Shown here piece by piece: positions 1 to 64,000 of a DNA stretch of 64,000 bases (its first letter is position 1; each line of letters starts with the position of its first letter). The translations under genes and the position numbers were made by a program. The notes beneath the pieces are model-generated. The model worked only from the letters and a program-made list of their open reading frames with translations, searched no databases and was not told the DNA's origin. This DNA comes from Allacma fusca (Eukaryota > Arthropoda > Collembola > Symphypleona > Sminthuridae): contig OX359245.1 in assembly GCA_947179485.1 (NCBI GenBank), positions 23,981,067 to 24,045,066 on the forward strand, in the 5' to 3' direction.

Positions 1-2150
1 GATTTATTGTTGTATACTGGACATGTATAATCTTAGCCAAGTTTATGAAGTGCAATACTTCAAATTTAGTTTTAGGCTTTCAGACCGGTCTGAAATTTTA
101 ATGTTTTTTACTTCAGCATTATAAAATTTGGTGTCGTTGTCACTATAATAATCATCTACATAATGTCAAAATTATCTCACTGCTTCAATGAATTATGTAC
201 TACTACAGGAAAATCAGCAACAAGATCTTCCTGACCCTATTTTCGGACTTATAGATCCATTACAAAACACATTAATGATTCTCCTGGTATTGCAGCTGAC
301 AAATTCCATGATTACATTCAAAATTTCTGCAGTCATTTTCAGACAACACTGAATGAAATTACGGATTCTACATAAGAAATACTCAAAATAATTCGGAAAT
401 TTTCCTCTGAAACCATGTGGCAGCACTCAGCATTCTGAAACCCAAACAGGCAATAATACAAATATAAATACTGTTATCTCTGCATTGTTTTGATCTTGTT
501 TTCTGAAAAATGTTTGTAGTAATGTTACCAGTCCGTGATTTATTGGTAAAATTACTCCGATAATATTCCATGACCCCTTTTATTTGCCTCATTTAGTTTG
601 TACAATTACGTTCGGAGACGAACATTTTCCTTTCGAAAGGTCAAGAAGCAACTATGCAATGTCCCACAAATTTTGGAAGATGTTCCTGGACATTCCATTA
701 GCCCCATATTTTCTTATATACATAATTAATTACAAAATTTATTAAAATGACATTAATTCTTTTTAACAGAAAATCAGGAAAGAAACCAAACTCCGACGCT
801 TAGCTTGTATCGTATACCCTCACCCAACAATGGAAATTGTTTGCGATAAGCATTTTGTATCGAATTTATTCTAATAAATTATAACTGCGCACTATTGGAT
901 ATATTACTTAAGCGATATAATTTGCTTCATTATATCATTTCAGATGTGATTAACGAAGTGTTTCCCACTCCCAGACTGAAGCCATGACGTTGCTGCCAAA
1001 TTATTGCAATTACAAAACCAAAGCACCCGATCCAACATAGCAAGGGTATTCCAAGCAAGGGGAGTTGATTATACTCGTGTACCCGGTAATGCTGTCCAAA
1101 GGAAGAAAACGTCACTTAATCAATTATCTTTAATGCTGGTGCATCAGCTGTTGCTGGAGAATCATCTTGTGATGACGCTGAGTAGAATTGATACATAGTT
1201 TCGTTAAACTTGACCGGTAAAGTAATTGGTTTTTTGTATTTGTTATTCTGCACGTTAGATTATTTTTCTAATGCTGTGAATTCATTATGGGTTCTTATTT
1301 TGAATGTGCATTAATAAAATATTAATTGTCTAAATTTGGACTCAACCTATAATCCTTCCATTGGTAACCAAGTCGTTCAAAAATCAGCAACCTAGGCATT
1401 CAAAAATTAATTCTCAAACGAGTATCCCACGGGCACTACAATACTGGTCTATCCAAATTTTGTCATCGATGTCACCCTCCATTTGGTAGCCACTTGGTAC
1501 CCAATAAAGTATGACATACGATAAATGTTGGCATTCAACTTTTGGCTTCCGTGAAGCTTGCATTGGCATACGATTTTTGGCTTCCTGCGCCTCTCATCCA
1601 AATATCTTCCAACCAAAAATTGACACCCTAGGGTGCCAAGAGGTCATCCATGTATCGAACAAATTGGCTGCCAGCTCCGGCAAGACAATCGAGTGTGCGG
1701 GCTTTAGTCAAGTCATGGCTACCCCAAGCACCCTCGAGCGGTCGATAAAATTCCAAAATCATGCAGATTATTACGTTTCTAGGGCTTCATCTAGTTTCTT
1801 TCTCTACTGCGATTGGATAAGTATTATTACGACAACTGTACACAATTATGGAATGACTTTTCATGTTGTAATAACTCGAAAAGACAACTGCTCATCATTT
1901 TCGCCTTTATAGTTGTAATTTTAGCGGTTAATCACCTTATATGTATTATAACAGATCTAGATGTTTGTTATAATAAATCTATGTTAGCAAAAAATCTACG
2001 CAAAAAAGCGTTACTCATCATACGTACACAAATTTAAGCAATCCGGTAAAGGAAGGAAACGTTTCGAATGTATCAGTGCATATTATGGAAATAACGAACA
2101 TAATCCAAAATTGAGAAACTGTAAGAACACCCAGTACGTTAAAAGCAGGT
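1..2150. other. AT-rich intergenic stretch, nothing recognised
   Basis: No coding region, RNA gene or bounded repeat could be supported here. The longest open frame (1511-1912, plus strand, 133 codons) has no motif, skewed composition, and no splice-site or start context that would favour it. The stretch ends where the AAACCGG-word array begins. Confidence 0.5.
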
Positions 2151-2159
2151 TTTAAGACT

Positions 2160-2220
2160 TTAAAAAAACCTGGTTAAAACAAAAAAAAACCGGTTTAAAC
2201 CGAAAAAAACCGTTTTAAAC
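2160..2220. repeat. left remnant of the 19-bp AACCGGTTTAAACCG array
   Basis: A short run of degenerate AAAAAACCGGTTTAAACCG units, directly abutting the 5' LTR of the gypsy-type element. The same unit continues right after the 3' LTR at 12456, so one array has been split by the insertion. Confidence 0.8.
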
Positions 2221-2767
2221 TGTTAACCGATATTTGGTTTTGTAACACTCAATAAATGTAACGTTAACATTCATGTACATATATGTACTGTTAAGATGTA
2301 AAGTTTCCTTTAAAAAATGTGTTAGGTACTTACTTTAACCTAATATTATTGGTCAAAATGAAAACCTTTGTGAATACTGGAGGTGGGCTCTTGTGAGCTC
2401 ACCTCCGTATAAAACTTCGTGCCTCCGTAGGTACGAAGAGAGAGAGGAATTCCAGATCTCGAGCTGAACACAAGCAAGAGCACACGCAAGAGACAAACAC
2501 AGTGTATCAAATCTACGCACTATATATGAATAAAGTATATCTTGTGAGTAACTACATATACGCACATATGCGTATTATTTTTCGTATGCTGAGACACAAG
2601 CCCGAAATCCCTCACTCCAAGGCAAGTGCATCTCTGCCGTCTACATTTCCCCATCATCTCATCTCTCACACTCAATTCCATTAATATTTCCCTATTTATT
2701 TCCATAATCGGCTCTTTATTACATTATCCTCCAGTAAGAAACCATAACTACAACCAAATTCTTAACA
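2221..2767 (+). repeat. 5' LTR of the gypsy-type element
   Basis: 547 bp, starting TGTTAACC and ending TTCTTAACA. It carries a TATA-like TATAAAA at 2408-2414 and an AATAAA polyadenylation signal at 2529-2534, plus a small inverted repeat ATACGC/GCGTAT around 2557-2574. It matches the copy at 11909-12455 almost exactly. Confidence 0.95.
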
Positions 2768-2790
2768 TGGTCGAGGTACGGGTTTCGAGG
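2768..2790 (+). promoter_or_regulatory. putative primer binding site
   Basis: Immediately after the LTR terminal CA, the sequence begins TGGTCGAGGTACGGG. This is compatible with pairing to a tRNA 3' end that finishes ..CGACCA. The tRNA was not identified. Confidence 0.5.
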
Positions 2791-2942
2791 TCTCGCTAAA
2801 AAGGTTCGTACGACAATTATAAGCCTATTCTCCTTATTTTTTCGAACAAATTCTGTGCAAATATACTTGTGGCGTCAGCCGCTAAACAAAACTCTGCCCG
2901 ATTTTTCTATTATTCCTACCAAATTGTCAAACAAAAGTCTTA

Positions 2943-5644
2943 GTGGCGTCAGCCGCCGCCGAAGGCTATGCCCGAATTTTCTATAAATTGTCTCAAATTC
3001 CCCAGTGCCACATGTCACCACACGACATCAGATTTATTAGAGTAGTCGAACTCGATCAACACCCTGAATTCATCATTTGTAATAACCAGAAATATATAGC
3101 TCTATTACTCAGTGAAGCTGCTCTCGTTGAGCTTGCCTCTGAGGACCAAATACGTGCACGTGCCAAATATAGTCATCTCTCATCTACAAGAGCACTATAC
3201 CTTTACAAGTTTTACAAACTGTTTAAGCAAAAGTTGCCTCGATACGTTAACTCTGACATTGAACCACAACCAGTTGACAGAAGTGACATCAAAGTGATAC
3301 GGAAGAACATAAGCCGCATTCCTAGGTCTATCAATACTTCGACCACGACCCTGCCTGAAACCACCGTGGTGACCATCCCAGACGACATCCTCACCCACGT
3401 ACCATCAAGTGAAGGCGAAACTGACACCGAAGGACCAACACCGGAGCCCACAACACCTCTTGGAGGATTTGCGAGTTTCAACCCCAGTAGGACATCTACC
3501 CCTGCTGTCTCTTCGGGTCCCGCAGATAACGATTCGATCTTCATTACTACTCAATCAGTAAGTACAAACTTTAATTTGTCTAACAATCATACTCTCATTG
3601 GCACACCCGTCGCTCCACGTCCACAACCCACGTCATCTCGTCTTTTTGCATCCCGAGACCTTCTCGAAGACATCGCACAGAAACTCGTTGATGACATCAA
3701 AACCAAGCAAGAAATCGACTCCTCAGGGACGAGTATCCTTACCTACGCTCATTACCAACAATTACTCTATGATCTACAACTAACTACAGAGGTTACAACC
3801 GACGGTACCTTCCTCAACACCAGAGAAACATTTACAAAAATAGTAGCACGAATCCTCCGCATCTTTACACTTTGGCAGACTAATTCAACTGAATTTGCAC
3901 CCATCATTGAAGAAATCGAGGACATCCAAACTTCATTACTAGCTCAAGAATTTTGTCCAACCGTAACTACTACTCCAGTCACAACAACTACTCCTTCCGT
4001 GTCCACTACTAAGACCCCTACCTTTGTTATCGAAACACACAGCTACACGCCTGTAATCCTCGCCTGGACCACACGACTACAAGCTGACCACAACTCCACT
4101 CAGGACATTGCCCATCTTCTCAGTTACGCATCTTACTTAGGCCTAGTACAGGAATTTAATCTCGCATCCAAATATACCCACAACCACTGTCATTTTTCCT
4201 CTCAGCAAGCCTACAAAGAAGGACTCTTTCTTTTAGACCAGGAATTTATTTCCATTGCTACTCAAACCTACCCGGACATTTTTTCCGCTCCCGTCACTAA
4301 TCCAGACAATCACACCAATAATCATTCTCATACAGCTCCCCAGGACAATACCGCTGTTCTCATTCCTGACGTTGACACCACCGCCGCGTACGACAGTGAC
4401 AATCCTATCTATAATATTAACGTAACCCCCCCACCTCTTTCAGATTCAAACTCTGATTCAGGGTCACTCCACTCTGAATCTCTCCATTTCACCACTGCCA
4501 CCAACAGCTCTTCCTCCTCTCGTTCCACTTCTCCTATTCCAACTCCTCCACCTATTCCTCCAAATATTCCTACAAAAAATCCTACAATGGACTACAACCG
4601 TTTCCTTTTCGATAAGCCAACCTATCCTTCCTAAATTTCATCCGAAGAGCTTTCTGAACTCCTGTTAAGATGTGACGATTTCTTCAACACATTTGTAACA
4701 GACGATAAAATGAAGAAATCGTATGTGTATCGTAAACTATCCGATGCTACTAAAACAGGCAAAGATTAATTGGCTCATTACTACAACCTCACATCTACGT
4801 CCCGTCAAACGTACGCACAGTATAGAGATGAAATTTTGAATAAAATGCCCAGAGACATTCCCGACAGAAAAAGCAAACTTTTGGACGCCCTATCTATGAC
4901 ACCATATCCACACGAACCGCCCACCAAGTTTGTGTTAAGAGTTAAGTCTGCTGCAAGCACAGACTGGTCCACATTTCCAGAGGCTACTACAGTGCAAACG
5001 CTGTTAGAAAAACTCGACACCACCGTCAAAATTTTCATCACAAGCAAGAATCTGAAAATTAAAAACTTCAATCATCTCTTGGACGCCCTACGAGACTATG
5101 AATCATGCACAACTCCCCATACAGACCATAATGCTGTTACTCTTGCAACTCCGGTTCTTCCTACATCATTAGAAAAACCCTGGCCACGCTTCTAGAGAAG
5201 ATTGAGAAATTAGAAGCTAAAGAAACTCCCATTATGGCAGTCACTCAACATGCTCAGCCACAGCGCTCAGAGTACAACAACTTTCAACCCGGACTAGGTT
5301 CTATTATTCAACGAACCTACACGTGTTACAAGTGTAACCAAACCGGCCACACAGCACGGTATTGCCCAACTCAGCCTACTCAACCTCAAAATCCAGCTTC
5401 TCAATCCCCAGAAATTTGCGGTCGTTGCTCCCGTCCAGGCCATCATGCTAACCGTTGCAGACAGCCAGTTGCTATACACTACCAACAATTTCCACAATAT
5501 ATGCAACGACGACGTGAAGAAAGACAACAGCAACTACAGAACCAGCCTTTAAACTCCAACGGGCAGGCTCCACAAGGCCTGCCCCGACGCCAGCTTCTGC
5601 CTATACAAGCTGCAGACCACCAAAACTCACAAGACACCCACTAA
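2943..5644 (+). CDS. gag-like region of the gypsy-type element
   Basis: The region starts with a long hydrophilic frame rich in Ser, Thr and Pro (about 560 codons from 2943). A helical, capsid-like stretch lies around 4650-5190, followed by two CCHC zinc knuckles between about 5320 and 5470 (CYKCNQTGHTARYC and CGRCSRPGHHANRC). The knuckles identify the nucleocapsid end of Gag. The family role is to form the particle and package RNA. The region looks interrupted in about two or three places. The N-terminal third resembles no domain I can name. Confidence 0.75.
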
Positions 5645-5699
5645 TAATTCCTTCCATTACTACTCAATGTACTACTAACATCAGTGTACACTCACTCTC

Positions 5700-6630
5700 C
5701 TGTTCCCTGAAAATCATTGTAAGTATAAACGGTATAAGCCTCCCGTGTCTTATCGACACAGGAGCAGCTGCTTCGTTGATCCATCCATCATACGTACCTC
5801 AAGGCACACACATCACCAAGACCAATCTCACACTCATAGATGCCTCAGGAAATCACATGCCCAATACAGGACTCGCCCTTGTAAAAATCAAGATAGGACA
5901 CTGTACATTTCTACACCCTTTCATAATTGCTCCTTCCACGGCACTTCGCTGCATCTTGGGAACAGACTTCTTATATTCTAAAGGAGGATTCCTTATCAAC
6001 ACTGAGAAAAATATCCTATTCAACAAATTCACAGGAAACATCCCGTTAATTCATACTCTCGTACAACACGACAATGCACTTAAAGAACAATGCGAAATTC
6101 CAGTAAAACCCATAGCCATTTCATCAACCAGAACAAACCTGTCCCATAACTCTCATTTTCACAAAGACCAGGATGCTAACTTCCTGCCCAACCCTTGCTT
6201 CTCATTCTCTACACCACCTGTGACCTCTTTTCCAGTCTCTACGTCTACTCAAACTCTTCCTATTTTTCAAGATACAGCTTCGCAGACAATTTCTACAACG
6301 AAAATTCAACCTCAACATGGAGTTAAATATTCCCCACCTCAAGGAAAATATTCTCCAACTCCAGACATGTCTTCTGATGAGACAGACCAGGAATACTTCC
6401 ATCGCTCAACCCATCCACTTCGCCGACGTATTTCTACCTCCCGAAGAATTACTCTCAAAACTACACCTACTACCATATCATCTGTCTCAGCTAAACCTCC
6501 TACAACGTCCAAAATTACAACAATTCCTATTCTGTGTTTCCAATACCATGGAAGACGATGTTCTCCGCGTCCATGGAACACAGGTTATTTCACCCAGGTC
6601 TCATGCAACCATTGCCACCATACACTCCAT
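5700..6630 (+). CDS. retroviral-type aspartic protease region
   Basis: The active-site motif CLIDTGAAASLI is encoded at about 5749-5784, and the typical downstream ILGTDFL motif at about 5953-5973. This arrangement is that of gypsy-type pepsin-like proteases, which process Gag and Pol. A Ser/Thr/Pro-rich linker follows before the reverse transcriptase. Confidence 0.85.
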
Positions 6631-6803
6631 TGACCAAACTTCGCCTGTATATTTCCAACCTCATGACTCCTTGCATACACAATTCCATATTCTTGCTCCT
6701 CATGCAATACTCAGTCCTGAATCTAAATTCTTCCTTCTCACAAATCCAACTTCTATGACTATTACCTTACCAGATGGTTTGGGCCTCGGAAATTTAACCA
6801 ATT

Positions 6804-9800
6804 TTGACACATGATAATTCTATGCAACCGATACATATCAATGCGATCAATACTTCCCAATTGGAAACTGAAATAGCATCATTTAAAATCAATCCAGATC
6901 TACACACTGATGATCAAACTAAACTCCGTTCATTGTTAAGAGAATACAGGAACGCTTTTGCTTTCCACCCCCATGAGCTCGGAAAGTGTTCCACGATTCC
7001 ATTCCGAGTTGAACTACAATCTGGAGGCATAGTAGCTCATAAGCCCTATAAGACCTCCTCATACCAGGATGCCATCATTGACGCCGAAGTTAAAAAGTTA
7101 ATCGATAACGACATCATTGAGCCATCAACGTCACCCTTCTCCAGTCCTGTGATCATTGTTTTTAAAAAACCAAATGACCAGGGAGTCCGCAAGCCTCGCA
7201 TGGTCATTGATTTCCGATCCCTCAACGCCATCACTAAACCTATGCATTGGCCCCTGCCCAGCATTGACGAGATTCTCCGTCGTCTCCAGAATAAAAAGTA
7301 TTTTTCAACTCTAGACCTCGCGTCAGGGTTCCATCAGATAACGGTGGAACCCGCCTCCAGAGAAAAACTCAGCTTCATCACCAGAAATGGACAGTATCAG
7401 TATAAGGACATGCCATTTGGAACACGCAACTCCCCCTCTCATTTTTGCCGGGTGATAGATGTTATTCTGGCAGATCTCAAATACAATACCGCTCTAGCAT
7501 ATGTTGATGACATTGTCGTTGCTAGCCAAACTATTGACGAGCATATTTCTAAACTCAGGAAAATCTTCATACGCTTTGCCCAGCATAACCTCAAGTTTGA
7601 ACCAACCAAATGTAAATTTGGTTACGAACAAATAAATCTACTCGGCTTCACCATCAATGCCTATGGAATTCAGCCCTACGATGATAACCTTAATGGTTTA
7701 CGGATGATGCCAGTTCCAACTAACATCACTACGGTCCAGTCCTTTCTCGGAATGGCTAACTTCTTTCGAAGATTTGTGCCCAACTTTGCACATATAGCAG
7801 CACCATTACGAGAACTCACAAAAAAGAACACCCCGTTCCTGTGGACTCACGAATGTGATCAAGCATTTCAAACCCTAAAAAATCTCTTATTATGCAAACC
7901 AGTCTTGGCACACTATGATCCCCAAAAGGAAACATTTTTATATACAGACGCCTCCTACCAAGGACTTGGAGCTTACATGACACAACTTCATCCCGATGGT
8001 TTAGAACATCCAGTTTTCTTCCTCAGCAGGCGTTTAAATAAATATGAGGCTAAGTATCATATACGACTTTTAGAACTTCTGGCCATTACATGGCCAGTCA
8101 TGAAGCTAAAGGAGTACTTACTTGGGATACACTTTACAGTGCGAACAGATCATCACAGCTTATGCTACATCATGAAGAGTAAGGATAGCTTGGATCCCAA
8201 GCTACAACGACTGCAACTTCTACTGATGCCCTACGACGTTACTATAAAATATGTCAAGGGTACAACTCATAAGGTCGCCGATTGCCTCAGCCGCAATCCT
8301 TTCCAAGAGCCAACACACTCCCAGACCGACGATGAAGCATGTCTCTCCATTCATACCGTAGACATTGGTACTCTCCAACAAGAACAAGCAAAAGATCCAG
8401 CACTCATGGATATTATTAATAAGCTTCCAACAAATTGGAGACTACGTTCAACGTACGCCTTATCCAACAATATCTTGTATAAACATAACAAAAAACTTGG
8501 AGAAAAATCTCTCCTAATGATTCCACAACACATGATCCCAGATATAATTAAACGCCACCATAACCCCGTGTCCCACACAGGACACACCAAAGCTCTGAAG
8601 GAAATCCAACAACATTACTACTGGAAAACAATGAGTAACGATATCAAAACATTTATACAATCATGTACATTTTGTCAAGAAAGAAAATCTCCCCGTGGCC
8701 AAAAACAGCCAGGCGAGTTCCAGTTTCTTCCCATCCCACTTAGACCCTTCGAAAGGATTCAAATGGACGTCCAAGGGCCACTTACTAATAATGAAAGACG
8801 CCCAAGATATATAATCACTGCCATCTGCTACCTAACTAAATTCCTCGTAGCTGATGTCGTGGCCACAGCAGACGCTAACGCCATTGCAAAATTTATTTTG
8901 AACAAAATCGCATCCGTATATTCCCTCCCCGAAATCATACAGTCAGATCGAGGGACAGAATTTAACAATGCCGTCATTACAGAACTTTCCAAAATATTTG
9001 ATTTTAAAATGAAATATAGTACTGCTTTCCACCCCCAAAGTCAGGGATTAATTGAGAGATCACATCAGACATTAGGTGATTGCATTGCTATGTACAGAGC
9101 GGAAAATAAGGCCGACTGGCCCCAAGCCATTCCAGCAATTACATTCCATCTCAACAATACTCAGCACAGCTCCCACGGTTTTACACCATTCTATGTGCTG
9201 CATGGTTTTCATGCACGCACCCCACTGAGAAATGCATTTCCTACTTTTACTCCAGAAAACCGGAATGTCCAAGACCTGACTGTTTTATGGAAGACTACCC
9301 ATGAAATTTTAACCCGTCATAGAGAAAAGTACGCTGAACGCGTAAATAAATCTAAACGAACAGTAAATTACAACATCGGAGATAATGTACTCCTTCAACA
9401 TACTTCAGTCCAACCTGGAACGAGTACAAAGTTACTCCCACGATGGAAAGGACCATTTTCTGTTATTGACCAACCCTCTGAAGTCAACTATACTATTAGA
9501 GGATCTGTTAATAATACTGTCAAAACCCTAACAGTACACGTTTCACGATTGAAACTATACTATGAACGTCCTGACACGTTCAATAAAACATCTCTGCTCA
9601 ATAATGACTATACACCTCCCGAGCATGAACCTTCTACCACTCTACAGCACATTCATAACGAAATCACTGCATCTACAGGAGATCCACCTTCTCCAGACCC
9701 GGACATTATTCCTGAAATTATTTCTGAACAGCCCTCAGGTCAGCCTGACATTATTCTTGAACCAAATTTACCCACACATGAAGATCACGCATTCCCATTA

Positions 9801-10145
9801 CGGGATACAGTGCCTCCATTCCCCGTTCAACAAACTTCTACAATTCCTCCAGCAATTCAAGAGCAGCCTCATAAACCTACCTATAGAGAAGCACTGTTGT
9901 CTGCACCTAAAAATTCCACTGTGGAAATTCCTCATTCCTCCTCTATAACAATTCCTACTAAACGTGTTAGGAGAACCCAACAACAGCTCTTGGAACAAGA
10001 GTCTCAACAAATATTATCCACCGATTTTTATTCCCGTCAAGATTCGGAATTTAGACGTAGCACAAGAACCAATATCCAGGCTATGGATAACTTATTCAAC
10101 TTCACAACGGTTAGCCCTACCAATAGTCACAATTATCAGCTATAA
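6804..10145 (+). CDS. pol: reverse transcriptase, RNase H, integrase
   Basis: A frame of about 1,113 codons that looks whole. RT motifs in order include RMVIDFRSLN, LDLASGFHQI, MPFGTRNSP and the catalytic YVDD (near 7500-7515), followed by FLGMANFFRRFVPNFA. RNase H starts near LYTDASYQGLGAY (about 7940). The integrase has an HHCC zinc-binding region (about 8560-8690), a catalytic core with IQMDVQGPL, SDRGTEF and GLIERSHQ, and a GPF-type C-terminal module (RWKGPF near 9443-9460). The last 150 or so residues are Pro/Ser/Thr-rich. The order RT-RH-IN places it in Ty3/gypsy rather than copia. Clade assignment was not possible by eye. Confidence 0.95.
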   Translation: MTHDNSMQPIHINAINTSQLETEIASFKINPDLHTDDQTKLRSLLREYRNAFAFHPHELGKCSTIPFRVELQSGGIVAHKPYKTSSYQDAIIDAEVKKLIDNDIIEPSTSPFSSPVIIVFKKPNDQGVRKPRMVIDFRSLNAITKPMHWPLPSIDEILRRLQNKKYFSTLDLASGFHQITVEPASREKLSFITRNGQYQYKDMPFGTRNSPSHFCRVIDVILADLKYNTALAYVDDIVVASQTIDEHISKLRKIFIRFAQHNLKFEPTKCKFGYEQINLLGFTINAYGIQPYDDNLNGLRMMPVPTNITTVQSFLGMANFFRRFVPNFAHIAAPLRELTKKNTPFLWTHECDQAFQTLKNLLLCKPVLAHYDPQKETFLYTDASYQGLGAYMTQLHPDGLEHPVFFLSRRLNKYEAKYHIRLLELLAITWPVMKLKEYLLGIHFTVRTDHHSLCYIMKSKDSLDPKLQRLQLLLMPYDVTIKYVKGTTHKVADCLSRNPFQEPTHSQTDDEACLSIHTVDIGTLQQEQAKDPALMDIINKLPTNWRLRSTYALSNNILYKHNKKLGEKSLLMIPQHMIPDIIKRHHNPVSHTGHTKALKEIQQHYYWKTMSNDIKTFIQSCTFCQERKSPRGQKQPGEFQFLPIPLRPFERIQMDVQGPLTNNERRPRYIITAICYLTKFLVADVVATADANAIAKFILNKIASVYSLPEIIQSDRGTEFNNAVITELSKIFDFKMKYSTAFHPQSQGLIERSHQTLGDCIAMYRAENKADWPQAIPAITFHLNNTQHSSHGFTPFYVLHGFHARTPLRNAFPTFTPENRNVQDLTVLWKTTHEILTRHREKYAERVNKSKRTVNYNIGDNVLLQHTSVQPGTSTKLLPRWKGPFSVIDQPSEVNYTIRGSVNNTVKTLTVHVSRLKLYYERPDTFNKTSLLNNDYTPPEHEPSTTLQHIHNEITASTGDPPSPDPDIIPEIISEQPSGQPDIILEPNLPTHEDHAFPLRDTVPPFPVQQTSTIPPAIQEQPHKPTYREALLSAPKNSTVEIPHSSSITIPTKRVRRTQQQLLEQESQQILSTDFYSRQDSEFRRSTRTNIQAMDNLFNFTTVSPTNSHNYQL

Positions 10146-11908
10146 ATTCATAAAACCTTGGGTCCAACTCCATTTGCAAATATATGCTCTATGCTCAGCA
10201 AAATTCATAAACAAACCCGTCAATTACAAAACAGTTTTATTCCATACACAACACATACAACTCCCATTTCGGAGTCGTTTACAAATCCCAAATTCCATAC
10301 GCTCCATAAGGCTACTCTAGGTTCACTGACCTCTCTTGACCTCAAAAAATTTACAAGTCTTTATTGCCGAAAAATTTTGGCGTGACCCGTATACGGTCAT
10401 ACCACCCGAGGGTTTCCCCCCCAACCCCCCCTAAGTGGAAGGTCACCCCTCCCTCACGAGGTGACCCTTCCCCCTTGAGCATCAGCCCTTCTAAAGGTAT
10501 CACATGATGACCTGTCTTCTTCAACTAACCAGAAGTACTGTATCAAGATAAACTAAAGAAAAAAATCAAAATAATAATCTGTGCCTTTTCAAAGGTCACA
10601 TCCTCGGTCATCTGTTTCCATTCCATGTACAATGAACTTGTCCCACATTATTAAACACTAGCTTGCCATTACCAGGCAAAGGTCCCCGAGTCACTCTGAG
10701 CACTTGGACCGCAATTTAATAAATTGAACCCTCAAGCATCTACTGCTCATAATGTGAACACACAATACATTGTACAATCACCAACTTCATCAACAGATTC
10801 CCTGGATCTACGAATTGCAAGGGCAAGACAACCGCAGACCCGTACTCCTAACAAATATAAAAAATCAAGAAAGAACAGAAGAACACTGTACGAAGAACAA
10901 ATAATATTATTTGGAACTTCACAATATCTTCAATGATGATCAGCACCAGCACACAGATTTCCGTTGTCACCCTGTAACATTACAAACCCTGCATTATAAT
11001 TTTATTCTGAGAAAAATACTAATGTGCACATTTCTTTCTGAGTTCCAGCGAAGTTCCTCACTCACTTTTGCAGACTTCACAACATGACCCACATTCCCGG
11101 ATGTTCAGGTCAGCACCCTCTATGATGACAGCTACAACTGCAAGCACACATGGGACGCCATGACATTTGCAAGTCAGCTCCAGCCAGAAAATACAAAAAA
11201 AAATATATTATATTTAATAACTAACAATTTTTCCTAGCTTCACAAACACTTTCACATACTTCTCACACATCACATTCTTATGTTACACACTTAGAAATTT
11301 TTGTCTTAATTCTATACCTATGTACTATGAGCTGCAGCTCCCAACACATTTTTCTTCATTTCCAGAAATTGTAATTGATCACTACATTTCGACACTTCCA
11401 ATTAGACACCCTATATACACACAAAATTTCTGTAAAATCTGTTATACACACACTTTAAAGTTCATACTATAAGCTCTTTTTCAATTTCAATCTCACTAAC
11501 CCAATACAAAATTGTTACTCACCTTATATGACGTCTCCATCTTGCGAATCTCCTCTCCAAATTTTACTCAATTCCGTCTGATTAATTCTGGGGACAGAAT
11601 TTTCTGCCACTCCAGGAAGCGTATACTAACTGTTTGTTCTAATACCGTCTAAAACTAACACTGTTCTAATGCAAATGTATATTTTAATACGAATATTGTA
11701 TGTTGGAATGATAATATTTCAAAGAATAACCTTTGTGGAGAATAGTTTTCGAGTTCAAACTCCAACAGCAAAAGAAGACGAGTGAAAAAAGAAACTACGT
11801 CGTCCCAGTTCAAGATAGAAGCGGACTAAAATACCAACGGTACAAAAAATCTGTTACAGTTCCTACCCTTTTAAACAATGGGGACATTGTTTCCCCTTCC
11901 CGGTAGAA
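10146..11908 (+). other. long 3' untranslated region of the gypsy-type element
   Basis: About 1.76 kb between the pol frame and the 3' LTR with no convincing coding potential. It contains a GC-rich hairpin near 10439-10472 (arms AAGGTCACC / GGTGACCCTT). The bases just before the 3' LTR are not a strong polypurine tract. The length could reflect loss of an additional frame, but nothing in the sequence shows what that was. Confidence 0.6.
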
Positions 11909-12455
11909 TGTTAACCGATATTTGGTTTTGTAACACTCAATAAATGTAACGTTAACATTCATGTACATATATGTACTGTTAAGATGTAAAGTTTCCTTTA
12001 AAAAATGTGTTAGGTACTTACTTTAACCTAATATTATTGGTCAAAATGAAAACCTTTGTGAATACTGGAGGTGGGCTCTTGTGAGCTCACCTCCGTATAA
12101 AATTTCGTGCCTCCGTAGGTACGAAGAGAGAGAGGAATTCCAGATCTCGAGCTGAACACAAGCAAGAGCACACGCAAGAGACAAACACAGTGTATCAAAT
12201 CTACGCACTATATATGAATAAAGTATATCTTGTGAGTAACTACATATACGCACATATGCGTATTATTTTTCGTATGCTGAGACACAAGCCCGAAATCCCT
12301 CACTCCAAGGCAAGTGCATCTCTGCCGTCTACATTTCCCCATCATCTCAGCTCTCACACTCAATTCCATTAATATTTCCCTATTTATTTCCATAATCGGC
12401 TCTTTATTACATTATCATCCAGTAAGAAACCATAACTACAACCAAATTCTTAACA
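11909..12455 (+). repeat. 3' LTR of the gypsy-type element
   Basis: 547 bp, nearly identical to the 5' LTR, with TATAAAA at 12096-12102 and AATAAA at 12217-12222. It is followed directly by AAAC and the continuation of the 19-bp array. Confidence 0.95.
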
Positions 12456-13291
12456 AAACCGAAAAAACCGGTTTAAACCAAAAAAACCGGTTTAAACCGA
12501 AAAAAACCGGTTTAAACCAAAAAACCGGTTTAAACCGAAAAAAACCGGTTTAAACCAAAAAACCGGTTTAAACCGAAAAAAACCGGTTTAAACCAAAAAA
12601 ACCGGTTTAAACCGAAAAAAACCGGTTTAAACCGAAAAAACCGGTTTAAACCGAAAAAACCGGTTTAAACCGAAAAAAACCGGTTTAAACCAAAAAAACC
12701 GGTTTAAACCGAAAAAAACCGGTTTAAACCAAAAAAACTGGTTTAAACCGAAAAAAACCGTTTTAAGGCGAAAAAACCGGTTTAAACCGAAAAAACCGGT
12801 TTAAACCGAAAAAACCGGTTTAAACCGAAAAAAACAGTTTAAACCGAAAAAACCGGTTTAAACCGAAAAAACCGGTTTAAACCGAAAAAAACAGTTTAAA
12901 CCGAAAAAACCGGTTTAAACCGAAAAAAACCAGTTTAAACCGAAAAAACCGGTTTAAACCGAAAAAAACCAGTTTAAACCGAAAAAACCGGTTTAAACCG
13001 AAAAAACCGGTTTAAACCGAAAAAAACTGGTTTAAACCGAAAAAAACCAGTTTAAACCGAAAAAACCGGTTTAAACCGAAAAAACCGGTTTAAACCGAAA
13101 AAACTGGTTTAAACCAAAAAAATCGGTTGAAACCAAAAAACCGGTTTAAACCGAAAAAACCGGTTTAAACTATAAAACCGGTTTAAACCGAAAAAAACCG
13201 GTTTAAACCATAAAACCGGTTTAAACCGAAAAAACCGGTTTAAACCAAAAAAACCTGGTTGTTTGGTTTTTATGAAAAAAATCCAACCCTG
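12456..13291. repeat. 19-bp palindromic tandem array, AACCGGTTTAAACCG words
   Basis: About 40 head-to-tail units, roughly CGGTTTAAACCGAAAAAAC, most 18-20 bp long. Each unit holds the palindromes GGTTTAAACC and, across junctions, AACCGGTT. Variant units change single bases or A-run length. The right edge ends with TATGAAAAAAATCCAACCCTG; read inward, CAGGGTTGG resembles a hAT terminus, so the array may be the expanded subterminal part of such an element. The matching left terminus is not evident. Open frames through the array (about 60-80 codons) reflect the repeat only. Confidence 0.9.
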
Positions 13292-13550
13292 ATACAAACT
13301 TCCAATCCAATGTTGATAATCCTGTTATTTCCGTATTTATACGTCGTAAGAACGAGCAGGAGTATAAATGGAGTTACAAAACTATGTATTAACTTTTTCC
13401 TGATTGTGTAGAAGTTAGGACTAAATAGTCTAATCACTACAAGCTGGTAATTGGTGAGACTATTTGCTTAAAAAGTGAGACTGTTGACTTAAAAATTGCT
13501 ACCGTATAATCTTTAATAATTAATTTTTTTTAATTCCAAAAAATAATCCG

Positions 13551-13620
13551 TATTACACCAAGATGAAAATGGCCCATTCTTTCAAATTAGTAGACAGGAT
13601 AAGCCAGTGGTATATAAGTA
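13551..13620. repeat. dispersed repeat, copy 1
   Basis: About 70 bp beginning with TATTACACCAAGATGAA, matched in the same orientation at 19772-19845. In both places it lies directly before an element or region made of ACTC-type words, so it may be the flank or part of a larger duplicated unit. Confidence 0.6.
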
Positions 13621-13649
13621 CAGTCGAAGCTATATATTTGAGTGCGATG

Positions 13650-14374
13650 CATACATGGGACCTACTCACGAGTATTGAGTAATCTACTCAACTCATACTC
13701 GCACTCATGCTTGTGAGTAGCGAGTAGATGTAAGAGTAGTATTTAATATTTCGTGCTACTCACCACGTGAGAATGAGTTGTGGGGTTTTTGGTGTACACG
13801 AGTGAGTAGGAGTGCGAGTAATAAAATCGCCTTCAATGCTACTCATTCACAAAGGTTTTATCCTTGACAGGATGACGCCAAATCGATTGGGATCAGAATG
13901 TATCAAGGCTAATCGGCCACAATTATTAATATGCCACAACATTGCCACCCTGAAGAATGCATTTTTATGAAATCACAATATTTACATAAACATTCACTCC
14001 AATCATATTGCAATAGACACCGACGTGGGAATTATTGTGGTTCAAATTTATGGGTCAACGTCAGACCACCATAATTGTCTTACACAAAATTTGATATTTT
14101 GAGTGTTTATTCGAACATAAATGAAATTGTAGTTTTTTTGTATTGGTAGCAGATATATTTCTTAATACACGAAAACGGGTTAAGAAACTAAGTATACGAA
14201 ATACGAGTGTTCCTAGTGAGTAACTCACGAGTGAGAGTAGGAGAGTTCACATTTTGAACCATCGCGGATGAGTAGGAGTAGCAATGCAAGAATACTACGT
14301 GAGTACGAGTGCCTTTCAGTACCGTGAATAGTTCGTGAGTAAGATGAGGAGTAGTAAAATACGTCCCATGTATG
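13650..14374. mobile_element. hAT-like non-autonomous element, ACTC/GAGTA words
   Basis: Termini CATACATGGGAC and GTCCCATGTATG form an inverted pair. The flanks GTGCGATG (13642-13649) and GCGCGATG (14375-14382) match at 7 of 8, as expected for an aged 8-bp target duplication. Both ends are crowded with words such as CTACTCAC, GAGTAGGAGT and CACTCGTACTC in inverted orientation. The middle has no coding region. Confidence 0.8.
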
Positions 14375-14439
14375 GCGCGATGCATGATGTAGGAGCGTTA
14401 ATTGAAAGATTGGCGCGCTCATTCCACTATATAACAAGC

Positions 14440-14613
14440 CGCTCTATGTAGTATACTACTTCACTATAAATCGAATCAAGCCGGTGGTATATACAGAGAA
14501 GCACGGCGAGCCGAGCGAGCCGAAACTCTATAGCAGAGGAGTTTTTTCAGCTCGCTGTGCTTCTCCTCGGCTTGCTTGGCTATATAGTGAAACAGTATAC
14601 TTCATAGTGGCTA
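14440..14613. repeat. GAGCGAGCCG-word inverted repeat
   Basis: The arm AGAAGCACGGCGAGCCGAG near 14491 is answered by CAGCTCGCTGTGCTTCTCC near 14549, with similar words on either side. The outer limits and any target duplication are unclear. It is probably another small word-rich element. Confidence 0.45.
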
Positions 14614-14621
14614 GTAGAGCA

Positions 14622-15634
14622 CATAGATGCACACCCTCATGAGGGATGAGGGCAACGCTCACCCTCACGAGGACTACGATGTAATCACTGTATGAGGGTG
14701 AGCGCTTGCAAATTTTTGATGCTCTCATTGAAATGAGCGTGAGTGCAGCAGGTACTCATATTGTAATCACGAAGTGAGGGTGAGAGGATTTATCGCACTC
14801 ACGATACGGTAGCACACGTAAAAAATATATAGAATAATGCCATCTTGCGTTGTGGTTATAATTATCTATGCAGCTTTTTGCTTCGATATAAAGTGAAATA
14901 TCAGCTGAACATTATTATCAGTGTGCATTTAAATTCAGTTCTACGAGTTTCAATCTCCATCTTGCACGTCTTTACAAAAATCAGCTCGCATTACATCCAG
15001 AAGATGTACGAATGAGTAATAAATGGGCTAGATGTATTTGTAAATTCTGAACGTAATACTGAATGCTGCACAGAAAGTTCCTTAAATAACTGGGAGTTAA
15101 ATTTAAAAAATGAAACCCAAGAAGCGTCCATTCTTCCCAATCCCAGCCGAAATTCAAAAAAATTATCAATATGGATAATTTACGCTACAGTAAAAGAATA
15201 GTAAAAGCGAACCAATACATAATGATGCATACATAGTATCGTATTTCTCAGTTTTTCAATTAACGTTCACTAAAATCCCCTTTTTCTGTAATAAAAATAT
15301 TCGACTACAGCAACAATAATATTCATTGTATGCATTTTTCTGTCGGATTGCATGTGCATACGCTGACTGACGGAAGCCTATTATTAAAAGGTGAAATTTA
15401 TAAACGTAAACGGATAATTTCAAAACAATAGAACTTTATAGCCAAACTCAATGTAAACGTAAATTAAAAGAGCGCACTCTTGAGCGCGAGGGTGAGCGCA
15501 TAAATTGTTTTTGGTGCGCTCACGAGCGTGAGGGCGATTACAATATGTACACAAAATTGTGAGGGCGAGCGAGCGGTGCTTCACGGACAATGAGCGTGAG
15601 GTGAGGGTGAGCGAAAATAAAATGTGCATCTATG
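14622..15634. mobile_element. hAT-like non-autonomous element, GAGGGTGAGCG words
   Basis: Termini CATAGATGCACA and TGTGCATCTATG are perfect inverted repeats. The flanks are an exact 8-bp duplication GTAGAGCA (14614-14621 and 15635-15642). CACCCTCAC/GTGAGGGTGAGCG words fill about 180 bp at each end, and the AT-rich centre is non-coding. It inserted within the first bases of the CCCG-word element that continues at 15636. Confidence 0.9.
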
Positions 15635-15635
15635 G

Positions 15636-16396
15636 TAGAGCATCACCCCGTGGGATATTTTAGGCCCGTGTCCGCCCGTGGCTCGTAACGTTTTACCCCT
15701 ACCCGCCCGGCCCGAAATTAATGTCTATCGAAAAAGCCCGGCCCGGCCCGCAAAATTAAAAAAAGCCCGTAGCCCGCCCGCAAATACCATACATCTTAAA
15801 TACTGAAAAACTGTATTTTAAAATATTGGTGTTCTTGACGGTTACATACAGTTGTTAAACTATCTTGTTTATTAAGAAGGCAATACAAAAGCTTATGCTG
15901 CTATTTCGGCTTTGGTAAGCACTTCTGGTGGCGTTCTTGAATTTATTACAATGTTAACTTCTGGATTCTTATTACAAATACTTGAACTACTAGCAGGATT
16001 CATCTTATAGATTAAATGGAATTTTCCACAGTAATGAAGAGCGAAATGAAACTTACCAAATAACAAATGCAGGTATGCAAGAAAACTTTTCTTGATATCC
16101 CACGGGGTGATGCTCTATCGTACACCAAGCGTTAGTTTGTTTGAAAGCTAAAATTACAAACGTCTAAAATTCGTTCAAGTCATTCAAGTCTATGTACATT
16201 CACAACCGCTGCTCCTGCATTCACAACTAATGGAATTTCTCACGGGCTTTCACGGTCTTTTTTAACCGCGATGAAAAGACCGTACCCGCCCGTAACCCGT
16301 CAAACGTAATCATTTTTACCCGTACCCGCTCGAAGCCCGTGCGGGCCGGGCTTTTTGCGGGCTTACCCGTAAATTTTAACTGCCCGAGATGCTCTA
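15636..16396. mobile_element. CCCG-word TIR element, copy 1 (composite)
   Basis: It starts TAGAGCATCACCCCGTGG and ends CCCGAGATGCTCTA. Both ends carry degenerate GCCCGCCCGTACCCG words in opposite orientation. A perfect inverted copy of its first 23 bp lies internally at 16095-16117, so the left 482 bp is by itself bounded by 23-bp TIRs and the remaining 279 bp forms a second half. The same composite arrangement recurs at 20461-22872. No clear target duplication was found. The TIR type (TAGAGCATC) is hAT-like. Confidence 0.75.
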
Positions 16397-16518
16397 CTGT
16401 AGAGCACCTATTTACTAAACAGCATTGAAATGTTGTCAAAAACACATTTATGCCACGGAAAACTTTGAGGACAATAATTCTAAAAATTATTTTTTGAGTA
16501 CCGACTTCACGTAATAAA

Positions 16519-17188
16519 TTAGCAGCAAAAAAGCTTAAAAGTAAAGTTGCTTTTCCGCCCTTAAAAGTAATAAACAAGTTATGGTACAATAGTTATTTTA
16601 TAGTACAAAAATATGCAGGAACAATGAAATTATTTATTGAAAAAGCAACGCGATCACACATGATTTTATAAAGAAGTTTTTCTCACTCATGTTTTTGTAA
16701 TCTGTTTTTCTTTGCCTTCTGCTATTATTACAATCTACAATACTATTTACAATCTGTGATAATCTGGTGCAGGTAACTTTGGAATTTTATAATTATTTAA
16801 GTGTGTTGGAATTTGGAGCAGAGGATCACTTCGGCAATGAACTTTCTTTTCGCTTACAAAATTTGACTTTTTCCGTGTAAAGCAAACGTTGGATGTAGAT
16901 AAATGTATAGTGGCTGTAGCAGAACTTCGTTTTACGATAAAATTACACAAACTATTGTTTTTTATGCATTTTCGGGAACACCATACGAAAGAAAATGGAA
17001 TCTGTAATAACATATATTACATAATATTTGTGTGAATTAAAAATAGTGTGTGATCGCGTTGCTTTTTCAATAAATAATTTCATTGTTCCTGCATATTTTT
17101 GTACTATAAAATAACTATTGTACCATAACTTGTTTATTACTTTTAAGGGCGGAAAAGCAACTTTACTTTTAAGCTTTTTTGCTGCTAA
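16519..17188. mobile_element. foldback element with about 143-bp inverted arms
   Basis: The left arm (16519-16661, beginning TTAGCAGCAAAAAAGC) is repeated almost perfectly in inverse orientation at 17046-17188, with a spacer near 385 bp. The spacer holds an open frame of 88 codons (minus strand) without a recognisable domain. No convincing target duplication was seen. It is likely a non-autonomous DNA element with long TIRs. Confidence 0.75.
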
Positions 17189-17250
17189 GTTTATTTATTT
17201 CTTTTACAATAAGTATTTGTTACATATGGATACATCTGCAAGTGTAATTC

Positions 17251-18208
17251 TAAGGTTCTCAACGGATAGGATAATTCCCTTATCCTATCCGTATCCGATC
17301 CGAATTTTTACCGATAAAACTGAAGCGTATCCGATCCTATCCGCTTCCATCGGATTAAACATAATCTTATCTTATCTAATCTTTATAATCTTAATAAGAA
17401 GCTTATTCGTAAATTTTCGGATGACGTATTTATCTTATCCGAAGCCGTCGGATAAGAAAAAGGAGCTATCCGATTCTATCCACGGATATCCGATCCTATC
17501 TGCGGATACACGAATCAATTGTAGAAGTTGAAATTGGTCCTAGAGTTTGGCTTTTAGTTTTAAATAGATATAATATACGAATATCCTGTTAGCTTATAAC
17601 GTATTGTAATGCTAGAAGAAACCGTGGGTATACGTTTGCTTTGCTAAACATTTAATATAAATAAATTAAGAACAGAGATTTTTGTTTCGAATATCAGATG
17701 TTCTCAAAAATTAACTTACTGGAAACCTTTAACCATTTGAAGCCTATAAGAACAGGTAACTAGAATAAGCAGCTGAAATTCAAAATATGACTGAATTTCT
17801 GGTCCTAACATAAATACTTGAATGCTTATATTCGTGAAGTTCGGTTTTAGGTTTGCTTACAAGCTACACGAACTGAAAAATATACGAACGTTTTGAGAAA
17901 TTACCGAACTAATGTCCTGTCGTTGATTGCAGCAGATAGCAATTATTAGAGTGGTCGACATGTTTCAAAAATTCGTTTATCCGCGGATATTCTCGGATAT
18001 CCGTCGGATTATCCGTAAAACAAAAAGTCGCCATCCGATCCGTTCGGATATTTTATGTAATAGTATCCTATCCTACCCGGGATTTTTTCGGATGGAAATG
18101 ACATAACCGATCCATTCGGATAAATATCGGATCGGATAATCTTCAGTTTTATCCTATCCGTATCCGATCCGTATCCGTTCGGATATATCCGATCCGCTGA
18201 GAACCTTA
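17251..18208. mobile_element. hAT-like non-autonomous element, CTATCCG/GATCCG words
   Basis: TIRs TAAGGTTCTCA and TGAGAACCTTA are flanked by an exact 8-bp duplication TGTAATTC (17243-17250 and 18209-18216). About 270 bp at the left end and 230 bp at the right end consist of degenerate TATCCGATCCTATCCG words. The AT-rich centre is non-coding. Confidence 0.92.
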
Positions 18209-18314
18209 TGTAATTCTGTAATAAAACCATGTATTATTTTATTCCAATGCAATGCTGGACTTAAACATTTTAACAAAAATGAGATGTATTTATTAAAATA
18301 TAGGCATACAGGAG

Positions 18315-18633
18315 CAGAGCTGCGCTCACGTCAAGTAAATCCCATACTTGACCCTGAACTACAATTGATCCTGATTGTCAAGTATATTTTTCAGTGGGTG
18401 TTAAACTTGACGGTTCATGGTCAGACAATTACTTGAAAATTCAGTGTCAAGTTTTCAAGTACGTTTCGCGTAACTTGAACCTAGCCAAATATAGCCGTGA
18501 CAACTCTTGACTTGACCATGACTTGATCATGTCCCCAACTTGAACTTTTTCAAAATAGAAATACAAAAATAGTATTTACACTTACCCATGATTTGAAAAA
18601 CTCATGGTCTACTTGAACTTGAGCGCAGCTCTG
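18315..18633. mobile_element. hAT-like MITE, ACTTGAC words
   Basis: A 319-bp element with TIRs CAGAGCTGCGCTCA and TGAGCGCAGCTCTG. The flanks TACAGGAG (18307-18314) and GACAGGAG (18634-18641) agree at 7 of 8. ACTTGACC, CAAGTATT and related words recur throughout in both orientations. Confidence 0.88.
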
Positions 18634-18641
18634 GACAGGAG

Positions 18642-19771
18642 TAGTCCAGCACTGAATGTATTCAGCTACCATCGTTGAGGAATTGCTTCAAAGCCCTGTG
18701 CCCCTGTCTGTCGCGGAGGTGAGAGAGATAGATGTTGGGTTCTGCGGTATGTACTCTGGAACCCCTTCAGGTGCAACATTGAAAATATTCACGCACATTA
18801 TTTGAAGTCTCCAATCGACTTTAAGCCCTTAAAATTGCCAATCGGACCTTCCGTTCAAAAGTCACATGCAAAAGCATTTTTTTACCCTCGAGTGATAGCA
18901 GAGGTAGTTGCTTTTTAAGGCGAGAAAAGTTGTTTGGCAAAAATTAAAAATGTGACAGAGAGAAGATAAAGCAACTTTCCAATAAAAAGAGAGGCTTCAG
19001 TTTTTTAAAATCAGCAAATTGTATTTTGACCAGTCTGTGGCAATGTTGCTAAGACAAATAGGATGGTTTTAGTTTTCCTAAGAGTTGTTTTTGTATCTAG
19101 CTAAGCCAGTTCCATTCAATGTTGAATTGTGACTACAGATGAAGCCAATAGAACATTGAAGTTACTTCAAAAACCTATATACGAAATGTAGGTAAAACAG
19201 TTAATATTAAGCCATTGTTTATGTAGGTCAGTGCCGGGTAACTTTGAATAACAGAAATAGTCAAATAAATAGAAAGGCCTTTCCGCATGGAATCTGAGGG
19301 CCAATTTTGTACCCTGGTAGGACCAGAGTTGACCCCCTTAAATTCACATAGGGTTTTAAAAATTTTAAACTTACCTTTGCAAGGAAAGTAATGAAAAAAT
19401 TAATGTAAAGCTATTAATAAGCGACGAAGTTGGTTTCTGTCACAGTTTTTACCCAATACAAACGGATTAGTTTTAAAGGATCCGTTGCATTTATTTAAAC
19501 GAAGAACAGCCTTATGTAAAAACGGCCTAATTATATATTGTTAAGTTTAATATTCTTTTATGGTTTACAAACCATTGCTATCCCAGTTTTTCCATCTACC
19601 TTAGTGGATGGCTTGCATGCTAGTCTCTTCTAATTTGAAAGAATGTGCCGTCTTGTTGGTGGATGGATGGCTACCTGTGACAATGTCGCCGCCCTTGCTA
19701 CTGTATAATGGTTTAATAATTTTAAAATAATTTTAATAATTTATTTAGCCCGCTTAAATTTGTTTCTCAAA
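18642..19771. other. intergenic stretch, nothing recognised
   Basis: No open frame with recognisable content and no bounded repeat found. There is a GC-richer patch around 18660-18770 (including CTGTGCCCCTGTCTGTCGCGG), too short to assign. Confidence 0.4.
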
Positions 19772-19845
19772 TCGGTATTACACCAAGATGAAGACGGTCC
19801 ACTCTTTCAAATTAGTAGAGAGGATAATCCGGTGGTATACATACC
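19772..19845. repeat. dispersed repeat, copy 2
   Basis: Matches 13551-13620 over about 70 bp with a handful of differences and is again followed by an ACTC-word region. Confidence 0.6.
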
Positions 19846-19848
19846 TGG

Positions 19849-20195
19849 GCGCACTCGTACTCATTGAGTGCATGCCTCGCACTCAACGCACTCAAATTGA
19901 GTGCGAGTGCGAGTTCCGATTTGAAATTTCTGCGCTCACAGTAATGGGGTAGAGTGATCATTCAAATTATGTGCACTCAAGAGGCAGAGGCTGAGTGCAG
20001 TGTTTTGCACTCACAACTAGGGTATACGAAATAGAAAATACACTAGAAAGTATAGTACTTACAAAATGTCAAATGCAAAATACCTTAAAAAAATTTACGA
20101 CTTGAAAAATACTAAACACAAAATACGGAATGCATTTCAAGTACTATTTCAAATACACAAATTTCATATACATCTCAAAATATTCCACATCCCTG
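19849..20195. repeat. degenerate word clusters GCACTC and AAATAC
   Basis: 19849-20018 is made of GTGCGAGTGC/GCACTCA words. 20019-20195 has AAATACT words and ends CCACATCCCTGG, which read inward (CCAGGGATGTGG) looks like a hAT terminus. Partner termini and target duplications were not found, so these are probably truncated copies. Confidence 0.45.
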
Positions 20196-20886
20196 GACTT
20201 TAGTTAATTTTTTCAGAGGTATCAGCGTCCCGACTTCTAAATTGTAATTTGAGGAAAAAATTGAGCCGCATCAAATACAGCTGCTTTGTCTAATTTGTCA
20301 AGGAATCATTTGAGAAATATTAAAAAATTTCCACAAAATGAAGTGTAAATACATATTTTGTATTATCTTGTATTAGCTAAAACGGGGGAACATGATGAAA
20401 CACCAAGTTCATTGAGAGGGGTGAGATCTATCACAAGTAACCACAAAACTAATTGTGAGATAGAGCATCACCCCGTGGGATATTTTAGGCCCGTGCCCGC
20501 CCGTGGCTCGTAACGTTTTACCCCTACCCGCCCGGCCCGAAATTAATGTTTATCAAAAAAGCCCGGCCCGGCTCGCAAAATTAAAAAAAGCCCGTAGCCC
20601 GCCCGCAAATACCATGCATCTTAAATACTGAAAAACTGTATTTTAAAATATTGGTGTTCTTGACGGTTACATACAGTTGTTAAACTATCTTGTTTATTAA
20701 GAAGGCAATACAAAAGCTTATGCTGCTATTTCGGATTTGGTAAGCACTTCTGGTGGCGTTCTTGAATTTATTACAATGTTAACTTCTGGATTCTTATTAC
20801 AAATACTTGAACTACTAGAAGGATTCATCCTCTAGACTAAATGGAATTTTCCACAGTAATGAAAAACGAAATGAAACTTACTAAAT

Positions 20887-20935
20887 AACAAAGGCAGGTA
20901 TGCAAGAAAAGTTTTCTTGCATACCTGCCTTTGTT
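20887..20935. repeat. 49-bp near-perfect palindrome
   Basis: A 24-bp arm beginning AACAAAGGCAGGTATGC is followed by a single G and then its exact reverse complement. Copy 1 of the same element has only one arm (16061-16092 region), so the second arm arose in this copy. The arrangement resembles a fold-back duplication next to a breakpoint. Confidence 0.9.
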
Positions 20936-21026
20936 ATATAGTAGGGCTTCTATTCGGGACGGGACGTCCCGAGGTTTTCGGGACGGGACCGGGATCGGGA
21001 CAGTTTCAGGACACAATTGTTGTCCC

Positions 21027-22111
21027 CAGGCGCGTAGCCAGGAATTGGCCAAGGGGGGGGGCAACATTAATTAGAACGTACATATGTAAACTGACACATT
21101 CTATGGGAAATCCAATTCACGAATGTAAAACGCATCAAATTTTGCAAACTGAATTTCAGATTTTAAAATTCTCCACGTTTTACGATTCCATCAAATTTGA
21201 ATAATTTTGGACCAGATTTTTAATTGGGCTTGATCAGATTTCGGGGAATTTCGAGACCTCGGTTCGCTTCTATCGTTTCAGCTGGTGCTTAACCTACTGT
21301 TCCTGTGACAAACGTCTTTGCTTCGAAAAGAAACTGCGGATATCAGGCGTGCTTGATCTTTTCATAATGAAGAATTAAATACAATTCACTAATTTAATAA
21401 TTCTATCGAGCTTAAAACTTCCCTCGAAGCGATGCGTGTAAGTTACAGAAGCTAAAAGCTTTTAATATGAAAATATTTAAAGCCGCTGTTACCATACTTT
21501 TGTTGCCGTTGAAGGTTGAAGTCAAATCGACGAGGCAAAGGTCAAAGTGAAATCGGGATTTCGCAATGCATTCAAATCACCCGCTAAACAAGGATGAACA
21601 CAATAAAAATATACACTAGAATCACCCAAAACGTCTCTTTATTGAATGGTTTATTACCCACGGCTTCTTCCCGTCAAAAGTTGACCCATCCATACTCGCG
21701 AAAATCGTATCGAAATGCTTTTCCATTTCGATAGAAATTTATTGATCTAGAAATCCTTTGCTCTCGCAATGGACAAACATTGCGATACGATTTTCGCGCG
21801 TATGGATGGGTCAATTAATGACGGGAGGAGCCGTGGGTAATAAATCATTCACACGAAACATGCAAATTTCATGGGTGATTCTAGAGTTATGCTGTTTATA
21901 CACAGATATTTACATGGAATACTGCATATGTTGAGTTTCGAAGTGATTTTTTTTACAAATAAAAAAAATTGTACTGTCAAATCACTAAAAAGGTTTGCAT
22001 TTCTCGGTATGGACTGATTTATTTTTAACTTTTTGAGTGATTTGAGAGTATTTTATTTCGAATGGGGGGGGGCAATTGCCCCCCTTGCCCCCCCCCTTGG
22101 CTACGCGCCTG
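21027..22111. mobile_element. hAT-like element, CAGGCGCGTAGCCAGG termini, nested level 3
   Basis: The left end CAGGCGCGTAGCCAGG and right end CCTTGGCTACGCGCCTG are flanked by an exact 8-bp duplication GTTGTCCC (21019-21026 and 22112-22119). Long G runs lie just inside both ends, including a G9-CAATTG-C6 hairpin near 22065-22085. No transposase frame is visible. It lies in the CGGGAC element and holds a further fold-back MITE. Confidence 0.92.
21613..21890. mobile_element. fold-back MITE with TA flanks, nested level 4
   Basis: The ends CACTAGAATCACCC and GGGTGATTCTAGAGT are inverted. Inside, two further arms of about 60 bp pair (TTTATTACCCACGGCT... with ...AGCCGTGGGTAATAAA), so almost the whole element can fold on itself. 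It is flanked by TA on both sides, suggesting a Tc1/mariner-type MITE. Confidence 0.75.
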
Positions 22112-22872
22112 GTTGTCCCCATGTTATTTCGGGACTGAATTGGGACGAATTTTTTTGTCACGAGGATTTCGGGACGGGGCAGAACAATAGGTCGGGACAG
22201 ACAAAAATACCTATACAGTATACTATTGCTGTAAAAATGAATATTTATGGAAATCGTTCAGTTTAAAATTTCTTGTTCTACATGTAAATATTTTTAAAGT
22301 AAATTATTGGAGGTATTCTGATAGAAATGAAGGAATTTGGAGCATTTCATAAGACTGGTATTATAACCGGGACGGGACGTCCCGAGGTTTTCGGGACGGG
22401 ACCGGGATCGGGACAGTTTCGGGACAAAATATTTGTCGCCATGTAATTTCGGGACAGAATCGGGACGATTTTTTTTGTCCCGACGATTTAGGGACGGGAC
22501 AAAAAAATTGTCCCCAAAGAAGAAGCCCTATTATTTAGTAACAGTCGTACAGACGGGCACGGGCCTAAATTATCCCACGGGGTGATGCTCTATCGTACAC
22601 CAAGCATTAGTTTGTTTGAAAGCTAAAATTGCACGCGTCTGAAATTCGTTCAAGTCTATGTACATTCACAATCGCTGCTCCTGCATTCACAACTAATGGA
22701 ATTTCTCACGGGCTTTTACGGGCTTTCACGGTGTTTTTTAACCGCAATGAAAAGACCGTACCCGCCCGTAACCCGTCAAACGTAATAATTTTTACCCGTA
22801 CCCGCTCAAAGCCCGTGCGGGCCGGGCTTTTTGCGGGCTTACCCGTAAATTTTAACCGCCCGAGATGCTCTA

Positions 22873-23170
22873 GTAGAGATGGATGGTTTAAAGTGCAGCG
22901 AGCGAGAATTGTAGTTTCCCGCTGTGCAAACTGCCAGACGACAATGAGTGCCACAAAAAGTCGCAAGAGGTAATCAATATGCTTGGTTTATGCAGCTTTA
23001 AATGTATTGATATATGTGAACTTTATAAAAAGCTGGACCACCATCGGTCGCTGAAATTAAAGGGCTATGCTAGCGTTAAATCTTAAAGTCACTTTCAATA
23101 GTAATGTTGCACATGTTATATATAAAATAAATAGGTACTGAAGAAAAACGCAAGGCAGACTTAGTATAAA
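22873..23170. other. short intergenic stretch
   Basis: No feature recognised between the CCCG-word element and the probable 3' end of the Pep-like gene. Confidence 0.4.
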
Positions 23171-23174
23171 AATG

Positions 23175-23180
23175 TTTATT
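23175..23180 (-). terminator. putative polyadenylation signal of the Pep-like gene
   Basis: AATAAA on the minus strand about 1.1 kb after the stop codon. No other gene or element intervenes between the stop and this site. Confidence 0.4.
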
Positions 23181-24295
23181 ATACAGTCAACTCTGTTTCC
23201 TCACATATTTCTTGTGTAACTTAGAAACTGCAGTGTTTTACGAATAAAATTCAAGAATGTGCATGCAGAACTTGACATATCAAACTAATGTAAGCCTTTC
23301 TATTATCTCTACTAATTGTAAGTTGAAAGCCATTAAATAAAACTGTCCCGATAAACTATTAGGTTAAGTTTAAACGTGTACAGCACAAACATTTGTTTGC
23401 AGCCTGACTTTAAATTCGGGTGTTGGGTAATTTATTGTAATAAACTTCGTAAGTAGTTAGGACATTGTAACAAAAAGCACAGGTGAAGTCCCTAGAATTT
23501 CAACTTTCTCCAAACGGCATATGTATGTAATAAGTAAGGTAAACAATAATAAATTGTTCTTCATACATGTCTAGTCTGAACTACTAAAAATAAGTATGAA
23601 AAGATACTGAGATACTCTACTGCTCTTTTTTGCTACATGTGTTTAATCACTGGCAGCTTGTAAGACGAATTCCACAACTGTCTGGCAAACTAAAAAATAT
23701 TTGTTCAGCATGTCTTTTTGTCCATCTACATTCCACTTGAAATGTCATCTCATCTCTGAACAGGCTGCCAAGTTACTGTACATTTTCCATAAATCAGAGA
23801 ATTCAGAAATATGAGGTGGCTGAAATTCTTCCACTGATCTCATTTCGTGTTTTCGAGCCGGAATGTGATCTCTTCATCTAATTTGTAGATTTTTCTTGTT
23901 TTCCAAACGCAAATTCCAATTTTCAAATTCCAAGCTTAAACTACTATTACCATAACAGGAAATCAACATTCCGCTGTAAAACCACTGATCAACAATTGGA
24001 GAATTCTCTAATATTTCAGGGAATCTCACTGAACTTGAAACTTATGGTTCTCCTTATTTGGATAACATAGATGAAAACATTAAGAGACAAACTAAATCAT
24101 ATTTTTTCTGCACACCCGGACTTTATCATACAGGTAATTAACTAACTCTAAATTACGAAAAAACTGGAACGCCTGCTCTACCCTTTGAAAAAGAAACAAT
24201 TGCAAACTGAATTTACTCCTATTTAAGTAATTTAGACAATAACAAAAAATATCAGTATAATAATAATGTTTTCCCATTCCAAAACCCCAACACAG

Positions 24296-27200
24296 TTAAC
24301 GCTGAAAGCCTCGCCCACCACGACCACCTCGATTTCTCCAATTCGGAGAATCTCCACCTCCACGAGCTGGAGCTCTCCCTCTCATATTGCCACCACCTCT
24401 CGGAGTAACTCCGCCTCTTTGGGGCGAATTTGAATTTCCACGTCCTCTACTACCGCCACCCCGTGCAACTGGTGTGCCACCTCCTCTGTTTCCTCTTGCA
24501 CCTCCTCCACCTCTACCTCTACCTTGCTGACCTGCGCCACGGGCTTGCTGTTGTGGTGCTACCTGTTTAGGAGTCGCTGCTGCTTGTACAGGAGTCGCTG
24601 CTGCTTGTACAGGAGTGGCTGCTGGTTTTAGGGGTGGACGAGTGTCAACTGGTTTTGTAGGCGTAACACCATCTGCTGGCTTTGCCAGTGCTGGAGAATC
24701 CTCGGGTTTCGTCGCTGCAGGTGCGGTAGCCAATTTTTCAGGGGAAGAAACTACTGCCGGTTGAGACGGTGAAATAACGAGCGCAGATTGTTTCGGCGGT
24801 TCTTCCGTAGTAGGGACTGATGTCGCTAGTTCTACTTTGCCTTCCTCAGTATTTTCCAGCTTTTCATCCTTTATAGCGATAGCATCCCCTTGATTTTCCA
24901 AAGTTACCCGAGCTGAAGCACCATCAACTTCCTCCTCCATTTCGATGTCCGTGGTTACAGCAGATACTTCAGACTGAACTGGCTTGTCAGTTTCCATAGC
25001 ATTTTCCGCTTCTTCTACCTTTACATCAGATTCAGCTAGTTCCTCTTTCTTAGCCTTAATTTCTTCTGTTTTCGCAGCTTCTTCTTCAGCTTTGACAGCA
25101 GCCTCGGCCAACTCTTTCTTCTCCTTCTCAATTCGTTCAGCCTCCTCTTTCAACTTTCTCTCCTCTTCGGCCTTCAGATTCTCTCGGTACTTAACAATTT
25201 TCTTTAAGTAGCTGACATACATACCATAATGTGGTTTGCTCTTCAGATGCATATCAATATCATTTCTATTTGCAATGTAAACTCGACAAACTTTGCAACA
25301 AGCTCCTTCAACATTCAATACTGCTTCCTCGCCTAAACAATATTGACAATTATTCTTATTACACCTTTACGACGCAGTCATAAAAATTACTTCAAAAATG
25401 TCATTCTTACCATAACTCTTATTTTCCTCATATTCTTTAGGTATGTCTATTTCTCCTTCGGGTAAAACCAATTCCCCTTTATCGTTCTTCAACATTTCTT
25501 TTAAATCGTCCTTAAGAGGTTGCTTATAATCTTGGGATCGAATATTCAGAATGCTACTCGGGCGTTCATCCTTCCCTAGTTCTAAATTGATAGAGAATAA
25601 TTCGTTTTGCAGTGACGATTCCTGTTCCTCCAAATCGGCGCCTTGTTCTTTTAGTTCAGCCAATTTTCTAAGGTGGGACAAGCTATATAAATGATTAACC
25701 CAATCCATTCGATGAACGAAGTTGTTATTGCAGAACCGGCAACTGGGATGAAGATATTCTTTAAGAATCTGGAACAATATACAATATATTATAAGTACAT
25801 ATAATAGTAGGAGCAAGAAAATTAAACAAGATTTCAAATAACTCCTAATAAAATACTTGAGCTTTTCAGAAGTGGGTGATTACGATAAACCGTAACCCTA
25901 AACAAATTCAAATCAAAATTTCACACCAGCGAAGCTACGGGCCATGAGCTGCTTTGGTATTAATTTTGGCTGAAATCGGTCCATCGACCTGATCTCAAAA
26001 AATTATTGAAAAATTAGAAGTCATGTAATAAATGTATTATTATTTTACACATTTGATTTGTTAATTAAGGTGAACTTGAACTTGAAGGTAACTTGAATGA
26101 GTTTTCTTATAATTTTATGAAGAGGTACATGGTAAAAATTGGTACACCAGCTGTTTTACCCTTGCAATCAGCTCTTTTATTTATTTACACTTTAAGCTAA
26201 AACAAATCTTTAGTATCCTTACTCTGTGTCCCATGCTAACTTTATGCGTGCCCCAGTTAACCGAATAATTGCAATCACACATTTTACAAAAGTTTTTGGA
26301 ACCTTTGCCAGTATGACCCGATTTTCCCGCCCGGCGTTGTCTTTCTCGTTCGATACCAATTTCCTCCTCGCCCAACTGGCAAATAACAAAAACATGATTC
26401 TTGTAGCATAAATAATTATATCCAACCAAAATCAAGCAATGTTACTGTCAACATGTGCATAGACACATATCTCACCTTAGATTCAAACATTAACAGCTCT
26501 GCTCGTTTCTGAAAACGACCTTCTAAAATCTTAACCAATGCTGCATGGGCTCTGCCATTCAAATGGGATTCGAAAGACTGAAAAAGCAAAATCAATACAT
26601 TCAGAATCAGTCTAAACCGAAGTGTGAACACGTTTCTTAAAGAGTACTAAATGGTCCACCAAAAATTAGTGAACCAGCACACAAAGCCCAAATGATATTC
26701 TCAAAATTTAATTTTTAAAACTTACAGCACCATCGCTCATGACCTTCTGACAAATTTTGCAAACCAAGAAACTGGTAGGTAAGTCATCATACTTTGATTT
26801 CTTTTTTTCGTTATCTTCGTCTCCTTTAGTATCAGCTTCCTCGTCATTTTCTTCCATGACACCAGCATCTGCATCACCTTCCCCAGGTTTCTTCTCATCC
26901 TGCTTAGACTCAGTACCTTTGTCTTCTTCTTTCAATCCATCCTTTTTAACGTCCTTGTCATTGACTTCCTTGTTAGCAGCCTTCTTTTTATTGTTGGCTC
27001 TGCTCCCTTTGGCTTTATTCAAAGCATTACGTGCTTTGTTTTGGGCCAGATTTGTCCGGGGACGCTTACGCTCGACTTCGTCCACGGCACCGTGACGATC
27101 TCGCAAGATTACTCTGAGGTATAATGAAAACCATTAGTTCTTTTTCTTTCTTTTTAACTGTTGCCTCAGAACTGACTTCCTTGCACCAATAACAGTTTTA

Positions 27201-30200
27201 CTGGAATATAAAACTAATACAAAAGTGTCTAGAAATACAAGACTTCTGAGCCATTCCAAAGTAGAAATGCCACTGTCATGACCGCCATGATAAAAGGACA
27301 AAGTTGCATATCAGCATAAACCCTTTAATCGTAGAACAAATTGAAATGGTTAGACATAAATGGACGAAGAAACTCGACAAGTAATTATATATATATATAG
27401 GCTTGTGTGCGAAGGGACTGTTTTGACTTGTGGAGTTACATGTTACCCTTCAAAGCATCAAGTAAGAGATAATTACGTATTTTTATACGGGTGGACAAAT
27501 AGGCACTCAGAAGAGAATACCAGCCCAGTCATGAGAGCGTGCTAAGAAACATGCTCATATTGTAGAATTCTAATTGCATATATTTAAAAGTAATTGAATC
27601 AAACAGAAAACTGTCAAATATCAGAACTAAATTACTATCAACTACGAATTTATTGAATTCCAAGTGTTTGTACCTTTTCAGCTAAATTCATTGGGACTAA
27701 TATTTAAGACAGTGGAAATAAAAAAAGCTTCCACTGTGATAGAGAATTAAAGCGAAAAGCTTCTCCGAGGAAGATAAATACCAGGGAGTTTAACTGATAT
27801 CTGTTTTATTTAGATGAAGAATTTTGATGAGGTACCTTTTCCTGTTGCCACGTAAAGTGGCAGATGACGCAGCATTACGTGCGATTTTGTTAACTGAACC
27901 GGAAGTATTGTCAGAACGGCGATTTAGAGATGAACGACCCAAACTTGATCGCTGATTATTTGATGGCCGTGAGAACCGGCCAGTGCCATTATTTGGCCGA
28001 CTACCACCTCCTTCGGCAACACTCAGATCATAACGATTGAATTGCTGTTGCTGTTGCTGCTGTGGATGTTGCCGTTGTTGATTCATGAGTCCCATTTGGG
28101 GACCTCCCATCATTCCCTGTCCAAGTGGACGGGCAGCGGCAGCCAAAATTTGCTATCAATGGAGAGACAGGAATTTCAACTAAACCTGAAGTTACATACT
28201 TCGCAAAAATCATAGTGAATCTACTAGAACAATGCAACAATCTTTTGTTAACGATCTCAAACTCTCTGGTTAATCAACAACCTCTTAACATCTAAATCCT
28301 TTTGATTAGATTCGTCAGAGTCGCATGTTCACGTCTACAAAATCACCACAATAAAGAAATTGTCTGCTATAATGTGTGTAAATACACTGCCACGGTTGAT
28401 GTACAATAGAGACAGTGGCAGAAACCGCCGAGTTTAAAATCTTATCCGTGATGTTACAATTTCCACCCGTAAAGCTGTGTTCTGACCGAAAATAGTTATT
28501 TTCGTTTTTTTCCGAGCACGCCGTATAATACTACATCGTTCAATCAGTTCAGTAGTAAAAAGTCATACACTATGCATAAAGAAAGACTGAATCGGTCCTT
28601 AGAAGTTTTAGAAACTTGCCAGTATTCATGCACTAAGGCATAATACAGTACATCGGAATCCGTTCCTGGAATTTTCATATTGGTCGACAAAATTTGTTAA
28701 AGTATAGTGTACACCCCAGCAAATATTTCACATGGTCGTTTAAGAGATTGGATCAATATGCTTCTTTCCTCCAACGAAGGCAATATAAACTACTGCACCA
28801 CAAGCCAGTGTTTACCAGATGCTAGATTTCTGGAAAATATTGCGTTTTTTCAGAGCCACGAGAATATTATTTCTTTGAAATTCGTTTTCTCGAAATAATT
28901 CTTGAATTAAAGAAGATGAATACAGGAAAATTTGTATCCACGTTTAGGTATAAATGTAGTAAGCAGTAAGTACACGGTATATTTTCGAATTAAAACTACG
29001 GTTCTGAAGCGGTGTCTGTGAACCCTATGACCATCAAGTCATACAATCAACTCGTCATAGATCGTATTATACATAACAAATTCTAAAGAATCAGTGTACG
29101 CCGAACTGAGAAACCGTTTTCTTCGAGTAATATTTGATTCGGTCATTTGGTTACTTCGATCATGAATACTGAATATTGATTACCTGACCAAAATCGGCAT
29201 TAAAGGCAGGGAGGTTCCCAACAATGACCTGCATTGGTTGTTGACGCTGTACGACATTGAATGGATTCTGAGTGGCCTGAACCATCCCCATTATTCCCTA
29301 AAATTTAGAAACAACATAAACTGAAGCATACTTTTTCCAAATACTAACAGTCTAAGCCCGTTGTATGGGATCAGTCTATACGGGATGCATTTTCTCGGNN
29401 NNNNNNNNNNNNNNNNNNNNNNNNNNNNNNNNNNNNNNNNNNNNNNNNNNNNNNNNNNNNNNNNNNNNNNNNNNNNNNNNNNNNNNNNNNNNNNNNNNNN
29501 NNNNNNNNNNNNNNNNNNNNNNNNNNNNNNNNNNNNNNNNNNNNNNNNNNNNNNNNNNNNNNNNNNNNNNNNNNNNNNNNNNNNNNNNNNNNNNNNNNCA
29601 AGGACAAACGACAGATCACTGAGGACAGCATCAATGAGGACAAGATCAGTGAGGGCAAGATAAGTGGGGACAAGATCACCGAGGACAAGATCAGTGAGGA
29701 CAAGCTCAGTGAGAACAAGATCAGTGAGGACAAGATCGGTGAGGACAAGATCAGTGAGGTCAAGATCAGTGAGGACAAGATCTGAGAACTGGGGACATGA
29801 ACTGGGGCATATCACTGATCTGAGGACAAGAACTAAGAGCTGGCGACAGATCACTGGGGACAAAATCAATGAGGACAAGATTTTTGGGGACAAGATCACT
29901 GAGGACAAGATTTTTGGGGACAAGATCACTGAGGACAAAATTTTTGGGGACAAGATCATTGATAACAAGATCAGTGGAGTCAAGAACTGGGGATAAGAAA
30001 TAAGATTAAATTTGTGGGGTCATAATTGAAAACATATTAAATCGTTGTACCTGCAAAATTGAAATTCTCAAAAATTCTCAACGCTTTTTTCAACGAAATT
30101 GCTGCGAATTTCAAGTTTTTAGGTACAACAATTAATTATTTTTTCATTTTGGACCCTACAAATTAAATCTTATTTCTTGTCCCCAGTGATCTGTTCTTGG

Positions 30201-31040
30201 ATCGTGTCCCCAGCTCATAGTTCTTGTCCTCAGATCAGTGATATGCCCCAGTTCATGCCCCCAGTTCTCAGCTCTTGTCCTCGGCGATCTTGCTCCCACT
30301 GATCTGTCCGTGATTTTGTCCTCAGTGATTTTGTCCTCCGTGATCCTGGACTGATTTCGAACAGAGAACATAGGACAGAATGTCCTATGTTCTCGGTTCT
30401 AGCCGAAAGTGTCCTCGGTTCTTTCGTCCCCACTTATTGTCCTCTGTTCTCGGTTCTAGCCTGACCCCAACACGACGTACAAGACTTCACTTGACCTTTA
30501 ACGAACTTTCAACCTTGCCAGTGTCTGTAACTGGAAAAACGGCGTAGAATTCTTACATACCACAAAAACATCCTGATTCTACCATTCGAGTAGTAATTCC
30601 GACAAGTAACATAAAGACCGTTCCAAATTCACTTCTACCTACCCAACTAAACAAAAAAGCAACTTAAACTTGACCTACCTTCAGAAAAGTATATACTGGT
30701 AAAGTTTTTCAGTAACAATTTTGGTGACTGCCAACTACAGCCCGAGTCAATGGGTTATTTTGATTGATTGTAAGTAGTGAACTGACTGATCAATGTAACC
30801 AAATATATACAGACTCGTTCAAGCTCAGCAATTAGCCTTGAAATCTTCTTGCCAGGCCAAGAAGTAATTATGTATTTATTTACCTGCGTAAACTGTTTGG
30901 AATTGTTACAAATTGTAAAAGGATTCACGCAAATCGTTCATGTGAATGTCAAGGTGTCAGGAACTTTAGGATTTATAAAATGCAACTCAACTTCTGCTTC
31001 CTGACGCCGTCCGCCACGTACTTAGTTTAGTCGTATATTA
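24296..31040 (-). CDS. Pep: Pep-like zinc finger protein (zinc finger protein on ecdysone puffs), spliced
   Basis: Eight exons fit with matching phases on the minus strand. Exon 1 is a tentative non-coding exon with donor at 30884. The others are 29297-29184, 28152-27836, 27113-26726, 26577-26476, 26375-26223, 25768-25411 and 25332-24296; every intron is GT-AG and the last is 78 bp. With ATG at 29291 the product is about 820 residues. It has a Gln/Gly-rich N-terminus; four matrin/U1-like zinc fingers, C-x2-C-x12-H-x5-H at about 260-282, 366-388 and 488-510, plus one with a shorter C-x2-C-x10-H-x5-H spacing at 335-355; a Lys/Glu/Ala coiled-coil-like stretch; a Pro/Ala-rich acidic region; and an RGG-rich C-terminus. 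This matches insect Pep, a nuclear hnRNP-associated nucleic-acid-binding protein of active ecdysone-responsive loci. The family name is from recall of its architecture; another four-finger RGG protein is possible. An assembly gap and a repeat lie in intron 1. The 3' UTR probably ends at an AATAAA signal at 23180-23175. Confidence 0.8.
29399..29598. other. assembly gap (200 N)
   Basis: Exactly 200 N, a common placeholder size, so the real length is unknown. It falls in intron 1 of the Pep-like gene at the edge of a degenerate GACAAGATC repeat, which is the likely cause of assembly failure. Confidence 0.99.
29599..30470. repeat. GAGGACAAGATCAGT-word inverted repeat in intron 1
   Basis: 29599-30000 consists of about 25 degenerate copies of a 15-bp word GAGGACAAGATCAGT. 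30170-30470 has the same word inverted (CAGTGATCTTGTCCTC), and the inner boundaries mirror each other (CAAGAAATAAGATTAAATTTGT near 29992 and its complement near 30160). The left terminus is lost in the gap. By design this is probably another word-rich TIR element. Open frames through it reflect the 15-bp period only. Confidence 0.7.
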
Positions 31041-31185
31041 ACCCCAGGCCCACATGCGTAATTTCACAGCGGCCGGTTTGTTTGTTGTTAGGGATGCGGA
31101 CGAGGGTTGAACTATCATAACAATCCAACTTCCTTACTGCGCAGGTCACTTCAATCTTCACCAATAAGCACGCTGGCGTTGGCAC

Positions 31186-32057
31186 TAGGGTTGGTCATAT
31201 CGTTACCTTTCGAAATATCGTTAATATCGTTATCGTTCACAAAAATAATCCCGATAACGATATGGTAGAACGATAAAAACGATATACAATATAAATTGAA
31301 ATAATAATGAAATTAAGCAGTAAACGTATTCAATAAGTATTTAATTTATTAAAAGTTACATAAGCAATGTAAATAAGCCGAAATAATGCCTCATTTTCAC
31401 TTATTCATTTTTCCAAATATCTGTTTAACCATTCCTTCTAGTGCTCGGGCTAATCCAATTCTGAATTGGAAATTTTCGGTTCAGTTCAATTCAATTCACT
31501 AATTTTTCGATTTAGTTCAAGATGAAACTGAATCGATTGATTCAGTTCATAACATTGAATTAAATTGAATCGTTTTCCTTGAAAGTTCAAACGATTCATT
31601 CTGCCCCAAAAATTTAAGCAACAGATTTACCGTTTACAAGCTGTCCAGATCCTAAAAGTAACGATCTGTACCCTTAGTTTAACTTCCTTGTGTTGTGTGC
31701 TTGGAAAATACTGCTTTCGTGTCTAGAAAGCGTATTCTTTAAGTTTACATGCGAAAACCGTTGTTTTCGATTCAGTTAAATTCAAAAATTTGAACTGAAA
31801 TGAAATGAATTAATTTTTACTGAACTGAATTGAACGGTTTTGACCACTCCTTCCGGTTCAGATGACACTTTCTAGGGCATGAAATACGTCAGATGGTCAC
31901 AGTATGCAATTTTTGACTATTTTACCTTCTTAGAACGATATTAAAGTAGCCCGATATATCGTGTGAAATATACGAGAATTATCGTAGCATATCGTTCCTC
32001 CAAATCGGACGATATTAACGATAATATCGTATCGTTATATCGGTATGACCAACCCTA
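31186..32057. mobile_element. hAT-like element, ATCGTTATCG words
   Basis: Perfect TIRs TAGGGTTGGTCATA and TATGACCAACCCTA are flanked by an exact 8-bp duplication GTTGGCAC (31178-31185 and 32058-32065). About 100 bp at each end are degenerate AATATCGTTATCGTT words. A second word-rich element occupies its middle. Confidence 0.93.
31440..31848. mobile_element. nested TIR-like element, GTTCAATTCAG words
   Basis: Degenerate CAGTTCAATTCAATT words at the left and GAACTGAATTGAAC words at the right surround a non-repetitive core. Ends AGTGCTCGGGC and TTTTGACCACT are weakly inverted, and CCTTC occurs on both outer sides. The limits are approximate. It interrupts the ATCGTT-word element. The same word recurs at 44710-44960. 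Confidence 0.6.
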
Positions 32058-32560
32058 GTTGGCACGTATTTACTCTACTAACATTAGGTACATACATATA
32101 CTCTCAACATGCACTGTGCTTTTGTTACAGCCAGGAGCACCCTACCTACACTCAAATCCCTCTAAGAGGGCGTTCGCATATTTCACGAATAGCTCTCGGT
32201 AGTAAGACTTGTTTGTAAATGTTTGCGTTAAATAGGGTGGGGGTGTTAGGGGGCACGAAATGTTTGCGCCAACACTTCTCGGAAATTACTATTACTTATT
32301 AACACTCGCATGAACAGATTTTTTGACTAACTCTAAACAATCACTTTCGGAGCACAAGTTAACCCAAAGCTGGGCAAAGTATTCGCATACCTTAAATCAT
32401 ACATATTATTAGATTATTACGCACAACCTACATTTTAGCCTACATAAATCACTCCCGAGACTTGACCCTACCTACAACCTACATACATCCCTCCTGAATG
32501 TTGACCCTACCTATAACCTACATACATCACTACCGAGATTTGTCACTACCTACAACCTAC

Positions 32561-32732
32561 TAGGGACGTCAATGGTCTGTTCCGGACCATTTATAATGGT
32601 CCGTTATTGGTCTGGTCCGGTCTGATCCCAGATTTGTATGGTCTGGTCCGGTCTGAACCAACACTTGGACCAGACCAGGTACAATTAGTAATTTTATAAA
32701 ATCTGGATCAGACCAGACCATTGGCATCACTA
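32561..32732. mobile_element. 172-bp hAT-like MITE, GGTCTGGTCCGG words
   Basis: TIRs TAGGGACGTCAATGGTCTG and CAGACCATTGGCATCACTA are flanked by an exact duplication CAACCTAC (32553-32560 and 32733-32740). The body is almost entirely GGTCTGGTCC words. Confidence 0.92.
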
Positions 32733-33413
32733 CAACCTACATACATCACTCCTGAGATTTGTCCCTACCTACAATCGGCGTACCTCTTTGTCGTAATTGA
32801 ATCATACCTGCAAAACTAAAATGAAATCATGCATACATAAATTCAAGTTATTTACAATGCTCTTAATTTAAAACCAAACAATACATTCTTAGTTGGCAAT
32901 GAAAATTTTTGTTCAAGTTACATTATTTAAATTTGCTTTCAAAAAGTTTCAGATATTTTTTCGACAATGTCTGATGTGTAATATACTCACTAAAAATCAA
33001 TTTGTGTTGCTTGATTTATAATTCACTGATTTCAATAATGAACAGTGAAGAAATCGAATTTTAGCCAGTCAATTTTATAAGACGTTTCTGTTTAATGCCG
33101 TATTACATTTATTATACAAAGAATAAGCATGTATTATCATGTACAATGAAAATGTTTCAAATGTAATGTAAAAATACTTAAATTCCAACCTGATCTTTCT
33201 GGGCCTATCTGTATACAACAATTGTTTCAATCATTCCTGTACATAGACAAACTTGCTCTTCTGGCATTTTAGACAAATGATTTACTGACTGATTCTCATG
33301 TTGAATCAACTTTTCACTTTGCACCAAAGATGCACATCCTTCCTCGAAGGATAGGGCTTATAGGCATATAAATAGGATAGGCATTAAAATCAAGCTTCTT
33401 ATGAAGGTAGGAT

Positions 33414-34664
33414 CAGAGATGCGCAAAGGAAATAGCCTTCCTTCAAGCCTTCCAAGGCGAAAATTCAGTAAAGATTTTCCCTTCAGCATGTCGTAGAATG
33501 AAGCCCTCTAAAAAATCTGCCTTCCTTCACCCTTCCTTTCAAAATACATATCGTCGGTGAAGAGGCAAAATGATCTAGGTGCATGATCGATTAGAATCAA
33601 AATGATCTACATGCAGTTTCACTAAAGGCAAAATGAACTACTTGCATTGAATTTTAAAATCAAAATGATCTAGATGTAGTTTCTCTTAAAAGCAAAATGA
33701 TCTAGATGCAAATTATAATAAAAACAACGTGTAAACACATTATAATGTCAGTATATGAATATGCGAGAAATTAAAAATCTTTTTTGTTCCTAAAAAAATT
33801 AGTTATTCTGCGTATAAATTATATTATAAAATACAAAATAAATACTAGGAGGCAGTAAACCCAAAATTGTAGTTTTTAGGAAAAGTAATGTGATAATGGT
33901 TTGACGTCAGATTATATTATTTAATTATAATGAAATTTTATTAAATATTTATTCACTGACCCCTTATAATAATTAGCAATAATAATAATTAATAATAATA
34001 ATAATAATTACAGTCCTTATAAGCTACGTGTCCTCCTTGCAGAAGCTATTTTTCTCACACAGAAATTCAGGACAGCACTTAGATCATTTTGCTTTTATGG
34101 AAAACTGCATGTAGGTCAGTTTGCTTTTAAAAAGACTTGTACCTAGTTCATTTTGCCTTTAGGGAAAAAGTTATGTAGATCATTTTGATTCTAATCGAGT
34201 ATGCACTTAGATCATTTTGCCTCTTCACCGACGATATACTCATTTTTGCCTTCAGCCTTCTTCTAAAAGCAGCCTTCCTTCAATTTTAAACTACAACCCG
34301 CTTAAAAACGTTTTGCACGAGCAGGATTCAGTGCCGTGAAGAGAGTGGGCACACATTGTCGGTTGTGGTTGTGAGTTCATGAATTGGCTGTATTGTTGCG
34401 CTAGCAGCAAAATGCCGATGCAGATGCTATGGTTTTACTTTATAGATATTTCGTGTACATGGAAGCCTTCACGGCCTTAGAGGGCTAATATTTAGGAACC
34501 CTTCCTTCACAATCCTTCGCTACTAGTTTTTGTGAAGGCTTCCTTCAGCCTTCAGAAAAAAGTATCCCCATCCTTCCATTCCTTCTGCAACGTTAAGAAA
34601 GTTACCTTTCCGCCTTCAAGGAAGCCTTCTTGGAAGGCTAGCCTTCGAAGGCTGCGCATCTCTG
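33414..34664. mobile_element. hAT-like element, GCCTTCCTT words, nested level 3
   Basis: TIRs CAGAGATGCGCA and TGCGCATCTCTG have flanks GGTAGGAT (33406-33413) and GGTAAAAT (34665-34672) matching at 6 of 8. CCTTCCTTCAAGCCTTCC words fill the ends. A decayed relative is seen around 55600-56080. The centre holds the element at 33551-34234. Confidence 0.82.
33551..34234. mobile_element. TA-flanked TIR element, CAAAATGATCTA words, nested level 4
   Basis: The first 27 bp (beginning TCGTCGGTGAAGAGGC) are perfectly inverted at the right end. Each end has about four copies of a 30-40-bp unit containing GCAAAATGATCTA plus TGCA. It is flanked by TA, so it resembles a Tc1/mariner-type MITE rather than hAT. 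Confidence 0.88.
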
Positions 34665-35337
34665 GGTAAAATAGGATAGTAACCTATGTCTTCAGCGTGA
34701 AAAAATAGGAATAGGAAAGGATAGGCAGCCTTTTGTACTGCAAGTATAAAGGAATATAGGCAGGACTGGGCTTCATATACCTAAATGTTACCTAAAATAT
34801 AGGAAGGAATCCTCGGATTTAGTGTATATGTATGTCGAATAATAAGACATGTACAGTTTTTGGACGATTCTGGAGTATTTTCAGGTTCTATCAACGTTGT
34901 AAATTCAGTGTGGTTTCTGCGCTTTCTGAATGAGCATTCATTAGTATCGTCCATTCTTCTCAACAGCTTTAAAATATTCTATTTTTTATTGTTGCTTAGT
35001 TTTTTCATTTTGAAATTTTCCAGCAATATTTAATTTTCCAGACAGACTATTATGTTGAGTCGGAAGTGATTAAAAGATGAATGAACAAATTAATTAATAA
35101 ACTTATTGCTTGATCATGCATTTTAATAATTTTGCTTAAAATGCGGAAATTATCAATTATTAATCTGTTGCTTACACTTTAACACATTGGAAGTACCTTT
35201 ATTACTGAGATAGTTGGATTTTTATACTGGCTTAAGGAGTATATACATAAGTAATGTGCGGACGCAAAAGGAACGCTGTTCATACACAGAATGAAATTTA
35301 TATGGGATAGGAATAGGCATGTATGCTGCTATTGTAT

Positions 35338-35822
35338 CCTTTAGGGATCATTCTTTTATTACGTCATCAAAATTTTGCCATATTTTTACCCCCCCCCCTT
35401 GTCCAGACCATCATCATGTTCATCAACGACTGTTTACACCCCCCTCCCCCTCCTTTTATTACGTCATCAGTAACCACTGATACCCGTGGCACATGTTTTG
35501 CCGGTGACAATATCACGTGGAACAGTTTTGATTCGTATTAATATGAAGGAGTCTAAACACGTCGAATCCAGTACGTTTCACTCATACAAATAATAGTACT
35601 GTGAATAGACTGTAGTCTACGCAGATGACTTTCAGCTTTTTTCAACTTTAGCTTTTAGTTTTTTAGTAATAAGTTCAGTAAACATTTGATTTTCCCGCGG
35701 ATGATGTTACTGTCGTCATTTCTACTAAACCCTCCCCCCCTCCTACCTTCATCATCGTCATTTCTTCTCGTCCCCCCCTCCCCCATTTGGTGATGACGTA
35801 ATAAAAGAATGAACCCTTTTAG
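35338..35822. mobile_element. TIR element with TTATTACGTCATCA termini
   Basis: The left end GGGATCATTCTTTTATTACG and the right end TGACGTAATAAAAGAATGAACCC are inverted. Pyrimidine runs (C9 and similar) lie just inside both ends. The target duplication is not clear, with CCTTTA and CTTTTA outside. A short frame at 35323-35541 has no recognisable content. Confidence 0.75.
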
Positions 35823-35837
35823 GAAATAGGTAGGCAG

Positions 35838-36242
35838 TAGTGTTGTCCAGTCTTGAGTGAGAGTTTGAGACTGATTGGCAAAACGAAAAGACTGACTCTT
35901 AAAAGACTGAGACTGACTTTAAAAAGAAGGCGTTTATGAGACTGAGACTGAGTGTAACTGTTGCCTTTTGTAAAAAGACTGACTGAGACTGATAAAGACG
36001 CATGTATACAACGCGCGTATACAATATTAAGCAATTTTAAATTTTTGTGCCATTATTAAAGCCCAAGGATTGAAATTGGCGCCATTTTGTATCCTTGGGG
36101 ACTGAGTGGGAGTTTGACCCAAGACTTTCCTTGGGACTGAGACTGAGTTGGACGGATATGCTTAGCATAAAGACTGACTGTAAGTAATAATGACTGTAAA
36201 TAAAAGACTGAGACTGATAAACTTCAAGACTGGACAGCACTA
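35838..36242. mobile_element. hAT-like MITE, GACTGAGACTG words
   Basis: TIRs TAGTGTTGTCCAGTCTTGA and TCAAGACTGGACAGCACTA have an exact duplication GTAGGCAG (35830-35837 and 36243-36250). The body is mostly GAGACTGACT words, denser at both ends. Confidence 0.93.
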
Positions 36243-36751
36243 GTAGGCAGCTTGAGTAGGCTTGACTATCCTATATCTATATATAGGGGGTTCGAGTTTT
36301 CCATTACTATAAATAGGATATTGAGGATGTATTCTTACTTCCCATTTGTAGAAAGGTTATAGGATTGCGGACACATATGTGCATCTTTGCTTTGCACGTT
36401 ATTTCGAAGGGGATAGACTTACTGCAAACGAATTGAAATCGTTTGCACTCAAGCACGTAAACAAAAGTAAAAAAACATGCGAAACAAAATCTAAATGGGG
36501 CTGTTATTCAGCGCTTAGGAATACGAAATGTTCGGACATACATACCTACATTTTTATGCTTAAGTATCTACCTTTTTTTATGTAGGTGCGTACTGATTAT
36601 TCCCAGCATACATATATTACATATATTTTTGCCTCGAATTATGCAGCCCACATACAAATGCCTACAAAATATGTTAAAATTTGAGCGTAGCCTACAATTT
36701 TGCCTACTTGTAGGCATAAATGTAGGGTATGCGCTCAGCTTTGAGTTAACC

Positions 36752-37397
36752 AGCTTTTTTTATATTTTAATAAAGATTAGTGTAATTACTGGGAAAATTC
36801 GAATGTAAGGATCCATAATGGAAGAAATTGATCCTTTCCAAAATAGGAATTGTCATTATTAATCGTTATTATATAATTATTACTACAAAATGTACACTGC
36901 CAACCAAAAATGGGATTTTAATTCACCTAACCTTTCTCCTTCCTATAATTAAACTAACATAATGTGCCTCCCTATTTGCCTGTAATTATAATCCTCGTCA
37001 AGTCATCTCCCCCTTTTAAGGAAATGTTCAACCAAACGCCTTCCTTAAATCTTATAAAGGCTAAAGCAACACGAAGTTCCTTCCTATAATAAAGAAAACA
37101 GGATGCCTACCTTAATATGTGTCCGTCAAGTTAGGCGGAGTTAGCATACAAACCACTGGAATACATACATATGAGCCGGAGTAACCATAATCAGCAGAGT
37201 TTGACTGACTGAGAAGTACGATTTTACATAAAGACTGGTAATGACTGACGGTACATAAATAAACACGGCGTCTCTCCCTAATACCCAACACGGACAGCAC
37301 GAAATCTGTGCTGACTTGCATATGTTTGACACAGACATGCTGTGCGTTCGTACGTACACTGACATTAGTGGGAGGTGGCTTGCACAAGTTCTCACAT
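36752..37397. other. intergenic stretch, nothing recognised
   Basis: No coding region or bounded repeat supported. 37130-37390 contains open frames on the minus strand in two registers but no domain. Confidence 0.4.
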
Positions 37398-37866
37398 AGC
37401 CCGCAAATAGGGTAGATCTTTTGGTTTAAGCCCAGATGTGTTGGCGGTCAAGTTTGGTTCCAGTTGGTGACACGATGACCCATCTGTGACCCCAGAGGTC
37501 AATATTTTACCCATACCTAAGATGATTAAGTACCTAAAAATCATCCAACTGGAACCAAAATAGACAGGCAACACATGTGGGCTTAGTCCAAAAGATCTAG
37601 CTTATTTGCGGGTAATTCGGATGATTTTTAGGTACCAAATCTGGTATGTGTGTGATATTGACCTCTGGGGTCACCGATGGGTCATCGTGTCACCAACTGG
37701 AACCAAACTTGACAGCCAACTCATCTGGGCTTAAACCAAAAGATCTACCCTATTTGCGGGCAATTCGAATGATTTTTAGGTACCAAATCCGGTATGGGTA
37801 AGATATTGACCTCGGGGGTCACAGCTTGGTCATCGTGTCGCAAACTGGAACCAAACTCGGCACACG
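37398..37866. repeat. one inverted and two direct copies of a 120-145-bp unit
   Basis: The unit runs from TTTGCGGGCAATTCG through TTTTTAGGTACCAAAT, TTGACCTC and GGAACCAAACT to CCAAAAGATCT. It occurs in direct orientation at about 37608-37750 and 37752-37866, and inverted at about 37398-37560. The copies differ by a few percent to about 15%. A TIR element with an internal duplication is possible. Confidence 0.75.
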
Positions 37867-39573
37867 TTTAATATGTGTTTAGTTAAAGCCCTAATTTCAA
37901 TCTGGGCCAGTTTTGTCACCGTTTAGATTATGAAACCGGTATCGACGCTCTTTGACCTCTTGAGGTCAGTATCTTGAAATTTTGAGGTCATATCTCGCTG
38001 AAAATTTTTTTGGACGTTATTTAATTTTTATTCTTGCCATTTTTGAAGTTACATTGCTAATTTTCAGTTTGAATTTTTTGGTACCCCATGAGCCCCCCCT
38101 CCTTTTTTGCTAACTTTGACCCGGGATATCTCCGAATCCCGTCGTAAGATTTTTTCGGGGCAATTATCAAAAATGATCTACGCATCAAGGCACACCCTGC
38201 AGTAATTTTTTCGTTGAAATCGAACAGAGGGCATTTTCTCGTAAGGATTGTGCGGTGTCCTTTCATTGGCTGCACTATTTATATGTCAATGCTGTGCATT
38301 TATGTTTGCATATGCATGTCACCACATTTATGTCAGCACAGAAGTTGCTGTCCGTGTTGGGTATAAGACCCAAACCTCGTAAACACTGTCCGTTGCAAGC
38401 ACATTGTTACTTTCATAGTACGTATGGCACACGACACAACCATGTTTTCAACTCAATCTTTACTACAAGTAGTACGCCCTGTACGCAATGTACCTGTACC
38501 GAAAAGGCACCAAAAAAATTGTCCATGCGTACAGGTACCTGCAATACCCGAAACTGAATCCGGATACTTGTTTTGAGGTTATAAGAATTTGTTGTAACTA
38601 ATAATCCAAACAGTAAGAAAATTAATCGCAATCATGTCAAGATGATAGCCACAGATACTGTAAGCTGTGTACAAATGAGTTGAGTTAATATGTGGTTCCC
38701 TAATGTTGTAGCAAATTATGTTCCATTTTTAGGGCGGCGTCAGTCCCCTTATAAAATAGTGTTGTCCATGGGTCCGTCTGTCCCGCGGGTTTCCTCCGAA
38801 CCTGCTAGACAGATTTCATTCAAAATTGTTGTGAACATTTGTATGGCGACTTCCTCGGATGAGTTCGTTATTGGGTGAAATAGGTCCACGTAGTCGTAAG
38901 TAAAAAAACCGATCAAACGCTATGTTTTCTACCGAACTGTTGCACCGATTTCAATGAAATGTTTTTATGCGTACCAGTCAGTACTACTTCCACTATTTTT
39001 TTAAAAATATTACGAAATGTAATTTTTAATTTTTCAGAGATTTGTACAGGGGTCTGTTTTTTTGAAAACGGCCACCCGTGAATGCAACTATTTTTTGAAA
39101 AACATTTATAGGGCCCATTAGATGAAAAGTTTGTTAAAAAATATCCACATCTTTTTTTTCGGTAAATCCAAATAAAAATGTTAAAAACCCTAAAACATGA
39201 ATAATTTATTTTAGCTATAACGACTTGATTATTCAAAATTGGGCTATCTCAAACACATTGTCTAACCAAATACTACACTCGTGTGTTTTTAGCATCTTTG
39301 ATTCAAAATTTCTGATTTTAGAAAATCACATGAGAAATTTCCACACTTTTTAAAAACTCTAAATTCAAGGGAAGCACGAAGCTTAAATTGCAAACGTTTT
39401 AAAAAGTGCGGACTTACGTGTGCCGGCAGTCAAATCGGGAAAAATCCGAAACGGGTAATTTGTATACATACCTAGTTGCGGCGTTGTACACATGTTACCA
39501 TGCACATATGAATTGTATGCGTATACATACAGGCAGTAGGGAATGTCGATTGAAAATGCCCTCGCAAATATGC
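37867..39573. other. intergenic stretch of unknown origin
   Basis: No recognisable gene. 37900-38250 and 38700-38880 read like decayed repeat consensus (TTGACCCGGGATATCTCCG; CCGCGGGTTTCCTCCGAACC) but could not be assigned. Open frames are short and without motifs. Confidence 0.35.
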
Positions 39574-39581
39574 CTTCCAAG

Positions 39582-40265
39582 TAGAGGTAAGATTCGGGCT
39601 TGACTTCAGGCCCGAACCCGGAAGAAACCCGAACAAATACTGTATTAGCCCAACCCGGCCCTCCAAAGGGCTAAATATTCGATATTCAACCCGGCCCGTT
39701 AACATCTTATGAAGCCCGAAGCAGTTAAAAACGCGGTTTCCAAATTTTTTACAATCCGAACCCGCTAAAAACCCGATCTTTAAATGGCTTTGAAACCCGA
39801 TGAAAACCCGGCTTTTTAGTAACAATTGAATCCGCTGTGAAACCTTTATTTACATATTCTTTAATATTTATATACAGTAACCATCCTTACTCATCACATT
39901 CAATAAACGTACACTCAAGGAGCAAAACTTCTTATTGGGACTAAAAAGTTTTGAAGATGAACTATCAAGCTTAAGGAATCGCTTCAAAATGTTTAATGTG
40001 TACGTATTAAATACAGTAAACGATTATTTAGCTTTAGCATGAATACATGTATATGAAAGCAATGCTTGAACTCGTCAAATATGCATGCCACCTATCTGTT
40101 CTAAATTATATTCTAGTAGAATTATCGGGCCATTTTTAATTTCTGGCCCGCCCGAAAACCGAACTGAAAATTAAATGCAGGCCCAAGCCCGATCTTAAGC
40201 CGGTTTCATTGTTTTAGTGCAGCCCGAACCCGAATCAAAAAGCCCCCTCCTGGGCCCCACCTCTA
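39582..40265. mobile_element. hAT-like element, AACCCGA words
   Basis: Termini TAGAGGTAAGATTCGGGC and GGGCCCCACCTCTA have flanks CTTCCAAG (39574-39581) and CTGCCAAG (40266-40273) matching at 7 of 8. GCCCGAACCCG and AACCCGA words dominate the outer 200 bp at the left and 130 bp at the right. The centre is AT-rich and non-coding. Confidence 0.87.
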
Positions 40266-40280
40266 CTGCCAAGCTAAATA

Positions 40281-40935
40281 ACTAGGACGTAAAAACAGCA
40301 TCTGGGTGCTCGAGTGGTAGCTCAAACTTAGAATATTTCTGCTCTCCTCTGCACTTTACCAAGCAAGCAAGTTTATCATTACAATGCTGCTTACTGTACT
40401 CTATGGCAACCCATCCTCATCAACCCATCATCTCTCACAGTCGTGCATGTGTACTTGACTATTTCTAGCCTTAAATACTAATTAAAGGACTGAGCTAACC
40501 CTCAGAGTTACCTTTAGTATGATCTAAATATTCCATGAAATGTAGTGTAGACCCAAGGAATGACAATCACCTCAGCCGACATATTTAATCAAAGTCCATC
40601 CATAGATTTGTTCTTTGATTATTTTTGTAATGCTTTCTGCTTACTTGTAATTTACGTTTGCTTATTAATTTAAAGCTTCTATTTAGGAATATTTAGATTG
40701 TACTATAAGGCAACTCTGAGGGTTAGCTCAGTCCTTGAATTAGTACTTAAGGCTAGAAATAGTCAAGTACACATGCACGAGCTGTGAGAGATGATAGGTT
40801 GCCATAGAGTACAGTAAGCAGCATTGTAAATTGTAATGATAAACTTGCTGTGCTTGGTAAAGTGCAGAGGAGAGCAGAAATATTCTAAGTTTGAGCTACC
40901 ACTCGAGCACCCAGATGCTGTTTTTACGTCCTAGT
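40281..40935. mobile_element. foldback element, about 240-bp arms, 9-bp target duplication
   Basis: The left arm begins ACTAGGACGTAAAAACAGC and its inverse ends the element. The arms (about 40281-40520 and 40697-40935) are nearly identical over their whole length. An exact 9-bp duplication AGCTAAATA (40272-40280 and 40936-40944) flanks it. Long TIRs plus a 9-bp duplication fit a non-autonomous Mutator-like (MULE) element. It inserted beside the AACCCGA-word element, and the two duplications overlap by two bases. Confidence 0.9.
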
Positions 40936-40944
40936 AGCTAAATA

Positions 40945-41115
40945 TGCCCAAAATGCCAGCCAACGTGCCATACTCTTGGGTATATTGGCACATTGGGAAA
41001 ATGCCCTGCATTTGGGCATTTTCGGCAGTGCACATTCGGCATTTTGACCATATTCGACATTTTAGGCATTTTCAGACGGGAATATTCTGCATTTCTGGTA
41101 GGTAAAACTCAGTAA
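40945..41115. repeat. GCATTTTGGC-word cluster
   Basis: Degenerate GGGCATTTTCGGC, GGCACATTGGG and related words in both orientations. Termini could not be set. It is probably a remnant of another word-rich element. Confidence 0.4.
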
Positions 41116-41453
41116 TAAAATCGAGCCAAAAATGTCATTATTAACTAGTAAAACGAAATCATATTAAAGGCGTACATGGAAAATTTGTTTAAATGTACTA
41201 TATTTCGATACTCGCTGTGCATCATACAGACACTTATTGACGAATGCAATCGCAAGAAAATCCGATCCCTGCTTTGAGGTACTTGGAGATCGAGTAAAGG
41301 TATTTCAAACACTCGTACCTGTACATGATGCAATCGCTTCCAATAAGTATTCTTGCGTACACGTTCTGACATCCAAGCTTCAACCCAACTTTGCGGGTAG
41401 AAATTGTGTGTACCCACAAAGTACAAAACTAATTTGGATATGTGTGCACCCAT

Positions 41454-42335
41454 CGGTGCATCGCATGGGTACAAAAATGCTGTACCTGGACCTGAACCCA
41501 AAAAGTGGGTACCGGCAAAAATCGTACACAAACCCGTACCTGACTATAAGTACCCATTAAATAAATGTTGGTACATCGACCTGATTAATTTGCAAGTAGT
41601 GCGTACCTGTGCCTGATTTTTTCCAGTAGCGAAAATTTAACTAATATATGGACCTGCACCTGAAAACATTTCCTGGGTACCTGTACCCAATCAGGTACCT
41701 ATAAAAGAATTACTGCAAACGATTCAACATGATGACATTCGTTGATTTACATTACAGAAATTACATGCTAGAGACAATTCTGCCTCGCCATAAATTTTAC
41801 ACTACTAGACATCTGAGGTATTGCCATCTTCAAATAAATATTCAACTTCTAGGTCATCCTCCATAACCACAATATCATTTAACGTCATTTTGACTGAATC
41901 ACAACTGGAATTTGTAATTACACGTACTTATTGCTGGCACGGTATGCTAATCTGGCCAACCAACTCTGTTGCTTAAACGTCTGCTTTTTCAAAATTTACT
42001 AAGCACTCCTGAAAACACGCTGACTAGCAAAATAAATCTTTAAGTCAGGGAGAGCCACACACTACACTAGAAAACTCGTAAGATAGGTTTCTGTTCGTAA
42101 AAGTACCCACATTTTCAGATACTAATTCATCAGGTCCAGGTACCTGTTCCTGTCAGGTACAACCAAAAAACTTTGTACCTGTGCCCAACACCTGACTTTG
42201 TACCCAAAATTTAGGTACATATAGCTAGTAACCATAAAATACCCATTCAGTTTGGGTATTTAAAAAGAGTACCCATTTCGGACCTGTACCCGTACCCAAA
42301 TACTCAGGTACTACCCATACCCAAGCGATGCACTG
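41454..42335. mobile_element. hAT-like element, GTACCTG/GGGTACC words
   Basis: Termini CGGTGCATCGCATGGGTAC and TACCCAAGCGATGCACTG are inverted. The flanks GCACCCAT (41446-41453) and GTACCCAC (42336-42343) match at 6 of 8. Words such as GTACCTGTACCC fill about 250 bp at each end. Similar words also occur just outside the left end (41310-41450), so an older relative may lie there. Confidence 0.75.
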
Positions 42336-42343
42336 GTACCCAC

Positions 42344-42900
42344 AAAGTACATTTTACAAAAGTAAATTTAAATCCAAAATTTATGCACTCACTTTGTACC
42401 TGAACCAGTATTCATGGGGGCACTAGCTCGTCTAAAAAACCAATGCTAGTAGTAAAACAAATCAGATTGCAGTAAGCGTCTTAATCGCTAGGTTCATCAT
42501 TTTGTGGAACCTGCTATAACTGACCGGATCCATGAGATACAAATAACCAATATATAATAGTTCAGCCGTATTCAACACGTGCTATTTTTATTAAAATCAT
42601 TGGTTTCCACGGTAAATTCCACTAACGCTGTGGAAATTGCAAATATGTGTTTGGCCCTCATGCCGATCCTTTTCCTTCTGCTTTCCCACTACTGACTTTC
42701 GCTTTCGCTATACACCCAACCTCATTTTCTCCTTCCTACTCAAGGTGTTTCAATCGATTGGTTCTTCCTACAACATTCTAACAAAGTAATTTTCAATGAA
42801 GTTATATTGTTAAACAAAGAACAAAATCATCGCATCCCAATATATTTATAAGTAGTTGGTGTTGTAATTAGGTGCAAAATGTTTACTAATTCATTCAAAC
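42344..42900. other. intergenic stretch, nothing recognised
   Basis: AT-rich spacer between the GTACCC-word element and the 3' end of the unassigned gene. No supported feature. Confidence 0.4.
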
Positions 42901-42907
42901 AAAAGGT

Positions 42908-44697
42908 TTATTCAAAAGGTATTATAACCTGCGCAATTTGATGGTCTTCAAACACTGGTTCCATATCTCCAGGATTTGCAGTTTTAGCGGCACCAACACT
43001 ACGTCCTCCCTCTTCCGGATCTATTTGCCGAAGCCTCAGCGGCGTGAGTGGAGCACTACTGAAATCCCAGTCAGCTGCGTGCTTCCCCCATAATGGATTT
43101 CCCCATCGTAAATTCGCTGCCAAAAATTGCAAATTTAATTATTAAATTATCTGCGCTATATATATTATTGAGACAGAATGTATATTATGATATATGTGCT
43201 GACAACTTTATAAGCGTCCCAAAAATGTGAACACTGAATTGCTCCGACATGTACTGTTTTGCAAAGGGTACAAGCGGTCTTCGGATCCATACAACAAACA
43301 CTGTCGTTAGCAAAAACAAGTAATAATTGTACTGAACATATATTAAGTTTCACATAGGTGCAAAATTTCAACCATGTCAAATAGATGCATAAATAGAATC
43401 GTGTACATATCAATCTTGCAGCAATGAATTATATGAACAACGTGAAGTACCCAATTTAGCGCCAGCAAACGACTGTGAACATGTAAAACGAAACTACATT
43501 GTTGGTATTTCGCGTACAAACTAAAGTTAAGCAATACTATAAAACGATTCAGCTAAGTCATCTTCACTATTCACATCTTTATTAACACAACCTGCTCTAC
43601 AACCATGATCAGAAATATGCACGATCGTTTAAATAGGCCAAACATATATTCTGGAAACAGTGGTTATACAACGGTTATGCTTGGTATACCATAGGAACTA
43701 CCAAGCATCATATACCATCAATATCATTTTGAAAACTACCGTAAGGTCTAAACCAAATAAAACAATATTTCAAACCCAAATACACACAATCAAATACTCA
43801 TTTCCAGCGAACAAATCAATTCAATCCAATACCAGTTTTAAACATTCACTACTCAAAAAAATTGCGAATTCATCATCCAAAAGACAGCATATTAAAAAAG
43901 CCGGCCATTATATAAAAATCAGCAATCACATTTCTCTAACATTCACAATTTAATGTGTACCAGCATGTACTTACAGCCAAATAATCTTTAAATCGATCGG
44001 ATAAATACTTCCTTAGATATTCCATGCTGTCATACCTTACATGTTGTGCATTGCGCAAGATTTGAAGTACGAAATGCCGTACAATGACCCCTACGTTTAG
44101 CGTATAACCTACAAGAGAATAAATACTTTGAAATAAATAAATATTCAGTGGAATATCAGAAATCCTCTTTCAATGTGTATCCCCGGAGACCATAAAGCCA
44201 CGCGTAAACTCACAACCCAGTATAACAATACAGGGGATGGAATTTCCGGCTGTTTATAGTTTACTGTCTTGTCATTATGACAACTTTGACGGACAGAACC
44301 TATAAGGGTTGGTGTTGCGTTTAATCTGTGTAGAACACGTTCAATGCTAGAACCACATAAGACTGTTATAGGAAAACTGCAAATCAAATAAATTTAACTA
44401 TTATATTTTATAATTCGACATTTGTTCTAATATTCAATGTAGTAACCTTATATTGTAATGATTAATTATATTTAAAATGTATTAATATTTTATATACCTT
44501 CTAAATGTATCGTATTCACAGGTACAGCCAGAAGTCACTTGCAAATAGTCTTCAGACAGCCCATTGAGAGCAGCGAGTCCATATTCCGCCTCACAATTCC
44601 AGATGACATTCAAGGCAGGTTTAGGTTGTAATTCAGGATCAGTCAGATATAACCATTTCTGTTTTGCAAGATTTTCACAACAAATTTCAACAACCAT
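42908..44697 (-). CDS. probable spliced host gene, product not recognised
   Basis: Candidate exons on the minus strand: 44697-44498 from ATG (MVVEICCENLAKQKWLYL...), 44376-44214 (PITVLCGSSIERVLHRL...), one starting at 44108 that ends at a GT donor near 43975 or earlier, possibly one near 43290-43200, and a last exon 43116-42908 (NLRWGNPLWGKHAADWDF... ending QVIIPFE). Donors and acceptors are canonical and the first two exons join in phase. The joins of the third and fourth exons could not all be phased, so the model is incomplete. The composition is protein-like rather than repeat-like. AATAAA overlaps the stop codon at 42912-42907. I do not recognise the family and assign no function. Part could be a decayed gene. 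Confidence 0.45.
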
Positions 44698-44709
44698 ACT
44701 TGCAATTTT

Positions 44710-44960
44710 GGCGCTAAGTTCAAATTCAGTTCAATCCACTTTCCAATATTTGGCGTGCCGTTCAGTTACGTTCAATTCACCCTGCCCGAAGATTGTAAGA
44801 GTTCAGTTCAATTCAATACGTACATTCAGTCCTGAAGTTCAGTTCAGTTTATCCTTGTCCGTAGTCGTTCACAGTTCAGTTCAATTTATTATACATTTTT
44901 TGGCCGTTAAGTTCAGTTTATTAGCGTGTGTATTAGTTAAAGTCATTTATTGTATATTTG
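44710..44960. repeat. GTTCAGTTCAATTCA-word cluster upstream of the unassigned gene
   Basis: About 250 bp of degenerate GTTCAGTTCAATT words starting within 15 bp of the candidate start codon. This is the same word as in the nested element at 31440-31848. Whether it is a TIR element or a promoter-region repeat is unclear. Confidence 0.6.
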
Positions 44961-45403
44961 AGTAGCGCTTACTTTAATTTTACGATTTTCCGAAATGTAC
45001 CTCATGTAATTACTTTCAAAACTCCGGTGTTAGGAAAGCAGAATTGACTTGGAGTTCCGTAAACAGTCACGGTAAGCAAGCCATGCTATTTTAAATTGAT
45101 AAGTGTAATTTTTATACCTTGAACGGTTTCTTTTTAATTCATATTACTTCGTCCAAGGTTTGAGTTGAGTTGAGAGGAAGAAACTAGCCCTAGAAATATT
45201 CGGACATGCCGGTGAACACCCTCAGCAGGAGTTCAAAAAGTAGTTGCTAAACCGAAGACTCTTGAATTTCACTGTAGCTGGGTAAAAAGTGCATAGCCCT
45301 AATTGTGAGAAAATAAACGACTGGTTTACTCCAATTTACCGTCCATCCGCCGAAAACTCGATCGACACAACTACCCGAGAACAAGGTTTAATACGTAAAT
45401 ATT
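44961..45403. other. intergenic stretch, nothing recognised
   Basis: No coding or repeat signal could be supported here. Confidence 0.35.
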
Positions 45404-45539
45404 CAGTAGGTAGCACAGAGATATTTTTAACACTTTTATTTCACAAAATTTAAAACTTGTAATTGAGATGAATTTTTTTTCACATGCTCAATGTGATTCC
45501 CATTCTTGTGTACGATGAATCGGCAAAGAGCTTTCCACG

Positions 45540-47360
45540 GTCGGTACACTCGGTTGACCATGGACAGGTCGACTTTGCGTCACGTCTCCTACAGGACTTT
45601 CCAAAGCCCGTTTTCGGTTGTAGGAGCGCGACGCCCTAGGCGTTTTTTATGGTAGCCAAAACCAAAAAAACCATTTGGCTGGCGTCTGGCGACTTAATAG
45701 TTATTTCGCTATTTGTAATGATCTTCACACCGGTAGATTTCCTCACATCTTGAGCGTGGGCCTGAGTTTTCCGGGCAGTGTTGGAGGATGCCGTGTCATG
45801 GTGTATGAACACCTTGTCCAGGACTTCACTGTAGACTGATGGAATGTGGCGATTCACTAGTGGCCTTAAAACACGGTCATTATAGCACTCTTTATTTATT
45901 CGTACTTTTCGTGGCACTTTAATGAGGGGCAACACTCCTCTACCACATATTCCCCCAACCGCCATTACTGTCTTGAAGAACTTGTCCTAGTCCACGTACC
46001 AGTCTTCCGGTTTTTTTCCCGTCTTGGTAACGTAAAAAATTCTTCGTTTCCCCTTGGTATTCCGGATTTCGAATAAAGCCGCATCCAATGGCACTAAAAT
46101 TTCGGACCTTTTGCCGGCAAGATGACGCTCATTCCGGATTCGGCTACTCGGTTTCCGATTGGCCATGTGGCGCTGCGTCAACTTATGAACTCGATGTTTG
46201 TGACGAATTTCCTTGTTGAGTTTAGAAATAATTTTTCTCACCGCACGCGGGGATAACTCTACTCTTCGAGAAATATCTTTCTGGGTAGGCGGGTTCACCT
46301 TGGACACCAATAATCGGATCTGGCTTACAATGGTTGGTTTTGCTTGGAGAGGCGGGTATTTCTTTTTCGGTGATGGAAGGTCACTAGTAGGCATTGGCAT
46401 ACCGATATAGCCATACGATATTATCGTCCATATCGTACATTTTTCGAAACGATAATTGAACGATAATTCTCGTAAACTTTGAACGATATATCGGTCATTT
46501 TCCATATCGTAAATACGTGGTTCAATTCCCCAAATAATGATTCACCCCCAACATGTTAATGTATATTAACTAATTCGAAGCATCAGGTCAGTCCGCTCAT
46601 AATAATACCATGTAAATTCTAGGTTTCCTCAAAACATACGTTAAAACATAGGTGTAACTTACGGAATTTGCTCATTGTCAGAACCAGTTTTCTGTAATTA
46701 ATACCAAGTTTGTTTCTGCTGTAATCAAAACACTTGGTGGATCCTGCTTGATTACTTATTGTTCTCACCAGTTTCAGAAAAATTAATACCAATTATGCTG
46801 TCAGTGGGGTTAAAATATACTTGGTTTGCCTTACGTAAATCCTCATTGCAGTACCAGTTCTCATTCAATTAATACCAACTATAGTCTCGGTGTTCCGAAT
46901 GGAATCAGTAAAAAGAATGCATTTTTGTGGCACTTTCTGTTATAAACAGTAGTAATAAGCGGAGTATTTAATTAATCATCAATACTTCGGCAGTGTTGGT
47001 CGATTATATTTGTATATTATATTATTAACCGATGCGTTTTAAATTGAAATAAATATCGTTATATCGTCCTTCGATATCGTTATCGTCATTTTTAGGATGA
47101 ACGATAACGATATTAACGATATTTAATAAACGACCGATATGCCAATGCCTAGTCACTAGCTTTAACTTTGCGCCTCAAACCTTTTTTATTTATTATAGTA
47201 GTCACTGTCATGGGAAATCCTAATTCCCTGCTCTTTAAGTTTCCTACTTATTGCACGGGAGCTAAATTCCCCCGTGGGAAGTCACAAAACTGTTTCCTCA
47301 ACTTCCGGACTAAATTTCTTTGCCATTTTCATAAACATGGACGGTCGCATAAGCTCAATG
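45540..47360 (-). pseudogene. Tc1/mariner-like transposase, degraded and split
   Basis: The N-terminal piece at about 47190-47340 (MAKKFSPEVEETVL, then SRAISRKLKEQGIRIS) looks like the first helix-turn-helix of the paired-like DNA-binding domain. After the inserted element, 46380-45990 carries the second helix-turn-helix (TQKDISRRVELSPRAVRKII) and the start of the catalytic core. 45970-45640 continues with AVGGICGRGVLPL and the HHDTASSNTARKT motif, in which the D corresponds to the second catalytic Asp of the DDE/D group. Stops at about 47275 and 45988 and the 764-bp insertion show it is not functional. Confidence 0.82.
46388..47151. mobile_element. hAT-like element, ATCGTTATCG words, second family
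   Basis: TIRs TAGGCATTGGCATA and TATGCCAATGCCTA have an exact duplication GTCACTAG (46380-46387 and 47152-47159), which here interrupts the transposase frame. The subterminal words (ATATCGTTATCG, AACGATATTAACG) equal those of 31186-32057 although the TIR sequence is different. The centre is non-coding. Confidence 0.93.
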
Positions 47361-47472
47361 TGAAGCCCATAAATGCCGCTCTAATTTACAATTAGCGGTT
47401 TGGCCCATACGTCATCAGTGACGACAATAAATGTTGTCTGAAAGTGTTAAAAATATCTGTGTGCTACCTGTA

Positions 47473-48149
47473 GATACAAAATTTGACCTCGTCATGCAAC
47501 ATTTGGAAGAGCAAAAAGAAATTGCTGTGGACACTGATTAATGACCATTCATATCGTGGTAGTCATATTGTTCTACTCAATACAGTAGTACCAAAAATCC
47601 GGATTTTTGCCATCTCGATACTTAAAGGAATTTCTTACTCGAAAGAATGATCTGGTTGATCCAAATTTCTACACTTAAGAGACTTTTTCATAGACCCGTT
47701 CCCGACGTTTGACCGTATTATTACAAATTTGTTTTCGAAAATCCTGGCATAATTGCAGTTTTCGTTGGATAAGACAATGACATCACGGGCGTACAGTGAG
47801 ATTTCAACATTTTCTGTTGAAATAATTGAACTGCAATTTTTGTATCAAACGATACAAACAGAGATAGGAGACAGGAGCGCCTCCCAGTTGATAATCTGGT
47901 GAAGGAATATTTAAATTCCACCTATACCGCCATAAGTCAAGTCACAGGCAACATTGGCAGACTGGACACAACGACCGCTACCCGATACAATGATGATATG
48001 TTCTCAAGCGGACACCAATGTGGTTATTCGTCTTTATAAATTGATAAAACACGGGGTAATTATTATTGTTAGTTGATATTTGAAAACGTTAACATTGTTT
48101 GGCTAAAATAACCCCTCAAAATATTTTCATATATTCACATGCTCCCAAA
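47473..48149. other. intergenic stretch, nothing recognised
   Basis: No feature supported between the mariner remnant and the satellite. Confidence 0.35.
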
Positions 48150-48905
48150 CAAAATTAATAAAGGCAGAACAAATCGACCATAGGGAAATTGATGTTGAAA
48201 TCAGATTTGCTTTCGGCTAATCGGGTAAGAAATAAAACCAGGGGAGCCCTCACTTACACCCGGGTTTCAGAAAATCAGATTTTTCAAAAATATAGATTTG
48301 TCAAAATTCAAATAAAGGTAATGAAGGCAAAAAGACTCAACCATGGAGAACTCGATTCTGCAGACAGAATTGAATCCGGCCAACCGGGTTAGAAATAAAC
48401 CGGGGGTGCCTTCATTTGCACCCGGGTTTCAGGAATTCTAAGATTAACAAGTTCCGATTTGTCAAAATTCAAAATTGATAAAGGCAGAAGGAATTGCCCA
48501 TGTGGAATCTGATTCTGAACTCAGAATTGGATCCGGCCAATCGGGTTAGAAATACAACCGGGGATGCCTCATTTAACCCTAGGTTTCAGAAATTCAGAGA
48601 TTTTTAAAACACCAGATTTTCCAAAATTCAAATAAAATAGGTAAAGGCAGAATAATCGAGCATGGGGAATCTGATTCTGAAGACAAATTTGAATCCGGCC
48701 AATCGGGTTAGAAATATATCCGGGTTTGCCCTCATTTACACCCGGGTTTCAGGAATTCAAAGGTTTTTAAAAAATTCAAATTTGTCAAAATTCAAATAAA
48801 ATTGGTGAAGGCAGAAGGAATCGAGCATGGGGAATATGATTCTGAAGACAAAATTGAATCCGGCCAATCGGGTTAGATACAAAACCGAGGGTGCCCTCAT
48901 TAACC
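48150..48905. repeat. tandem satellite, unit about 164 bp, four to five copies
   Basis: The anchor AAAGGCAGAA...ATCGA.CATGGGGAAT...TCCGGCCAATCGGGTTAGAAATA...CACCCGGGTTTCAG...CAAAATTCAAATAAA recurs near 48159, 48323, 48482, 48644 and 48808. Copies differ by roughly 10-20%, so the array is old or not being homogenised. Confidence 0.88.
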
Positions 48906-49084
48906 CCGGAGTTGCTAGCAGCTCGAGTTATTAATAATTACGTATTTAAGAAAAGTCAACATAACAAAACAACAAGTAGGTACGGCTAAAGGATTACTTT
49001 GATCAAATCTTCAAAATTGGGGTTTGCCAAGTTACTCTTTACGCTTGTTTTAGTGTATAGAGAAACTCATGGGTATGTATTTCA

Positions 49085-49800
49085 ATGATGTATATGACAT
49101 ATGCCGACATGTCAAACGAAATCTCTGTTGCTGCTTCCTGGAAACTACCAACAGTTTCATCAATCTGTCGAACTATTCAGAGGACCAGAAAAGACTCGAA
49201 TTGTCCAACAGCACTTCCAAAATCGTTAACTGAAATGACAATTCCAGTACAGTACATGCGAATCGATATCAGTGATAAAACCGACGAATTTCTGCTTTAC
49301 TGCTTGTGGAACTTCTGAAATACTTTGAAGATGTATGGATAGGCAAATCTAATCGATTTAGTCGTACACAAGAATCGTCGAAGTTTCCAATTTCACTATG
49401 GAATTGCTAGAAATCCACTCTGCTTGGTGAAGCAAGGACAAACAATAGTTTAGGGGGGTGGCACAGAGGTTTTGATGTTAGAATTGGTTCTTCTCATCCG
49501 AATATGTGGAAGTTTCTAGACGCATTTAAAGTGGAGGTATCATTTAATCATTTTAAATCCGAGCAACAACTAGCTGGAACTGCTCCTCTACCACAGAGAA
49601 GGAAATACAAAGATTCTGCAAAACGTGTACTTGATAATACTGCAAAATATGCTACCTTACCTCGAACAATAATACAAAATACGTTAGGGACACTAACTTT
49701 CACGGTTCCGCCTGATGTTGGAGGGAGTATTCGAGGAATGGTTAACCCCATCATGACTCTCACCGATGATCTTCAATCATCATCTGGGCAAATGGCTTGA
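49085..49800 (+). pseudogene. MULE-type transposase remnant
   Basis: 49085-49320 encodes LPTVSSICRTIQRTRKD...CPTALPKSLTEMTIPVQY, the linker seen after the FLYWCH-type N-terminus in many insect MULE proteins. 49440-49800 encodes NNSLGGWHRGFDVRIG, SHPNMWKFLDAF and RRKYKDSAKRVL, the conserved C-terminal end of the same proteins. Nearly all of the catalytic MULE domain between them is missing, and there is a stop at 49317. It is a deletion derivative. The family call is from recall of the motif pattern. Confidence 0.7.
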
Positions 49801-50617
49801 GACTCTAACTTTCGACTGCAAATTGCCCCAACTGAATTCCTCAGCTATTTACGAAGCATCGCCCACAACCTAGAATTTAATGTTTATTCTAGAAGTTTAT
49901 TATTATTATTATAAGCTTACGTGCAAATTCCAATACATTCCAATGAATTCTTGAAAAACCCACCTGTAGTTTTAGCTATTACTGATTATTTATATATTAT
50001 AGTCAATACTTTTTACCTGCTTCACAGTGACTACATTTTTTATTGAATCCATTTTAATGAATTAAACAACAATACTATTTTAAAACTAAGTGAACTATGA
50101 TTTACGAATTGCTGTAAAGCGTACACTCGTGGCACTGTATACGTATGTATATATTCGAAGCGCCTAATAGCCACGAATAACAATAGTGTAGTCTTTCATT
50201 ATACCGTAAGACAGTTCATGGTGAAGAAATCGAATTTTTTTAACGTATTACAAACCCAGCAGCCCTTATTGCAACTTTTTTTCTTGGTGCTACGATTTTG
50301 TAACTAAAACACACGTTCATGTATGGGACGACACAAAGCAATATATGAGAAATCCTGCCACGATTTGAAGTACTGGTTTTCAACTCCAGAATAACCAATA
50401 TTTTCTACAGGTAGAATTGTGTAGGTGTATATGAACAAGTATAATTCAATCGGCTTTTTTTATTCGATTTATTCGTGCAGATTTTTTTAATTAGATCTTT
50501 TTAAGTATCGACATTATTACCTGTAGTTCTTTTTCAGTAGGTATTTTGGACTCGGTGTAATATTTTCGGTGTTTGGCGGTAGGTCTTTTGTCGTACACCC
50601 GATAGTTCCAGCTATTT
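49801..50617. other. intergenic stretch, nothing recognised
   Basis: AT-rich, no coding signal. The terminal inverted repeats of the MULE remnant could not be located. Confidence 0.35.
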
Positions 50618-50995
50618 GTAGAAAATTCTAGAACGTACTAGAAAATCCGTGAACGTTGAAGAAATATTTTGGACGTAGTAGAAAATCCGTGAACGTTGAA
50701 GAAATATTTTGGACGTTCTAGAAAATTCCAGAACGTTCTAGAAATTCCCGGATTTTTTAAAAAAAATCTTGAACGTTCTAGAAAAACCCTGAACGTTAAA
50801 GAAATATATTGAACGTCCTAGAAAATTCCTAAACGTTCTAGAAAATCCCTGAACGTTAAAGAAATATATTGAACGTCCTAGAAAATTCCTAAACGTTCTA
50901 GAAAATCCCTGAACGTTAAAGAAATATATTGAACGTCCTAGAAAATTCCTAAACGTTCTAGAAAATTACAGAACATTCTAGAAAATATCAGACTT
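50618..50995. repeat. GAACGTTCTAGAA-word array with 60-bp tandem core
   Basis: Degenerate words GAACGTTCTAGAAAATTCC cover the stretch. 50791-50970 is three copies of a 60-bp unit beginning GAACGTTAAAGAAATATATT. Many positions follow the 5-bp alternating nGAAn/nTTCn rule of heat-shock elements; the best run (50716-50743) has six consecutive alternating TTC/GAA pentamer cores. No flanking TIR was recognised. Confidence 0.85.
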
Positions 50996-51289
50996 TCAGT
51001 AAAACTCAGGGACAGAGCCAGAATAGCGTGGTACTTCTACTAGACCCACCAGTGTTCACACCTAACGACACCTAACCAGCTTTATGCTACATGTTCACGA
51101 TTGTGGCATCGTGAACACCTTAAAAATCTAACGACCAAAGCTATATTTAATCAAACGAACAACGTATATGAGATCCATAAGCAGTAATTAGCGGACGGTT
51201 TGTCTTGGAGGAGAGAAAGATTTTTTTAGGGTAAAACAATTTCTGGCAGGAAAATCGGCATGGGAGGGAATTTGTGAACGGAAATGGTT

Positions 51290-51462
51290 TTAGGGTATTG
51301 TTCTGGGGTATGGAAGTAGGGTGTGGTTCTGGGGTATGGTAATACGGTGTGGTAGTAGGATGTGGTAGTAGGATGTGGTAGTGGGATGTAGTTCTGGGGT
51401 ATGGTAGTATGGTGTGGTAGTAGGGTATGATTTTAGGGTATGGTGGAAGGATACGGTGGTGG
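51290..51462. repeat. degenerate GGTATGGTAGTA region beside the 24-bp satellite
   Basis: Words of about 12 bp (GGGTATGGTAGTA, GGATGTGGTAGTA) vary strongly here and grade into the uniform 24-bp units on the right. Confidence 0.8.
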
Positions 51463-51666
51463 GTTATTGTGGTAGATTGATTGTAGGGTACGGTGGTAGA
51501 TTGATTGTAGGGTACGGTGGTAGATTGATTGTAGGGTACGGTGGTAGATTGATTGTAGGGTACGGTGGTAGATTGATTGTAGGGTACGGTGGTAGATTGA
51601 TTGTAGGGTACGGTGGTAGATTGATTGTAGGGTACGGTGGTAGATTGATTGTAGGGTACGGTGATA
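51463..51666. repeat. 24-bp satellite, short left array
   Basis: About 8.5 identical units GATTGATTGTAGGGTACGG plus TGGTA. Only the GGGTACGG version of the unit is present. It is cut off by a TIR element at a TA. Confidence 0.95.
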
Positions 51667-53040
51667 CACTCTAAAAATTCCGGATTAAATTTAAGTTTGG
51701 GCGTTCGCTTTTTTATTCCCCGCCATGAATAAATAGCAAACACTCCATATCTAAGCGGGTTTCCTTCTTGTTATGCGGATTACAAGTAATTCAATCCGGC
51801 CGACCTGGGTGTATGGCTGGAAATTTTATACTTGTACGGCTGATTTTTTTACATGACTGGTAGCGTCCTTAAACTATTCCTGGTTGTGGGGTGGTTTCAT
51901 GCCAAATACCATTCTTAAATCTGAACTGTTTGTGCTCACGTTTTGTAACGAATCTGGTAAAGTTGAAAATGAGTTTGCGATATGGTGCAATTTAAACCTA
52001 AAATGACTTCTGTGAATAAAGTTATGGTACACATTTTATTAATACAAAATGGTAATCACATTAATATACAAATATTAATAGAATAATTTAGACATTTCTG
52101 AAATAACGTGAATGACAATATGTATTACCCTAAATTACAAATAGAACAAGAAATATTCCAGACACAAAAATCAAGCGAAAAGTATTTAGTAAGTATGATC
52201 TCAGCTATTAGCGGGAGACAAACGCGGACAGTTCCAAAAAAGACGGAGGTAGTGGAGGTTTTTGTATCTATTTTGAACTGCATCTAGAATACGAATCCTG
52301 TGACCGGTACAAGGCACACCATAACGAAGTTCTTGCTTCATAGGTTCTGCACCTTCTCCCAAAATCGTCAGCATTGTTTCGTCATCAAGACATCCTCTAG
52401 AAATAAGGAGACAAAATTCTTTGTAACGGATTTTACATTATTGTATATATTTTTCTTAATTACAAATGAATTGGAATTCGTCGTGAAACATGATACATTA
52501 ATTATGTAATATTATTGGTATGGGAAAATGTTTACATTAATTAAAATTAATTAAACATTAAAGAATGAACTTACCATGAAACTTCGCCCCGTATAAATCC
52601 GTAACCTTGAGGTCACTCAGCACTGTATCAATATTGATGAAGCTCATTGTTTGAACTCAATTATTTTAAAACCCGCAATAATCAATAATATCCAAAATGA
52701 CAATGAGAATGGTTACTGGTAATGCCTGCAATGACCTGCGTGTAATAGCGACAGACTGCATGATCAAGATACAGACAGTAGCAGACCGTTGATAAACCGA
52801 CCGTTAAATTTTTCTTCACGTTTGCAAGAACATTTCACATCCGCACCCGATAATTTCATTCTTGCTTTCCAGCATCACAAAACAGTTCCTGGACGGGAAT
52901 ATAATAGTATAGGAATAAAGCTCACCCGCAGTGCGTCCACAAATTCTAACTGCAATTTTCAAGTCAAAGTTTGAAAATACTCTTGTACAGGACTAAATGT
53001 ATTTATTCTTGCATGCGGTCTAACCGGTATTTTAAGAGTG
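51667..53040 (-). mobile_element. TA-flanked TIR element carrying a small spliced gene
   Basis: The left end CACTCTAAAAATTCCGG and right end CCGGTATTTTAAGAGTG are inverted with about three mismatches. Both ends are flanked by TA, which is part of the satellite unit (..GGTGGTAGATTG), so the insertion point is exact. It contains no recognisable transposase but has the two-exon SAM-like frame at 52201-52647. Confidence 0.8.
52201..52647 (-). CDS. small two-exon gene, SAM-like domain (88 aa)
   Basis: Exon 1 52647-52575 begins ATG (MSFINIDTVLSDLKVTDLYG) and ends at a GTAAGT donor. Exon 2 starts at 52394 after an AG, in phase, and ends with a stop at 52203-52201. Together they give 88 residues: a helix pair, then DDETMLTILGEG, LRYGVPCTGHRIRILDAV, and a basic tail. 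The order (short N-terminal helices, a leucine-rich middle, GHRxRILxA in the last helix) is that of a sterile alpha motif, a protein-interaction domain. The 5' splice site is strong. The gene lies wholly within a TIR element, so it may be element-encoded or captured from the host. Function unknown. Confidence 0.6.
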
Positions 53041-54261
53041 TAGATTGATTGTAGGGTACGGTGGTAGATTGATTGTAGGATACGGTGGTAGATTGATTGT
53101 AGGGTACGGTGGTAGATTGATTGTAGGATACGGTGGTAGATTGATTGTAGGGTACGGTGGTAGATTGATTGTAGGATACGGTGGTAGATTGATTGTAGGG
53201 TACGGTGGTAGATTGATTGTAGGATACGGTGGTAGATTGATTGTAGGGTACGGTGGTAGATTGATTGTAGGATACGGTGGTAGATTGATTGTAGGGTACG
53301 GTGGTAGATTGATTGTAGGATACGGTGGTAGATTGATTGTAGGATACGGTGGTAGATTGATTGTAGGGTACGGTGGTAGATTGATTGTAGGATACGGTGG
53401 TAGATTGATTGTAGGGTACGGTGGTAGATTGATTGTAGGATACGGTGGTAGATTGATTGTAGGGTACGGTGGTAGATTGATTGTAGGATACGGTGGTAGA
53501 TTGATTGTAGGATACGGTGGTAGATTGATTGTAGGGTACGGTGGTAGATTGATTGTAGGATACGGTGGTAGATTGATTGTAGGGTACGGTGGTAGATTGA
53601 TTGTAGGATACGGTGGTAGATTGATTGTAGGGTACGGTGGTAGATTGATTGTAGGATACGGTGGTAGATTGATTGTAGGGTACGGTGGTAGATTGATTGT
53701 AGGATACGGTGGTAGATTGATTGTAGGGTACGGTGGTAGATTGATTGTAGGATACGGTGGTAGATTGATTGTAGGGTACGGTGGTAGATTGATTGTAGGA
53801 TACGGTGGTAGATTGATTGTAGGGTACGGTGGTAGATTAATTGTAGGATACGGTGGTAGATTGATTGTAGGGTACGGTGGTAGATTGATTGTAGGATACG
53901 GTGGTAGATTGATTGTAGGGTACGGTGGTAGATTGATTGTAGGGTACGGTGGTAGATTGATTGTAGGATACGGTGGTAGATTGATTGTAGGGTACGGTGG
54001 TAGATTGATTGTAGGATACGGTGGTAGATTGATTGTAGGGTACGGTGGTAGATTGATTGTAGGGTACGGTGGTAGATTGATTGTAGGATACGGTGGTAGA
54101 TTGATTGTAGGGTACGGTGGTAGATTGATATTAGGATACGGTGGTAGATTGATTGTAGGGTACGGTGGTAGATTGATTGTAGGGTACGGTGGTAGATTAA
54201 TTGTAGGAAACGGTGGTAGATTGATTGTAGGGTACGGTGGTAGATTGATGGTAGGGTACGG
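53041..54261. repeat. 24-bp satellite with 48-bp higher-order period
   Basis: About 51 units of GATTGATTGTAGGGTACGG+TGGTA. Units with GGGTACGG alternate with units having GGATACGG, making a 48-bp dimer. The alternation is broken at a few places (for example 53317-53364 and 53485-53533) by two like units in a row. A few units at the right end carry private changes. Because 24 is a multiple of three, long frames run through both strands; they are not genes. Confidence 0.96.
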
Positions 54262-54656
54262 CAGGGGTCCGATTTTTGTAAATCTCCCTGGAAGATAATT
54301 TCTGAATTTCCCTGCTGAATATTATCTCTCTGCTGGGAGGTCCTCAACAATTTCGAAAATCCCTGCTGAAAAAAAGTTCAACGATTTTCAAAATCCCTGT
54401 TTTGCAGACAAAAATTCCCTACAAGACGTGAAATCCCTGCCAAATTAGGTCAATCAATCTAAAAATCCCTTGTTTGAATAACAATATACCCTGAAACACG
54501 CCAACAAATTTGAAAATCCCTGCCAAAAAAAAGGTCAACGATTTTAAAAATCCCTGTTCATGAAAATAAATCCCTTCCCTTTGAGATTTTCCCTGCCCTG
54601 AAATATTTTCTCCCTGGGAAGAATAATCCCGTCTTCCTACGAAAATCCGACCCCTG
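54262..54656. mobile_element. hAT-like MITE, AAATCCCTG words, in the satellite
   Basis: TIRs CAGGGGTCCGATTTT and AAAATCCGACCCCTG have an exact 8-bp duplication GGGTACGG (54254-54261 and 54657-54664), a sequence that is part of the satellite unit. AAAATCCCTG and TTCCCTG words fill the body. Confidence 0.93.
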
Positions 54657-54730
54657 GGGTACGGCGGTAGGTTGGTGGTCGGGTATATTATTAGGTTGAA
54701 GTTCGGGTATCGTGGTATTGTATGGTGGTA
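54657..54730. repeat. right remnant of the 24-bp satellite
   Basis: Diverged units (GGGTACGGCGGTAGGTTGG...) continue for about 75 bp beyond the inserted MITE. Confidence 0.75.
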
Positions 54731-55590
54731 ATAACATATGTAGTCTATTGTTTCTTTATTAGTGGTAGGTTGGTAGTAGGTAGTTTTGTTTAGTTTCACA
54801 ATAGCATTTTGTTACTTAAAACATTGAGTCTAGCAATAATTTCAGTTTATTCCTTACATTTTGGTGAGAATAGGTGAAACATAGTCAGCAAGGTTACCCC
54901 TATCACCCCCTTGATATATATGACCCACTCCCTCTCCCAAAACTGAAACGTAAAATGTGCATGCTCCCTTGTTGGTTTTGAACGCCGTTGGCAGCGCAGC
55001 GGCCACCATACCGTCGCCGCAGGCCACGCTAGTCCTATACTTAATAATACTATATTTATTTAATACTACGTTGGTCTGTTGGTTTGTTGATCTGTGGATG
55101 CCCTAACAATCGTACTATAACATGCTTTACTTCCCCGCATTTTTACAACCATTGCTAATTTATTGTAGTATAAAAGGTAGGGATTTCCCAATGCAAACTT
55201 ATACATTCCTCTTCGAAATTATATGCATTCGTTTTATTGTTCGGTGCATCAGTTGCATGACTATACCCCTACTCGGCATGTCGGCAGTCGGCATCAGTAG
55301 CATACCTGCTCCCTTCATATTAATTTATTTATGAAGCCCCTAGTCTAAATTTCCTAGGTTCCTATATTTATTCTTCGAACTTCCTATAATATTTTATTTT
55401 CACATAAATCCCATTGAACCAGGCATATATCCTAGCCTAGATTCTTGTTTTTTTTGCTTCCTCCCTAGAATTTTTGCCAATAAAAGGGCGTAGGCGTAGA
55501 CATTGGCAAGGGGCCCATGTTTGCTGCAAACGTGTTGTCATCCACAGTCAGATCGGTGCGTAGAATCGAATGCTTCATTGAAGGCGGCTC
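54731..55590. other. intergenic stretch, nothing recognised
   Basis: A GC-rich patch at about 54965-55040 (GCAGCGCAGCGGCCACC) stands out in AT-rich sequence but has no supported coding content. Confidence 0.35.
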
Positions 55591-55599
55591 ACTGATTTT

Positions 55600-56080
55600 T
55601 CCGCCCAGAGGAGGAATTTGGAAGGTGGGCTGAATTTTTTCCCGAAGGTTGAGGGAAGGCTTCATAAAATTTATCGAAAATGGTAGGCGAAGGAGGGCGG
55701 GTTAGAACTAGCCTTGGCCTTGTATGTAGTAAAGGTTTCATGCGGATGATGCCTGATGGATGAAATACATGGCAGAAGTTTGAACGTTGTTAAATATTTC
55801 CATGAAATTTCATTCATCACACTCATATGTGACGATACTGTAGATCAAAACTACTTTGTTTTCAAAATTCATGTACTTTTAGATACTATTTCTATAATTT
55901 TGCAATAAATGATTTGGAGGAAGATTGAAGGAAGGGTGAATTAATTTTAAAATTGAAGAAAGGCAGATGGAAGACAAATAATTGTAAAGGCTTCATTCAT
56001 TGGTAGGAAGAAGGGAGGCATTTTTTTAAACTTCCCTTTGAAGGCGTGAGGGAAGATCATTTCATTTGGGCATCTCTGGT
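55600..56080. repeat. decayed GAAGGAAGG-word element
   Basis: Words GGAAGGCTTCAT, GAAGGAAGGGTGAA and GGAAGAAGGGAGGC recall the element at 33414-34664, and the right edge GGGCATCTCTGG resembles its terminus GCGCATCTCTG. The left edge is not defined. Confidence 0.55.
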
Positions 56081-56221
56081 AGAATCTGAATAATAATGAA
56101 TTTTGGCCTAGAAAGTTTGAGTTTCGATAAGATGATACGTCAAAGGTTACGAGTATCAAAGAAATACGGTTTTTAATAAGTGAACTTGGAATCCACCAAT
56201 ATTAGAGCTCTTTGAAGTTTG

Positions 56222-56412
56222 TAGGGCTTGTATTCGGGACGGGACGTCCCGAGGTTTTCCAGTCGGGACCGGGATCAGGACAGTTTCGGGACAAACTTTT
56301 TGCCCCCATGTAATTTCGGGACTGAATCGGGACGATTTTTTTTGTCCCGACGATTTCGGGACGGGATAGAATTGTCGACGGCACAAAAAAATTGTCCCCA
56401 GTAGAAGCCCTA
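56222..56412. mobile_element. 191-bp hAT-like MITE, CGGGAC words
   Basis: A short relative of 20942-22530: starts TAGGGCTTGTATTCGGGAC and ends GTAGAAGCCCTA. The flanks GAAGTTTG (56214-56221) and GAAATTTG (56413-56420) match at 7 of 8. Nearly the whole body is CGGGAC/TTGTCCC words. Confidence 0.9.
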
Positions 56413-56789
56413 GAAATTTGTCATCTTTAGGGTAAAATGACTAATTTTATCGAAATCGGTAAAAACATTATCAATTTCCACATTTACACTGTAAAATTAT
56501 TTCTGCATAGTGATCTAAGATCGAAACTTAGTACTAGTTTGCGACTTATCAAAATTTCACGCTTCCATTACGCCCAGCAATAATTGTGAAATACAAGTCC
56601 AACTAATAAGAACATGGACACATTCCAGAATGGGGAGTATGAAGTTATTTATCGAACAAAAATATAAACAATAGTTTAAAATATTACTCATTTTAAATAG
56701 GGTGTCTGAATTTTTTTTTCTCCAGCTCATACAAAGGGCCTTTTAAAAAAATTGAATCTCCTATTTTATAGGAAACTTTCTTTACCAGA

Positions 56790-56885
56790 TACAGTAAAAC
56801 CTCTTTATAGTCACATCGCAGGGGACCGTATATAAAAGTTGACTATAGAGAACGTTGACTACTGAGTAGTCAACTAGTTATACAG
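56790..56885. repeat. possible pogo/Tigger-like terminus
   Basis: CAGTAAAACCTCTTTATAGTC followed by CGTATATAAAAGTTGAC and TATAGAGAACGTTGACTAC resembles one end of pogo-type elements, which commonly begin CAGTA.AACCTC. The other end was not found. Confidence 0.4.
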
Positions 56886-57067
56886 GAATATATACAATTA
56901 TTTAATGAATGTGCGAATATAAATTATGTTTGTATACAATTAAAAACAATGAATGAGCAATTTTACGTGATGTAAACGTACTGGTAAACCACTGTGGTGC
57001 ACATTGTATGTGCATAATAAGGTTTAAATATATATTATTCGTTAATATTGGACTTATTTTTGGTTTA

Positions 57068-57552
57068 TGTTGGCATGTATCAATATGAGACAAGTGCAAA
57101 TGTCAAAATATATGAATATTGAATAAATATGAAACACTAATAATTATTTGTGAGAATCAAAACGATAAGCCAACGAATAATTAAACCATTGAAGCTGATC
57201 TGTGAATAATGAGAAGATTAAAATATAATTGATTTATTTATGAAATCAAAAGAAACTAAAAGGGAAATCAAAGAAAGATTAAATTATTGATTGGATTGAT
57301 CCGAAGACCAGAACAAGACTAAAAATATATTCTTACAAATCTTCTGGACTAGATACACTAGTCCTAATGATCACTAAATTCTAGAATTAATACATACATG
57401 ATAAATGGGTAACGGAAGTTACCAAGGCCGCTGACTGGATACAGTCAGCAAATAGTAATTTTTAATGATTTAGCTCGCAGGCTAAATTGTACTTTAAAAT
57501 GATCCTTAAATTATTGTATGGAAAAACATACTTAATTCATCTTAACCTAACA
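57068..57552 (-). repeat. probable 3' LTR of the second element
   Basis: Read on the minus strand it begins TGTTAGGTTAAGATG and would end GCCAACA, giving short inverted ends, with an AATAAA signal near 57235. The left limit is a guess because the partner LTR is outside the window. Confidence 0.45.
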
Positions 57553-57794
57553 TCCCGGGCCGTAAACAGAAAATTTGGCCTCAAATTTTGACGAAGTACA
57601 TAACAAAAGAAAACATAATATGTAAATAGTGAAAACAATTTAGTGAAATGTAACAAACTAAAAATGAGTTAGTAAAATAAAAGGTCAAAGTATCAAGGGT
57701 TAGCAGAATGCACAATTGTGACTAACAAACTAGAATTAACTGGAAGAAAAACAAACAAAAATAAAATAATACACAAAAAAAAAATTTTTTTATC

Positions 57795-59699
57795 TTATTG
57801 GGAAAGATGATCTACCGCTTTGGAGAGGGTAGTAACCTGACAAGAGGGGTTTAAAGGAAGCATAACCTGCGTTCCAGTGGACGGATCGCTGGTAAAGAAT
57901 GCTGGGAGAGCATGGTCTCGCCTTCTTGTGATACGGCGGGCAAGGAAAATTCGGCATCCGCCGTAGCAAAAGAGGCCTATCCCAATTAAAAATGTCATAA
58001 GAAAACCGAGGACTGAAAAAATACGGAAAAGAAATGTCCAAGGGCCAGAATTTACTTCGAACTCCAAAGGGGGAGGGGATGGAGGTGAAGTTGTGACAGG
58101 TAGTTGTACCTGCTTGAGAACCATGGGTAACATTGTTGAGGGAATTTCAGAGGAAATTCCGTCATCAACGTTGGCAAAATAGGAAGGTGTCGTATCAATT
58201 AGGGGTGGAGGGACCGTTGCCATGACATACTCATGGCGAATGGTCAAATTTGAATTAGTAGTGGAAGGAGATTCCGGGAAGGAGTTGGATGGGGAGGGAA
58301 TATAGTCTAAGACTTTGGTCACCACAGGAGCAGCAACCATAAGTCCAGTTCCGGCAGCTAACATTTTTACACCAGAATTTTTCTTAGCTACATTATTCTT
58401 GGAATTTTTATCAAAATGAAAATTATCATGCTTATCGTACAATTTCGTGTCCGGAAGTGTGTGGATACTGATGGAGTTGTGAAGAGGTTGTAGAGCAAGA
58501 CGGGAGCTGGCCGATGATGCGTGCTTCAAGGGGGTAGTTTTCTTGTTGGATCCCATCAGTTGTGCGAGGTTGGGAAGGCTTCCCCAACCTCCGGGGATTG
58601 GAGCAGCCTCAAATCCGGTGGAGCAGAGGAAGAAGAACACACAGACGAGGAATGTTGTGTATGTAAACGAGAACCTATGAACTGACCTGCCTCGTTTAGT
58701 AGTAGCTGGGGGTAGAGATGTGTGGATGGTAGTAGTGACGGTGTTATTTGCAGGAGGGGGTCTGAATGAAGGTGAGTTTCGGGCGATAGGAAAGTTGGGG
58801 TTTGTAATGAACGGTCGTCCTTGTGTCTGGAATTTTGGACGACCCTGGGGCTTGCGGGAGGGGTTCTGAGCGTTGACGACGTGTTGAGGCACGGGGGTAC
58901 AGTCGGCGTAGATTGGGTAATCACGATACCGGGGAATTCGTTCTGGGGTTGATTGAGGAGCATTTCGCACCTTTTGTTGGGGTCTGAATGCTCCGCGGTG
59001 TTTGTTAGGGTTAGTTGAAAACTTGCCAATGGATGTATATTGGGGGCATTGTGGAACGGGGTGAGTCCGACGGCTATTTCCTCGGACGTCTGGGGTGGAG
59101 ATTTGACCGCTAGAATCGTATGCTTGGGCTTGCCGAATAGCTTCTTTGACTGTTTCCTCTGCCGGGTCAGGAGGTCCATGGACATCAGATCCTCCTTCAG
59201 GAATGTCGAGATGACAATCTGCGCGTCCACCTGGATTACTGGAACTACACTCAGATGAAGAGGGGGTGGATCCCTCATTTCCTGGAGCAGATTCCGGGAT
59301 TGTACTGCATAAGAGTAGCTTGCTGAGCAGTATGTTGCTCGAAGTTGTTCCATTAATGGGGGAATTGTGGAGGGGAGGAGTATCCCCGCCGCTACATGAC
59401 GAAAAGTCCGATGATAAATGGGAGTAAGAGGATCCGAGTGAGCCATCATCTGACCCTGTAGGCTGGTGTACTGAAAGGGGAAGATCCGGACTGTGGCTTC
59501 GGCCACGGGGCAATATATCGGTGTCTGGGGAAGTCCCGGAAGTTGAACCGGAATGAGCTCTATCCAGGGATTTTCGCCCAGTAGAATTGAGGTCCGAATT
59601 GCTAGAGTCGAGGAGAACTTTTGGACTCCCGGAATCGTCGGGTAAGACGGGAGGAGTGTATTTGTTGGTGGAAGAAAGCTGGACATGATCCGAAGGCAT
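57795..59699 (-). CDS. env-like third frame of the second element
   Basis: About 634 codons from the first ATG (MPSDHVQLSS). The N-terminal half is Ser/Pro/Gly-rich and hydrophilic. A strongly hydrophobic segment, FLVCVFFFLCSTGF, follows a basic KRGRS stretch at about 58680-58620. A second one, FLMTFLIGIGLFCYGGC, lies near the C-terminus (about 58010-57960), followed by a short basic tail. Position after integrase and the membrane topology suggest an envelope-like product, but no known envelope family was recognised. Elements of this type usually express such a frame from a spliced transcript. Confidence 0.6.
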   Translation of the reverse strand: MPSDHVQLSSTNKYTPPVLPDDSGSPKVLLDSSNSDLNSTGRKSLDRAHSGSTSGTSPDTDILPRGRSHSPDLPLSVHQPTGSDDGSLGSSYSHLSSDFSSCSGGDTPPLHNSPINGTTSSNILLSKLLLCSTIPESAPGNEGSTPSSSECSSSNPGGRADCHLDIPEGGSDVHGPPDPAEETVKEAIRQAQAYDSSGQISTPDVRGNSRRTHPVPQCPQYTSIGKFSTNPNKHRGAFRPQQKVRNAPQSTPERIPRYRDYPIYADCTPVPQHVVNAQNPSRKPQGRPKFQTQGRPFITNPNFPIARNSPSFRPPPANNTVTTTIHTSLPPATTKRGRSVHRFSFTYTTFLVCVFFFLCSTGFEAAPIPGGWGSLPNLAQLMGSNKKTTPLKHASSASSRLALQPLHNSISIHTLPDTKLYDKHDNFHFDKNSKNNVAKKNSGVKMLAAGTGLMVAAPVVTKVLDYIPSPSNSFPESPSTTNSNLTIRHEYVMATVPPPLIDTTPSYFANVDDGISSEIPSTMLPMVLKQVQLPVTTSPPSPPPLEFEVNSGPWTFLFRIFSVLGFLMTFLIGIGLFCYGGCRIFLARRITRRRDHALPAFFTSDPSTGTQVMLPLNPSCQVTTLSKAVDHLSQ

Positions 59700-59858
59700 T
59701 AGGCAATTTGTAAAGAAATGAAGCACAAAAACGGGGGTTTATGTAGAAAAATGGAACAGCACTGGGAAATAACTGAAACAAATTGCAAAGAAAAAATCTG
59801 AAGACACAATTAGTGGTGGATGAGAGAGGGGGATGAAAGAAAAAAAAAATTTGTGTAG

Positions 59859-62800
59859 TTAAGTACGTGGTACTTGCGCTTGTATGCGAGCAGAACGACG
59901 TGGATGGGGATGAGACACAGGGTGAACTTTTGAACGGGGTTGAACAACTTTAGGAGAAGCACTGGAAGAAGAAGTTTTGGTTGACTGACGATCGGACGAC
60001 TGAGAGAGGGAATTGGAGGGTGAAGAATGCATATAATCCTGCCAAGCTTGAAATTCATCTTGATCATCGGTTGTATATATGTACTCAGGGTGGACAATAC
60101 CATCACCCAAGTCTATGTTTACAATCTTAAGTTGAGAAAGGTGACACTTTATGACCGGACGGAGTTTATGGGAAGGAAATGTTAATACAAGGTCAGCATT
60201 ATTGAATTTGTCTATATAAGTTATAGTATAGGGACCTATCCATCGACAAAGAAGTTTGTCAGATAAGCCTATTTTGCGTTGGGGGAGGAAGTATCTCACA
60301 TGAGAACCGATTTTAAAGTCGAGGGCATTATACATGGAATCAAAACGTGCTTTGGCCTGAGCTTGAGCACTTTTTATGAGTTGTGAAATACGATGATGCA
60401 AGGCTTGCACTTTACTGGGAGATAATTGCTGGAAGGACATAAGATTATTGGGAATAGAATTAAGAAGAGGAGCTGGAGGAGCTCGGCCGAAAAATGCTTC
60501 GAAGGGAGAAATTTTAGTTACTGAATGGGCTGAGGTATTATAAGCAGCAATGACATAGGGAGTAAAAATATCCCAATCTTGCTGATTATCAGATACAAAT
60601 TTGCTAAGCATAATTGCAATGGTTTGGTTGAGTCTCTCAACTGAACCATGAGAACGGGGATGATGTGGCATGCTTACATTATGGGTAATATTAAAACGTT
60701 GGAGAAGGGAAGAAACTGCTGAAGACTTAAATTCCGCAGCTCCATCGGAAATGAGCGTGGACATTCCAGGGAATGCAAGAATAAAAGATTCAAGCTGCAT
60801 GGCTATATGGGATGATTCTCGGCACGGTAAAAGTGCTGAGTGCACCCATTTAGTGAATAAATCTGTAAGGACAAAAATGTAAATGTTTCCTCGTATGGTT
60901 TCACGGAACGGGCCAAGTAAATCCATGGCATATGTACTGCCCGGAGTCTTGACTGTAATGGGTTTAAGGCTATCCATACGGAGTTTTGTTAAATGCTGGC
61001 GACTTTGACAATCACCACATTGGGTACAATGACGAAAGGTATCGGCTGTCATCGCACGCCACCAATAGTAAGGGCGTATACGGGCTAAAGTTCGTTTAAA
61101 ATTTAAATGACCAGAAAGGGGATGATTATGTGCGTTGTGTAAAAGGGTTGGAATCAAAGCCTTTGGAACAAGAAGTAATTTGGGAGCTCGGGGGTTGAAT
61201 TGGATAAAATAAATTCCATCGTCATTTTGTAATAATTTGGAGCGTTTTTTAAGGATTATACGAGAAATCGTCGGGTCAAGTTTTTGGGCATCAAGAAGAT
61301 TAGTGGGGTCAATAAGAGGGACTGAAGGGGATGATTCAAGTGCAACTAGCCCAGGGATATGTAAATCCGCATCCGTATCTGTGGAAGTTGCAAGGGCGTA
61401 GGGGCATCGGGAGACGCCATCTACGTTGCGGTGGAGGGAGCCTTTTTTATATTTAATAACATAACGATACTCCTGTAAAATAATACTCATACGAGTGAGA
61501 CGGGCAGATGGATCCCTCTGGCATTTTAAATAACATAAGGCATGATGATCAGAGACAATAGTAAAAGGGTGTAAATAAAGAAATTCACGAAACTTTTTGA
61601 CAGCAAAAACAACAGCTAAGCATTCTTTTTCAGTTATGCTCCAGTTCTTTTCAGCTGGAGTGAGGGAGCGTGATACATAAAAAATGGGGTGTTCTCCATC
61701 TTCAAATACCTGATGGAGTATACCGGCTAACCCTGCATTGCTAGCATCCGTATATAAGATACAAGGCTTTTTTCATCATAATGACGAAGTACAGGGGCGG
61801 TACAAAGAGCATTTTTTAATTCATCAAAGGATTTTTGACAATCGGGGGACCAATGATAAAGGGAATGCTTTTTTAATAATTGTTGTAAAGGATTGGCCTT
61901 TTGAGCAAAACCAGAAATAAAACGTCGGTAGTAACCTATAGTTCCTAAAAATTTTCGGAGGGAGTCAATGTTATAGGGCCGGTTTTGTTGCATGATTGCA
62001 GCAACTTTGGCAGATTCTGTGGAAAGACCTTGTTGGGAAAGAAAATATCCAAAAAGGGCATGTTCTTGCATGGCAAAATTACATTTGGCTGGATTAAGGC
62101 GTAAATTAGCTAAAGAGAGGGCTGTGAGAACCAAATCGAGGGCAATTAAATGGGATGGAAAATCTTTGCTATACGGAATGATATCATCAATGTATGAAAC
62201 AGCATGGGTAAACCGAAGATTAACCAAGGTTTTCATAGCTAAGCGTTGAAAATATGCGGGAGCATTGTTAAGTCCAAAACAAACACGGAGATACATATAC
62301 AGACCGAATTCTGTAATGATTGCCGTATAATGTTGGTCATCAGGGTGAATAGCGGCTTGATAATAACCACTAAATAAATCCAAGGGAGAAAAATAAGCAG
62401 CGTGACGTAATTGAAATAGTAGGTCATCAATACGAGGGAGGGGGAAAAGTTCATCAACAGTAATTTTATTTAATTTCTTGAAATCGCATACTAAACGCCA
62501 CTTTGTCTTCTGTTTGACAAGAAAAACGGGAGTAGAATAGTTGGAATTGTCGCAGGGAACAAGAATACCAGCGTCAATTAATTTGTCAAGTTCAGTTTTG
62601 AGATAGTCACGTTCAGCTGTACTAAGTCTGTAAGGCTTAGCCTGAACGGGGGTGGAAGAATACAAACGAATACGCATGGGGGGAAAAGTGCAGATTTTTA
62701 AATCATGTAAAGACCATGCGAATAAGTAGAAAAATTTGTTCAGAAGGGTAATGATTTGAGATTTTTGTGGAGGGGTAAGTTGAGAGTTTATATGAATGTG

Positions 62801-63720
62801 TTGAAGTTGAGCTGGAGTAAGTGGAGAAACATTTGTAGGAATGTCGGGAGGGAGAGTTAAAGGAGCAACGGCCTCATATGTATTTAACGTGCCTAAAGTT
62901 GTACCTGCTGGTAAGGTCTGAACTTTATTAGACATGTTACACACAAGTACATGACGGGGCGGCATATTGACGAGAGCTGGAAGAAAAATATTGTACTGTG
63001 TGGAGATGGATGAGTTAGCTACAAAACAAAGTGATTGAGATGTAAAAATGGGTGTAGTTGGAACATAGAATTGACGACGCGGAGGAAGTTGGAGAGTAAA
63101 GAGAGATTTTATAGGTACAGAACAACCACAATGTGAAGTACAAGGGGCTGTATATGCGTGCCTACGTATATAATGAGAGTGTGTGGAGTTGAAGAGGGAG
63201 TGATGATAAACGTCAACTGTAAGTTTATACTGGGAAAGGAAAGTGCAACCTAATATGAATGAAGGAGTGAGAAGATCCAAAACCTGAGCTTGTGCTGAAT
63301 ATGGTACATTATCAATATGAAAATGTAACATTACAGTAAAGCGCGTACATAAATGATTCCTATCTGCTGTTAAAATATAACGGGGAGGGCAAGGAACGAG
63401 CATGGAATCAGGAGGGACACTTAATGTATGAATTAAATTATGAGAGGCTCCTGTGTCAATAAGAGCGTCTATAATTACATCATTAAATGAGCATAGTACA
63501 TAAGGGCAATGAGATGGGTCGGACACATTTATTGAGGAAAGGTTATCAAAGGGTAAGCTTGTTGAGGTGGTTGTTGGGTCTGAACTTGGGGTTGCTGTTG
63601 TGGAGGGGTGAGGGAAATCTCGAGACGTTGGACGTTCGAGCGGGGATGATTGGAGTAACCGCCTCGGCGGTTGTTGGACTGATTGTAATTTTGAGGCATT
63701 AATGGAGGGGGGCGGTTGTT
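59859..63720 (-). CDS. pol region of the second element: PR, RT, RNase H, IN
   Basis: The protease motif ALIDTGASHNLI is near 63465, with FILGCTFL downstream. RT motifs include WRLVCDFKKLNK, FSPLDLFSGYYQA and the catalytic YIDD near 62190. RNase H lies around 61370-61770. The integrase has an HHCC zinc region (HNHPLSGHLNF ... CTQCGDC, about 61150-61010), a core with YAMDLLGPF, LISDGAAEF and GSVERLNQT, and a GPY-type C-terminal module (CRWIGPYTI near 60250). The region looks broken about once or twice. Confidence 0.9.
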
Positions 63721-63785
63721 GTAATAGCGATTGGGATTCGGGTATCAATTTTGTTGCCGGGGGCCCTGACCTTGATTGTAAGAGC

Positions 63786-64000
63786 CCCTGGCAGCGTTTC
63801 CCGAACGGCATTCACGAGCCATGTGACCTTGACGGCCACAATTGTAACATTGGATGGAGCGATTTTGGGGCTGATTACTAGAATTATGATTATAATTGTT
63901 ATGGGGACGGAAATTTCCACCCCCACGAGAGGGTTGAGAATTTCCGGAGGCTTGTTGAGCCTGATTATTGGAATGGGAAGGAGCGCCACGGCCTCGGCCA
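63786..64000 (-). CDS. C-terminal Gag of the second element, CCHC zinc knuckle
   Basis: A Gly/Asn/Gln/Arg-rich stretch precedes CYNCGRQGHMAREC (C-x2-C-x4-H-x4-C), a retroviral-type nucleocapsid knuckle. The rest of Gag lies beyond the window edge. Confidence 0.85.

Follow-up and report, generated by a model that had tools for sequence, protein, structure and literature searches.

The window analysed here is a 64,000-nucleotide stretch of the genome of the springtail Allacma fusca (GCA_947179485.1, contig OX359245.1, positions 23,981,067 to 24,045,066 of the forward strand). No fewer than 16 elements, non-autonomous or decayed, are present in it; they represent 14 hAT families, and some sit inside others. 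About 18 TIR elements had been counted in a preliminary description; 16 hAT-like ones were confirmed, and two further TIR candidates with TAGAGCATC ends (near 15636-16128 and 20461-22593) were left uncounted, having no duplication longer than 3 bp. Positions below are those of the window, and strand is given only where it was assigned.

Element A (13650..14374) combines the TIR CATACATGGGAC with the subterminal words CTACTC/TACTCA and the duplication GTGCGATG/GCGCGATG (7/8). It is followed by B (14622..15634; TIR CATAGATGCACA, words CCCTCA/CGCTCA, duplication GTAGAGCA at 8/8), the interior of which (14946..15225) holds a 285-bp alignment, at 80%, to the 5' frame of the transposase region of its transposase-bearing relative, L018 3055-6820 (L numbers denote loci elsewhere in the genome). 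C (17251..18208; TIR TAAGGTTCTCA, words CGGATA/ATCCGA) is bounded by TGTAATTC (8/8) and has a transposase-bearing relative at L028 3829-7167. D (18315..18633; TIR CAGAGCTGCGCTCA, word TCAAGT) has the duplication TACAGGAG/GACAGGAG (7/8) and a copy at L013 7569-7897, also at 7/8. E (20942..22530; TIR TAGGGCTTCT, word CGGGAC, duplication TTATATAG/TTATTTAG at 7/8) hosts F (21027..22111; TIR CAGGCGCGTAGCC, duplication GTTGTCCC at 8/8), and G (31186..32057) has the TIR TAGGGTTGGTCATA, the word TATCGT and the duplication GTTGGCAC (8/8), with 274 exact ends genome-wide.

The largest nest is formed by H (32365..36743; TIR CAAAGCTG, word CCTACA, duplication AGTTAACC at 8/8), which hosts I and J. H retains on the minus strand (33211..33266) a remnant of a hAT dimerisation domain, matching L107 (the domain of L067) at 85.7% over 56 bp. 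Element I (32561..32732; TIR TAGGGACGTC/TAGTGATGCC, word GGTCTG, duplication CAACCTAC at 8/8) lies in a 39-bp tandem repeat of H and has a transposase-bearing relative at L015 2396-9985. J (33325..36389; TIR CAAAGATGCACAT, duplication CTTTGCAC at 8/8) shows a weak word, ATAGGA, and hosts both K (33414..34664; TIR CAGAGATGCGCA, word GCCTTC, duplication GGTAGGAT/GGTAAAAT at 6/8) and L (35838..36242; TIR TAGTGNTGTCCAGTCTTGA, word GACTGA, duplication GTAGGCAG at 8/8). Further along lie P (41454..42335; TIR C(A/G)GTGCATCGC, words TACCCA/GTACCT, duplication GCACCCAT/GTACCCAC at 6/8), which is the weakest boundary call, and M (46388..47151; TIR TAGGCATTGGCATA, duplication GTCACTAG at 8/8), which has the same word as G. 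N (54262..54656; TIR CAGGGGTC(C/G)GATTTT), a member of an abundant family with a visible word TCCCTG, is inserted into a 24-bp tandem array and bounded by GGGTACGG (8/8) at 54254/54657; the GGGTACGG pair at 51654/53054 is internal to the array and is not an element end. The last element, O (56222..56412; TIR TAGGGCTT(G/C)T, word CGGGAC, duplication GAAGTTTG/GAAATTTG at 7/8), is a 191-bp relative of E.

The first 14 bases of the TIRs agree at 11-14 of 14 positions in all 16 elements, that of H having just eight perfect bases. All ten exact 8-bp duplications listed previously flank matching TIRs, as do the two at 6/8 (K and P), while four of the reported five at 7/8 were found (A, D, E and O). 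Among 1073 TIR pairs (non-low-complexity, TIR match ≥13/14, tandem arrays masked), exact flanking repeats of 5, 6, 7, 8, 9 and 10 bp numbered 0, 8, 1, 7, 1 and 0, respectively. All seven pairs with 8-bp repeats are named elements, and the eight with 6-bp repeats appear to represent self-complementary flanks inside long hairpins. hAT elements prefer targets with T at position 2 and A at position 7 of the duplication, and these bases are favoured in 25 exact duplications (29/50). Both an 8-bp target-site duplication and TIRs of 10-25 bp are described as hAT traits in PMC3942097, and the element set has both an 8-bp duplication and short TIRs.

The absence of a hAT transposase frame, noted earlier, holds for intact frames: the longest stop-free stretch within any element is 94 codons, and tblastn of 62 hAT domain fragments against the window gave no convincing match (best E 0.006). 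At the DNA level, however, remnants persist in B (285 bp) and H (56 bp). Judged from sequence, B is an internal-deletion derivative of a transposase-bearing relative and H is a decayed copy, related to the transposase-bearing L067. With defined ends, no intact frame and, for the elements named in the next paragraph, repeats in the genome, the set qualifies as MITEs or non-autonomous elements.

Matching unoccupied sites, in paralogues or tandem arrays, were found for five of the 16 insertions: K (in L023), C (in L013), F (O and the other half of E serving as counterparts), I and N. These sites fit an origin of the 8-bp repeats by insertion; the other 11 insertions had no unoccupied counterpart in the small set searched. 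Elements A, B, C, D, G, K, L and N recur in the genome, J does so once more (L023 7013-8288, with an 8/8 duplication), and E and O are each other's only copies seen. Copy numbers are minimum values, obtained by scoring 40 candidates out of 1130 and 40 out of 5605. Three G end pairs, spaced 4243 bp (C8:11718287-11722529), 5856 bp (C1:61817783-61823638) and 11422 bp (C1:25256584-25268005), may be full-length copies.

Each element was originally described as having ends packed with family-specific words, and this holds for most of the set. In 13 of 16 elements the most frequent 6-mer of the ends is commoner than in 200 dinucleotide shuffles (p ≤ 0.005); J (p 0.15) and N (p 0.18) do not pass, and the top 6-mer of F (p 0.01) is a poly-G run, leaving F and J without a clear word and that of N not above shuffles. 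The words are rare outside the ends: in equal-length flanks the top word is absent for 15 of 16 elements (two copies at P), and the word-by-element table is nearly block-diagonal, with 4-22 copies in an element's own ends and 0-1 in those of others. Exceptions to this near-privacy are the pairs E/O and G/M, which have one word in common within each pair, and the word of J, which has five copies in C against four in J itself. The two ends of an element contain the same word, though they are alignable only in stretches of at most ∼90 bp, and most families have it in both orientations. In several families the words are partly self-complementary (GGGACGTCCC in E, ATATCGTTATCG in G).

Autonomous hAT copies carrying the same words as their short relatives, with 8-bp duplications at all copies, had been proposed as a check, and for part of the set the genome provides transposase-bearing copies with the same words, and 8-bp duplications at copies. 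At least 150 PF05699 domains exceed the cut-off (150 scored of 860 candidates). From these 150, 62 loci were taken non-randomly, starting with the highest scores and in most cases with a single locus for each score value. Longer reads around a domain covered 22 loci: 12 of them contain 13 accepted transposase-bearing elements with 8/8 duplications, and eight are without accepted ends (L009, L012, L017, L020, L021, L023, L024 and L025). An end pair in L009 (8/8 duplication, 11/12) was not accepted, as it has no word; L019 and L029 have weaker ends at 7/8.

For five of the 14 word families (B, C, H, I and K), there are copies elsewhere that combine the same TIR and word with hAT transposase sequence. 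The partners of B (L018, with one end also in L033), C (L028, with one end also in L045 and L047) and I (the outer element of L015) are bounded on both sides by 8/8 duplications. Those of H (L067) and K (L031, with a K-type end 324 bp downstream of the hAT domain) were read from the transposase to one end only. The transposase was assigned by the Pfam dimerisation domain for B, C, H and K, and for I by homology of the L015 outer frame to the L028 transposase (25% over 283 aa, E 2e-21). Three other loci were not counted as partners: L059 has the word of L beside a transposase but no TIR, L054 (with a word near that of D) is only a cousin, and L034 has a word cluster that fits I but was set aside because its domain is of the L019 type.

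No partner was found for the remaining nine families (A, D, E/O, F, G/M, J, L, N and P) in the 62 domains that were read out of 860 candidates; these families are grouped with hAT on the basis of their TIRs, duplications and plan. The P and Merlin superfamilies also make 8-bp duplications, and some of these families, including A, D, E/O, F, G/M, N and P, might belong to one of them, since the portion of the genome that was read holds no relative of theirs with a transposase. Their plan, however, is identical to that of the five families with hAT transposases, and their TIRs begin with C/T-A as in those five, which makes assignment to another superfamily quite improbable.

Several observations bear on whether the words have a role in recognition. 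Word positions are identical at 502/543 (92.4%), versus 615/822 (74.8%) elsewhere in the subterminal ends; all eight comparisons point the same way, two of them using one query end. Words could instead have arisen near the ends as side effects of slippage during replication or of recurrent tandem duplication, have been inherited through internal deletion, and play no part in recognition. Some ends are indeed plain tandem arrays (a 39-bp unit in H, ∼35-bp units beside L048 and longer ones beside L051), F has poly-G only, and short elements would inherit any parental word. Slippage alone would poorly account for the preferential conservation of word positions, for the occurrence of one word, mostly in both orientations, at two poorly alignable ends, or for the covariation of words with transposases, and we consider it unlikely.

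This covariation was seen across 32 transposase lineages, in which word similarity tracks transposase similarity (Mantel r 0.31, p 0.0002); 17 of the 62 loci had no five-copy cluster within 900 bp and were dropped, and the representatives were picked by highest cluster count. Words of near relatives can be a letter or two apart (TATCCG, GATCCG and AACCGA in one clade). Related transposases without a common word also occur: L009/L018 (70%), L046/L051 (70%) and L048/L070 (65%), as well as L016/L019 (78%), L019/L034 (97%) and L020/L022 (99%), the last three mismatches being likely caused by the search window or a neighbouring element. Another comparison did find words common to L022/L027 and to L016/L019. 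At least seven copies of a word were present in 27 of 46 pieces downstream of transposases, versus 11 of 45 control pieces from flanks of hAT loci, which themselves contain other hAT elements.

Alternatively, the words may be sites for host proteins or determinants of DNA shape (bending, hairpins), with the transposase recognising only the TIR. The self-complementarity of words such as those of E and G would fit hairpins, and maize nuclear proteins also bind Ac ends, according to the title of one reference. A host factor would be expected to impose one word across families; the words are instead nearly private and follow the transposase, and this explanation is highly improbable.

We therefore favour transposase recognition, and are highly confident that many parallel hAT lineages are represented in the window by decayed copies and deletion derivatives, the word of each lineage being the probable means of its recognition through putative binding. 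The suggestion in the preliminary description that the window samples parallel lineages diverged in their word is supported by the partners of five of 14 families and by the covariation of word and transposase. Limits to this support are the nine families for which no partner was identified, the pairs E/O and G/M, which have one word each, and F and J, which have no clear word. In the proposed mechanism, every family would have a hAT transposase of its own, supplied from another genomic locus, that would mobilise it by cutting at the short TIR and inserting with an 8-bp staggered cut; each named transposase lineage presumably moved its short relatives in this way. Cooperative binding of the enzyme's N-terminal BED zinc finger to the many weak copies of one short word, spread over the outer 100-250 bp, would guide it to its own ends; such binding is reported for Ac and Hermes, and repeated motifs are also reported for Herves. 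As transposase lineages split, finger and word would change together, so that near relatives would have related words and distant ones unrelated words.

BED-like fingers (CxxC or CxxxxC plus NxxxH, with A for N in L015) were found by eye in nine of the 13 transposase-bearing elements, some across introns; by the same search, which also included L019 and L029, none was found in L010, L014, the inner element of L015 or L019. Only L030 passes the Pfam cut-off for zf-BED, and in the PDB it matches both Hermes (E 8e-4) and, at E 0.002, the BED domain of ZBED1; Pfam on single exons of L018, L022, L026 and L011 gave no family at E 1. The residues aligned with Hermes 66 and 70 are YR, FR, FK, AK, TN, GY, GT, TD and SK in nine lineages, which have nine top words (CGTTAC and ACGTTA overlap). 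These two positions, which differ among lineages, are base-contacting in Hermes, and the words are plausibly transposase binding sites read by the BED finger. A more far-reaching reading is offered tentatively, as possible but doubtful: dozens of parallel hAT lineages might coexist in this one springtail genome, with finger and word co-diverged stepwise, the residues at Hermes 66/70 contributing to a protein-to-DNA code that can be read, and changes of the word acting as a barrier against cross-mobilisation.

That hAT transposases bind differing subterminal motifs is already published for Ac, Herves and Hermes; the novelty lies in how many co-varying pairs a single genome contains. The principle has so far come from few model elements, studied one at a time, and the Allacma genome provides many replicates, making it a good natural test of how hAT enzymes recognise their own elements. 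With transposases and words varying together, it becomes testable which bases are read by which BED finger residues, and how a transposase and the ends it acts on can change jointly and stay functional. In the Ac/Ds system of maize, non-autonomous copies have 11-bp TIRs, 8-bp duplications and, within the outermost 200 bp, AAACGG hexamers to which the transposase binds cooperatively (PMC3260210). The Allacma elements have the same combination of TIR, 8-bp duplication and repeated subterminal word, but Ac/Ds represents one word and one lineage, whereas the window has 14 families and about a dozen words in 43 kb. In Herves of Anopheles gambiae, C(G/A)ATTCAT is repeated at both ends and is sufficient for transposase binding, and its authors state that hAT transposases bind sequence-differing regions, ensuring specificity (PMC3143072). 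Herves is a single element with measured binding, whereas the Allacma families are many and their binding is putative. The BED finger of housefly Hermes binds AAG(T/C) subterminal repeats via S66, N67 and R70, and such repeats are present in most hAT transposons, as stated in that report (PMC10368747). L030 matches Hermes in sequence, but the Allacma words are longer, denser and family-specific, and the finger residues at positions 66 and 70 also differ.

Sixteen hAT-like short elements (A-P) are found in the window (contig 1, 23981067-24045066; whole genome 392.7 Mb, 91 contigs) by a scan for pairs of terminal inverted repeats (TIRs) with 8-bp target-site duplications, of which ten are exact, four match at 7/8 and two at 6/8. 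The preliminary description counted about 18 such elements; 16 are confirmed as real, having matching TIRs and 8-bp duplications at 8/8, 7/8 or 6/8. All ten of its exact duplications were recovered; the 7/8 class comprises four cases and not five, and the 6/8 class two, as counted there. At TIRs with at least 13/14 matching in the window, exact flanking repeats of 5, 6, 7, 8, 9 and 10 bp number 0, 8, 1, 7, 1 and 0, respectively; all seven of length 8 belong to named elements, and we read the eight of length 6 as self-complementary flanks within long hairpins. Some elements are nested, with F inside E, I and J inside H, and K and L inside J.

The element ends carry family-specific short subterminal repeats (words). 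Within the terminal 85-240 bp, the top 6-mer exceeds 200 dinucleotide shuffles (p≤0.005) in 13 of 16 elements and is missing from equal-length flanks in 15 of 16, and the word-by-element table is nearly block-diagonal. Words are common to E and O and to G and M, and the elements therefore represent 14 families. F has only poly-G. The words of J and N are not significant against dinucleotide shuffles, though TCCCTG is plain by eye in N despite this result.

Unoccupied sites were sought by joining the flanks with a single duplication copy and searching the window and loci L001-L030, among them loci read around hAT dimerisation domains (PF05699) elsewhere in the genome. Counterparts, which are paralogous or array sites and not alleles, were found for five of 16 insertions: K (in L023, 94%), C (in L013, 90%), F (in element O, 89%, and the other half of E itself), I (a 39-bp tandem repeat, continuing in register) and N (a 24-bp array, also continuing in register). 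None was found in these targets for A, B, D, E, G, H, J, L, M, O or P. Two tandem arrays of this 24-bp unit (51469-51663 and 53040-54261) are separated by 1.4 kb and look as if a single array had been interrupted; N lies at the end of the second. Further copies with 8/8 duplications are present for J (in L023) and N (in L024 at 2459-2929), and a further D copy in L013 has a 7/8 duplication. C and D both seem to ride within a larger repeat, since their copies at C12:21074129-21075535 (another contig) are adjacent in the same arrangement as in the window; in the region of this pair at L013 7383-7897, D is present and C absent.

The window also contains a 655-bp element at 40281-40935 with long TIRs, perfect over their outer 85 nt, and a 9-bp duplication without mismatch (AGCTAAATA), features that we take to be those expected of a Mutator-like short element. 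Two Ty3/gypsy-type LTR retroelements (2886-10145 and 57795-63811, one per strand) give matches to reverse transcriptase, RNase H and integrase. For an inverted repeat at 16516-17191 (152-nt arms, 98%), no duplication longer than 2 bp was found. The frame at 24296-25366 (minus strand) may be a host-gene exon; it weakly matches jaz-type zinc fingers, at a score under the Pfam cut-off, and its tail is long and of low complexity. Beside a run of 200 N (29399-29598), a field of degenerate 15-bp repeats in both orientations (29613-30356, unit AGATCAGTGAGGACA) resembles the termini of a further element. A 184-codon open stretch (45987-46541, minus strand), whose weak winged-helix match falls short of the Pfam cut-off, overlaps the start of M.

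A genome search for PF05699 gave 860 candidates; 150 were scored, and all 150 exceed the cut-off. Loci were read for 62 of these 150, 22 as 7-10 kb around the domain and 40 as the domain plus 1.1-1.35 kb downstream. In 12 of the 22 long loci, 13 elements enclose the domain, with 8/8 duplications, TIRs matching at 9-12 of 12 positions and a shared word. The TIR and word of B recur in L018, those of C in L028, and those of I in the outer element of L015, whose frame was assigned no named Pfam family and is homologous to the L028 transposase. A K end (89% over 136 bp) lies 324 bp after the hAT domain in L031, and an H end (90% over 195 bp) 657 bp after that in L067. B retains 285 bp of L018-like 5' frame and H 56 bp of dimerisation domain, which marks B as derived by internal deletion and H as a decayed copy. 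Exact G ends number 274 genome-wide (reversed control, 0), with at least 41 facing pairs among 100 listed, at least 35 of them 750-892 bp long. The search for full-length relatives with the same TIR and word, proposed in the preliminary description, yielded transposase sequence for B, C, I, H and K, five of the 14 families, and the inference made in that description, that each word is the predicted binding site of a different transposase, is well supported.

Seven or more copies of one 6-mer within 260 bp are found in 26 of 40 pieces downstream of transposases, versus 3 of 33 pieces taken from the window outside elements. When each lineage is represented once, the figures are 27 of 46 downstream versus 11 of 45 hAT-locus flanks (Mann-Whitney p 0.0008), control pieces that themselves contain other hAT elements. 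Mean word cosine (990 pairs, 45 of the 62 loci) is 0.009, 0.019 and 0.010 at domain identities of <30%, 30-40% and 40-50%, and 0.103, 0.318 and 0.714 at 50-65%, 65-85% and >85%; word and transposase similarity are correlated (Mantel r 0.313, p 0.0002; 32 lineages, <85% identity). Within the C clade, TATCCG occurs in L028, L045, L047 and L069, GATCCG in L050, both in L066, and AACCGA in L053 and L064. No common word was found by word cosine for L009/L018, L046/L051 and L048/L070 at 65-70% identity. The same comparison missed, for method reasons, words shared by L016/L019 and L022/L027 in the locus reading, and the failed pairing of L034, which adjoins an I-type word cluster, is likewise attributed to method. 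Between window ends and transposase-bearing relatives, 502/543 word positions are identical versus 615/822 other subterminal positions, and a pooled test of these is not a probability because positions are not independent; word positions are better kept in all eight comparisons, two with a common query end. Gapped alignment could favour words; H, I and K are gap-free in BLAST, with the direction unchanged.

In the Hermes transposase, S66, N67 and R70 make base contacts and H71 is a zinc ligand (PMC10368747). By eye, anchored on the H aligned with H71, a BED-like finger is present in 9 of the 13 transposase-bearing elements (L010, L011, L014, L015 inner and outer, L016, L018, L019, L022, L026, L028, L029 and L030), three of the nine being read across putative introns. 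The N aligned with N67 is found in 8/9. The residues at 66/70 and the words are YR and CCCTCA (L018), FR and GAACTC (L022), FK and CTCTAC (L011), AK and CGTTAC (L026), TN and AAGGCA (L016), GY and CGGATA (L028), GT and ACGTTA (L029), TD and CAACAA (L030), and SK and GGACCA (L015 outer). L026 and L029 have overlapping words but different residues at 66/70, which counts against a simple finger-to-word code. Only L030 passes the Pfam cut-off, and it also matches Hermes and the ZBED1 finger in PDB.

In the open-access library searched, no paper was found on family-specific subterminal hAT words or on BED zinc finger DNA-binding specificity in transposases, and matches for springtail hAT elements concerned other subjects, judging by titles and the start of abstracts; absence from print is not implied in any of these cases. 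Subterminal repeats are ascribed to most hAT transposons (PMC10368747), Ac binds AAACGG repeats (PMC3260210) and Herves binds C(G/A)ATTCAT, the Herves authors stating that hAT transposases bind regions of differing sequence, which ensures specificity (PMC3143072). The kind of element described here is already known; what makes the present set valuable is that many lineages together provide a data set on hAT recognition.
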